A stretch of 64,000 nt of DNA. Origin: Cornus controversa. Its lineage: Eukaryota; Streptophyta; Magnoliopsida; Cornales; Cornaceae. The DNA lies in assembly GCA_026545225.1 (NCBI GenBank), contig CM048849.1, positions 45,656,336 through 45,720,335 of the forward strand, given 5' to 3'. The notes under the pieces were generated by a model, which worked only from the letters and a program-made list of their open reading frames with translations, did no database searches and had not been told where the DNA came from. Positions 1 to 64,000 of this stretch are shown in pieces; the first letter of the stretch is position 1; every line of letters starts with the position of its first letter. The translations under genes were made by a program, and so were the position numbers.

Positions 1-2016
1 ACTCGAGATTGATCGATTCAAAAATTATTTCGGAGGAAGTTGGGTTTTGAGAGATTGGGGGAAATCAATTGGAAGCTCTTCCAATTTGAGGTAGGGGTGC
101 TAGACTCACTTCTACTTTGATCTTGTGTTCCCTTTCTAAATATCATAAGAGATAGCTTTTGATTTCTTGAACCTAAGTCTATGTATATATAAATATATAT
201 GTATACCATGGTGATTTATGCACGCATAAGTGTCTAACATGTTAGTTAGGGCTTATGCATGGTATGTATGTGCAAATGTGACTATGATGTTTTTGGCGAA
301 AAATGTGTTTGCTTGATGAAAACATGAAAAATATGATTTTCTAGCAAAACCCATGAGCATAGTGATTTTCATGATATGAGTGTGATAGCATTGTGACAAT
401 CTTGAGTTGGAAGGAAAATGCATTGATTTGAGGAAAAATGCATGCATTGTGTGACTATGTGCACTGGTGTGATTATATGCACTATATGATGATTTTGGGG
501 TATGAGTGTGAAATTAAGATAAGGGGAAGGCCCCTAGGGTGAAAGACCTAAAACTTGGCCAAGAGGAGGTGCTCCCTTCGGATTAGTAAACCGATAAAGC
601 ACAAGTAGAGTTTGGGTGCCGAAGAGACCCTTACTATTGGAGTGATGAGAAAGCCCCCTTTCAATTGATTTGGTGTGAGTTATATATATATAAGTTGTGA
701 CTTGTCTAATTCTACTAATCCATTGAGATGCTCACCCCTTCATACAAAACATTTTCAGATAAGGCGCCGATGGAAGACGAAACATGATTAGTTCTATGGA
801 TATGTTGAGCTTATTTTTGAACTTTTGCTCTTTTGACATGTAGATAAATGTTCATGCCGGCTTGTAGTATGTGGACAATGGTTGTGGTGTTGTCTTTACA
901 TTTGTATCTTCTTATGTATGTGAAATCCAAATGTAAGTGCCACATTTGTAGGAAAGTGATTTTTGAGAAATATATGTATAATGGCTTCCTTCATTTGAGA
1001 CTTGTTGAATGTATGCAAAAAGGGTCATTTGAATTCTTATATGTATGGTTCCATGGATTATGTATGAATTCGGAATTTAAATGGATGAATGTATTCTTTT
1101 GTCTCTTGTATCTTAATTTCGTGGATATGAATGTTTAGAGTTATGGATTTATGTTGGAATCATGGTTGCAGGATCTCAATGTATAAGTTAGATTGTATGG
1201 TTGGGTTAATGAAGATCACCTTTGAAAAAAATGAGGATGGTTTGGTTCACTTGAATTTTATATGCATGGTGAACTTAGGATGAGTTTTCTATGATTATGC
1301 AAGATTTGAGATTCAAATGTATAGGTTGATGTGTGAGTATGATTTTATATCAATGGTAGATGATTTATATGAGATATGAATGATCTAAGGTGGTTTGGTT
1401 GAGATTTGGGTTCAATTTGATCTTGTATAGGTGTTTAGGATTTTCTAGGCAGTGCATTTCGATTAATCGAGATGCCCATCTTAATTGATCGAAATGGTTG
1501 TGAGATTTTATGAAATTTCAAGCTTTATTTCGATTAATTGAAGTCCCAATTTCGATTAATCGAAATAATGCAGGTCCAGGATGCCGAGAGGGTGTTTTTT
1601 TCAATTGATGGGGTCAAAATCTCGATTGATCGAGATTACTATTCACAGCAAGGTTCAAAAATTGTCCAAACTTCGTTTCAATGTAATTTCTTCGTTTTAA
1701 ATTGGAATTAAGTGTGGTTTTTTTTAACTTGAGTATTTTTGAAAGCTCTATCCAATGGTGTAGGTTTCATAATCAAATTTCATCTATGTAAAAAGTTGAG
1801 GTCCAAAACTTAGTGGTTTATACGTATGGAACCAAAGGTGAAAATCATTTGCAAGGGTCATTGATGATCTAATGCCACTTGAAGGGTGTGAATATAGAAT
1901 GCTTCCGCAATAGAATAGATTATAATGAGATTAAGGTGTGGGAACTTGAGGTGAAATTACGGATTCACCCCCGTTTCCCTCGCTCCTAACCGGGTGTCGG
2001 AAACTGGGACGTGACA

Positions 2017-2017
<1 letters not shown>
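1..2017. mobile_element. Probable LTR fragment of a Ty3-like retrotransposon (fossil)
   Basis: The stretch has no gene and resembles a long plant LTR. There is a GC-richer block at about 500-780 with a 'gctcacccc...cattttcag' phrase that I associate with Ty3/Tekay-type LTRs. The right edge, at about 2000-2017, ends in 'gggacgtgaca', like the terminal CA of an LTR. Only one LTR-like segment is visible and no internal protein domain is seen, so it is a fragment or solo LTR that may start left of the window. Family assignment is by resemblance only, and the age cannot be judged without the second LTR. Confidence 0.45.
1455..1650. repeat. Cluster of TCGATTAATCGA-type palindromes
   Basis: At least five copies of 'tcgattRatcga'-like words, with one-base variants, lie within about 190 bp. 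They are short palindromes spaced 30-60 bp apart inside the LTR-like segment. A related word occurs at about 5-17. They could be transcription-factor sites or a degenerate minisatellite. Confidence 0.6.

Positions 2018-2063
<46 letters not shown>
2018..2063. repeat. (TA)n microsatellite
   Basis: Uninterrupted TA dinucleotides directly follow the putative LTR end. Confidence 0.95.
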
Positions 2064-2064
<1 letters not shown>

Positions 2065-2113
2065 TTTTATTTCTTTTTAATTCATTCAAAAAAGTTGTAC
2101 TTGATCTGTTTTC

Positions 2114-2470
2114 AAGACATCTTTTTATATAAAAAAATAACATACATATCATCAAGATAGTAAAACAATGAAGACAAGAAAGACCAATAAACAATTTTAT
2201 CAGTGATTTTTTTGTTATTCTGTATGAAATGTTGTCTATTTCATATAGGAAACAATAGTTACCTTTTTAAAGTCAAAATCATAGTTAAATTTTTAAGACA
2301 TCCTTTTATGTAAAATAACAAGAATGTTATCATGATAGCAATGACAGAAAAATAACAAACATAGAAGAAACAATTTTACAAGTGACATTCTTGTTATTTT
2401 GTACAAAATATTGTCTAATTTATATTGGAACCAACTATTGCATTTTTTTTAAGACAAAATCATAGTCAAA
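2114..2470. repeat. Diverged ~175-bp tandem duplication
   Basis: Two successive units (about 2114-2290 and 2294-2470) share the same order of words: 'aagacatc.ttttat', 'aacaattttayca', 'ttgttattytgta', 'ttgtctatttcatat' and 'aaaatcatagt'. They are clearly related but considerably diverged. No coding content was seen. Confidence 0.7.
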
Positions 2471-2618
2471 CATGCATGTGACCAATCACATAAGGCGAGT
2501 GCTAAGCGACAGTCACGCCGCTAGCACTCCTCCTCTACTCCCTGTTATTCTTTTACCCTTTTGTAGTTATTACTTAGTAACTTTTATAAGCACACAATGT
2601 CAAGTCATGCCTCCAAGG

Positions 2619-2722
2619 CTAGGAAGCACTGACACAAAACACATATATGATATGAAACGGACACGTGGATACTGTAAATATATATATAAAAAAAAGATAG
2701 GAACACGGCAAGGATATATCAA

Positions 2723-2753
<31 letters not shown>

Positions 2754-3202
2754 AAAAAATTAACTTTTATTCTTCAACAATACAATAAATATATTTAAAG
2801 ATTTTATGTAAAATATAAGTTCATTCATTCTATCATTTAGGCAATAAGCATTGCTACTTATTTTTTAATTTACAACACAAACATCCATCCATATAGACTA
2901 TTACTCTATTGTTTGAGACTTTTAAAATATTTTTTTATTATAATATCCCCTCATCTTTTAACCTATAAACCTTTTAATATTATAATTTGATCTGCCTTTT
3001 AAGACAAAAAAAATTATAAATTTGTCAAAAACGTATCCAGACCGTATTCTAAACGTATCATGATGTATTCCAGTCGTATCCGATATTCAAAAAATTATTT
3101 TAAAAAAATTGAATACTTTTTCAAAGTATCGAACACATATTCGTATCAGATACATGTTCAATACAGTCACAAAACCTTTCTCGGAACATCCGTGCTTCCT
3201 AG
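2619..3202. mobile_element. Non-autonomous TIR element (ctaggaagcac family)
   Basis: The left end reads 'ctaggaagcactgacac'. The right end, reverse-complemented, reads 'ctaggaagcacggatg'. That gives terminal inverted repeats of at least 11 bp around a 584-bp AT-rich, non-coding body that contains a (TA)n tract (about 2722-2749). No clear target-site duplication is seen. The ends resemble those of the copy-B element at 35448-36374, so both probably belong to one family. Confidence 0.6.
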
Positions 3203-3611
3203 CATAAAACCCAACTAAAAGATACAAAATCACACGAGGCACAGCTGCCCAACACGGCCCAAGAACAAGCCATCCAACATTGTGTAGAGTCCAGGCCCAA
3301 TCAATCAAATAGCTAAACCTAACGGAATCCTAGAAGACTGTTAGTGGAAACTATTCAACCATGTGTATAACTTCGCATGCAACCATGTTAAATATGTTAA
3401 AGCATTAGTGTAGAGTCCAGGCCATGGTGCTCAGTTCTTTGACTGCTTAGTTCGTACGATGAAGCTTCCTTCCTTTGTTTAACATTGTTTTTTCATTTCT
3501 ATCATCATTACTACTCATTTTGGACCACATTTTTGTATGTATTGAAGAAACTATAAGATCAAATGTTCACATATAGACAAGTAAATATAATATTGCTGAA
3601 ATTATCAACTT

Positions 3612-3659
<48 letters not shown>

Positions 3660-4840
3660 CTCAAAATGTTATTGACCAGTAAGACAGTTTGCCTTAATAA
3701 TAAAAGCTTCTCATTTCGTATAATGGGATTTGATGGTAAATGATGTGAAAAATTGAACACAAACAATTTTTAAGGACTCAAGCCTTGAATGCATAAAAAG
3801 GAAAAAATAAACTATATATATTTTGCTAGAGAGGAGAAAACTCAATCGACAACATATATGTAACGAAAGGGCGAAATTGGCTGCAACATGAATAATATGA
3901 GAAAGAAATTATCAGCCAAATATATAAAATTTCTATGTATTGAAATTGAAATTTTGTATGCGCAATTGGCTATATATTTTATCAAAAATATCTAAATGAC
4001 TGAATTTGAAAGAATTATAGCAGTAGAGAAATTCCCATTCTTGCTAAAAGGGGAAGAAAGAAAGAGAGGAAAAATACAGATGGATTACTGTGTATGGAGA
4101 AAAAAATAAAATATTGTGAAAATTGCATTAAAAAAATATATAGGAAGAAATTAGGGTTTCTAATAGAATGGTTGTGATTTATTCCGGAAGATGTTCTAAT
4201 TTTTTATGCAGTTTTTGAGGGTTCATGTAATAACAAAAAAGTAAAAACAAGTAACTTTTCTGGGCAGGTGCAACAATAATGGTGAATCTGAGTTTATTGA
4301 ATATAATAATTTGCTTAAAGACCTAACCTGTGAACAGATATTTAGCCCTTCCCTTGTTGAACTTGATCAAAGTACTTGTATTTTTTGTGATAGAGAGAGA
4401 AAGACATAAACCGTCCCACATCGATAGAGAAGTATAAGAGGGAATGTTCTTTATAATACGAGGCCAAAATCTAGTCTCATCCTTACTTGAACAGGATTTG
4501 CCTTTTAAGCTTCAAACTTTTAATTCTTAATAACTCTCTCTATTATTAATATATCACACTCAACATTCACTTACTATATTTATATAAAAAGTGCTTTACT
4601 GCTTTTAAATAAATTTTAAACTTATCTTAACAATTATAATACGATATTATTGTCGAAAAAACTAAACTAAAAATGTATGAGAAATAAAAATATATATTTT
4701 AAAATTATGAATATTTTTTGTAAGTATCGGACAAGTAACTAGAAGTATTCGAGAAGTATTGGTATTAGATATGAGACATCATGCGGGTACATTACTCTCG
4801 TAAAAGTATATGTGCTTCCTAACTTTTAATAAACAAAATT
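3203..4840. other. Gene-free AT-rich flank left of the duplication
   Basis: There are no coding exons. It contains a (TA)n tract at about 3617-3657. A 'gtcccacatcgatagagaag' phrase at about 4412-4431 is of a kind common in plant repeats. At about 4720-4830 an end-like 'gtgcttccta' may be a remnant of the ctaggaagcac TIR family. The duplicated block begins immediately at 4841. Confidence 0.6.
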
Positions 4841-5288
4841 GCTTACCTAATGGCTGATATTATCAAAGAAATACTCCATCGGTCCCAAAATTTTTGGTTA
4901 CTTTAAGAAGCCTGACTCACAATTTTTTTTTTTTTTTGAAGTTAAATACTTCTATTTTCTTGGTGCACAATCATCAAGGAATAAAAAGGATTGATAAAAA
5001 AAAAAAAGTAGAGTAATGCTGCGGCATCAAAGGCAAAATGAAGCAAACAAATCGGTACTTATAACTCATTCAATAAAAACACCATAGATATTTTATAATA
5101 ATTTGTGGAAATAATACCCAAAAAGGGACTTGGATAAAATTCTTACAAGGCCAGGCTAAGCCCAATAGGCCCATACTGCTACAAACTCGAGCAAGAACCT
5201 AAATATTTATAATCAAAGGCCCAAAAATTATTGTACTTCTTTTCAAACCTATCTATAGTAGTAAGAAATTTTAGTTTCTCCTCTTCCA

Positions 5289-6482
5289 CTACAAACAATT
5301 CTGTTTTAGCTCAATCAAACCAGATACTGTTCCACCAGCATTAGCACACGACGATTCAGCGGGTTGATTTTTGTATGTGAGCTTCACATCTTCCATTCTT
5401 AGGCTGCATGGATATTTTTTGCTACAGTCAAAATTCACAGCAACTTCAGTCGCCGATGATCCATGAATGTCTTGATATGTCACGTCGCTAATCTTCACAC
5501 CCGAGACCTAAGAAATGAAAACCAAGAACATATTAATACAACAAGTTCATTACTTTTCTACAAGAGTAAAATTTTATACTAATGGGCTAAATATAAGCAA
5601 AAGCCCATAGAGAATGGCCCAGAAAGGCCAAAAGGTAATAATCATCATGATATCCCCAATTTATACTAATGGGCTCAATCTAAGCCCATTTAAAATGGCC
5701 CTATAAAGTCTAGTGCTTTTCAAGTTATCTCCAATATATATATATATATGCTGGGCTGAATTAAAGAAAGCCCATATAGAAGGGCACAGTATGGCCCGAA
5801 AAGCCGATAATGCTTGTCAAGTTATCTACCATATATACCACTTTCACACATGATAAACAACTAACGTTGATGTGTGCGAATATTATTTAATTTTCATAAA
5901 TGCCCTTCAAAAATCATACCTGGCCGGGGCAGTTTTTCTTGTCGGGGCAATAATTCTGGGTGATGATGACGGGATTTTGGACATTTACCATAGTGGCATG
6001 CTGGAAAAGAACCCCTCTAACAAAACCATTGCTGGGCCTACCCCATGTCTTTATCCTCACACCATTCTCAGTACCGGTAAAAGTAACGGTTTTAACGGTC
6101 ACATTCTGCACACCAGCCTCTTGAGATTCCTTGCCCAAACTCCCAATACTGCACCAACATATATATATATATATATTAGCAAAACATATATACATATAAT
6201 CTATATAATTAAATAATATACAACACACATAACAATAAATAAAAAAATTCATAGATCTTTTAACACTATTTTACAAAAATGACTATTATGAAGCTCTTAT
6301 ACTTAGATTATCACTTTGGTCAACTATATATATATATATACACACACACACACATGTATAATTTTATATCATTCAAACTTAAATGAGTCCCTATTGTATT
6401 CCCTTTTCGAAAGATAAAAGGGAAGGCCTATCATAATATTACACAAAGTAATGACACTTCTATATAATGGATACTTGTATTA

Positions 6483-6530
<48 letters not shown>

Positions 6531-6852
6531 ACCTGATTCCATGACCAGGGCCGCAGGCAACGTTCTCAATCCACAAATTGGAGGTACCGGGGCCAATTGA
6601 GACGCAGTCATCACCAGTAGCGATCCTAGAGTTCAAGATAGTGACGCCAGACGATGACTGCACGTGAATCCCGTCGGTGTTGGGGCTGTTGCCGGAGGCC
6701 GAAACCTTCACACCTTGCACCATCACGTTGTGGCAGCCATTAATGACGATGTGAAACTTCTGACTATTTAGCGAAGTAAATCCATTGATCACTATGTGGT
6801 TCGAATTAGAAAATTCTAGTGACTGCACAAAAAAGAAAAACCACAGTTACAT

Positions 6853-6891
<39 letters not shown>

Positions 6892-8542
6892 TTGGAGCAA
6901 TAAGTTTACATAGACAAGTCTAATATCAGAGCATGCCTGCATAGACTAAAGCAATTCTATATGTGCGTGTATATATGTGTATCTGTATCTATATAGATAC
7001 AAAGAAGCACTATATCAAGCTTATGAAATCTCTATGAAATATTGAAAAAATATATATCTACATGACCCTAATGGAAGCTACCATAGGACAACATGGTTGA
7101 CCATTGAAGTCCCAAATTAGTGGACCACAATATATTATTTGTGTGTAAATCATGATCAAGTTTATGATTTCTCAATGAAATCCAGATAATATGGTACAGT
7201 GACCCACATGGAATTAACTAATATGGCATAACCAAAAGGTTGACCTTTTAAGCCCAAAAACAGTGGACCATAATTGGTCTGTGGTTTTATGCCAAATTGG
7301 CATTAAATCAGTTCCATAACCGTAACCCCACCTCGCAGTAAAAATATTTATTTCAAACTTTTTTCCATAACTGTCAATGCTTAATTGAGACTTCCCGTTT
7401 GGTAACCAAGAAAACAGGAGAAAAGGAAAAACGGAAAGCAAGATTCATTTGAAAAAATAAACCAGAAGTTTGAAATAGCCTAATTTTGGATGACTCATGC
7501 ACCTACCTTGTGAAATCACAATACTACCCGAATCTAATCACAGTTGACTATTATTGTATATAGAAATTGTGGCTATTTTAGTTCTCTTATCCAATGAAAA
7601 TTCTCATTTTTCTTTGATAAAAGAAAAAGATAATATATCATTAACCCATAACTATATTTTTAGAATAGTCTATGATGCACTCAGTGCACCATGCATCAGG
7701 TGAATCTTAGTCTGTGCATATTGTAAACACACCAATCAAATTCAACTGATATATTTACACTAAGACCCTGTTTGGATTGACTTTTGAAAAGTGGTTTTTG
7801 ACTTTTCAAGCTCAAAAGCCGTTTTGGAGAGTGTTTGGATTGGTAAAGGCGGAAGAAGTTCGGAGTCCAAAAAAAGCACTTTAAGGAAGCTGGGGTACCA
7901 GCTTCCCGACTTAGCTTCTACTTCTCTTTTTCTTCTGAGTAAAAGCCGAAACAAAAACTCTGCCAAACATAGACGTATATTATAGATATTTTCATATTTT
8001 TGATACCGGAGGTACCGATAACATATTGGTACATAAGAGAGTCCAAATTATGAAAATGTTAAAAGGGTGTTTTTGTCATTTCAACAACGTACCGTAGCTC
8101 CACTAGGACAATTCTTGCCGGAGGCCTTACAAGACCACAAACCAGTCCCTTGGCCGTCAAGGGTTCCACCGTGAATGGCCACTCCATTGACTCTCTCAAA
8201 AATTAGCCAGTTACCGGTGTTTCCTATGACATGATAATCCGAGGGCGCTACAAGAGTACCATCGATACGTATGGTGATGGCGCCATTCTTGCATGGCCCG
8301 GCAAAACGGACATTACCAAGCAAGTACCGGCCCGGTGGCACGTAGATAGTGGCCGGGCTGGGCGAGCCACAAGCTTGAGCCCATGCACTCAAGAAGGACT
8401 TGGTGGAGTCGGTCTTGCCATCAGGTTTGGCTCCTAAACTCAACACATTGATTGTATTATCGGCCTTTGCTGGTGATTGGGTAAAGAAGATGAAAAGAAG
8501 TGAAAAAACAAGAGAAGTGATCATGGGGTGCACCATTTTCAT
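5289..8542 (-). CDS. Exopolygalacturonase-like GH28 pectinase, copy A (4 exons)
   Basis: The spliced product is 395 aa from exons 8542-8093, 6822-6533, 6148-5920 and 5507-5289, all with GT-AG introns. Residues 1-27 form a signal peptide (hydrophobic core [13 protein letters not shown]), so the enzyme should be secreted to the cell wall. All four GH28 signatures are present: NTDG (198-201), GDDC (220-223), GHGIS (243-247) and RIKTW (278-282). The aspartates of NTDG and GDDC are the family's catalytic residues. Members hydrolyse alpha-1,4-galacturonosyl bonds of demethylated pectin. Length and exon pattern are typical of plant exo-PGs, but exo rather than endo action is inferred from family resemblance. 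The start ATG precedes the signal peptide, and a TATA box lies about 100 bp upstream. It is 96% identical to copy B and looks intact. Confidence 0.93.
7764..7974. mobile_element. Candidate MITE in PG copy-A intron 1
   Basis: The left end 'gaccctgtttggat' and the reverse-complemented right end 'gtctatgtttggca' form short imperfect inverted repeats of the 'tgtttgg' type common in plant MITEs. The 211-bp block is absent from the same place in copy B (near 32710), so it was inserted after the duplication or lost from B. No convincing target-site duplication is visible. Confidence 0.5.
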
Positions 8543-8643
8543 ATGAGAGAGAGAGAGATATATAGAGATATATGTGTGTATATATATCTAGAGAGAGAGA
8601 GAATGGAAGTTGATGGTGAGGAGTTGGAGCGGTTTGAGGAGGG

Positions 8644-8651
8644 TATTTATA
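8644..8651 (-). promoter_or_regulatory. TATA box of PG copy A
   Basis: TATAAATA on the minus strand, about 100 bp before the start codon. It is followed by a CT-rich (GA on the plus strand) leader and conserved identically in copy B. Confidence 0.65.
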
Positions 8652-8993
8652 GAGGATCTGAATGCATGTTTGAATAGTAAAAATTAAAATCAATCCAATC
8701 GCGCCGAAATTGGGAGCGAGGTATGTTGCTTGTACACATTTTTTCTTCTATGTCTTAATTACTGAAATGTCCTTGCTTTGGAACTGAAATTGCATTTATG
8801 AGTGTGTAATGTTTGTTCTCCTTGGTCCTACCAAAGATCTTTTGGCTCTGTTTGGTTTTCTAGATTTGGTCATAAGTGAAACAGAAAAGACTTTTTGGGT
8901 ATAGGAGAAGAGATAAATATTTAATTTTATATGTTGTTTAACTTTCATTTTTCTATATTCTCCAACCATTTATTTCTAATATTTTACTTTATT

Positions 8994-9038
8994 AATGTAT
9001 AAATGTAAATTTAATGTATAAATTTACATTTATACATT
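8994..9038. repeat. Perfect 18-bp-arm hairpin
   Basis: The left arm 'aatgtataaatgtaaatt' (8994-9011) and right arm (9021-9038) are exact reverse complements with a 9-bp loop. It sits where copy B instead carries about 0.9 kb of other DNA (33712-34605). Confidence 0.8.
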
Positions 9039-9612
9039 TTATACACGAAAGAATAACAAAATAATGATTATTAATCTCTCTTCTTTAATTTATTTTTAAT
9101 TATCGCCTAAATTTTATATCAAATATATATGAGATCACTTTTATTTTCTTTCATTCCAACTCAAATAAAGTCCTAGCTAATAAATTCAAAAATAACACCA
9201 ATGAATGAGCATAGAGCACACGTACGGGCGTTAAATATAATTATTATATATGTATATGGTTGCTTGAGATAAAAAGAATTTCGAAAGTCAGTTAAATTCA
9301 AATATATATGTGGTAGACGACCGTTAACGTGACATAACAAAACTAAAACATCCCCCAACCCTTCTCCGTTTATTCTGGTGCATGTTATGTGTAGCATATA
9401 TATATAAATATAGCATATATATATATAAATATATATGTATGTACGTACACAAACACATTATATCTGTGTATGAGCGTTTTGTGTTGCTTTAAGCGCAAGA
9501 TCAACGCCTCCATTCCTGCCCTTCTAGTCTATGACCGCCACCTCCGTGTATGTGAACCACATTTTCCTTCTTATTTACGTAAGTTACCAAAACATCTTTC
9601 ACATACATATTT

Positions 9613-9643
<31 letters not shown>

Positions 9644-10423
9644 ATGACTTTCAAACAACCCACTAACTGATTCTCATCCTTTTAAAATAGTGGAAATTGA
9701 TCCCCTCGTTTTATTGTAGTAATTAAAGGTAGGTCAGGTCCGTTTATGCCCTCTCTCTATCTCACAACGTTATGGTGGGCTCCACCGTGATCTTGTGATT
9801 TGCATGGCACTTTCTTGTAAGAATTGTCTTATTTATATTTATATTTATATTTCAAAATAGTATAAATTTTGAATTATTTTTTCAAGGCTTAATTTGTTAA
9901 ATTTTAAGTTTAATTGGAAATAATAAAATAATTTAATTTAAGAAAGGTGATATGAGAAATTTAAATGATACATATAATAAACATATGAATAGAAAATAAA
10001 ATCAAGGTAAAAAGATTTGATATAAAATCTACTCAGTTGATCACCTGAACTCTCAATTCTCGCTTAAAAAACTTGAGGAGATACTATTACATTACTGTCT
10101 TTGATATCTTAAGGAATTAGTTAAGGGTTGAATTTCAAGTTTATTCATGAATTAGAATACTCTTTGAAATCGGATAATTAAGCCTTGGTAGGAAACCTAT
10201 CTATGACATTCCTTTTCAATCTACTTAGACCAATCTGGCTCATTTTAATTCGAATTTTATCTTAGAGTCCAAACCTGTTAAAATATATATTGCTCAAATC
10301 CCAAATCAAACCCAATTCATTTTATGCCATAATTACATGCTAGTAAAATAGAAGAAAATGAATTTAAAAAGTTAACATGAAAAAAAAAAAGAAGAAAACA
10401 AAAAGGAAAACTTGTAATGATAA
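9039..10423. other. Gene-free DNA upstream of PG copy A
   Basis: AT-rich, and matched by copy B at about 34605-36820 apart from the insertion at 35448. No coding exon or RNA gene was seen. It holds short TA and CA microsatellites (about 9395-9435 and 9615-9645). Confidence 0.6.
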
Positions 10424-10549
10424 AGAAGAACCACCAAGGACGGTAGTCTAAGCGGTATTTCCTCGTCTTATAAAGTAGAAGGTTAAGAGTTCAAGTATTT
10501 ACAGGGGCAAAGTGAATGTGTGAGTTTATTTCCTGCCAAGATAAAAAAA
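10424..10549 (+). mobile_element. tRNA-headed SINE (family 1), copy A
   Basis: The tRNA-like head has an A-box-like 'tagtctaagcggt' and a B-box-like 'ggttaagagttcaagt'. A conserved 'gtgtgagtttatttcctgcc' body and an A-rich tail follow. The copy-B counterpart is at 36822-36928 and a more distant relative at about 50223-50330. It predates the duplication. Confidence 0.6.
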
Positions 10550-11696
10550 AATGTATTAATAAAAGGAGATAGAAGTGAGATAACTAATCTTGTGAAAGTA
10601 TGTAAATTTTGGCACTCTACAATTAATCTCACGCACTTTATCTTTTAAATTTAGCAACTGAAATGACTGTTTTGTCCTTTTTCTAATGTCTATGCAAATA
10701 AGTCTTATGTTTCATTTGTTTAGATAGAAATAGTAAGAAATGAAAAATATTTTAACATTTTTACAAATTTATATAGCAAAAAAGGAAAATTGTGGGAAAG
10801 TAACTTTTCTTAACTACCTAATTTTTCCTACAAAAAACACTAAATTTTTTTGATTTCTTGAGAAAATTATGTGAACTTACTATTATGCCTCCCTTTTTAT
10901 CTATCAAAATAAAACATTTTTATGCATATGTTTTTAAAATAACAGTCTCAATGTCCTACAAAATTAATTATTTAGATTTGTTACTCAATTATTGACCCTA
11001 GAGGGGGTGAATCGGGTCTTTAGCAAACAATGATAAATTATCCAATTGAAAATGTAAGACAATAAATAGGACAATAAATTTGTGCAAAAGTGTAAAAGAT
11101 ATAGAATTAACAAAGTACAAATTTAATGAGATGGAGATAGAGAAAATCAAACGCAATTGACACAAGCATGTAACGTGGTTCGGAATCCCCTACTCCACGA
11201 TTGAAGATCTCTCTTAAGATATTTTCAAATTCCCAATGGTTTCTCCTCGCAAATGGAGAGCAAACATTTACAAATGAGCTCACAAGCTCCTCTTTTTTCT
11301 CTTGCTAAATGAAGTCTTTCACTTAGTCTTCTACGGTTTCACCAACCCTTTACAAATTATAGAGAAGTAGATTTGTAGTAATATATATATATATATATAT
11401 ATCAAATATTTATATTGTACTAAACATTTTCCGATTCCACTTTTTAACATTTTCCTTAAGCATTAGGAGTTTGTGAACAAGGACAAAGCTGGACTTCCAC
11501 TAACTATATAGCCATACCATTATTCTTTGACTCTCCCCTAAAGCCCTCTGCTCTAAGCCGCATGTTAGCACTAAGGTTGATTGAATGGATTTGATGATTA
11601 CAACCAATTAATGCGAAGGAATTAACAATCCACCTGATATGTCGTGTAAACTCAAGTACTCAAAGACTTATATATGTAGACCTTGGATCATACTGA
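10550..11696. other. Gene-free DNA between SINE and CACTA-like end
   Basis: AT-rich sequence collinear with copy B (about 36960-38117). It includes the conserved phrase 'gaccctagagggggtgaat' and a (TA)n tract at about 11381-11402. No gene was seen. Confidence 0.55.
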
Positions 11697-12230
11697 CACT
11701 ACAAGAAATTTGATTTTTTCCCACGGAATATTTCATAGTAAAAAGTCAAAATTTCGTAGCAAAAGCTCTTTTGCCACGAAATATTTTCGTAGCACCAACT
11801 GTTGCAATATGTGGCGTCTCTAATTGTAAATTTTAACGAAATCATATTTCGTGGCAAGTTATGGGATAATAGCGACGGAAATATTTCGTCGTAATACCTA
11901 TTATTTGCTACGTTAAAATTTCATAGGTAATATAATTATTTGCTACGATAATATTCCGTCGCTAATTCTTGAGGAAATAATATTCCGTTGGAAATAAATG
12001 TATTTGCTACAATAATATTCCGTCACTAATTCTTATTATTTTTCACGAAATAGTATTTCGTTGGTAATAAATGTATTTGCTACGATAATATTCCGTCGCT
12101 AATTCTTATTATTATCCACGAAATAGTATCCCGTTGAAAATAAATGTATTTGCTACAAAATTTATTTCGTCGCAAATTAGTAATTACTACGAAAAAAACC
12201 CGTAGCAAATTATAATTATTTTTTTTAAAA
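11697..12230 (+). mobile_element. CACTA (En/Spm)-like left end with subterminal repeats
   Basis: The block begins 'CACTACAAGAAATTTG', a typical CACTA terminus. It continues with a dense array of subterminal repeats in both orientations ('tttgctacgataatattccg', 'ccacgaaatagtatttcgt'). The 'tagcaaat/atttgcta' and 'cgaaat/atttcg' words are the pattern expected for transposase-binding subterminal repeats. No matching '...cttgtagtg' right end was found before 13460 and no transposase is visible, so this is an incomplete, non-autonomous piece. It is absent from copy B at 38118. Confidence 0.7.
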
Positions 12231-12280
12231 AAATATAAAACAGTGATTATACAAATTTATATAATCACTATTTTATATTT
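12231..12280. repeat. 50-bp near-perfect palindrome
   Basis: The two 25-bp halves meet at 12255/12256 and pair at 23 of 25 positions, with no loop. The core is 'agtgattata...tataatcact'. It lies just inside the CACTA-like end. Confidence 0.85.
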
Positions 12281-12327
12281 TTTTCTTTTTTTTTTCAAGT
12301 ACCACTAATATCAAAAAAGCTCATTAT

Positions 12328-12330
<3 letters not shown>

Positions 12331-12390
<60 letters not shown>
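12331..12390. repeat. (TA)n microsatellite
   Basis: About 30 uninterrupted TA units. Confidence 0.95.
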
Positions 12391-12398
<8 letters not shown>

Positions 12399-13460
12399 CC
12401 TGTTATTTAATTTTCAAAGCATGACCATAACAAGAGTCAAAATTAACAACAAAAATAATGTTGATGCCATATTCCTAACAAGCATGCTACAAGTTCTGCC
12501 TATGCACCATTACATATATATACCCAAAGCATGTTAATTACATACATATACATACATTCCATAACAAAAGAAAGACTGTTATTACAACCAAAACAACTTC
12601 ATTACAAATACTCATGGCATATGCATATCACTAACATGCTTGATTAGAGCAACATAAGATGGTGATGAAGCAATTGGAGGCATTTGTGTGTGATAAAAAA
12701 TTCCTTGTGTATATGGCATTTCAAAAAGTAACTTTATTTTGGTCCAACCTGCATAAAGTACTACAAAATCATCACACACACATATTCAAGTTATTTCTTC
12801 ACATGATCAATTCTAGCAACATTATAATCAACAAATTATTTTAGGGTTGAGAACTTACTAAAATGAGTTTTATATCTTGTGAAGAAGTTAAGGCAACATA
12901 AAAAGGAGTAAACTCCTGAGGGAGAAGCCACACTCAAAGCGGAGAATAAACTCCTGAAATTTAAACAAAATAAGAGTAATCTATACATTAGAATCGATAA
13001 AAACTAGCATTTTTTTTCCTTGGTTTCTATATCTTTTTCCTTTTGCTATGTTTCTCTTTATATCTTTCTCATGACGATGACTTTAAAGATATATACAAGG
13101 CATTGATGTCTCTTGCTTCAGTTACCTCCTTGATCAACCTCAACATATATATAGCTAGTAGGAGAGTGATACATTTTATTAGGCATGGTGACCAAATGGC
13201 CAGGTATATATATATTGGATAGTGTCGATGCTGTGAATATGTGAATATATAAATTTCTGAATTAAACAAAATAAGAGAAATCTATATAGATATATGAGTG
13301 TATCATCTCACAGAAAGAATCATTTCTTTCCCTTCGATTCTGTATCTTTTTCTTTTGGATATATTCCATATATTTGTCACGTATCTTTGCATACACATTT
13401 CTTTCTCATGCCATTCACGAGCTCACTTTTGTGGCGGTGATGATAATGGGTGATGTCTAA
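12391..13460. other. Copy-A-specific DNA of unknown origin
   Basis: This is about 1.07 kb with no counterpart in copy B, where about 200 bp of unrelated sequence (38118-38330) takes its place. It contains two short repeats around 'aaataagagtaatctatac' and 'aaataagagaaatctatat' (about 12968 and 13269). It may be the interior of the CACTA-like element or a second insertion. No coding exon was recognised. Confidence 0.45.
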
Positions 13461-14277
13461 AGTACAAAAATTATCTCTTAAGAGAAAAATAATCATTTGA
13501 CTATGAGATTGTCACTATGTGCTTCAACAAGCTCATATCTTAAAAATACAAATGAATAAGAAATCAAGGAGATGCTTATATGCTCTAAGGACTTAGAATT
13601 GTAATATCCTATAAGGACAAACGTCTATATGCTTCATCATAATCCTTGGATCTATTTGTTATTTGCCATTGATCCTTGAATATTCTTTGAGTTTTAAATG
13701 AAATATGAATAGTACAAACTCTAGTAAAATATTAAATTAACACGTCAAGAGTTTGTTGTCATCAAAATTACATAAATGCCCTTAGGTTGAAGCCTTGGGG
13801 CTAACAAAGTTGTTCCACATTGTATAGTATGCCTATGGTATAAATGCAGTCCCCCTAATAAAATACCACCTTGCATTATAATGATATTATTATACCCATT
13901 TAAAATGCCATCTTGCATTATAATGATATTATTATTTTGTTGAATCACTCATTGCCGGTACCCAAGGCTGGATGTGAAAATGAGGTGGATTAGTGCAAAG
14001 TAGACAACCGACTGTAAAACTTGTGTCAAATCTTCTTGATGAATTTTTATTTAGTTGAAAAAAATTCACATGGCCGACCCCATTCATATGAGATTAAGGC
14101 AAAAGATGATGATGATGATATATCTATCAAGATGGGTGTAGAAATCAAAGCTCACAAGAGTATAGTTATGAATGAATCATGTGTTGAAGCTCAAATCTAT
14201 TGAATGAGAGTAAGTAACAATGAATGAGTGATAAATACTTGTTCAAATAGTAGCTCTATATCCATTGATGCAACTTT

Positions 14278-14321
<44 letters not shown>

Positions 14322-15428
14322 ATATCTCTTATGAAAATGGTTGTTGGAGGTACGTAGTTGTAATGCATTAAATACACAATATAGCCATTTGAATTCAAAC
14401 CCAGCCAAAAGCAGTATCCTGGTTCTTAAAGCAATCGTATGATCACCTTTGACCAAGCGCCTAAAAATATGTATGAAGTGTTTGAAATAATTAGAGAAAC
14501 ATTAAGCTCCACTCTCTCATTACATCAGACGCCTAATAACTAACTATTAGTCGTATAATGTAGCTTATTAAGTGCCTGATCCAAAGGACTAGTCGTCTGA
14601 TTTAGGTGCATTTAAAAGCTCCAAACATACTGTGATTATCAGGGGCCTGGTGCTTAATGAGAAGTCTCTAATTTTTTTCCTGAACATTCAAGATCAATCC
14701 TTTTAAGTATAGGTCAAGGCACAAATCAACTTAGGTCTATATAGGGTGAATCATATTAATTTAATACCTATTTTTAAGGGATAAAAAACTAAGAATGTGA
14801 TATGTATGATATGCATTATGGTCCTATTGTCTTAGTCATAGATATTGAATTTCAAACAAGTTATTCAAAAATAACTTTAGCAATTGAATTATAGCTCTCA
14901 CCATATTATACTACCCCATAACATTCTTCATTTGAATTAAAGTCTTTTGGCATTGGAATAAAATTTATTTAGAAGCATATTCTCAAGTAGATGGGTTAGT
15001 ACATAACACCTTCATTGGTTTGTTATCGTTAAAATTACTAGATTGCCCTTAGGTTGAAACCTTTGGGTCAACAAGATTCTTATATTGCTTTTAGGTGATC
15101 AATTATATTTTCTTGTAACTTTCATCTTATCCAACCCATGAAATAGTAGTTCCCACAACTTGCTTGAAAAAGTTTCATGCTAACCAAATGCGTGCTAGAA
15201 AATTAATTTTCCTTTTCTTCACTTCAATTTCTTTCACTTTCATTTTTCACTATTAATTTTCATTAAACCAAGCGGATCCTTTGACTTCATTTAGGAGATG
15301 AAGGGTAAACTTGTCATTTCAATTATTAAAATGAAAAGTTGGAGTGCTCGAGTCAAATGTGGAGTGCTAATATCAGCTCCCTAAATTTATGTTCAATTTT
15401 GTTATTAATCGGATGGAAAATGATAGAT
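13461..15428. other. Gene-free DNA collinear with copy B
   Basis: It matches about 38330-40311 of copy B. It contains an (AC)n microsatellite at 14280-14312, lost in B, and a local duplication of 'ccttgcattataatgatatt' at about 13869 and 13911. No gene was seen. Confidence 0.55.
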
Positions 15429-15559
15429 AGGCAGAATTGTTAAGCAGAATTGTCAGACCTACACTTTCTCATCCATAGGATGTATGTGGTGAGTGCATGT
15501 GGTAGGACCTACCACATGCATCCAATGGATGTAAAAGTGTAGATCTAACAATTCTGCCT
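15429..15559. mobile_element. Hairpin MITE 'aggcagaattgt', copy A
   Basis: Long inverted arms start 'ggcagaattgt' and pair with 'acaattctgcc', with 'cctacacttt/aaagtgtag' inside them. Almost the whole element folds back on itself. The cleaner 118-bp counterpart is at 40312-40429. Copy A has an extra partial repeat of the end (about 15430-15453). Confidence 0.75.
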
Positions 15560-16682
15560 AAATAGCATTGTCGTAATTGGATACACGGTTTGTTAATAGT
15601 TAATTCTTTGTTAAAGAATTTAATGTGAAAAGAGATTAACAAACAATGATTTGAAAAATAAAAATAAAAAGTAGGAAAAGATAAATAAAATATGAACAAA
15701 GAAATAGTAGACAATTAGGTCTTTGAGTTTTTGTTAAAGAGAAAAAAAGATATTAAAGCGAGAAAAAAATAGAGGGAAGAAAAATAAAAATAATAATGTA
15801 AAAAATTTAATAGTATGTAAATAATATCTATTATGAAATTAGATAATATATATATATATATAACACATTATGATTTATATTCAGATAATTATTAGATGGG
15901 ATCAACCATAATTCATATATATATATTTTTTGTCCCAATAAGATTAACTCTTACAATGTACTTGAAAGACTTGAACCATCTACCCTTCAATTTGAAAGGA
16001 GAGAAAAGAGCACTGAATCACAGGCCTCAGTGATATTTTGAATGTTTCAATCCATATTCCAATATCATTTTGGAATTAAGATCCGAGCATTACCCTAGAT
16101 GGGAAACAAAAAAAAAACTGTCTCAAGTCAAATTTGGATAGCCAAGGAAGGAGAAAAAAGTCAAGGTAAGTGAACTCTCTCATTGTGTTTGGAAAGATAA
16201 TAAAGAAATAAAAAAAATGTTTTGTTATGTAAATGAGAGAGCAAATATGGGTTCAATTATTGAAAAAATAGAGACAACTAGGTAATAAAAATTAATGAGC
16301 ATTAGTTTAAATGGTATGATCCCTCATTTCCAAAGAAGAAATTGAGTATTTGAGCCCTATTTAAAGAAATATGGTGAGTTTGTATGCATTTGTGGAGCTT
16401 TTAGAAAAATAATAATTCAATATATATATATTAATTAATGATTTCCGTATCTTTCCTTCTAAATCGTTTCACTGTCATTATTTGAGGGGTTAGTATTTAG
16501 TAAGAAACCCTTACTTCTCCCCCTATTAAGAATCCTTGCTCCATTTGTTTTCTTTCAAATTTTTATAAGCTTTCAAATATTTCAAAATGGATTCCCTTTT
16601 CAAAAATTCCAAAACCTCTTCTTTTTACCATGTATAGAAACGACACCTTCATATATATATAAGTAAAAAATACTAATAAAAG
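15560..16682. other. Gene-free DNA collinear with copy B
   Basis: AT-rich and matched at about 40430-41600. It contains short TA tracts (about 15848 and 16422). No gene was seen. Confidence 0.55.
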
Positions 16683-16925
16683 ACCAAGGGCGTTGTAGTC
16701 TACTGGTACTTCCTCTAGTAGAATGTCGGGATTTGTATTTGAGGTTAGTCACATATTTCATGACAGGGGCTATCGCTCCCAAGTTTCAATCGCAGATTAA
16801 CGACTTGGAAGCAGACCCACCTCAAATTCACAAACTAAATTTGTGACTGGGGCTACTGCTCCCACACTCCAATCACAGATTGGTGACTTGGAAGCAGACT
16901 CGCCCCAAATTCGTGTACTCAATAT
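16683..16925 (+). mobile_element. SINE-like unit with internal 85-bp tandem repeat, copy A
   Basis: A tRNA-like head ('gttgtagtctactggtactt') resembles SINE family 1. Two units of about 85 bp follow, each with 'ggggctaYcgctccca' ... 'gacttggaagcagac' (about 16766-16845 and 16846-16925). The counterpart in copy B is at 41602-41845. Confidence 0.5.
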
Positions 16926-17101
16926 TTGAGTTCGAGAATTCATTTGGAAAATTCACAAATTGTGTGCAAATTAGGAATTGTATAGGCTAACGAATTAAGA
17001 AAAGCAGAAGGAAAGTTGCTTCTTGGGATAAGGAATTAACCAATTACCTTTTTCGTGAAAGAAAGGAAATTTACCAATCAACTACTATCACAATTATAAA
17101 T

Positions 17102-18584
17102 AGGTAAATATCACTAACACCATCTGAGGTTTGGACTTATTTCACAAGGAGAGAAACTTTTCTTATAACTATTATATAAAATCAAATGATATTTTTGTCC
17201 CTAACGGTGTTAAAAAATGTGTGAAATATCATATATGCCCCCACTTATGTAATGCAATTTAATAAAAAATTAAAAAAAATGTCAAAAGACAAAATTCTAT
17301 CCCTAAATTCTCTCCCAAACCATTAACTCCATTGATTTTCTCTCTCATCACCCTCTTGATCTCTGCTCCATCATCTTTTCCTAACCCAACTTCTATACAG
17401 CAAATCAACCACACCCCTCCCATTCCATAGCTCAACCCTAATAACAAACCAAAGAGTCAAACTTTTGACGAAAATGTTAGACTGGTTGCGTGTGTTCCCG
17501 CTATAGTGGTTTTGGCAGTGACAGTGTTAATGGTGGGTGGGATAACAAACCAGAGAGCTAAAGGGGCTGAGATAATGGTGATGTTAATGATTGGCGTTAA
17601 TAGATCGGTAATGGAGGATTGATTGATGTACGTTTAGGTTTCGATTGGGGCTTGTGGTGGCTTGCGGTGGTTCCTTTGATCAGAGGGGTTATGTACGGTG
17701 GTTGCTGGTTTGGGGTTTAGGCTGCGAATGGGCCTTCGAGGTTTGTTGATTTTGAGTTTCGCTAAGGAGGTTTGTCGTGATGTTGGCAGCAGTGATGGTG
17801 GTTTTGGCACCGATGGGTGTTCAGGTTCGTGATTTGGGTCTTGGGCTGGGGTTGGTTGTCAATTGGGGGTTTGTGGTGGCAGTTGGCTTGAGTTAGGTTA
17901 CGATTGGAGTTTGACAGTGGTGGTGGTGGTGGTTTTGCTACCTGTGGTGGTGGTGGTTCTGTGGACAGTGGTGGTGGTGGTGGTTTTGCTGCTTTGGTGG
18001 TGGTGGTGGTAATGTGGACGGTGGTGGTGGTGATTATGTGGATGGTGGCGGTGGTGGTGGTTTTGCCTCCTATGGTGACGGTGGTTTTGTGGAATCATGG
18101 GCGGAAGAAGATGAACAGTATGTATGTATATATATATATAATAATAATAATACAAATATAAAAATTTATGGACATAAATAAATATATATAAATATATATG
18201 CTAAGAAAATACAAATATAACAAGAATAAAATATAGAGTACATATATATGGAAATACCTATAAAAATATATAAATATATAATAATATAATATAGATGATA
18301 TACAAATATATATATATATAACTAACAATAATATAAATATATATATATACATTAAAACGTTTAAGGGTATCATTTGCGAGTAAGCAAAAAGTTAGTTAGA
18401 TAATTTACTACCTCATGCAAAAGGTCAAAGGGTATCAGTGTCTTTTTTGCATAGTGTCAGACGTGCCTCTACACGGTTTCGGATTTTGTTTGATAGACGG
18501 TACAAAATGTTTGGGTTTCTACGGTCACTTTAAACAAAGTTTCTCTTAAATTCAAACTACGAGGAATGTCAATGATATTTATCC
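17102..18584. mobile_element. MULE-like non-autonomous element, copy A (1.48 kb)
   Basis: Terminal inverted repeats of about 55 bp start 'aggtaaatatcactaac' and, from the right end, 'ggataaatatcattgac'; both run to 'gagaaactttk'. Flanking 9-bp duplications are 'attataaat' and 'attataaaa'. A 9-bp duplication is typical of Mutator-like elements. The interior is G-rich on the plus strand (17480-18090), with a GGT array and a TA-rich right third. No transposase was seen. The interior could be captured host sequence, which I cannot identify. The orthologous insertion is at 42022-43483. Confidence 0.75.
17918..18084. repeat. GGT-rich array inside MULE-like element, copy A
   Basis: Tandem 'gtggtggtggt' blocks separated by 'tttgct' spacers, G-rich on the plus strand. 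They open valine/glycine or His/Thr frames that look like by-products of the repeat, not genes. The array is shorter in copy B (42826-42950). Confidence 0.85.
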
Positions 18585-18593
18585 ATTATAAAA

Positions 18594-19338
18594 TATAACT
18601 ATTCAATAAAATTAATTAATAAAACCAAAAATAAATAAATAATTATTTTTAAATAGTCTTATATTAAAATTTTAATAAAAATAGTATTTAATAAATTAAA
18701 ATGATACTATATTAAGTGAAATAATTACATAAAAGTAAATTTACAAATGCTCTAAAAACGCTCATACTATCAAAGATTTTTAGATTTTGATGGTTTCACT
18801 CTCTCCCCCCACCCACTCCGTGAGTGAGTGCGTTTCTTCCTAACTTAGAAATAAAATAAATTAATGGAGTAGGAAGGGGCAGTTTAAGAATTTACTCATT
18901 GCAACGTGGGTTTTGGACGTGACAAGTGGAGTGAACAACGGAGAAGAAATCGGTGTCCCAATGGCCAGAAAACGTGTCGCCTCTTACCTCTTAACTGTGG
19001 GCCCTCTAACTCTTTGCATTCCATTTCTTCTGCACTTTTTAACTTTTGGGATTCAACTAAGGTCTAAATAACAATCTCTGTGCATTCTCACTAACAAAAT
19101 GAAACAACATTTGGAAGCAAAGTGTGTAAATAACAATCTCTTTCTACATGTGTACAATGTACATAGTCAATATTTACTTCTTTACGAGAAATTCTGGGAT
19201 CAGGACCTCTTTGTCACTCATGTTATTATACTATATATGTGATATGTTCTTATACTATATCTGTGATACTTTTACCTTTCACTCATGCATGTTATTATAC
19301 TATATATGTGATACTTTTTCATTTTATTGTTTCTTCTA
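18594..19338. other. Gene-free DNA with short tandem repeats
   Basis: It is collinear with copy B (about 43493-44331). It contains about 55-bp repeats of 'tcaytcatgttattatacta...tgtgata' (about 19212-19320), which are expanded in copy B (44168-44308). No gene was seen. Confidence 0.6.
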
Positions 19339-19339
19339 C

Positions 19340-19822
19340 GGGGCAAACTGCACCTCTACTTTCAATCTTTTGCACAAAACTCTCTTGCAAAAAACGTTTG
19401 CGTAAAACTCCTTAACTATTTAATTTGTTGCAAAGAGATGTTATAATGACAAAAATACTCTTTAATATAAATTTTTTAAAAATACTTTGGAATAATTCTC
19501 AAATTTTCTTAAGGAAAAGAAAATCTAAAATGAAAATGGTTTTAAAGAAAAAAAATTTTAATTTTTTTTATATTAAGAGGCATTTTCTTTACTATAACAT
19601 CTTTTTGTTTAAATAACTATTTTTTAAAAATTAAAAAGGGAAAAAAAAACTAAAATGAAAATCTATTTTTTAAAAATTTATATTAAGGGGCATTTTTGTC
19701 ATTATAACATCACTTTGCAACAAAAAAGATATTTTGGAGATTTTATGTCATTTTATTTTTTTTTGCAAAGGAGTTTTGTGCCAAAAATTTTAAAGTATAA
19801 GAGGGTTTTATGCAAGTTGCCC
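19340..19822. mobile_element. 0.48-kb TIR MITE (gggcaaact family), copy A
   Basis: The left arm 'gggcaaactgcacc' and the right arm ('gggcaacttgcat' when reverse-complemented) continue into about 60 bp of matching 'cacaaaactcYcttgca'-type sequence. The flanks 'ttcttctac' and 'tttttctat' could be a decayed 9-bp duplication. The orthologous copy is at 44332-44811. Confidence 0.7.
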
Positions 19823-19964
19823 TTTTTCTATAACATATATATTGGGACGGATCCTCTTGGTAAATATGTAAAATGCTGCCAACGAATTTCATATATTTCT
19901 TCTAATAAATGCACAAACACCATTTTTACATAAGGGTATTCTTTTTCTTTTTTCCTAGCAAACA

Positions 19965-20040
19965 TGGAGGGAGGGGAACTCAAACATGGGCACTCGAGTA
20001 GCTTGAACGCTCTACCAACTTGGCCATATTGGGTGATGCC
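19965..20040 (-). mobile_element. tRNA-like SINE head
   Basis: On the minus strand it reads 'tggccaagttggtagagcgt' (A-box region) and 'gtttgagttccc' (B-box region), separated by a tRNA-like distance. It lacks a clean acceptor stem and anticodon arm, so it is more likely a SINE head than a working tRNA. It lies in the 2.65 kb present only in copy A. Confidence 0.5.
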
Positions 20041-20295
20041 TGCATAAGGGTATTCTTGATCGATGTGAATATCTAAGCTTTGTAACGATTCTCATTGACA
20101 TCTTTCATGACCCTTTATGTTGATTTGAAAGTAGATGTGAATTATTGCTTTATTGAAAAATGCATATGACACTCGATAGCAATCATAATGCAAACACATA
20201 ATTCATGAAAAGGTTTTAATTTCTGCAAGGTAAATAATTCCTTGAATCTTGCAAATTATGGATTTAACATGTATTTAATTTACCGAAACTTATAA

Positions 20296-20557
20296 TTAAG
20301 GATCTCAATTTAACCTCCTCTGTTATGTTCAAATGTCTGTCTCACTCTTATTAGGACAGATTTGGGATAATTAATCTTTTAGAGTTAGGAGCTGATAATT
20401 AAGGATCTCAATTTAACCTCTTCCTTTAGGTTCATGTCTGTCTCACTCTTATTAGGACGGGTTTGGGATCATTAATATTTTAGAGTTAGTAGCTCATTCC
20501 TTAGGTTCATATATGTCTCACCCTTATTAGGACGGGTATGAGATCATTAATCTTTTA
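20296..20557. repeat. Tandem repeat of ~75-110 bp, three units before the insertion
   Basis: Units carry 'ttcatgtctgtctcac', 'cttattaggacgggt' and 'gatcattaatcttttagagt'. A fourth unit continues at 22386-22463, after the Harbinger-like insertion that split the array. No coding content. Confidence 0.8.
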
Positions 20558-22385
20558 TGTTGCATTTGGTACGCAGGAATGGAATGTAATGAAGTTGGGA
20601 ATGGAATGAGAATGAGAATGGAATAGAATGATCATTCTCATTCTATTGTTTGGTTGCAAACATGAAATGATGTAGGAATGAAATAAATTTTAAATCAAAT
20701 TCTCTAAAATACCCCCCATAATGACAAATAATTTAAACCAACAAATGTGTAGTGGTGGAGGAAGGTGGCAATGTGGAGGTGGTGGCGACAGTGTGGTGGT
20801 GGAGGTGGTGGGGGTGACAGTGGAGATGGTGGTGGAAGGTGGCGATGTAGAGGTGGTGGTGGTGGAGGAAAGAGATGATATGGAGGTGGTGGGGTGGCAG
20901 TGGAGATGGTGGCGACGGTGTGGTGGTAGAGGTGGTGGAGGTGGAAGGAGACGATGTAAAGGTGGTGGTGGTGGAAGAAGGTGGCGATGTGGAAGTGGTG
21001 GAGTAGTGTAGTGGGGGTGGCAGTGGAGGAAGGTAGCGATATAGAGGTGGTGGACAAAGGTGACGATGTAGTGGTGGGGTGGTAGGGTGGCAGTAGCGGT
21101 GGGGGTGGTGAAGGAAGGTGTCGATGTAGAGGTGGTGGAGGAAGGTGGCGATGTGGAGGTTGTGGTGGAGGAAGGTGGCAATGTGGAGGTGGTGGAGTGG
21201 TATAGTGGGGGTGGCAGTAAAGGTGGTGGTATGGTGGTGGAGGAAGGTAGCAGTAGAGGTGGTGGTGGTGGTATGGTGGTGGAGGAAGGTAGCAGTAGAG
21301 GTGGTGGTGATGCAATGTGGTGGCGGCGACACTAATAAAAAAATGTGGCTATATGGAAGCGGTGGTGTGGTGGAGTATGAAGGTGGCAATATGGAGGTGG
21401 TGGGGTGGCGGTAGAAGAAGGTGGTGGAGGAAGGTGGCGATGTGGAGATTGTGGTGGCAGTGGAGGTGGTTGCGACGGTATGGTGGTGGTAGTGGGGGGT
21501 GGCGATGGAGGTGGCGATGTGGAAGTGGTGGAAAAAGTGGCAATGTGGAGGTGGTGGAGTGGTGTGGTGGGGTGGCGGTGGAGGAAGGTAGCGATGTGGA
21601 GGTGGTGGACAAATGTGGCGATGTGGAGGTGGTGGGGTGGCAGTGGAGATGGTTGCGACAGTGTGGTGGTGGCAGTGGAAATGGCGGTGAAAGGTGGTGA
21701 TGGTGGATGAAGGTGGCGATGTGGAGGTGGTGGGGTGACAGTGGAGGCGGTGGCGGTGGATGTAGTGGTGGAAGCTGGCGATGTAGAGGTGGTGGTGGTG
21801 GGTGGTATGGTGGCGGTGGAGTGGTGTGGTGGCGGTGGCAGTGGCGGTGGAGGAAGATAGAGATGTGGTGGTGGGGGGTGGCAGTGGCGATGGAGGTGGT
21901 GGAAGAATGTGACAATGTAGAGGTGGTGGCGATGGAGGTAGTGGTGGAGGAAGGTGGTGGTAGAAGAAGGTGGCAATGTGGAGGTGGTGGAGTGGTGTGG
22001 TGGGGGTTGCGGTAAAGGTGGTGGTATGGTGGTCGAGGAAGGTGGTGATGTGGAAGTGGTGGAAGAAGATGGCGGTGGTGGTGGTGGCGATAGAAGTTGG
22101 TGATATGAAGGTGGTGGTGTGGGGTAGGAAGGTGGCGATATAGAAGTGGTGGGTGACGGTGGTACTGGAGGCGGTGGCGGTGAAAGTGGTGGTGGTAGAG
22201 TCGGTGTGGTGGTGAAGGTGAAGAATTTTTTGGTAATATGATTTTTTTTAAATCCATAAGTTTAACTATGGAATGGATTTTCATTCCAAGAGAATAACCA
22301 TTCTCACCTTAAAATTCATACCAATAAAAGGAATGGTTGGAATGGGCATTCCATTCCATTCCATTCATGCGTACCAAACATAGCA
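20558..22385. mobile_element. Harbinger/Tourist-like element carrying a minisatellite (copy A only)
   Basis: The ends 'tgttgcatttggtacgca' and, reverse-complemented, 'tgctatgtttggtacgca' are inverted repeats extended by 'gaatggaatg'. They are flanked by direct TTA trinucleotides (20555-20557 and 22386-22388). A 3-bp TTA duplication fits PIF/Harbinger. The host sequence on both sides joins into the surrounding tandem repeat, confirming insertion there. No transposase was seen; the interior is almost wholly a G-rich minisatellite. It is absent from copy B. Confidence 0.75.
20750..22215. repeat. ~1.5-kb GGT/GGA minisatellite
   Basis: Irregular units of about 27-33 bp are built from 'gtggaggtggtgg', 'aggaaggtggcga' and 'gtggcagtgg'. 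The plus strand is almost free of C runs and rich in GG steps spaced by 1-2 bases. It opens long frames in several phases on both strands (Gly/Val/Trp on plus, Pro/His/Thr on minus). These are artefacts of the repeat. Confidence 0.95.
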
Positions 22386-22861
22386 TTAGAGTTGGGAGCT
22401 CCTCTTTTAGGTTCATGTCTATCTCTCTTATTAGGACGAGTTTGAGATCATTAATCTTTTAGGCTTTGTTTGGTTAGTGTGAAATAATAGGAAAGGAAAA
22501 GAAACTAAAATTTTTTAAATTTTTGAGGAGTTTGGTTGAGTAGAAAAGAAAATTTTTTGGAAAAGTTAGATTCCCGTAACTACTAAATTTTTTCCAAAAT
22601 ATTTCCTTCAAAAAATACCTGAAAATTTTACTTCCCCGTAACTAGTAAACCCCCGTTTGGGGTAGCTTCCTAATATCAAAAGGACTTCATTTATAAAAGA
22701 AATTTTATTAGAAGGAATTTAGAAGAAAAAAGACGTTTGGCGAGTACATTTTTTAAATATACTTTAACTTTTAAATTATTATTTTTTGACAATATTATCC
22801 CTTATCCTTAATAGCAATTGCAACCCTTAGAAAGCACTGAGTTCGCAATAGAGAGGAGATG

Positions 22862-22952
22862 ATGGTTGTGGAAGGCAGTAGTGGAGGTGGCAGTTGCAAT
22901 GGAGGCAATGGTGGTGGTAGTGGTGGTGGTGGTGGAAGGCAGCGGTGGTGGA
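22862..22952. repeat. Short GGT-rich array, copy A
   Basis: 'gtggtggtagtggtggtggt'-type repeats, G-rich on plus. The orthologous array in copy B (about 45200-45440) has grown to about 240 bp. Confidence 0.85.
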
Positions 22953-23399
22953 TGAACGAAGGACCAGGAGATAATATTGCATAATCTTCTTAATATATAA
23001 AAAGTACATGGAAGAATTAGTAAAATAAAAAATTTACTTAAAAAGAAAATTTGACTTTCTAAAAGAAGATTCTAAAAGTAATATTTTTTTACTTCTCTGA
23101 AATGGACTTCCTAATTACCGGCTTTTTCGAAAAGTTCTTTACGTATGTGTAACCAAACGTCACATTTTTTTTAAAAAAAGACTTTTAATGTTTGGAAGGA
23201 CTTTTTGGGGGCTCAGGAAGCTCTCCAAAGGCACTAAATTTTTTCCAAAATATTTCATTAAAAAAACACCTAAAAATTTTAGTTTCCGGCAAAAGTTATG
23301 CCTTTATTTCTCTCGTTCACATTATGCTCACGCCAAATTCTCTCCGCTCTTCCCCACAAACTCCGAAGATGTGAGTTTTTTTCTTCTCTAATTTTTTTA

Positions 23400-24192
23400 T
23401 ATTTGTAGATGTGCATAAAAAATTGATTCATTTTATATTTTTTTTTCTTAATAGTTCAAAATGGTATATATATATATAGATATATATAAAAGGTAATATT
23501 TGAACAATATTTTTTTTTATAATCAAATTCTATCATATCAATAGTATATGATAGTTTAATCATTAATTCATTTATTTTTTTAGTATTTGAAAACATAAAG
23601 GTAATTTTGGTAAGCAAAATTATTTTCTTTTCACTTTCATGCTATCCAAACTAACAAAATAAAATTTTCCTATAACTTTCTAAAAGTTTTCATTCTAACC
23701 AAATGCACGTGAGAAAGTTAGTTTTCTTTTCATTTTCTTTACATTTTTCATTTCTTTTCTTTTCTACTTAGATTCTATCTAACCAAACAAGACGCGGGAA
23801 GAGAGTTTAAAAAGTCATCTCCTCTCCATCTCTCTCTGATTAATAATAAATATATAAATAATTATTCTCTCCATCTCTCTTTGATTAATAATAAATATAT
23901 AAATGACTATTTTTTTATTAGCTAGAGCTTTTTGTTTTCATTTCTTCTCTTACTAATTTTAAAGTATGATTGCTAATTATTTGTCTATGCTTAATTTTTT
24001 TTACAAAATTTATCTTGCATTTGCTCAAAATTAATTTTTTTTGGGTAACATATATTAATACCAAAGCACCCCACTCCCACTCCGACGTGGGACACGGCAC
24101 GCAGGATAATTTTTACAAGTAGAATATGAATACTGCCACCTTCGACATTCCTACCGGTAAATAGAAAAAACATAAGATCATTTTGTCTTGTC

Positions 24193-24223
<31 letters not shown>

Positions 24224-24868
24224 AGTGATTAGTTTCTCCTGTTTCTTCAAATTTTAAGGTTGCATTCTGTTGATCCAATAAGCAAGCATTCCATCATGAC
24301 CAATGGGAAGCTTCCTTGTTATTTAGTCATTTCAAATATCTTCGCATGATTTCAAGGCACGATTTTGGGGGTTAATCTGCAACTTTGGCCAGAATGCCAT
24401 TTGATTCAATCAAGAACCAAAAAAAGCTAAGGAGATCCACTATTTACAGGGTGAACAGTCGATAACTGCTTGGATTTAAACCTTTTCTATATGTATATAT
24501 ATCGACAATACTTACCTATTCACCAGTGTATAGATGAGTCCTCCTGATCGCTGATGTGTTCCAATCAAACATGAACACATCATCTTTAATTATAAAATTA
24601 AATTTTAAATGCAATAAATAAGTATAATAAATGATGTGTTCATTTTTTATTAGAAAACATCAGTGGTTAGGAGAACTCACCTATACACCGATAAGTAAGT
24701 AAGTATTGTCCTGTATGTGTGTGTATATATATATATATATATATTGCCAATTAATTAAGGTCATGCATTCGATAGTAAACGTGCTAATGTTAACGTTGAA
24801 AAGTTAATGGAAAAATTAATGTCAAAAAGTAGCTAGATAGGTCATTGTAGGATAGTTGTATATTTGTA
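23400..24868. repeat. Nested tandem duplication within copy A, unit R1
   Basis: It starts 'atttgtagatgtgcataaaa' and ends at '...cattgtaggatagttg'. It includes the shared 'gcacgattttgggggttaat' segment (about 24358). The same sequence recurs as R2 and only once in copy B (about 45890-46900). Confidence 0.85.
24503..24711. mobile_element. MITE of the 'ggacaatacttacc' family, member 1
   Basis: Inverted ends 'gacaatacttacctattcac' and a matching right arm '..aagtaagtattgtcc' surround a palindromic body with 'gatgtgttc' on both sides. It interrupts R1 but not R2, so it came after that duplication. The flanks are TA/TG repeats and the target duplication cannot be read. It is related to 28057-28344. 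Confidence 0.8.
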
Positions 24869-25883
24869 TATGTGGATAAAAAATTGATTCCTTTTATCAG
24901 GGGCGGAGCCAGGAAATTTTTTTTGGGGGGCCAAATTTACATTATGTAATTGAAATTTAAAAATATTAGCAACCAATTGTAATATAATTTTTTAAAATTT
25001 TAGTTATAGTATATATATGTTGAGAAATTTGTTTAGGAAAAAATTTTCAAAATTAAGAAAAATGCAACTTAAATAATTAGATAGAAAATTGATGTGAGAA
25101 TGAAAAAAATTAAGAAGATGAAACTATAAGTTACAACAAAAAAGTGAAGAGGTAAAGAAAAAAAATTAGAGAACCAATTTTTGTTCAACAATTAATTGTT
25201 TCAGCTTTTCAAAAATCCAATTTTTAGAAAAAGATTTTGAGTAATTTGATTCCACTTCGAAAAGATAAAAAAAATTAACTAAACAAAATCTCACAAGTTT
25301 TAACAAAATAAGATTATTTTTTTAGTGGCTTATACATAAATTAGTCATAGAATTTGTTATTTGTTAGTAAATGACCATTAAAAGTTTTAGTATATATGAT
25401 CATTGTTGTTTATAATTTCACAACACTTGTTTTTCCTCTTTTCAATTTGTCATTTAGCAAATGAAGATTGATATATAATTCTAGATGTTTTTCTTCTAAA
25501 CATCAATTCACAAAAATATTTGATAAGAAAGATTCATGGAGGGACATTAATGTTTTTCTCTTTTGAATTAATATAATAGATATTGTACATGTGTATATAT
25601 AAATAAAATAACGATTTGTTGTGATAAGGATTACAATATTAATAAACTTAAATTTTTATTTCACAATATTTGGGCGTTCAAAAGTATGGCTACAAGGTCT
25701 AAGTTTAATTTTTTTTATATAGTTTTCAAGGAGACAAACTAAATTTATTTTTAAATTTCCTATTTGAGGTCAATATATGAGTTTTTTGAAAAGATTTGGG
25801 GGGGCCAAATTGAAATTTTTAATAAATTTTAAGGTACTATTTAAAATTAATTATTTTTTTAATAGTTCAAAATGATAGTGAGT

Positions 25884-25920
<37 letters not shown>

Positions 25921-26726
25921 TTGTAATTAAAAGGTAATATTTGAATAATATTTTTCTTATAATCAAATTATATCATATCAACCGTATATGATAGTTTAAT
26001 CATTAATTCATTTATTTTTTTAGTATTTGAAAATATAAAGGTAATTTTGGTAAGCAAAATTATTTTTTTTCATTTTCATGTTATCTAAACTAACAAAATA
26101 AATTTTTTCTATAACTTTCTTGAAACAATTTCATTCTAACCAAATACATGTGGGAAAGTTAAATTTTCTTTTTTTTTTTTCATTTCTTTTCTTTTTTTAC
26201 TTAGATTCTATTTAACCAAAGGAAGCTTTAGAGTTGGGAGGTGACGTGGGAACAGAGTTTAAAAAGTTGTCCTCTCAGATGAATAATAAATATATAAATA
26301 ACTATTCCCTCCATCATGGGTCAGGTGTTGAATATGAATACCTCCGACCAACCATTGACATTGCTACCGGTAAATAGAATAAAGATAAGATCATTTCGTC
26401 TTGTCATCTATATATACCGTCTTGTCATCTATATATATATATATATATATGGAGCACAATTTTGTGTCAAAAAGTGATTGGCTTCGCCTGTTTCTTCAAA
26501 TTTGAAGGATGCATTCTGTTGACCCAATAAGCAAACATTCCATCATGACCCATCCCCTTCCTTGTTATTTAGTCGTTTCAAATATCTTCGCATGATTTCG
26601 AGGCACGATTTTGGGGGTTAATCTGCAACTTTGGCTAGAATGCCATTTGATTCAATCAAGAACCCAAAAGGCTAAGGAGATCCACTATTTACAGGGTGAA
26701 CAGTGGATAACTGCTTGGATTTAAAG

Positions 26727-26789
<63 letters not shown>

Positions 26790-26905
26790 CCAATTAATTA
26801 AGTTCATGCATTTGATAGTAAACGTGCTAATGTTAACGTTGAAAAGTTAATGGAAAAATTAATGTCAAAAAGTAGCTAGATAGGTCATTGTAGGATAGTT
26901 GGATA
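24869..26905. repeat. Nested tandem duplication within copy A, unit R2
   Basis: It repeats R1 from 'atttgtatatgtggataaaa' to 'cattgtaggatagttgg', interrupted by an insertion (24899-about 25850) and by a long (TA)n tract (about 26732-26785). Confidence 0.85.
24899..25850. mobile_element. hAT-like 'caggggcggagccagg' insertion, right end unclear
   Basis: It begins 'caggggcggagccaggaaat', a phrase I associate with plant hAT-type elements. It interrupts sequence that is continuous in R1 and in copy B ('ccttttata...cttaatagttc'). The word 'ggggggccaaatt' recurs near both ends (about 24925 and 25800). The complementary 'ctggctccgcc' right end is missing, so it is probably truncated. No protein was recognised. 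Confidence 0.55.
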
Positions 26906-27093
26906 CATATATATATATATATATATAGCATGTTCAACCATTGATTTATAGTTTTTTTATTCACTTGCTTAGTTAGGAGATGAAGAGAAGAAAAAAATGG
27001 GAAGAGCACGTGAATCACTATTTTAGCAAGGACTTGTTTCTAACCCTGGAATCATATTCACAGTTCACAGTTTCATATACACATAAATATATA

Positions 27094-27141
<48 letters not shown>

Positions 27142-27539
27142 ACAATATATATCTATACATGCATGTATATCCATGTCAGTTATATAGATACAAATAGAGC
27201 AAATAGAGTTAGTTATATATGCATGTCAGGGGATGAACTACGTACAAAATAAAAACATGCATGTGATGTTTCTTATATGAAGAGACAAGTATGGATGGTC
27301 TTTTTGTCAACAATATTAATTTCTTGGCTGGAGCTATTTAATTTATAAATCCTAAATCTTTATTCTTCCATGTCTTTGATACATAAAGAATTAAGCCGCT
27401 TTTTATGTTAAGGGAGACTTCAATTAAGTTTACATTATTCATGAATGCACGCTGCCCTTTTTTGAGGGCTTGTTTCAGGCAGTTTTTGTTTATGCAGCTA
27501 CCATGCATGTGATTTATTTGACCTCCAATCCTCCAAAAC

Positions 27540-27607
<68 letters not shown>

Positions 27608-27702
27608 AGAACTGATGCAATACACATATACCTTTACACGTTACAAAAATCACATAATGCTAGTAAGAATCATGATTGCCACTCAAAGTACTATATAAAT
27701 AT
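26906..27702. other. Gene-free DNA with long TA tracts
   Basis: Collinear with copy B (about 46905-47520). It includes (TA)n at about 27104-27137 and 27543-27603. The sequence between them has no coding exon. Confidence 0.6.
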
Positions 27703-27711
27703 ATGTGGAAT

Positions 27712-27932
27712 CAGGGGGCGTAGCCATTAAGGCACTAGTGGGTACATTAATACCCACTTAACTTTATAAATTTTCTTTTATATATATATATAGTAAATGT
27801 AATTTTTTGGGGTTTAGAATTGTGATGACCTATTAAATCTTGAGTAATGTACTCACTTAATTTTATAAAAATCAAATTATAATCCGAACTTTTGCTTTCA
27901 TACCCACTTATACAAATTCTTGGCTACGCCCT
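27712..27932. mobile_element. 221-bp TIR element with 9-bp target duplication (copy A only)
   Basis: The ends 'cagggggcgtagccat' and, reverse-complemented, 'agggcgtagccaagaa' are flanked by direct 'atgtggaat' on both sides (27703-27711 and 27933-27941). It is absent from copy B. The ends resemble hAT while the 9-bp duplication points to MULE; the superfamily is left open. Confidence 0.8.
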
Positions 27933-28056
27933 ATGTGGAATATCACGTATTGATTTCAACTCAAGAACTTGATAACTCATGCTCTAAGCTGGACATATAC
28001 TATGTAATAATTAATGCACTTCTCATCTCTAACCTATATGTGGATATGATTATAAA

Positions 28057-28344
28057 GGACAATACTTACCTACTCACCGGTGTGTAGGTGAACCCTCCTG
28101 ACCACTGATGTGTTCCAATAAAACATGAACACATCAACTTTAATTACAAAATTAAATTTAAAATGCAATAAATAAGTACAATAAATAAAGTTTAAAATGT
28201 AATAAATAAGTATAATATATGAGATTGACCTCATTTATTATACCTATTTATTACAGTTTAAAACTGATGTGTTCATTTTTTATTGGAATGCATCAGCGGT
28301 CAGGAGGGCTCACCTACACACTGGTGAGTAGGTAAGTATTGTCC
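28057..28344. mobile_element. MITE of the 'ggacaatacttacc' family, member 2 (perfect 9-bp TSD)
   Basis: The ends are 'ggacaatacttacctact' and its inverted match 'agtaggtaagtattgtcc'. The flanking 'gattataaa' is identical on both sides (28048-28056 and 28345-28353). The arms are long (30 bp or more), and the body contains 'gatgtgttc' words in opposite orientation. It is absent from copy B. The 9-bp duplication fits a Mutator-like MITE. Confidence 0.88.
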
Positions 28345-28893
28345 GATTATAAATTACATTCATTTCGAAAACAACTACTTCACGTGAAGGTAAGTATGCC
28401 CACATCTAATAATTATGCGATGAGACTCTCGTACACTAGACTATTCTTTTTAGTATAAATTACACTAATTGATAACGGTGAAATCATTCTCACTTGTTTT
28501 TGCCCTTATAGTAGAAATACTAGATTTTTTTTTTAAAAAAAATACCAACATTTGGTAATTAAATACTATTTATTCTTACAATCTTCCAAACATATATATA
28601 TCTATATATATAAAAGCAAGAGATCATTACTTTATATATATACATATATTTACCTTAAATATTTGTTGCAACAAATTAAGTTACCAAATTGTTTCGCAAT
28701 GAATCATAGCACGAAAAAACCTACTTCTTCGCATGAAATGAAATAACAAGCGTAACACAAAAGCGGTTACCAAACCACCGTAATTAGCTCGAAAGCAAAA
28801 GTGTGTTACACCATATTCATGCAAAAGAAAGAATTACGTGGGGATTAAGGCAAGATGCTCATTATTTCGAGGTCAATTCGTTGTTGGAAAATT

Positions 28894-29110
28894 AATCACT
28901 ATATAGTGTTTAACTAAACACCACTGTATATATATATATATACACACACTCATGTGGTGAATTAAGTTAGGTTAGTCAACATTAATTTATCAAAGTTGTT
29001 ACAGTGGTGTTTATATATACACACACACTCATGTGGTGAATTAAGTTAGGTTAGTCAACATTAATTTATCAAAGTTGTTACAGTGGTGTTTAGTTAAACA
29101 CTATATAGTG

Positions 29111-29113
<3 letters not shown>
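28894..29113. mobile_element. Inverted-repeat element with internal direct repeat, copy A
   Basis: A 35-bp arm beginning 'aatcactatatagtgtttaa' at 28894 is matched exactly, inverted, at about 29079-29113. Between the arms a unit of about 85 bp ('catgtggtgaattaagttag...gttacagtggtgttta') occurs twice in direct order. In copy B (about 48370-48455) the same body is present once and in the opposite orientation. Confidence 0.85.

Positions 29114-29160
<47 letters not shown>
29114..29160. repeat. (TA)n microsatellite
   Basis: A run of TA dinucleotides directly abuts the inverted-repeat element. Confidence 0.95.
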
Positions 29161-29163
<3 letters not shown>

Positions 29164-29995
29164 CTCTGTACTATATACCCCACTCTTTTCAAGTTCTACC
29201 CTTTTTAATGTAGGCTGGTGGGCATCATTTGGCAATTTTATTTGGAGTGATGACAACAATGTTATATTCCATATTTTATTTATTGGAATTGGGAGCTATA
29301 TTAAAAGTTGGAACCCCTACCGACCCCTCAAACAACAAAAAAAAAAAATTACATCTAATTCCCGTAAAAGACAAATAAGTCTTATAAAATTTTTTTTCTA
29401 TTTAAGTTCTAAAGCACTCAACTTTTCCCTTATACCCTTATCAAATTAGATTAAAAGTTTGCAATTATAATTTTCATTCAAAAGTTGATATTTAAGCCAA
29501 ATTATTCTATTTGAATATTTAAATACATCTAATTTTTTTCAATTAGCAATTAGATTGCTTACCTAATGGCTGATATCATCAAAGAAATACTCCATCGGTT
29601 CCAAAATCCTTTAGTACTTTGAGAAGTGACCAAAGTTTTTTTTTTTTGAAGTTAAATACTTCTATTTTCTTGGTACACAATCATCAAGGAATAAAAGGGA
29701 TTGATCAAAAATAAGTTGAGTAATGCTGCTAATGCATCAAAGGCAAAATGAAGCAAACAAATTGGTACTCATAACACATTCAATAAAAACACCATAAATA
29801 TTTTATAATAATTTGTGGAAATAATATCCAAAAAGGGACTCGGATAAAATTCTTACAAGGCCAGGCTAAGCCTAATATGCCCATACCGCCACAGACTCAA
29901 GCAAGAACCTAAATATTAACCAAAGGCCCAGAAATTATTGTACTTCTTTTCAAACCTATCTTTAGTAGTAATACATTTTAGTTTCTCTTCTTCCA

Positions 29996-32900
29996 CTACA
30001 GACAGTTTTGCTTTAGCTCAATCAAACCAGATACTGTTCCACCAGCATTTTCACACGACGATTCAGCAGGTTGATTATTGTATGTGAGCTTCACATCTTC
30101 CATTCTTAGGCTGCATGGATATTTCTCGCTACAGTCGAAATTCACCGCAACTTCAGTCGCCGATGATCCATGAATGTCTTGATATGTCACATCGCTAATC
30201 TTCACACCCGAGACCTAAGAAATGAAAACCAAGAGCATATTAATACAACAAGTTCATTACTTTTCTACAAGAGAACAATTTTATATAAATGGGCTGAATA
30301 TAAGCAAAAGGCCCATAGAGAATGGCCCAGAAAGGCCAAAAGTCAGCAGAAATAATCATCATGATATCCCCAATTTATACTAATGGGCTCAATCTAAGCC
30401 CATTTAGAATGGCCTTATAAAGTCTAGTGCTTTTCAAGTTATCTCCAATATATATATGCTGGGCTGAACCAAAGAAGGCCCATATGGAAGGGCACAGTAA
30501 GGACCAAAAAGCCAATAGTGCTTGTCAAGTTACATACCACTTTCAACATGATGAACAACCAACGTTGATGAGTATGAATATTATTTAATTTCCATAAACG
30601 CACTTCAAAGATCATACCTGGCCGGGGCAGTTTTCCTTGTCGGGGCAGTAATTCTGGGTGATGATGACGGGATTTTGGACATTTACCATAGTGGCATGCT
30701 GGAAAAGAACCCCTCTAACAAAGCCATTGCTTGGCCTACCCCATGTCTTTATCCTCACACCATTCTCAGTACCGGTAAAAGTAACGGTTTTAACTGTCAC
30801 ATTCTGCACACCAGCCTCTTGAGATTCCTTGCCCAAACTCCCAATACTGCACCAACATATATATATATATTAGCAAAACATATATACATATAATCTATAT
30901 AATTAAATAATATTACAACACACATAAACAATAAATAAAAAAATTCATAGATCTTTTAACACTATTTTACAGAAGTGACTATTATGAAGCTCTTGTACTT
31001 AGATTATCAATTTGGTCAACTATATATATATATATATACACACACACATGTATAATTTTATATCATTCAGACTTAAATGAATCCCTTTTGAATTCCCTTT
31101 TCGTAAGATAAAAGGGAAGACCTATCATAATATTACACAAAATAATAACACTTATATATAATGGATACTTGTATTAGTGTATATATATATATATATATAT
31201 CAACCTGATTCCATGACCAGGGCCGCAAGCAACGTTCTCAATCCACAAATTGGAGGTGCCAGGGCCAATTGAGACGCAGTCATCGCCGGTAGCAATCCTA
31301 GAGTTTAAGATAGTGACGCCAGACGATGACTGCACGTGAATGCCGTCGGTGTTGGGGCTGTTGCCGGAGGCCGAGACCTTCACACCTTCCACCATCACGT
31401 TCTGGCAGCTATTAATGACAATGTGGAACATCTGACTGTTTAGCGAAGTAAATCCAGTGATCACTATATCGTTCGAATTGGAAAATTCAAGTGACTGCAC
31501 AAAAAAGAAAAACCACAATTATATAAAAACATAATACTTTATACTTTATCTAATATAATATATATATATATATATATATCATTACTTGGAGCAATAAGTT
31601 TACATAGACAAGTCAAAATATCAGAGCATGCCTGCGTAGACTAAAACAATTCTATATGTGCGTGTATATATGTGCGTCTGTATCTGTATGTATAGATATG
31701 AAGAAGCACTAAATCAAGCTTATGATTTCTCTATGAAATATTGAAAAAAAATATATCTGCATGACCCTAATGGAAGCTACCACAGGACAACATTGTTGAC
31801 CATTGAAGTCCGAAATTAGTGGACCACAATATATTATTTGTATGTAAATCATGATCAAGTTTATGATTTTTCAATGAAATCCAGATAATATGGTACAGTG
31901 ACCCACATGGAATTAACTAATATGGCATAACCAAAAGGTTGACCTTTCTAGCCAGAAAACAGTGGACCATAATTGGTCTGTGGTATTATGCCAAATTGGC
32001 AATAAATCAGTTCCATAACCGTAACCCCACTTGGCAGTAAAAATATTTATTTCAAACTTTTTTCCATAACTGTCAATGCTTAATTGAGACTTCCCGTTTG
32101 GTAACCAAGAAAACAGGAGAAAAGGAATAACGGAAAGCAACATTCATTTGAAAAAATAAACAAAAAGTTTGAAATAGCCTAATTTTGGATGACTCATGCG
32201 CCCACCTTGTGAAATTAACAATACTACCCCAATCTAATCACAATTGACTATTATTGGATTTAGAAATTGTGGCTATTATAGTTCTCTTAACCAATGGAAA
32301 TTCTCATTTTTCTTTGATAACAGTGAACATATTTATTTCAAACTTTTAAGCCCAAAAACAGTGAACATATTTATTTCAAACTTTTAAGCCCAAAAACAGT
32401 GAACATATTTATTTCAAACTTTTTTCCGTAACTGTCAATGCTTAATTGAGACTTCCCGTTTGGTAACCAAGAAAACAGGAGAAAAAGGTAAAACGGAAAG
32501 CAACATTCATTTGAAAAAATAAACAAAAAGTTTGTAATAGCCTAATTTTGGATGACTCATGCACCCACCTTGTGAAATGACAATACTACCCCAGTCTAAT
32601 CACAGTTGACTAAAATGATAATATATCATTAGCTCAGTACTATATTTCTAAACTAATGTAAGCAGCATGCATCAGCTGAATTGTACGAACCAAATTCAGC
32701 TGATATATTTATACCGAGTGTATTATAGTACACAAGGGGTCCAAATTATGAAAATGCTAAAATGGTGTTTTTGTCATTTCAACAACGTACCGTAGCTCCA
32801 CTAGGACAATTCTTGCCGGAAGCCTTACAAGTCCACAAACCAGTTCCTTGGCCGTCAAGGGTTCCACCGTGGATGGCCACTCCATTGACTCTCTCAAAAA

Positions 32901-33240
32901 TTACCCAGTTACCAGTGTTTCCTATGACCTGATAATCTGAGGGCGCTACAAGAGTACCATCGATACGTATGGTGATGGCGCCATTCTTGCATGGCCCAGA
33001 GAACCGGACATTACCAAGCAAGTACTGGCCCGGTGGCACATAGATCGTGGCCGGGCTGGGCGAGCCACAAGCTTGAGCCCATGCACTCAAGAAGGACTTG
33101 GTGGAATCGGTCTTGCCATCAGGTTTGGCTCCTAAACTCAACACATTTATTGTATTATCTGCCTTCGCTGGTGATTGGGTAAAGAAGATGAAAAGAAGTG
33201 AAAAAACAAGAGAAGTGATCATGGGGTGCACCATTTTCAT
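29996..33240 (-). CDS. Exopolygalacturonase-like GH28 pectinase, copy B (4 exons)
   Basis: The exons are 33240-32791, 31494-31205, 30846-30618 and 30214-29996, with the same lengths (450, 290, 229 and 219 nt) and phases as copy A, giving 395 aa. The signal peptide and the NTDG, GDDC, GHGIS and RIKTW motifs are all kept. By eye about 15 residues differ from copy A. Exon 2 has six (for example K172M and G179S) around residues 159-186, just before the catalytic block. Exon 1 shows about 19 base changes in 450 but only five residue changes, which suggests purifying selection. The substrate should again be pectic galacturonan in the cell wall. Intron 1 carries an extra local duplication (32042-32611). 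The promoter is nearly identical to copy A as far as about 33700. Confidence 0.93.
32042..32611. repeat. Intron-1 local duplication in PG copy B
   Basis: About 208 bp ('aatatttatttcaaactttt' to '..ttgacta') occurs at 32042-32250 and again at 32405-32611. Between them a 38-bp unit ('acagtgaacatatttatttc...aagcccaaaa') is repeated in tandem at 32320-32404. Copy A has a single copy (about 7340-7550). Confidence 0.88.
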
Positions 33241-33347
33241 ATGAGAGAGAGAGAGATATATAGGTATATATGTGTGTAAATATATCTAGAGAGAGAGAGA
33301 GAGAGAATGGGAGTTGATGGTGAGGAGTTGGAGCGGTTTGAGGAGGG

Positions 33348-33355
33348 TATTTATA
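33348..33355 (-). promoter_or_regulatory. TATA box of PG copy B
   Basis: TATAAATA on the minus strand, about 108 bp upstream of the ATG. A CT-rich leader (GA repeats on plus at about 33286-33306) is slightly longer than in copy A. Confidence 0.65.
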
Positions 33356-33397
33356 GAGGATTTGAATGCATGTTTGGATAGTAAAAATTAAAATCAA

Positions 33398-33711
33398 TCC
33401 AATCGCGCCGAAACTGGGAGCGAGGTATGTTGCTTGTACACATTTTTTCTTCTATGTCTTAATTACTGAAATGTCCTTGCTTTGGAACTGAAATTGCATT
33501 TATGAGTGTGTAATGTTTGTTCTCCTTGGTCCTACCAAAGATCTTTTGGCTCTGTTTGGTTTCTAGATTTGGTCATAGGTGAAACAGAAAAGACTTTTTC
33601 GGCTATACCGTACTAGAAGAATAGGGGAAGAGATAAATATTTAATTTTATATGTTTGTTTAACTTTCATTTTTCTATATTCTTCAACCATTTATTTCTAA
33701 TATTTTACTTT
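33398..33711. other. Conserved upstream region of PG copy B
   Basis: It is nearly identical to 8694-8990 of copy A and therefore likely holds the shared proximal promoter. No other feature was recognised. Confidence 0.5.
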
Positions 33712-33822
33712 GTAATAATTATGTGAGGAAATTAAGAAAATATAAATTGCTTGATTTTTTCCTTTTTCTTTTCTTTTCTTTTTTAATATTAAATTCGTAA
33801 ACCAAACACAAATAATATTTCG

Positions 33823-34280
33823 TTTGACAGGAAGAAAGAAAATTGAATAAAAGAGAGAGAGAATGAGGGATGAATGAGACAGTTCTAAATAAAAGATTGT
33901 GTTATGGTTAGATGGAACATAAGAAATGATGGACGAAACATCCTGTGAAAGAGTTTGTTCGTAAGAAGAGAAGGAAAGGGAGAGTTTTAATTTATTTTTA
34001 TCATTATACACGTCACTATTTATAATACTGCTTTGAACATTTATTATGAAAAGGATATTTTGAATTTTTAAAAAAATTATAAAGATAGTTTTGTAATTTA
34101 AAATATTTTTCATAATCTTGTCTTCTTCCTTCATGACTTTCGTCCAAAATTTGGAGGGATGAAAAATTACGAACTCTCTTTTCTCTTCTCTCTTTGCCTC
34201 ATCTTTGACAAACGAAAAAAAAATTGTTTATTCCCTTCTATCTTTCTTCCACTTCTCTTAATTCCTTCCTTTCTGTCAAA
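33823..34280. mobile_element. Inverted-repeat insertion candidate upstream of PG copy B
   Basis: 'tttgacaggaagaaagaaaa' at 33823 pairs with '..ttccttcctttctgtcaaa' ending at 34280. The surrounding 0.9 kb (33712-34605) has no counterpart in copy A. The body is purine-rich on the left and pyrimidine-rich on the right. The boundaries and target duplication are uncertain. Confidence 0.5.
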
Positions 34281-34605
34281 TATGAGAACTCCAACAAAAA
34301 AGAAAAGATAATCACCTTTCAAAAAAAAAAACTAGCTTATTCTAGTCATCAAAGTGGTGACATGTTAAATTTATAATTTTAAATTATTTTCAGCAATTAT
34401 GTGATTTTGTATTACCAAAAGAGAAAAGAAAGAGTAACACTAGCTACAATATAATATAAAAGAAAAAAAAAAGAGTATATAGTGTTAATTAAAACCCTCC
34501 TCTTTGAATAAATTTATGATACGAGTCAAAGCACACAAAATATGAATTTTAAAAACTACCAAAAAATAAAATGGATATCACTAACATTTACCATTTCTTT
34601 CACAC

Positions 34606-35438
34606 ACGAAAGAATAACAAAATAATGATTATTAATCTCTCTTCTTTTATTTATTTATTTTTATCACCTAAATTTTATATCAAATATATATGAGATCACT
34701 TTTATTTTCTTTCATTCCAACTCAAATAAAGTCCTAGCTAATAAATTCAAAAATAACATCAATGAATGAGCACAGAGCACACGTACGGGCGTTAAATATA
34801 AGTATATATGTATATGGTTGCTTGAGATAGGAGAATTTCGAAAGTTAGTTAAATTCAAATATATATGTGGTAGACGACCGTTAACGTGACATAACAAAAC
34901 TAAAACATCCCTCCAACCCTTCTCCGTTAATTCTGGTGCATGTTATGTGTATATATATACACACACAAACACGTTATATACGTGTATGGGACTTTTGTAT
35001 TGCTTTAAGCGCAAGATCAACGCCTCCATTCCTGCCCTTCTAGTCTATGTCCGCCACCTCCGTATATGGTAACCACATTTTCCTTCTTATTTGCGTAAGT
35101 TACCAAAACATCTTTCACACACACATATGATATATTCACATATGCATATACACACACAGACACACACAATATATATAATGGCTTTCAAAAAAATCCACTT
35201 ATTGTAGTAATTAAAAGTAAGTCAAGTCCGTTTATGCCCTCTCTCTCTTTCGCAAGGTTATGTTGGGCTCCACCGTGGTCTTGTGATTTGTATGGCACAT
35301 TCTTGTAAGAATTGCCTTATTTATATTTATATTTCAAAATAGTATAAATTTTGAATTGTTTTCTCAAGGCTTAATTTGTTAAATTTTAAGTTTAATTGGA
35401 AAGAATAAAATAATTTAATTTAAGAAAGGTGATATGAG
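34606..35438. other. Gene-free DNA collinear with copy A
   Basis: It matches about 9043-9970 of copy A. It has CA/TA microsatellites at about 34960 and 35120-35180. No gene was seen. Confidence 0.55.
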
Positions 35439-35447
35439 AAAATTAAA

Positions 35448-36374
35448 CTAGAAAGCACGGACACTTCGTATAGGGGTGTCGTGCCCGTGTCAAACACTCA
35501 GACATTTCTCGGACAGGTGTTGGACACTCCTTAGAAGTATCCTGGAATTTTTTTTTAGGACACGGTGGGGTACATTTTGTAATTTTTAAAAGTGCAAAAA
35601 AACCCCTGAACTTTTTCAAAGTTACAAAAAGACCCCTTTGAACTATTTTTTTGAGTATTTCAGCCCCTCATCTTCTAAAAGTTGACATCTTGACCCCTTG
35701 AAATAACTATAATGGCATATATACCATTTAATATGACTATTATGCCCTTTTCTATATAAATATAGTATTTTCTAAAATAAAAAATAGTTAGATAAAATTC
35801 CTAAATAATAAATTTAGAAACAAAAAAATAAAAAAGCGAATAAAACTTTATTTAACATAAAGCCATGCTAGTTTATTTGCTATTTTGTATTTAAATTTAT
35901 TTATTTGTTATTAGAAAAATGAGTAATGTGCAAGATTCTAGTAGCGCCATCCAAGAAGAAAGTAAATGTTCGTCCTTTTTCTTCCTCCTCTTCCTTCTTC
36001 TTTTCAGCCTACTCTTTGACTATATAGGTATAGGTGTCCAAGCCACCACTTTACGACTTAGAGTTCTTTCGCCTAGTTGATCAGGTTCAAGTTTTGAAGG
36101 AGCTTTACCTTACTAGGCGGACACGATTTGAATATAATGAACATCATTTTTGAAAATACATTAATTGCTTGAAAATAAATTGAAGTATTTTTGTAATTTA
36201 TTATTTTTTTATTGTTAGATTTATGGTATTGTGGATGTTGGTTAACTTGTTGAATATATATTAATATATTATTTCATAGCTGTATTATCGCCGTGTCGTG
36301 TCCTGTTTTTTTGAAATTTGTTGTGTCGTCGTGTTTGTGTCGTGTCGTACCCGTGTCCGTATCCATGCTTCTTA
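35448..36374. mobile_element. 0.93-kb TIR element with perfect 9-bp TSD (copy B only)
   Basis: The left end 'ctagaaagcacggacac' and the right end (reverse complement 'taagaagcatggatacggac') are inverted repeats. Direct 'aaaattaaa' flanks both sides (35439-35447 and 36375-36383). Copy A has the empty site ('gagaaatttaaatgata', about 9955). Both ends are rich in 'gtgtcgtgtc/gacacgg' subrepeats. The 9-bp duplication fits a Mutator-like element. No transposase was recognised. Confidence 0.88.
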
Positions 36375-36821
36375 AAAATTAAATGATACATATAATAAAC
36401 ATCGGAATCAAAATAAAATCAAGGTAAAAAGATTTGGAATAAAATCTACTCAGATGACTTGAACTCTCAACTCTCCCTTTGAAAGTTTGAGGAGATACCA
36501 CTAATCTGATATCTAAGAAATTAATTAAGGGTTGAATTTCAAGTTTATTCATGAAATTAGAATACTCTTTGAAATCGGATAATTAAGCCTTGTAATGAGA
36601 ATTAGATTAGTTTAGACAAATCTGGCTCATTTTAATTCGAATTTAATCGTAGAATCCAAACCTGTTAAAATATATATTGCTCAAATCCCAAATCAAACCT
36701 AATTCATTTTATGCCATAATTACATGCTAGTAAAATAGAAGAAAATGAATTTAAAAAGTTAACAGAAAAAAAAAAAAAAGAAAACAAAAAGGAAAACTTG
36801 TAATGATAAAGAAGAACCACC

Positions 36822-36928
36822 AAGGGCTGTAGTCTAAGTGGTATTTCCTCGCCTTACAAAGTGAAAGGTTAAGAGTTCAAGTCTTTGCAGGGGCAAAGTG
36901 AATGTGTGAGTTTATTTCCTATCAGGAT
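36822..36928 (+). mobile_element. tRNA-headed SINE (family 1), copy B
   Basis: 'tgtagtctaagtggtatttc' and 'ggttaagagttcaagtcttt' give the A-box-like and B-box-like parts. It is orthologous to 10424-10549. A (TA)n tract follows in place of the A-tail. Confidence 0.6.
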
Positions 36929-36959
36929 AATATATATATATATATCTATATATATATAT

Positions 36960-37786
36960 ATATAAAGGAGAGAGAAGTGAGATAACTAATCTTGTGAAAG
37001 TATGTTTAAATTTTGGCACTCTACAATTAATCTCACGCACTTCACCTTTTAAATTTAGCAACTGAAATGACTGTTTGTCCTTCTTTTTGTAATGTCTATA
37101 CAAATAAGTCTTATGCTTTGTTTGTTTAGTTAGAAATAGTAAGAAATGAAAAATATTTTAGCATTTTACAAGTTTATATAGCAGAAAAGGAAAATTTTTT
37201 GGGAAAGTAACTTTTCTCAACTACCTAATTTTTCATACAAAAAACACTAAAAATTTTTGATTTCTTAAGAAAATTATGTGAACTTACTATTACGCCTCTA
37301 TTTTTATCTATCAAAATAAAACATTTATATGAATATGTTTTTAAAATAACAGTCTCAATGTCCTACAAAATTAATTATTTAGATTTGTTACCTAATTATT
37401 GACCCTAGAGGGGGTAAATAGGGTCTTTAGGAAACAATGATAAATTATCCAATTAAAAATGCAATATAATAAATAGGACAATAAATTTGTACAAAAATGT
37501 AAAAGATATAGAATTAACAAAGTACAAATTTAATGAGATGGAGATAGAGAAAATCAAACACAATTGATATAAGCATGTAACGTGGTTCGGAATCCCCTAC
37601 TCCATGATTGAAGATCCCTCTTAAGACTTTTCCAAATTCACAATGGTTTCTCCTTGCAAGTGGAGAGCAAACATTTACAAATGAGCTCACGAGCTACTCC
37701 TTTTTATCTTGCTAAGTGAAGTCTTTCACCTAGGCTTCTACAGTTTCACCAACCCTTTACAAATTATAGAGAAGTAGATTTGTAGG

Positions 37787-37823
<37 letters not shown>

Positions 37824-40311
37824 AAGATTTATATTGTACTAAACATTTTTCGATTCCACTTTTTTACGTCTTTCTTAAGCATTCGGAGTTTGTGAAGAAC
37901 GACAAAGCTAGGACTTCCACTAACTACATGGCCATCCCACTATTCTTTGACCCTCCCCTAAAGCCCTCTGCTCTAAGCAGCATGTTCTCTCTTAGCACTA
38001 AGGTTAATTGAATGGGTTTGATGATTACAACCTATCAATGTGAAGGAATTAACAATCCACCTAATATATCATGTAAACTCAAGTACTCAAAGACTTATGT
38101 AGACCTTGGATCATACTAACAATTCAGCACAAAAGGTTCAACACATGGGGTAGTACAGGTGAGTGTGTGCTAGGATTTGAATTGTAAAATAGTATATGTA
38201 TCTAGTGCATTGAAAATTCAACTTTAAGACACTGTAATTAAATTAGGACCAAAACTAATCGTATATGCATATTATACAAGGACCCTAGAATGACTTGACC
38301 TTTTAGACTTAGATGAAATATCTCTTAAGGACAAAATAATCATTAGACTATGAGATTGTCATTATATGTTTCAACAATTTCATATCTTAATAATACAAGT
38401 GACTAAGAAATCAAAAAGATGCATATATGCTCTAAGGATTTAGAATTGCAATATTCTATAAGGACAAACGTTTATGTGCTTCATCTTGATCCTTGGATTT
38501 ATTTGTTATTTGCCATTGATCCTTGAATACTCTTTGAGTTTTAAATAAAATATATATAGTACAAACTATAGTAAAATATTAAATTAACACGTCAAGAGTT
38601 TGTTGTCATCAAGATTATCTAAATGTCCTTAGGTTCAAGCCTTGGGGCTAACAAAGTTGTTCCACATTGTATAGTATGCCTATGGTATAATTGCAGTCCC
38701 CCTAATAAAATATCACCTTGCATAATAATGATATTATTGTACACATTTGAAGTTGAATAACTTTTATATTATTATTATTTTAATTTTTTTATAATTTTCA
38801 TTGTTAACTATAAAAGTTTTTTTTTTTTTTGAATCACCCATTACCGATACTCAAGGCTGGATGTGAAAATGAGGTGGATCAATGCCAGGTAGACAAACGA
38901 CTATAAAACTTGTGTCAAATCTTCTTGATGAATTTTTATTTAATTGGAGAAAATTCAAGTGGCCGACCCCATTCATATGAGATTAAGGTAAGGATGATGA
39001 TGATGATATATCTCTCAAGATGGGTGTACAAATCAAAGCTCACAAGAGTATAGTTATGAATGAATCACAAGTTAAAACTCAAATATATTGAATGAGAGTA
39101 AGTAACAATGAATGAGTGATAAATACTTGTTCAAATAGTAGTTTTATATCCATTAATGCAACTCTGACACATATATATAATGTCTCTTATGAAAATGGTT
39201 ATTGGAGATGGTTGTAATGCATTAAATACACAATATAGACATTTGCCAAAAGCAGTCGCCTAGTTCTTAAAGTAGTCGTATGATCACCTTTGATCAAGCG
39301 CCTAAAAATATGTATGAAGTGTTTGAAATAATTAGAGAAACATTAAGCTTCACTCTCTGGTTACATCAAGTGCCTGATAACTGAGTATCAGTCGTATGAT
39401 GCAGCCCATTAAGTGCCTGATCCAAAAGATCATTTGTTTGTTACAACCCATTAGGCGCTTGATCCAAAGGATTAGTCGTCTAATTTAGGCGCATTTAAAA
39501 GCTCCAAACATACGGTGATTATCAGGCTCTTGGTGCTTGATGAGAAGTCACCAAATTTTTTCCTGAACCTTCAAGATTAATCCTTGTAAGTATAGGTCAA
39601 AGCACAAATCAACTTGGGTCTATATAGGGTGAATCATATTAATTCAATACCTATTTTTAAGGGATAAAAAACTAAGAACGTGATATGTATGAGATGTATT
39701 ATGGTCCTATTGTCTTAGTCATAGATATTGAACTTCAAACAAGTTATTCAGAAATAACTTTAACAATTGAATTCTAGCTCTCACCATATTATATTACCCA
39801 TAACATTCTTCATTTGAATTAAAGTCTTTTGGCATTGTTGTAAAATTTATTTAGAAGCATATTTTCAAGTAGAAGGGTTAGTGCATAACACCTTCATTGG
39901 TTTGTTATCGTTAAAATTACTAGATTGCCCTTAGGTTGAAACCTTTGGGTCAACAAGATTCTTATATTGCTTTTAGTTGAACCATTATATTTTCTTGTAC
40001 CTTTCATCTTATCCAACCCATGAAATAATAGTTCCCACAACTTGCTTGAAAAAATTTCATGCTAATCAAATGCGTGCTAGAAACTTAATTTTCCTTTTCT
40101 TCACTTCAATTTCTTTCACTTTCATTTTTCACTAATAATTTTTATTTAACCAAATGGATACTATGACTTCATTTAGGAGATGAAGGGCAAACTTGTCATT
40201 TCAATTATTAAAATAAAATGCTGGAGTGCCTGAGGTCAAATGTGAAGTGCTAATATTAGCTCCCTAAATTTATGTACAATTTTGTTATTAATCGGATGAA
40301 AAATGATAGAT
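36960..40311. other. Gene-free DNA collinear with copy A
   Basis: It matches 10550-15428 without the CACTA-like insertion. About 200 bp at 38118-38330 ('aattcagcacaaaaggttca' onwards) is present only here and is probably ancestral sequence lost from A. It has a (TA)n tract at about 37791-37820. No gene was seen. Confidence 0.6.
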
Positions 40312-40429
40312 AGGCAGAATTGTCAAACCTACACTTTCTCATTCATAGGATGCATATGGTGAGTGCATGTGGTGGGACCTATCACATGCATCAAATGAAT
40401 GTAAAAGTGTAGGTCTGACAATTCTGCCT
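40312..40429. mobile_element. Hairpin MITE 'aggcagaattgt', copy B
   Basis: The ends 'aggcagaattgtcaaaccta' and 'taggtctgacaattctgcct' are inverted repeats, and the 118-bp element forms a near-complete hairpin. It is orthologous to 15429-15559. Confidence 0.82.
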
Positions 40430-41560
40430 AAATAGTATGGTCCTAATCGGATACACGATCTGTTAGTGGTGTAATTCTTTGTTAAAGAATTTACTGTTAA
40501 AAGAGATTAACAAACAATGATTCAAAAAATAAAAATAAAAAGTAGGAAAAGATAAATAAAATATGAACAAAGAAATAGTAGACAATTAGGACTTTGAGTT
40601 TTTGTTAAAGAAAAAAAAAACATTAAAGCGAGAAAAAAAATAAAGAGAGGGAAGAAAAATAAAAATAATAATGTAAAATTTTTAAAAGTATGTAAATAAT
40701 ATCTATTATGAAATTAGATAATACATATATATATATATATATATAACACATTATGATTTATATTCGGATAACTATTAGATGGGATCAACCATAATTCATA
40801 TATATATTTTTTTGTCCCAATTCTTACAATATAATTGAAAGACTTGAAGCCTCTACCCTTCAATTTGAAAGGAGAGAAAATAGCACTGGATTATAGGCCT
40901 CGGTGATATTTTGAATGTTTCAATCCATATTCCAATATCATATTGGAATTAAGATCCGAGCATTACCATAAATGGGAAACAAAAAAAAAAAACTGTCTTA
41001 AGTCAAATTTGGATAGCCAAGGTAAGTGAACTCTAGCTCTCATTGTGTTTGGAAAGATAATAAAGAAGTAAAAAAAATGTGTTTTATTATGTAAACGAGA
41101 GAGCAAACATGGGTTCAATTATTGAAAAATATAGAGACAACTAGGTAATAAAAATTAATGAACATTAGTTTAGATGGTATGATCCCTCCTTTCCAAAGAA
41201 GAAATTGAGTATTCGAACACTATTTAAAGAAATATTGTAAGTTTGTATACAATTGATTGAGCTTTTAGAAAAATAATAATTCAAAAAAATAATAATATTA
41301 ATAAATGATTTCCCTATCTTTCCTTCTAAATCCTTTCACTATCATTATTTGAGGGGTTAATATTTAGTAGGAAACCCTTACTTCTCCCCTATTAAGGATC
41401 CCTGCTCTGTTTGTTTTCTTTCAAATTTTTATAAGCTTTCAAAATATTTCAAAATGGGTCCCCTTTTCAAAAATTCCAAAACCTCTTCTTTTTACCTTGT
41501 ACAAAAACGGCACCTTCATAGAAGTGTTCGTATTTCCTAGTGTATTTGTTAAAAAGAAAG

Positions 41561-41601
<41 letters not shown>
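40430..41601. other. Gene-free DNA collinear with copy A
   Basis: It matches 15560-16682. It contains (TA)n at about 41562-41599. No gene was seen. Confidence 0.55.
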
Positions 41602-41604
<3 letters not shown>

Positions 41605-41845
41605 CCAAGGGCGTTGTAGTCTATTGGTACTTCCTCTAGTAGAATGTCGGGATTTGTATGTGGGGTGACTCATATAATTCGTGACAGGGGCTATCTCTCC
41701 CAAGCTTCGATCGTGGATTGACGACTTGGAAGTGAACACGCCTCAAATTTGCAAACTCAATTTGTGATTGGGGTTACCACTCCCAAACTCCAATCACAGA
41801 TTGGTGACTTGGAAGCGGACTCACCCTAAATTCGCGTACTCAATA
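41602..41845 (+). mobile_element. SINE-like unit with internal tandem repeat, copy B
   Basis: Orthologous to 16683-16925, with the same tRNA-like head and two units carrying 'gacttggaag'. Confidence 0.5.
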
Positions 41846-42021
41846 TTTGAGTTCAAGAATTCATTTGAAAAATTCATGAATTGTGTGCAAATTAGGAATT
41901 ATGTAGACTAATGAATTAAAAAAGCAGATGAAAAGTTGCTTCTTGGGATAAGGAATTAACCAATTACCTATTTCGTGAAAGAAAGGAAATTTACCAATCA
42001 ACTACTATCACAATTATAAAA

Positions 42022-43483
42022 AGGTAAATATCACTGACATTCCCTGAGGTTTGATCTTATTTCAAATAGAGAGAAACTTTGCTTATAACTATCATATAAA
42101 CCCAAATGATATTTATGTCCCTAACGGTGTTAAAAATGTGTGAAATATCATATATGCCCCCACTTATTTAATGCAATTTAATAAAAAAATTGAAAAAAAA
42201 ATGTCAAAAGACAAAACTATTCCTAAATTCTCTCTCCCCAACCATTAACCCATTGATTTTCTCTCTCATCACCGATCTCTGCTCCATCATCTTTTCCTAG
42301 CCCAACTTGTATACGGCAAATCAACCACACCCCTCACATTCCATAGCTCAAACCCTAATAACAAACCAGAAAGCCAATTTTTTGACAGAAATGTTGGATT
42401 GGTTGCAGGTGTTCCGGCCACGGTGGTTTTTGCAGTGGTGGTGTTAATGGTGGGCAGGATAACAAACTAAAGACCTAAGGGGCTAAGATAGTGGTGATGT
42501 TAAGGGTTGGCGTTGATATTTCGATAATGGAGGATTGATTGATGTACGTTTGGGTTTCAATTAAGGCTTGTGGTGGCTTCCGATGGTTCCGTTTAATCGA
42601 AGAGGTTGTGTATGGTGGTTGCTGGTTTAGGGTTTGGATTGTGAATGGGCCTTCGAGGTTTGTCGAATTTGGGTTTCGCCATAGAGGTTTGTCATGATGT
42701 TGGCAGTGGCGATGGTGGTTTCGGCACGGGTGAGTGTTCGGGTTTCGTGATTTGGGTCTTAGGGTTGGTTGTCGATTGGGGGTTTATAGTGGCAATTGGC
42801 TTGAGTTAGGTTACGATTGGAGTTCGACAGTGGTGGTGGTGGTTCTGTGGACAGTGGTGGTGTTTCTGTGCATACTGGTGGTGGTGGTGGTGGTTTTGCT
42901 GCCTTTGGTGGTGATGGTGGTTATGTGGACAGTGGTGTTGGTTTTGTGGAATTGTGCGTGGAGAAAGATGAACAGTATGTATGTATGTATGTATGAATGT
43001 ATGTGTGTGTGTGTGTGTGTATAATATATATAATAATACAAATATAAAAATTTATGGACATAAATAAAAATATATAAATATATATGCTAAGAAAATACAA
43101 ATATAACAAGAATAAAATATAAAGTACATATATATGAAAATATTTATAAAAGTATTGTATATAAATATATAATAATATAATATAGATGATATAAAAATAT
43201 ATATATATATATAAAACTAATAATAATATAAATATACATTAAAACTTTTAAGGATATTATTTGCAAAGAGTAAGTAAAAGGGTAGTTAGGTAATTTACTA
43301 CCTCATATAAAAGGTCAAAGGGTATCAAAATCTTTTTGCATAGTGTTAGACATACCTATACACGGTTTAGAGTCTCTTTGACAGACGGTGCAAAACGTTT
43401 GAATTTCTACAATCACTTTTAAACAAAGTTTCTCTCCGTGTAAAATAAGTCTAAATTACATAGGATGTCAGTGATATTTACTT
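42022..43483. mobile_element. MULE-like non-autonomous element, copy B (1.46 kb)
   Basis: The ends 'aggtaaatatcactgacat' and, reverse-complemented, 'aagtaaatatcactgacat' are flanked by identical 'attataaaa' (42013-42021 and 43484-43492). It is orthologous to 17102-18584, so it was inserted before the segmental duplication. The interior is G-rich with a GGT array at 42826-42950. No transposase was seen. Confidence 0.85.
42826..42950. repeat. GGT-rich array inside MULE-like element, copy B
   Basis: Shorter form of the array at 17918-18084. It is followed by (TATG)n and (GT)n microsatellites (about 42976-43021). Confidence 0.85.
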
Positions 43484-43492
43484 ATTATAAAA

Positions 43493-44331
43493 TATAACTA
43501 CTCAATAAAATTAATTAATAAAACCAATAATAAATAAATAATTGCTTTTAAATAGTCTTATATTAATTTTTTTAATAAAAATAGTATTTAATAAATTAAA
43601 ATGATACTATATTAAGTGAAATAATTACACAAAAGTAAATTTACAAATACTCTAAAAACGCTCATACTAGCAAAGATTTTTAGATTTTGATTCTCTCTCT
43701 CTCACCCATTGAGTGAGTGCGTTTCTTCCTAACTTAAAAATAAAATAAATTAAATTAATAGTAAAAGAGGTTTGTAAATTAATGGAGTTGGAAGAGGCAG
43801 TTTAAGAATTTACTCATTTCAACGTGGGTTTTGGACGTGACAAGTGGAGTGAACAACGGAGAAGAAATCGGCATCCCAATGGCCAGAAATGGTGTATTTG
43901 TGGGCCCTCTAACTCTTTACATTCCATTTCTTCTACAGTTTTTAACTTTTTGGGATTCAACTATGGCCTAAATAACTAACAAAATGAAACAACCTTTGGA
44001 AGCAAAGTGTGTAATGCTTCAGTCATAAAGGTAACCCATATTGCCCAACATCATGTAACACTCTTAACACTTTATTTAGTAATAATTTGAAAATGTTTAA
44101 ACATGTGTACAATGTACATAGTCAATATTTACTTCTTTACGATAATTTATGGGATCAAGACCTCCTTGTCACTCACGTTATTATACTATATAGGTGATAC
44201 TTTTACCTTTCACTCATGTTATTATACTATATATGTGATATGTTATTATACTATATCTGTGATATTTTTACCTTTCACTCATGTTATTATACTATATATG
44301 TGATACTTTTTCATTTTGTTGTTTCTTCTAC
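43493..44331. other. Gene-free DNA with short tandem repeats
   Basis: Collinear with 18594-19338. Repeats of about 50 bp ('cactcatgttattatactat') number about four here, at 44168-44308. No gene was seen. Confidence 0.6.
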
Positions 44332-44811
44332 GGGGCAAACTGCACCTCTACTTTCAATCTTTTGCACAAAACTCTCTTGCAAAAAACGTTTGCGTAAAAC
44401 TCCCTAACTATTTGATTTGTTGCAAAGAGACGTTATAATGACAAAAATACTCTTTAATATAATTTTTTTGAAAATACTTTGGAACAATTCTCAAATTTTC
44501 TTAAGGAAAAGAAAATCTAAAATGAAAATGGTTTTAAAGAAAAAAAATTATATATTTTTTATATTAAGAGGCATTTTCTTTATTATAACATCTTTTTGTT
44601 TAAATAACTATTTTTTAAAAATTAAAAAGGGAAAAAAAACTAAAATGAAAATTTATTTTTTAAAAATTTATATTAAGGGACATTTTTGTCATTATAACAT
44701 CACTTTGCAACAAAAAAGATATTTTGGAGATTTTATGTCATTTTATTTTTTTTGCAAAGGAGTTTTGTGCCAAAGATTTTAAAGTATGAGAGGGTTTTAT
44801 GCAATTTGCCC
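44332..44811. mobile_element. 0.48-kb TIR MITE (gggcaaact family), copy B
   Basis: Orthologous to 19340-19822, with the same inverted ends and the same imperfect 9-bp flanks. Confidence 0.7.
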
Positions 44812-45199
44812 TTTTTCTATAACATATATATCGGGGCGGATCCTCTTGGTAAATATGTAAAATGCTGCCAACAAATTTCATATATTTCTTCCAATAAATG
44901 CACAAATGTCATTTTGACATAAATTTTTTCTAAAATATTTTCTTCAAAAAACACCTAAAAATTTTACTTACCAGCAACTACTAAAGCCCTGTTTCGAATA
45001 GCTTCCTAATATCAAAAGGATTTTATTGATAATGTCTTCATAAAAGAAATTTCATTAGAAGGAATTTTGGAGGAAAAAGACATTTGGCGAGTGTATTTTT
45101 TAAATATACTTTAACTTTTAAATTATTTTTTCTTGACAATATTATCTCTTATATTTAACAGCGATTGCAACCCTTAGAAAGCGTGGAGTTCACAATAGA
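44812..45199. other. Deletion-junction region in copy B
   Basis: At about 44915-44935 the copy-B sequence jumps from the equivalent of about 19930 to about 22590 of copy A, with 'acataa' shared near the join. It therefore lacks the tandem repeat, the Harbinger-like element and a SINE head. No gene was seen. Confidence 0.65.
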
Positions 45200-45440
45200 G
45201 GTGGAGATGATGGTAGTGGAAGGCAGTAATGGAGGTGGTGGTTGCGGTGGAGGCAATGATGGTGGAAGGCGGCGACAACGGTGGCGGTGGCAATAGTGGT
45301 GGTGGTGGGGGTGGAGGTGGAGATGGTGGTGGTGGCAACGACGGTAGAGATAGCAATGGCGATGGTGGTGTTGGTGGTAATGATAATGGTGGTGCTGGTG
45401 GAGATGGCAATAGTGGTGGTGGTGGAAGACAACGGCGGTG
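45200..45440. repeat. GGT-rich array, copy B (expanded)
   Basis: About 240 bp of 'ggtggtggtggcaacg'-type repeats, G-rich on plus, against about 90 bp in copy A (22862-22952). The Gly/Val frames on plus and His/Pro/Thr frames on minus are repeat artefacts. Confidence 0.9.
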
Positions 45441-45962
45441 GAGGAACAAATGACCAAGAGATAATATTGCATAATCTTCTTAATATATAAAAAGTAGATG
45501 GACAAATTAGTAAAATACAAATTTACTTAAAAAGAAAATTTGGCTTTCTAAAAGGAGGTTCTAAAGGCAATATTTTTACTTATCTGAAATGGACTTTCTA
45601 ACCACCGACTTCTTCGAAAAGGCCTTTACATATGTGTAACCAAACGTTACATTTTTTTTAAAAAAAGAAATTTAACGCTTGGAAGGACTTTTTGGGGCTT
45701 AGGAAAGCTCCCCAAACAGGTACTAATTTTTTTCCATAATATTTCATTCAAAAAACACCTGAAAATTTTACTTTCCAACAAAAGTTGTTCCTTTATTTCT
45801 CACGTTCCCATTATGCCTACGTCAGTTTCTCTCCACTCTTCTCCACAGACTCCGAAGATGTGAGTTTTCTTATTCTCTAAATTTTTTATATTTGTATATG
45901 TGCATAAAAAATTGATTCCTTTTATATTTTTTTTTCTTAATAGTTCAAAATGGTTACGAGTA

Positions 45963-46022
<60 letters not shown>

Positions 46023-47467
46023 GGTAATATTTGAACAATATTTTTTTTATAATCAAATTTTATCATATCAACGGTATATGATAGTTTAATCATTAATTCA
46101 TTTATTTTTTTAGTATTTGAAAACATAAAGGTAATTTTGGTAAGCAAAATCATTTTCTTTTCACTTTCATGCTACTCAAATTAACAAAATAAAATTTTTC
46201 TATAACTTTTTTGAAATCATTTCATTCTAATCAAATGCACGTGAGAAAGTTAATTTTTTTTTTCTATTTCTTTTCTTTTTACTTAGATTATATCTGACCG
46301 AACGAAACTCTAGAGTTGGGAGGTGACGTGGGAAGAGAGTTTAAAAAGTCGTCTCAGATGAATAATAAATATATAAATAACTATTCTCTCCATCATGGGA
46401 CAGGTGTAGAATATGAATACCTCCGACCAACCATTGACATTCCTACAGGTAAATAGAAGAAAGATAAGATCATTTCGTCTTGTCATCTATATATATATAT
46501 ATATATGGAGTACAATTTTGTGTCAAAAAGTGATTGGCTTCGCCTGTTTCTTCAAATTTGAAGGATGCATTCTGTTGACCCAATAAGCAAACATTCCATC
46601 ATGACCCATCCCCTTCCTTGTTATTTAGTCGTTTCAAATATCTTCGCATGATTTCAAGGCACGATTTTGGGGGTTAATCTGCAACTTTGGCTAGAATGCC
46701 ATTTGATTCAATCAAGAACCCAAAAGGCTAAGGAGATCCACTATTTACAGGGTGAACAGTGGATAACTGCTTGGATATATATATATATATATATTAAGTT
46801 CATGCATTTGATAGTAAACGTGCTAATGTTAACGTTGAAAAGTTAATGGAAAAATTAATGTCAAAAAGTAGCTAGATAGGTCATTGTAGGATAGTTGGAT
46901 ACATATATATTTATATATAGCATGTTCAACCATTGATTTATAGTTTTTTTATTCACTTGCTTGGTTAGGAGATGAAGAGAAGAAAAAAAATGGGAAGACC
47001 ACGTGAATCACTATTTTAGCAAGGACTTGTTTCTAACCCTGGAATCATATTCACAGTTCACAGTTTCATATATATATATATAAACACAATATATATCTAT
47101 ACATGCATGTATATCCATGTCAGTTATATAGATACAAATAGAGCAAATAGAGTTAGTTATATATGCATGTCAGGGGAACTACTTACAAAATAAAAACACG
47201 ATGTTTCTTATATGATCGAAGAGACAAGTATGGATGGTCTTTTTGTCAACAATATTAATTTCTTAGCTGGAGCTATTTAATTTATAAATCCTAAATCTTG
47301 ATTCTTCCATGTCTTTGATACATAAAGAATTAAGCCGCTTTTTATGTTAAGGGAGACTTCAAGTTTACATTATTCATGAATGCACGCTGCCCTGTTTCAG
47401 GGCTTGTTTCAGGCAGTTTTTGTTTATGCAGCTACCATGCATGTGATTTATTTGACCTTCAATTCTC

Positions 47468-47520
<53 letters not shown>

Positions 47521-48684
47521 TATGTGAAGTTAAATTACATTCAATTTGAAAACAGCTCCTTCATGTGAAGGTGAATATGCCCCTATATCTAATAATTTAC
47601 AGACTTTGTAACGTGCTCGTGCATTAGACTATTCTTTTAGTATAAATTACACTTATTGATAAGGGTGGGACTTGGGCTGACCAAAGGGTTACCCAGTCAA
47701 ATCCAAGATTCTAACACTTCTGTCCATGCTTAACTCAAGTCCCAAAGAACCCATCAAATCTCAACCTGCCATTTCACAAAACTTTGGTAGAGGTTTAGTC
47801 TTTAATTTTTTAGTTTTTTATAGCACATTAGATTTTCTAATAACTTGGGCATTTGGTAACTGTTTTTGTTACAAATTCGATGAAAAACAAATGACAAAAA
47901 CATGTTTGCTAGTATTGTTAAGTTTTGCACAACACTGCATATATGTTAAAAAAAAAAAGGCCAAATCCAGAAGGAAAAAAGAAATCACTCTCACTTGATT
48001 TTGCCCTTACAGTAGAATTACTAGATTTTTTTTTAAAAAAAATACCAACACTTGGTAATTAAATACTATTTATTCTTACAATGTTCCAAATATATATATA
48101 TATATATATATATAAGCTACTATATATATATACATATATTTACTTTAAACATAAGTTACCAAATTGTTTCGCAATGAATCATAGCACGAAAAAAACTACT
48201 TCTTCGTATGAAATGAAATAAGAAAAGGTAAAAAAAGGCGGTTACCAAACCACCGTAATTAGCTCGAAAGCAAAAGTGGGCTACATCATATTCATGCAAA
48301 GAAATAATTACGTCGTGATTAAGGCAAGCTGCTCATTATTTCAAAGTCAATTCATTGTTGGAAAATTAATCACACTATATAGTGTTCAACTAAACATCAC
48401 TGTAACAACTTTGATTAATTAATGGGGACTAACCTAACTTAATTCACCACATGACTATATATATATATATATATATATATGAGAGTCTATTCGTTAACTA
48501 TAACTAACAATGAATGGCTAAATGCATGAGAATATATGTTCCTTTTAAACTTTAGAGATGAGATTCTTTGATTATCACTTTTCAAAATAAGTATCCAAGT
48601 TAATCCCTTCAAGGACTTAAATGAGGTTGGTCAAAGGAACATATGGACCGTACCAACATAGGGCTACTATATTTATATTTGTGG

Positions 48685-48738
<54 letters not shown>

Positions 48739-49055
48739 TTCTCTGTACTATATACCCCACTCTTTTCAATTACCACCCTTTTTAATGTAGGTTGTTGGGC
48801 ATCATTTGGCAATTTTATTTGGAGTCATGACAACAATGTTATATTCCATATTTTATTTATTGGAATTGGGAGCTATATTAAAAGTTGGAACCCTACCGAC
48901 CCCTCAAACAACAAAAAAAATTACATCTAACTCCTACTTTTTCCTGCAAAAGACAAATAAGTCCTATAATTTCCATTCAAAAGTTGATATATAAGCCAAA
49001 TTATTCTATTTGAATATTTAAATACATCTAATTTTTTTCTATTAGCAAATAGATT
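45441..49055. other. Gene-free distal part of copy B
   Basis: It is collinear with 22953-29556 but holds one copy of the nested R unit (about 45890-46900) and none of the copy-A-only MITEs. It has (TA)n tracts at about 45965-46015, 47471-47518, 48089-48113 and 48687-48721. About 150 bp at 48480-48660 differs from copy A. No coding exon was recognised. Confidence 0.6.
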
Positions 49056-49520
49056 TTTTTTTTCATTTTTATATTTCAAAATAATTAGTTTATTTTTTAT
49101 TCAATTTGTTACGATAAAAACAAATTATAATATTTTATTAATTTTTAAATGAAAATTTTAATTTTTGTATATATGAAAATTTATTGTCATAAAATCTACA
49201 AAAGATTTTTGGAAATGAACTTCAATTAAATTATCAAATTAATTAGTCTATTTATAAAAAGGACAAAATAGAAATTATAATATTTTATTAAAATTTAAAA
49301 TTTGTATATGGAAATTTATTGTAGTAAAATCTATAAAAAAAATATTGGAATTGAATTTTAATTGAATTGATTTTAAATCTAATTTGGTAAGGGTATAAGT
49401 GAAAAGTTGAGTGATTTAGAACTTAAATGAAAGAAGAATTTCAAAAGTAGGGCTTATTGATCTTACAAATTTTTTTATAAGACTTGTATTTTACGTGGAA
49501 AAAGTAGGACTTATTTATAA
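48937..49520. mobile_element. Inverted-repeat element spanning the duplication breakpoint
   Basis: The right arm (about 49380-49520), reverse-complemented, reads 'cgtaaaatacaagtcttata', 'catttaagttctaaatcact' and 'acttatacccttaccaaatt'. It matches the copy-A segment at 29362-29450 almost word for word. The copy-B left arm (48937-48975) is a shortened version. The distal duplication boundary (49055) lies between the arms. The boundaries are approximate. Confidence 0.65.
49119..49380. repeat. ~130-bp tandem duplication
   Basis: Two diverged units share 'aaattataatattttattaa', 'aaatttattgt' and 'aaaatctayaaaa' (about 49119-49245 and 49262-49380). They lie in the spacer of the inverted-repeat element. 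Confidence 0.6.
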
Positions 49521-52173
49521 TTTTTTCTTAAACTTTTGTATATATGTGCCATTATTTTGTACAATCATATGGTAGTTTTATTTAGCAGAAAAATTGCATC
49601 CAATACTGGGCCCAATCAAACTGGGCTGGCCCACAACATTCTAATTCCTTACTGAAGCTATGGGCCTCGTAATTATCTTTATGGGTGCAGATATCACAAA
49701 GTTGTTGTCGGTGGGACTCCAAAGTACAACTAATTTTTCTTATCTAGAGTGTACATATATGTATGTGTGTATATATATAGACACTTGGTTGGTACCTGCC
49801 TCACACCATTTTCAAGTTATAAGACAAGATTTATATATGTAACGGATCCTTTAATAGTTAATATAAAACTCTACTTAGAATTATGCACAAACCATCTAAT
49901 TCAATTGGTGTCAAAAACTGTAGCGTTTGTCACCTTTCAAAGTAAGGTTCTCTAAGTTGCCGTAGACGAGAAGATGCTTAGTGTAAATATATCAAATGAA
50001 TATGAGTCATACTTGTTGTATACATGTAGTAAGTCTTATCGTACGTATTAAAAATATACAGACGAGATTTAGCCGGTATATTTATACTAGATGTATTATA
50101 AATGTTCTCCTCGTAAAAATAAATTAAAAATAACAATAAATAAATTGTAGCTCAATTGGTAATAGTTGCCAATTTGTCGGGTCAATCACTACACGACTAA
50201 GACATAATATTGTTTATATAGGAAGGACCGTAGTGTGGTATCTCTTTTACTTTTTAAAGTGATAGGTGAGAGTTCAATCGAGTCCCTTTAAAAACAAATG
50301 GGTGCGAGTTTCTTGCCAAAGAAAAAAAAATTAATATTGTTTATACTAATTCCAAGTAACCATGTATTTTTCTCATGGTTAGCCAAATCGGGTCGATTCA
50401 GGAACGGTATTGGATCATACCGATATCGAGTCTCATCGGTATACCAGTGGGTATTGACTTTTACAACGAAACCGTCCTGTTCGGAATTGGGCCAACTCTA
50501 GAACCACTGATTTTTTATTTATTTTTCCAAAGGAAGCTATTACAAGTGCCAAGGACTCTTCTCCACCAATCCACAACACCCTTTTAAATCTAATACCACA
50601 AAAATAATATTTATTATATAATGTTAAAAGTTTGAAACGTGAATTAAAATGGGCCTGTCCACTTGACTCTAATAGTGAGAAAACAAAAAACAAAAAAAAA
50701 AACTTGAGTCCAATATTGGCACAAATTTTAAAGCCGAAGAAATCTAACCTTCCAATAATTTTATTTATTCTCTATTTAGTTTTACCTTTGTTTTTTTTTT
50801 TTTTCTCTCCCTTTGAATATAACAAACGAAAAGTTATTAATTATATTAACTAAGTAATATAATCAATCACACAATTTTCACTATCTTCAAATCAAATAAA
50901 TCAAATAAAAATATTAATTTCACTCAAATAATAGAGCATTCAAAACAAACAACGAGTCTCCATTTTATTGAATTATTTTTTTCATCTAAATTTATATTTG
51001 TCTCTGTCAATATGTTATGAATCATATATATATCTTATATATATCTTTGCTTGTATGTCATTTTATATTTTTTATATATTTTATATTTTATTTTCTCTTC
51101 TTATGTGCTATATATGACATGAGTTTTCATTTATTTCATACTTAAATTAATTATTATTTATCAATTTCATAAAAAATATAATTACCAAGCATTTTTATTA
51201 ATGAAAGTGTCTTAAAATTTATGAATAGGTCATTACTTGAATGATCTTAAAAAATTTTTTTACTAAAAATGCCTCTTTATTGAATTATATTATAAAAAAT
51301 TACGTATCGGTCCATTTTGGGCCATACAGGTCCGATTGTTTTCTTGTCGTTATACTCATTTCTTTAGTGGATTGGACTCATATTGTCTCTAAATGAGCCC
51401 AAATATATAAATTTTGGGTTGGGCTTCTATACAGCAAACCAAGATTAGGTACTATGATTACGGCAAAAATCGAACAAAGTGAAACCTATCCTGCCCATGA
51501 GAGCAGACTAGTTAACCTTAATTCAATTCAACCATTTATAAGTTTAGTCAATCATTTTTTTAATTAAAGTTGGACTTAGATAGAAAATGCTAATCCCAAA
51601 CTTAATTTCAGTTGGACTTTGGGTTGATGTCAATGACAACCCCACTCCGAATCCAAATGCTAACATACATATAGATTTACAATTTAAAAAATATTATATA
51701 TTTATAATTGAGATCTGCTGCGCGGAATTAGAATCTTGGAATTGGTGGAATTGAAGAAAGTTTTGTTAATAAAATTCTGTTAATCATTAACAAAAATTTC
51801 TCGAAGTCCACGTAGCCAAACACACCCTCAACCTTGTCTTCTTCAATTTCTTTTTCTTTTTTTTAAATTTTATTAATCTTTTGGAGAATTTATTTGTTGA
51901 GATTTTTTTTAATTTTTTTTATATATTTATATATTTGAGATTAGCCCGATTTTTATAATCTAAAGTCAAAAATTTGGAAGTTTGGACTTGGATAAGAAAG
52001 TTTGGGTTGAACGACTGATTGGATTAAATATTATATATGTTGATCGATTATGAGTTGATTTATCAACCCGTTAGTCATCTGAAGTTGCACTCCTAACCTA
52101 GTCACATAATTATTCTAAATCGGTGCAAACTCTCGTTCTCGCGCTCTCATTCTATCACTCTCTCTGTATGATA
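49521..52173. other. Gene-free AT-rich right flank
   Basis: No coding exon. A SINE-like stretch at about 50223-50330 ('ggaccgtagtgtggtatctc', 'ggtgagagttcaatcgagtc', 'tgcgagtttcttgcc') resembles family 1. The phrases 'gataccgatatcgagtc'-like (about 50410) and 'acgtatcggtcca' (about 51302) are unassigned. Several 'gggccca/tgggct' words occur near 49610-49660. Confidence 0.5.
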
Positions 52174-52713
52174 TAGAATTTGTCGATTTCGTATTGCCAC
52201 TTTTCTATATATAATATAGAATCCGTTACTTTCGCGCTCCCCTCGTGTACCCTTAGTTACTAATTACTATAAGACTGAACATATATTGTAACCTAACATT
52301 GCTATAGAATACAAATGCAAATTGGCCACCTTAGCTCAATTTTAGGAGTCCTTTGTAAAAAGTACAAGAAGATCGTTAATGCCAACGTTTAAGCAATTGG
52401 TAGCATGTAAAATGTTTTCAATTTTTATTTTGTTGTCTTCGTAGAATTTGTCGTTCTCGTACTGCCACTTTTTATGTATAATATAAAATTTGTTACTTTT
52501 GTACTCCCGCTTGTATGACCTTAGTTACTAATTACTGCAAGACTGAACATATATTGTAACCTAACATTGGCATAGAATACAAATACAAATTGGCCACCTT
52601 AGCTCGATTTGAGGAGTCCTTAGTAAAAAGAACAAGATGGTCAATGCCAACATTTTAAACATGAAATTTGTAGCATGTAAAATGTTTTCAATTTTTTATT
52701 TTGCTGTCTTCGT
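52174..52713. repeat. ~270-bp tandem duplication
   Basis: Units at 52174-52441 and 52442-52713 share 'agaatttgtcg', 'gactgaacatatattgtaac', 'aaattggccaccttagctc' and 'gtagcatgtaaaatgttttc' in order, with few changes. There is no open frame of note. Confidence 0.9.
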
Positions 52714-53618
52714 ATGTATAATATTTTTATAAAAATAAAAATAAAATAGTTTACAAACCAAAAAATGACATCTATTTTTTTTTTTTTTTCGAAAGTGATT
52801 TATGAAACTACACTTCAACTTGTCTACATCTAGACAATATATACAAATTTATATACATGCATCCAAGTGTTTATTAACATTCATTCTGCTTGAGAGAAAC
52901 TTGAAACCTCAATCTCCGATATAAGAATATGATAACATACCATTTAAACTAGAAGCTCCACGACAATTGAAGTCTTTTTATTATATGTTTGTATAAATTT
53001 TTTCAACGAATTCAATATTGCCCCATTATAATTCTCAAAAATCTCTTTTGTAGTCTTTGAACCTCTAGTCCAAACTCAATTAAAATCACCCTAACCCATG
53101 CTGGTTAATAATCATTTGAAAGTAGAATTCATGACCTAAATCCAACATTAATTTATAAATAACCTAAATTGGAGCTCTCTTTCACAATGAGCATCCACTC
53201 AAACCCTCAACCTTTGCATTACTAAAGTAGAAAAGATACTGGTTGCGTTAAAGCCTTGGTGTTGGCTAAATTCAATACTAATAATTAGATAATTGTATAT
53301 CAAATTATATCTAAGCTAATACAAAATACTTATATAAGACGAAAGGTTGTAAAATAATAATAATTATTTTTAAAGTAGAAGTTCAAGCAAAAGTGGGTGT
53401 GGAATTTTTTTTGCCACGGTTATAAAATACTTATATAAGTATATATTATATATTTTCTCAAAAATAATATTTCTAAAAAATTCAATAAACATAAGAAAAA
53501 AATTAAATGATTTTTTCATATAAAATATTTACATGTAGAGTCGTCTAACGGTATTGTTAGATGAAATAGACATGCAGAAGTTCTGATATATTCACACACA
53601 CATCTCTCTCTCTCTCTT

Positions 53619-53657
<39 letters not shown>

Positions 53658-54089
53658 GTTGAAAAATTATTGGTATATTAATAATATCTAGAAAGCCGTG
53701 AGTACAATGATGACCACTCACACTCAGCGTGTAAGACCAAGACTCTCCATTAGGCAGGGTTGGCCGTTGTTGGACTCTCTCTCTCTCTCTCTGATTATCA
53801 TGTTTCTGTCGTGGCTTCCTTTGTCTTGTTTTGTTTTGCTTTTCTGGTTAGTGTCAATTATCCTTTCTCTCTCCACATTGTGGGTCCAATGTGGTTACCC
53901 ACACCCACCAATATTGTACACACTAAAATGCCCACTTATCCTTTGTTTTTTTGGATGCTTTTCTGATGTTAACATCAATGGCGGCCACTGTTCATACAAC
54001 CCAAGTGATAGTATTTGTTGATCTGAATATGGACCCATTTTGTTATGTCAAGGATTAGAGAGGGAAAAACAAACAGAAAGCAGAATAAA
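52714..54089. other. Gene-free DNA and distal promoter of the ankyrin gene
   Basis: AT-rich, with a CT/TA microsatellite at about 53602-53655 and a second CT run at about 53773-53792. A 107-codon open frame at 53698-54021 has no recognisable domain and is not called as a gene. Confidence 0.5.
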
Positions 54090-54587
54090 CAACTCTTTTA
54101 TTCTCAGTAAATTAGTATAAGATTATCAAGTATTTTATCAACATCACATGTGGGTTGTTTTGGGTACTTGCTCTTTTTGCAAGTTTTGTTGCATGTCAAA
54201 AGAATTAACTGTTTATTGTTGCTTTTAGGGCTTTTTGAGCAAAGGATCTAGATGGGTTTGTTCTGTTGCCTAGGTTTTTCCAAATTGAGCTTACAAGTTT
54301 CAGAGGAAATGAGGTTTCAGCTCAACTCTTTTTTTCTCAATAATCTACTCTTAGAATATTAAGTGTTTTATCAACACCACATGTGGATTGTGTTGGGTGT
54401 TTGCTCTTTTTGCAGGGTTTGTTGTATTTCAAAAGAATTAACTGTTTATTGTTGCTTTTAGGGCTTTTTGAGCAAAGAATCTAGATGGGTTTGTGCTGTT
54501 GCTGAGGTTTTTCCAATTTGAGCTCATCTGTTGCTGAGGTTTTTCCAATTTGAGCTTATAAGTTTCAGAGGAAATGAGGTCTCAGCT
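54090..54587. repeat. ~235-bp tandem duplication upstream of the ankyrin gene
   Basis: Units at 54090-54322 and 54323-54587 share 'caactcttt.ttctca', 'ttttatcaacaYcacatgtg', 'aagaattaactgtttattgt', 'agggctttttgagcaaag' and 'agtttcagaggaaatgagg'. The second unit has an additional internal repeat of 'ctgttgctgaggtttttcca'. It lies 150-600 bp before the TATA box. Confidence 0.92.
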
Positions 54588-54733
54588 CTGAATCTGGTCA
54601 AATTTGGGGCGTTTGTGTGGGTGGTACCATTAATTTGGAAAGCTTTTGGTAAGTTTATGATGTTGATGGTTCTATAAAAAGAAGGGTTCTATTTGCATTC
54701 ATTTCAAGTTATAAAACTGGTTCTTTTTAGGTC

Positions 54734-54741
54734 TATATAAA
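54734..54741 (+). promoter_or_regulatory. Candidate TATA box of the ankyrin gene
   Basis: TATATAAA in 'gtctatataaagcag', about 310 bp before the start codon. An alternative TATAAAAA lies at 54673-54680. The implied leader of about 275 nt contains upstream ATGs, for example at about 54784. Confidence 0.5.
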
Positions 54742-55044
54742 GCAGTGAGTTACAGCTTTCCAATTTTTTGCATCGAAAATTGAGATGAAAGTTTGTCGGG
54801 GAGGAGGATTTTTTGATCTCTTAATTGGCTATTTTCATTTGGTTAAAGCCCATGTATATATGAATTGGGGGTTTTAACTGGAAAGAAGTTATTTTTGATT
54901 GAGATTTGCTGAGATATTTGCAAATACTGTGTCCGATCATGACGGAACATAAGTAGTTTTTGAGCTCTTGAATCCAAAAAAAGTTGGGGTTCTGAATTGA
55001 AGGGAAGTTTCTTGTTGGTATTTCTGCAAGATTTGTGTATGATC

Positions 55045-58000
55045 ATGGAGAAACAGAACAGTTTCCGTCCTGCGACAATGGAGAAACAGCAGAGTTTTCG
55101 TGGTGGGGTGATGGAGAAGCAGAAGAGCTTTCGTGGTTTGATGGAGAAGCAGAAGAGCTTTCGGATAGTGATGGAGAGGCAGTTCAGCTTTGGAGGTGAG
55201 AGGAAGAAAAGCAAGGAGTCACCTGGGAAACGGGGTGACTCCCCACTTCATCTGGCTGCCCGAGGTGGGAATTTGATTAGAGTTAAGGAAATGTTTCAGA
55301 AGTTTGATAGTAATGGAGTGAAGGATTTGCTAGCAAAGCAGAACCAGGAGGGGGAGACTGCCCTATATGTTGCCGCAGAGAATGGGCATGCGGTAGTTGT
55401 TGGAGAGTTATTGAAACATTTGGACCTTCAAACTGCATCCATTGCAGCCAAGAATGGCTATGATCCATTTCATATTGCTGCAAAGCAGGGTCATCTTGGT
55501 GAGAATTCAATCTTGTCCTTTATTTCTCTGTTTAATATAGGCTCTATTTGTTGTCTGGAAATTGTTGGCACTTAAAAGGTTTTGTCTTCTTGTGTTGGTG
55601 GAACAATGTATATTGTTTGTCTAAGATAATATATATGATGTGCAGGACTTTCTTTTTATTCGTGTGTGTGTGTGTGTTTGCCTGTCAATTGCTCTAGTTG
55701 AGAGTTGTTTCAATCATAGATCTTTCAGGGATGAAACCAAACTGATTTTCTATTTCTGTTGCCTCATGTCATCTTCATTCAGGCAACCTCTCAAACTTTC
55801 TTTGGTCCAAAAGCTTAATAACATAATAGTTGGTGAAACTATGAATCACATTTTTTATATTTTTCTCCTTTTCTCAGGCATCTTCCTGGTCTATAAGTTC
55901 TACTTAAAGAAATCAGTCGACCAAAGTACTCTATAAGCCAAGCAGTTCCAAGCCTTAATAAAAATTCCATTTGATTGTACAATCTTTCCTGCTTTCATTT
56001 CTTTTCATATGAAATGCTATACAACACAGAATATCTTCATTTCCATGTTACATAGATTATAAATGTCCAAAAGCATAATCTGATTTTTTCTTAGTCTGCT
56101 GCTTGAGTTGAACAACATAGCTGTTCCTTAAAGGGCTAGCCCAATGCATGAGGCTCCCACCATTGCGGGTTCTAGGGAGGGTCAGATGTATGCAGCCTTA
56201 CCTCCACATGGAAAGGCTGTCTCCGGCAAACTCGTGACCACCAAATCACAATGGAGCAACCTTACTGTTGCACCAAGGTCCACCCTCATAGCTGTTCCTT
56301 AAAGCATGTATAATAATATAGTTTTGCAATTCTCTGTATATGAATGTAAATATGTGTTTTCTGTTTTGTGTGTGATATTCTTTTTTATTTTATTTATTTT
56401 TTTGTTACATAAAAGAACTTCATACAAAGACCTCATTTCAAAACTTGTCATGCAGTTTTGTGCCGCTCTGATCAATGTTCATTGTTGTTTGTCTGTTATC
56501 GTGATTATTAATAGTAGAGTTTGTTCCTGCTATGAAGTTTGTTTTTGCAGAACAATACAGAACCTTTCTTTTCTATTTTCTTTTTCTCTTCAAGTTGTCT
56601 GCGAGATGAAATACATCTTGTATATAATTTGTTGCCTTATCTTTTTAATCACTTTAATACCAGGTTTGTGATTGAGTTAAAAACCCTTGTATGGAAAGCC
56701 TAAAACATTCTTAGAGATTTAAATTTGTTGAATTTAGGTCGTAGACTTGTGTTGAGATAAAGCTTGCTGATGTAGAACTTCCCTGTGGCTTTTTCCATGC
56801 AATTAATGCAATGTACACCAAAGATTATTTGGTTCATTTATACAGAGGGGATGTTGCATTAATTTACTGAAGGATTTGTTTGGCATGATTTTGTAGAGGT
56901 ACTAAAGGAACTCTTGAGTTCCTTCCCCAACTTGGTCATGACCACAGATCCATCCAATTCTACTGCCTTACACACAGCTGCAGCTCTAGGACACATTGAA
57001 GTAGTAAATTTGCTTCTGGAAGCTGATCAAAACCTTGCTAAGATAGCCCGAAACAATGGTAAGACTGTGCTCCATTCAGCAGCAAGGATGGGCCACTTGG
57101 AAGTGGTGAAATCCCTATTAAGGAAGGATTCAAGTATTGGTTTTAGGACCGATAAGAAAGGTCAAACTGCACTGCTCATGGCTGTCAAAGGGCAAAATGT
57201 GGATATTGTGCTTGAATTGATTAAACCTGACCCAGCAGTTTTGAGTTTGGAAGATGGCAAGGGCAACACGGCACTGCATATTGCAACAAAGAAGGCCAAG
57301 GGGCGTACTCAGGTACTTCCACATTCTCTGTTTTTTTAAAAATAAAAAATCATTTATCTTGCAAATCATGCATCAATTCTTGTCAAGATTTTCTATTTAA
57401 GAATTTATATATAGTTGATATTTTCGAATCTTATGCAACTCTGAGCTGGTAACCTGCAAATTCTTCCTTGATTTTATCGACATGAGATGGTCCAAATACC
57501 GAATCTATTGCTAACTTTTTCAACAGATAATGAAATAAAATGAATAGAAGTTCTGAAGAATTCAGAAGAATAATTAATTAGCCACGTTGTAGATGGAATC
57601 TACTTGTAATGTTTTGTTGAAGTTGAAAACAGATTGGGTTTTTCACATCAGAAAACCAAATTTATTTCACATCAGAAAACCAAATTTATGTCCTTGCCTA
57701 GGGTGGTCCTGGTTAATCAAGGGTGCTAAAAGGTGAACATTAGATACGGACCTAACCTTCAGCACTATTTGCGCAAAGTGACTTCTCTCATGTGGTTTAT
57801 TTGGCAAGTGGTTAGTTTATAACTGGCTTTACCAGGCTTCTTTGGTTGGTGGTGAGCTTTTCATCAGCGAGTAGCCTCAGTTACCAATACTGGCAGTTAT
57901 TGTTTAATATAGTGTTGAACTTAACATGTCAGGGTTCCAAACTTTAGGTGCTTGTGTATGAATTATGTGAAAGTAGAACTTAATCATATTGGTAATTGCT

Positions 58001-59047
58001 CTTCCACAACGACACGGAAATTAAATACTTGTTTGATTATCCAAAGCTCAAAACTCAATTAACAACATAAATCATTTTTTAAAATTGAAAATTTCACATT
58101 TTCAACTGGAATTCATTTTGGGTAGTCTATGCTTTTCAGAATCTTTATGCAACCTTTGATGTGAAAAAGAAAAAAAAATAACCTTATTGTTAGTTCGTCA
58201 CTATATTGTCACTTAATTGTAACACATTTTTCTAATGCTCAACTAAAGAAGACCAAAATCAGTGGACTTTTTTCTTTTTCCTTTCCCCTTAAATATGCTA
58301 GAAATGTCCAATGTATCATGCATTCCTATCATATGACCTAGTAATTCACTTAATTTCACTTATTTTGCGTTCAACTACTTATTAACTGTGTTGTATTGAT
58401 GTTCAAGGACACGTTATAGTGCTTAAATTGTCGTCAATTTTTCAGAACTCTGGTTGACATCAACAAGTCTATGTGATTCTTACATACACACTTGCCAATG
58501 CCTAGATTTTTGGAATTTCCTTGTTTAAATTTTGGGTGAATATATTTGACCTCCCTGCAGTTTGCCTTATTGTATCTCGGCTGAAACCTTTTGCAAAACT
58601 ACTTTGACCTTCCTGTCAGAAATTAACCACCTGTTAAATTTCTATTTTAGCCTCACTAAAAGTCTAATTACATGGTGTGTGCTAATGTCATCGGTAAAAA
58701 GGTCAGTTTACATTTATACCCTCAAATGTACCCTTAAATGTTCTCTCTCTCAGCCGTTTGTGTAGACTTATTGTGTAATATTGGTTTGCTATATCAAGAG
58801 AATCATATTTAAACTTTCACAGTGAAACCCATTCAGATTATACTTGCGCTTATTTAGTAGTTGGTTACGAGGTGGTGTTAGATAGAATTTGGCCACCAAA
58901 GTGACTTGGGAACTAAGCATATAACCATAGGAAATGCTCTGTCTTTCCTTTAAGTTTAGGGTTCAATATTCTTCTTCCTAGCTTACTATCTCGGCCCACA
59001 AACATAAGTTCAAACAGTTATGATTTTTGGAAAACCTTTTTCTTGAT

Positions 59048-59092
<45 letters not shown>

Positions 59093-61134
59093 GTCATGGT
59101 ACACTGGGTTTGATTAATCCCAGTAGAACCAAACATGGATTAAGACCATATTTCTCGCATTGCACCAAACACCAACTTGGCCTCTAATTTCTTCGCCACA
59201 GTTTCGCCAAAGTTCAATTAGAGAAGAAAAGCATATATACACACATATATTCTGATATATATCACTTTCCAAAATCCCCAATTACAGCAAATCAAATCCC
59301 AATTCCATCCCAAAATCCTGAAACCACCAGCAACTCTCCATTTTGCGATCTGCCACTTTTGCCAAGAAATCAACCCCATGTTGACCACTCACTGACCTTG
59401 AAATTTTTGGGGGGTTTCTCATGCTCAGCTTTCTAAATTCTGCAAATCCACATCCCAATACACCCAATTACGGCATTCAAAATTATGCAATTGCATGCTG
59501 AAAACCACTTATTAATTATTAACCATTTGATTCATATCAACATTTCATAGTTTCTCACATGTCATCTAAGCTTCATATATTGCTCACATATATGTACGTA
59601 TACATATATATAGATCCTTATACACAGGCGGTGACAATCAATACCCAACCGAAATTACAGGTTCATAACTCAAGTTGATTTTAAGATTATTTGAGAAATT
59701 AACCCAAGTAACAAATGGGGCTGCAAAATGAACAAAATGAAGAGATATCAGCTACTTCCACCTGGACTTGGCGGTGTGAGTGAGCCAAAATTTGGAAAAA
59801 AGAAAAAAGAAAACAGATAGGGGTAGCTTTGTCAAAATATAATTGGTTAAAATGGTCATTTTACTATTTCAAGGGTAGTTTTGGTATTTTGAAAGTATTG
59901 AATGACGACAGGGGAGGCCGGAGATATTTGGACAAACCTCAAGAGAGGTTGACTATCAGTTAGCAAAAAGTCTCAGCCAAGCGATAACAAGGCAAAACCT
60001 CAAGGGAGGTTTCACCCTTAAATTTTATCTCTTGTCAAAACACTTGTCAGTGAATCATAAGAGTTGCTTGAGAGAAGTATCTCAAAGCTAAATCATAGTG
60101 GATTCCATGTACAAATGAAACTAAGCGCATATTGGTGTAGAATATCAGCCAAAGCGAATGATCTCTGAGTATATAATGAAATCATATAATGTGAAGATCA
60201 ATGTTATATCTTAAGGCCTAATTTACAGTGTATGACTTTCACACGATTGATAATTGTCTTTATCTTATTGCAGATTGTACAATGTCTACTATCTGTTGAG
60301 GGCATTAATGTCAATGCGATTAACAAGGCTGGGGAAACCCCACTTGACATTGCAGAAAAGTCTGGAACTCCAGAACTTGTCACAGTCTTAAGAGAAGCAG
60401 GGGCCACCCATTCTGCAGATCACGGTAAACCCCCCAATCCAGCAAAGCAGCTCAAGCAGACTGTCAGTGACATAAAACATGACGTTCGGTCTCAACTCCA
60501 ACAGACCCGTCAAACCGGTGTCAGGGTTCGGAAAATTGCAAGTAAATTAAAGAAGCTCCACATCAGTGGGCTCAACAATGCCATAAACTCAGCGACTGTT
60601 GTCGCTGTTCTCATTGCTACTGTTGCTTTTGCAGCCATCTTCACTGTACCTGGCCAGTACGTCGAGGAGAAAACAGAAGGTTTTTCACTTGGGCAAGCCC
60701 ACATAGCGAAAAATGCAGCTTTCATAATTTTCATTGTGTTTGACAGTTTGGCTTTATTCATCTCCCTGGCTGTTGTTGTAGTCCAGACATCTGTGGTCGT
60801 GATAGAAGAGAAGGCAAAGAGGCAACTCATGTTTGTGATAAACAAGGTCATGTGGTTGGCTTGTCTCTGTATTTCAATTGCTTTCATTTCTCTCACCTAT
60901 GTTGTGGTGGGTCCAAAAGAAAGGTGGCTTGCCGTGGCTGCAACAGTAATTGGTAGCACAATCATGCTCACTACAATTGGCTCGATGTGCTATTGCGTCA
61001 TTCGGGGAAGGTTGGACTCAAAAAAGTTGAGGAATATAAAGAGAGGTGAGACCTTGTCCCGTTCTTTCTCAATGTCTATGGCATCAGATACTGAGATTCT
61101 GAACGAAAAATACAAAAGGATGTATGCACTTTAA
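55045..61134 (+). CDS. Ankyrin-repeat PGG-domain membrane protein (At5g02620/ITN1-like), 3 exons
   Basis: The exons 55045-55498, 56897-57312 and 60274-61134 give 576 aa. The N-terminus has five 'MEKQxSFR'-type repeats (residues 1-49) and a basic 'GERKKSKESPGKRGDSPLH' entry into the ankyrin domain. Ankyrin repeats run from about 62 to 335. A linker 'NPAKQLKQTVSDIKHDV' leads into the PGG domain with four predicted membrane segments (about 395-415, 438-465, 482-502 and 507-533), and the C-terminus ends 'KRMYAL'. Family members sit in membranes; ITN1 is tied to salt and ABA responses, but this protein's own role is unknown. The closest remembered relative is Arabidopsis At5g02620 (about 520 aa), and the extra length here is mainly N-terminal. 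Start 55045 was chosen because MEKQ opens relatives; 55039 (MIMEKQ) is possible. Exon 2 ends in 'KKAKGRTQ', about two residues longer than relatives. Confidence 0.93.
56127..56290 (-). mobile_element. Au-like SINE in intron 1 of the ankyrin gene
   Basis: On the minus strand it reads 'ggaccttggtgcaacagtaa' (A-box) and 'ggtcacgagtttgccggaga' (B-box). It continues into 'ggctgcatacatctgaccct', matching the layout of the plant Au SINE family. It is about 160 bp, and its tail is hard to place. Confidence 0.75.
58534..60017. mobile_element. MULE-like non-autonomous element in intron 2 of the ankyrin gene
   Basis: The imperfect terminal inverted repeats extend about 65 bp: 'gggtgaatatatttgacctc' on the left, and 'gggtgaaacctcccttgagg' from the right end when reverse-complemented. 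Both carry 'tttgcctt.tt..tc..ggctgaRac'. The flanks are identical 9-bp 'ttaaatttt' (58525-58533 and 60018-60026). The 1.48-kb body includes a (TA)n tract (59050-59089). No transposase was seen. It explains half of the 3-kb intron. Confidence 0.88.
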
Positions 61135-62876
61135 GAGCAAATGAAATTCAGGAGCAGCGAAAAAGAAGATTGGTTGACCTTCTGTTCATCTATATATATC
61201 TTGCAGCAAGTAGTTGCTGTTCTGCTCTCGTGACTGCAGTTCCGTTGTAGATTTGAGCCTTTCTTGGTTCAGTAACTTAGGTGAAGATATTATAGTCACC
61301 TTGGTTCTCTTCACCTGTTGAATCTTCCATAGTAATAATGTTGTGAAGAGGTCATCCTATCCAAATATTAGCTGGTTGATTGAGGATTTACACATTGGAT
61401 TGGAAGTCAGAAGAGGCCTGAGGGTACCAATTACTGATATGATATCCTTCTCTGGAATGTCTATATCTAAGCCACTTCTGTGAGAAAATGTTGTATTGAC
61501 ATATGATGATGATAAATAATATATATATATCAAGTTCATTTTCTCCAACCACTATTTTCTGTTAGTTTGATTTGGTAAGATTTGACTGTCACATTACATT
61601 TTACTCAAGTGGGAGAGTAATGTTATCAAGTAGCAGGGATTGTGAAGTAGAATTTTCTAATAACATTCTTCTCTGATATAATTTGAGTTTATGGATCAGA
61701 TTCATGGATAGGTTGGATTTTTTGGAGTGGTTTAATGTTTAATGAGTGAATTGATGCCCACAGTGATAAAGGCCTTCTGAGTTGTGACTCAGCCATTTGT
61801 GAACAGCCGTTCCCTAACTAGGGCTTAGTTCTCACACATGGCAAATCAATCACTCACAGCAATATGGTATTAAACGACACCTTAATCATTTGAGCAATTT
61901 ATAATTTTATTATTAACATATTTTTTATTCAGCAATATATTTCTCTTACACACGGGCAATATAGTAATTTTACCTTCTTGAAGATAGCATGGTAAGAAGT
62001 AATGTGTAATTTATTTTTTATTTTTATATGTAGAAGAAGGGGTTATATGCCAAAAATACATTTGAGGGAGTTATGTGCCCAAAAGGTAATGTAATTTTCC
62101 TGCATGTAGATCTAGGTTTTTTTGGTACAAGTATGTGGATCATCCAAAATTACTCATGAAATTCAACAGCATTAGCAGAATCCAATTGGCTGGGTCTCAG
62201 AACTTGAAGACTATTTTTGACCTGTTTGGTAAAGCTGGGTAATGTTGTTGTTTTTCTTTTTCTTGAAAAATGAAAATTGAAAAGCGGCTGTGCGGTCATT
62301 TCCATAAGAATATATTTAGTAACGTCAGTTTTTTAACATTGCTACAAACCCTTAAAAATGAAAATTAGAACTAGTAACTTCATTTTAAAACTTTCAACTT
62401 ATGCCTAATCGGTTCTTAACATTTTACCATTGTTTTTATTTTTTTTTTAAATGAAAACGTGTTTCTTGCTTTGGCTTCTCATTTTTTTGGAAATGACGAG
62501 ACAAAACAAAAAATGTCCAGTTACCAAACAGGCCCTTGCTTGTTCAAAAATTAGTCAGCTTCCTTCTGCTGCTTGTAATATTTCCTTTTCTTTACATTAT
62601 TGAACAGTCAGTTTGTCCAAGAAAATTACAATGTGCATTTGACTAGAAAGAATACAGTTAAAGAATTAACAGTTAAAAAAAAAATTGGACCTGATACTAA
62701 ACATAAGAAATGATTTATGAATGAATTAAATCTGTACCATGAGTATTTACATCAAGAGGCTGACCAGCGTAGTCAAAGATGAAAATGAATCTTGGCATCA
62801 GATAGCATTCCCAGAAAGCTACCTCTTTCATGTGATGCCATCCATTTCTGCCGAATATTCAGTCTTTGTTGTACCT
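61135..62876. other. Intergenic space between convergent genes
   Basis: This holds the 3' untranslated regions of the ankyrin gene (plus) and the phosphatase gene (minus) plus a MITE candidate. A clear poly(A) site could not be assigned. No further gene was seen. Confidence 0.55.
62219..62537. mobile_element. Candidate MITE with 'cctgtttggtaa' ends
   Basis: The left end 'gacctgtttggtaaagct' and the reverse-complemented right end 'gggcctgtttggtaactg' are inverted repeats about 320 bp apart. Words such as 'aaaatgaaaa' and 'ttttcat' recur inside. No clear target duplication was read. Confidence 0.55.
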
Positions 62877-63227
62877 TCAAGGACCACGCAGACTTCGAAA
62901 GTCGTCATCGGAATCTGAGACATCGCTAAAGTGCCGAAGCCGGCCATGGGAACTTCCATGACTTCTTCTAGAACTGTTACCCCTTGAATCATTGTGAACT
63001 GCCTTGGCCGAGAAGCAATGACGAACAAGAATTTGATGGCTTCTGGTCTCAGTGGAGCGATTGCCTCGTACAATGACCGACAAAATCACTTCCTTATCTC
63101 GGGTGTCTTCATTCCACCAGCTTTGTGGGATCCCATCCACACACTTCTCTAGGGTGTGGAAATCTTCATGATGTATTGAGACCTCGAAAAATTGATCTGG
63201 GTTGATTATGCCAGCTGCTGGTGTGAC
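62877..63227 (-). CDS. FRA3: FRA3-like type II inositol polyphosphate 5-phosphatase, last coding exon (partial)
   Basis: A 116-residue C-terminal exon, read from an AG acceptor just right of 63227, begins '[16 protein letters not shown]'. It contains 'HHEDFHTLE', 'DGIPQSWW' and 'DTRDKEV', then 'RVHC'-like 'LVRHCFSAK', and ends with a Ser/Arg/Asp-rich tail before TGA. This matches the C-terminal (MSP-like) end of plant FRA3-type phosphatases as I remember them. Those carry WD40 repeats and a 5-phosphatase domain upstream and remove the 5-phosphate from inositol phosphates and phosphoinositides. FRA3 in Arabidopsis affects secondary walls and actin. The WD40 and catalytic exons would lie beyond the right edge, so activity cannot be judged. 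Confidence 0.82.
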
Positions 63228-64000
63228 CTAAACAACAAATACAAAAAGAGTTTAGCTATCATAGTGGGCAAGGACAACAAAGCTTCCTTGTGAGTAACAT
63301 TGCAGTGTCTCCGAGAGAGACCCAACATTTCCCTAAAACTAATAAGAGTGCTATAGCAGTATCATTGATATATCACACACAAAACCTATGACTAGCACTG
63401 TTAAAACCCGAGCACATAAAGAATTTTCGAATTGTGTCTGTTTGACTGCATAATAAGATCGAAAATATATATTCAGTAAAGCAAGTTTTATTACGAACTC
63501 CAGATGATGAATGTCTAATAGTTAGTGCTATAGCTCAAACTTTGGAAGTATAGTGTCATAACTCTCTTTAAGATGAGCTTCTCCCAAGTATACTTCAAGC
63601 ACTTGGCAAATCAGCCACACGGACAAGCAGATTTAGCAAGCAACTTTGAGAGGTAAAGATCTCCTGAAGGTTTATTGTCTAGAAATGGATGGTGTAGATC
63701 AAACCGTGGAACTATGGCGTGATTACTCTCAATATTGAGCTTCTCCAAAATACTTGGTGATTCAGCCATTGCTTGTTTATTTTTTATATGGAGATTAACA
63801 AGCACAGCTTAGAAATCTCTTCTAGATAGAAAAATGACAATGGTGGATAAAGCATTTAACAGGCTGGTTCAATTAAGTAATACCGCACAACAATTTGCAT
63901 GAGTGCAGTAGTGAATTTCTCTCCCCTGAAAAAACACCCTATTTATGTTTGTAAATGGATTTCCAAAAGTATTGAACAAGTGCTGGAACATTCCCTAGTG
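63228..64000 (-). other. Intron of the FRA3-like gene (truncated by the window)
   Basis: It starts at the acceptor of the last exon. No upstream exon was recognised in the remaining 773 bp. Two diverged copies of a segment of about 75 bp ('gagcttctccMaa..tacttg' ... 'attcagccaY') lie at about 63535-63620 and 63690-63770. Confidence 0.6.

Follow-up and report, generated by a model that had tools for sequence, protein, structure and literature searches.

The 64-kb window analysed here (the whole stretch of DNA, C5:45656336-45720335, with a GC content of 32% and no N) contains a two-copy tandem segmental duplication, in which copy A (4841..29556, + strand, 24,716 bp) and copy B (29557..49055, + strand, 19,499 bp) lie adjacent and head to tail as collinear direct repeats. 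The copies are sisters, their outer boundaries and the single new joint between them can be placed, and each carries an intact polygalacturonase gene that has been constrained on average. We consider it very probable that the locus arose by a single tandem duplication through homology-independent joining, followed by gene conversion between A and B. An ancestral stretch with ATT followed by GCTTACC at its left end, and with its right end inside an inverted-repeat transposon, would have been duplicated once in tandem, either by end joining between sister chromatids or by a replication template switch, and gene conversion between A and B would later have copied a 1.2-kb upstream stretch from one to the other. 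The position of the right endpoint inside an inverted-repeat transposon, the four related loci and the later conversion tract, which is new here, go beyond the first-pass annotation of this DNA.

The two copies were delimited by BLAST self-alignment, in which a chain of direct matches runs from 4838/29554 to 29387/48969, and by global alignment of A to B. A more sensitive comparison extended the right end, with 29466-29556 matching 48965-49055 at 95.6% over 91 columns. The global alignment has 89.0% identity over 16,938 aligned columns, a figure that takes in badly aligning stretches such as A 27579-28502, and it leaves 7,778 positions present only in A and 2,561 present only in B (10,339 in total), with 16 gaps of at least 60 bp. 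Divergence between the copies is 7.6% over 15,669 columns when windows with more than 30% difference are masked, 10.3% in non-coding sequence with masking confined to the surroundings of gaps (13,865 columns), and 6.5% in the part common to five copies (4,174 columns; see below). Such a repeat is far beyond chance, and the two-copy tandem duplication that the first-pass annotation had claimed is confirmed by self-alignment, the check which that annotation had itself proposed. No third unit was found in the window or in the 20 kb on either side; the eight matches between flank and unit listed at E 1e-15 are each 78-149 bp long.

One block present only in A (19934-22583, flanked by TAA) was first taken as an insertion in A; since a related locus elsewhere in the genome (P1, described below) has the first part of the block in place, its loss from B would be the likelier event. 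Apart from the polygalacturonase genes, no coding gene was recognised inside the units in a light look by eye at the 92 open reading frames of at least 75 aa in the window, and two unit ORFs other than the polygalacturonase exons had no match when scanned against Pfam. Rfam at gathering thresholds gave no match, and a tRNA scan found nothing. A Stowaway-like terminal sequence near the left end of each copy (4872 and 29588), with 2-3 mismatches to a 16-base consensus, had no partner end at up to 3 mismatches and was set aside.

The polygalacturonase genes lie on the - strand near the left end of each unit. Gene A (5289..8542) has exons at 8542-8093, 6822-6533, 6148-5920 and 5507-5289, and gene B (29996..33240) has exons at 33240-32791, 31494-31205, 30846-30618 and 30214-29996; both have GT/AG introns and no internal stop and encode 395 aa, and the claim of a full polygalacturonase gene in each copy thus holds for both as an intact four-exon GH28 gene. 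The GH28 domain (PF00295; Pfam E 1.4e-87 in A and 9.4e-89 in B) is near-complete, covering residues 58-380 and 58-381, respectively, and profile positions 1-318 and 1-319 of 324. Both proteins contain the catalytic motifs NTD, GDD, GHG and RIK of GH28, and the solved structure closest in sequence to copy A is the plant polygalacturonase ADPG2 (chain 7b8b_A, E 3.5e-84). On this basis, both genes appear to encode GH28 polygalacturonases, with pectin hydrolysis as the predicted activity. With the A protein as query, tblastn (E<=1) matched the window at genes A and B only. Each unit has one gene and about 16-21 kb of upstream DNA.

The coding sequences of A and B differ at 58 of 1,188 bases and 15 of 395 residues, giving a dS of 0.174 (bootstrap 0.124-0.239) and a dN of 0.017 by NG86, a dS of 0.138 by YN00, and a dN/dS near 0.1. 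Because dS is 0.17 and dN 0.017, both copies are old and constrained, which makes a recent artefact unlikely, and the ratio points to constraint on both genes on average along the two branches. At a slower rate of 6.5e-9, a dS of 0.17 would correspond to about 13 My. The rate of 1.65e-8 per site per year applied to cereals in a maize paper (PMC8509529), which may not be that of the host, would give about 5 My. The duplication is therefore probably millions of years old, with 5-13 My serving as a range only, as the rates are not host-specific.

In a search of the 771.7-Mb genome (61 contigs), 40 of 378 candidates were scored; counts of related copies are lower bounds, and further copies may exist. 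Related copies lie on C5 (35.58-35.61 Mb) and on C8 (19.99 Mb), making at least four related loci in the same genome: P1 (C5:35554444-35585668, reversed), which matches the window piecewise between 3665 (left flank) and 48652 (copy B); P2 (C5:35605253-35614092); a copy on C8 at 19.99 Mb; and P3, a fragment that has only parts of exons 3 and 4. P1, P2 and the C8 copy each have all four exons and no internal stop. The tree of the five complete copies, ((A,B),(P1,(P2,C8))), has supports of 100 and 99 over 4,174 columns from 12 of the 13 blocks tried, the remaining block having been left out as only part of it is matched by B. Over these columns, A and B differ by 6.5%, and either of them differs from P1, P2 and C8 by 9.1-10.0%; on codons common to all five copies, dS is 0.167 between A and B and 0.23-0.26 between either and the others. 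The coding stretch is also one codon shorter in A and B (1,188 nt) than in P1, P2 and C8 (1,191 nt), and P2 and C8 lack a stop codon at the position where A, B and P1 have one. A and B thus appear to be the closest relatives among the five complete copies (support 100), and the tree, the shorter coding stretch and the lower dS together mark them as a more recent pair in a dispersed family that is older.

These relatives also indicate which of the boundaries is new. The three boundary words and positions given in the first-pass annotation proved exact to the base in the self-alignment: ATT is common to the left boundary (4838..4840), the middle junction (29554..29556) and the right boundary (49053..49055), which leaves each breakpoint ambiguous by 3 bp. 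At the left, P1 reads contiguously (ACTTTTAATAAACAAAATTGCTTAC) across the point equivalent to 4841, with 19 bp of support outside the unit before its sequence differs, and the left edge of A is therefore ancestral; P2 and C8 do not have this stretch and are uninformative on the left boundary. The match to P1 ends at 48652, 403 bp before the right boundary, and P1 is uninformative there. Instead, 48965-49072 matches C2:51551147-51551252 at 84% through the right boundary; a poly-T run makes the alignment soft at that point, and most of what lies past the boundary is T. With the left edge read across in P1, and the right edge inside a transposon that has a relative aligning across that point, both outer boundaries are ancestral and the middle junction is derived.

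The transposon at the right boundary is an inverted-repeat (MITE-like) derivative at 48915..49526, recognised from its self-inverted match and from a full-length relative (C2:51550982-51552201), the far half of which aligns to 49068-49548. Its left arm lies within copy B and its right arm in the flank, where the right-arm core (49371..49447, - strand) is an 88% inverted match to 29381-29456 of copy A. The left part of the same element also ends copy A (29345..29556, outer end approximate), where it is cut at the new junction; this arm scores 64 against the right flank in inverted orientation, compared with a maximum of 38 in 200 shuffles. An 83-bp stretch of the arm (29382..29464), between TTATAA words at 29382 and 29465, is kept in A and lost from B. 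All or part of the sequence at 29370-29556 matches dozens of places in the genome, many of which have an inverted match to the arm within about 1 kb, and the genome matches of the copy-A arm stop at the junction or within a few bases of it. The middle joint is thus a truncated transposon attached to the unit start, with a 3-bp ATT overlap and no filler bases. One decayed element at the right boundary, cut and joined to the unit start at the middle, is what a single tandem duplication predicts.

The first-pass annotation had suggested joining with micro-homology and not unequal exchange between long repeats, and the second part of this suggestion stands while the first is weak. Unequal exchange between long repeats on either side of the unit (non-allelic homologous recombination) is given in PMC3744419 as the prevailing model for tandem direct duplications, but it calls for extended homology at the two endpoints and across the joint, and none was found here. 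The endpoint regions have no repeat longer than 3 bp in common, the best score is 25 when the 500 bp preceding the unit start are compared with the 641 bp surrounding its right end (the highest of 100 shuffles is 28), and the left flank (1-4840) has no match to the right flank (49056-64000) at E 1e-3 with a low-complexity filter. Because the endpoint regions share no homology beyond that of shuffles, exchange between long repeats is unsupported, and we regard it as extremely improbable. As to micro-homology, an overlap of at least 3 bp occurs in 9.2% of random endpoint pairs within 500 bp and in 7.2% of pairs window-wide (20,000 draws each). The 3-bp overlap is thus not above chance, and because it is so frequent, blunt end joining and template switching fit equally well; the repair pathway would be one of end joining or template switching. 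The element at the right boundary might itself have caused the duplication through an alternative or reversed-ends transposition, a reaction that yields tandem direct duplications in maize (PMC3744419). An inverted-repeat element is indeed present at the boundary, yet the joint is internal, about 210 bp short of the element's outer end in A (itself approximate) instead of at a terminus, and ATT is an overlap of 3 bp, compared with the 8-bp target-site duplication reported there for Ac/Ds. With no joint at transposon termini and no target-site duplication, such a reaction is highly improbable. A sharper form of the preferred explanation, compatible with homology-independent joining, is that a hairpin or cruciform at the element provoked a break or a fork stall that set the right endpoint, which was then joined elsewhere. 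The right endpoint does lie between the two arms of the element; however, inverted-repeat stretches cover 4.3% of the window, and one of two endpoints would fall inside such a stretch by chance in about 8% of cases. Strand folding of the element is also ordinary (z -1.22, with 2 of 20 shuffles folding at least as well). The inverted repeat here is suggestive, yet a hairpin is a possible but rather unlikely route within homology-independent joining.

After the duplication, A and B appear to have exchanged sequence far upstream of the genes. The least divergent stretch of the A-B alignment, which was picked as such, lies at A 26374-27524, with 12 substitutions in 1,000 columns compared with a background of 7.6% (log-likelihood 44, compared with a maximum of 19 in 60 block shuffles); the tract as delimited spans 26384..27560 in A and 46463..47470 in B (right end approximate), and its 1,018 columns contain 13 substitutions. 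Three parts of it, 803 columns in all, were compared with P1 as the outgroup and have 4 sites unique to A, 3 unique to B and 53 unique to P1, compared with 96, 110 and 184, respectively, in five control blocks (2,960 columns). The branches of A and B are eight-fold short in the tract (Fisher P 5e-10), and the rate of sites unique to P1 does not differ from that of the controls (P 0.68). Three further blocks are not counted in the control total: block 19432, which is intermediate (A 7, B 8 and P1 32 of 427), block 18857 (A 4, B 7 and P1 8 of 181), and the sequence to the left of the tract (A 8, B 10 and P1 72 of 206), where P1 is probably not aligning. A second outgroup is provided by an internal repeat of copy A overlapping the tract, with 30 sites unique to a1, 2 to a2 and 3 to B among 330; further left, the counts are 24, 21 and 12 among 320.

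Gene conversion between A and B after the duplication is the best reading of this 1.2-kb tract, and its divergence suggests that the conversion took place at roughly 13% of that of the duplication. In favour of constraint or a mutation cold spot, the tract was chosen as an extreme, and its indel events are not reduced (12 in 1,018 columns, where four stretches of 1,750-3,750 columns that overlap in part have 16-32); by eye, only about half of the 12 indels are in or beside AT microsatellites. The unreduced indels fit conversion less well. Against constraint or a cold spot, divergence of P1 is normal in the tract (53/803 compared with 184/2,960), as is that of the internal A repeat where it overlaps the tract (30/330 unique to a1), and we judge this reading to be quite unlikely. 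A local polishing error of the assembly could mimic the signal. The conversion site lies about 18 kb upstream of gene A and 13 kb upstream of gene B, and the combined reading, in which a foldback transposon provoked the right-end break and the pair was later converted at this non-coding site and not in the gene, is doubtful as a whole.

An assembly artefact in which two haplotypes, or a pair of homoeologous segments, were joined one after the other would also give one arbitrary joint with a small overlap, and A and B are sisters, as alleles would be. Usual allelic differences, however, are well under a dS of 0.17 and a non-coding divergence of 7-10%, and the 10,339 positions present in only one copy also speak against an artefact of this kind, which we consider very improbable. 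A haplotype misjoin in particular appears unlikely because of the dS of 0.17, the many indels and a joint that is consistent with the outgroup. Divergence alone is not decisive against a misjoin of homoeologous segments. The worry over an artefact is thus largely, though not wholly, answered by dS and by the 16 gaps of at least 60 bp.

Duplications with little overlap that arise from end joining or template switching are a familiar kind, and the duplication described here resembles them in its one new joint, small overlap and absence of filler, with nothing distinctive. Our results leave the general view of how duplications originate unchanged and provide a well-resolved, clean but ordinary case of plant gene-family growth. 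Because other copies in the same genome reveal which boundary is new, the joint can be read fairly confidently even though the duplication is old, and a gene pair with about 16-21 kb of upstream DNA each is suited to the study of expression drift between copies of an enzyme gene. Break-induced replication and template switching are listed as routes to duplication (PMC3744419), and duplications made by inverted-repeat transposons are described in animals (PMC8277862). Like the duplications made by reversed-ends transposition of Ac in maize (PMC3744419), the copies here are direct and in tandem with a transposon near one end; unlike them, as described there, the joint is inside the element and has no 8-bp target-site duplication. 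Tandem polygalacturonase clusters are already well described, and this locus is a member of a common class. In maize, 24 tandem pairs of GH28 genes are dated at 0.5-18 My (PMC8509529). A paper on Arabidopsis and rice infers tandem duplication as the origin of 24 closely linked polygalacturonases, and tandem pairs there are more divergent in expression than block duplicates (PMC1794546). Here the joint can be read base by base; the passages compared give no joint sequences for the maize and Arabidopsis clusters. As in those clusters, neighbouring GH28 genes have a Ka/Ks below 1; unlike them, as described in these passages, the unit duplicated here is 20-25 kb long and holds one gene with about 16-21 kb of upstream DNA.

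Between the two directly repeated unit copies, A and B, each of which carries one polygalacturonase gene, the similarity of 26384-27560 on the A side to 46463-47470 on the B side is, from the sequences, best read as gene conversion. This putative tract lies approximately 18 kb upstream of gene A, in DNA that is apparently non-coding. Copy A also contains a segment that occurs twice (23465-24502 and 25904-26747) and is present once in copy B; outside the tract, no two of these three occurrences form a clearly closest pair.

An A-only block (19934-22583) includes a 1.4-kb GGT-rich minisatellite array (20744-22152) and is flanked by TAA on each side, with a single TAA remaining in copy B. The first part of this block is present at the matching position in P1, a related polygalacturonase copy elsewhere on C5 of the same genome, so the equivalent DNA may have been cleanly deleted from copy B.

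In intron 1 of the copy B gene, a 216-bp stretch is repeated (32035-32250 and 32397-32612, 94% identical) and adjoined by a perfect 38-bp tandem repeat; among the matches listed, the stretch has only one in copy A. Near the unit end, approximately 100-120 bp are oppositely oriented in copy A (28902-29110), where a 79-bp tandem repeat is found, and copy B (48373-48502). Hairpin-like (MITE-like) palindromes were found at 19357-19797, 24504-24710, 28050-28352, and 44333-44811, the first and last being one palindrome seen in both copies.

In the right flank, a series of ankyrin-repeat exons and, after them, an exon encoding a PGG domain (54964-61134) probably belong to a single ankyrin membrane protein gene on the plus strand. 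The minus strand at 62877-63227 encodes the Ig-like domain (Pfam PF23755) of an inositol-polyphosphate 5-phosphatase.

Elsewhere on C5, a polygalacturonase fragment between P1 and P2, another related copy, retains parts of exons 3 and 4 only (C5:35595423-35599768). Copy B has an insert of its own (35448-36374), and pieces of a relative match C5:35599936-35600580. This insert has inverted, partly similar ends and the 9-bp direct repeat AAAATTAAA at its flanks, and copy A has an empty site at the matching position. It looks like a Mutator-type MITE that entered copy B after the duplication.
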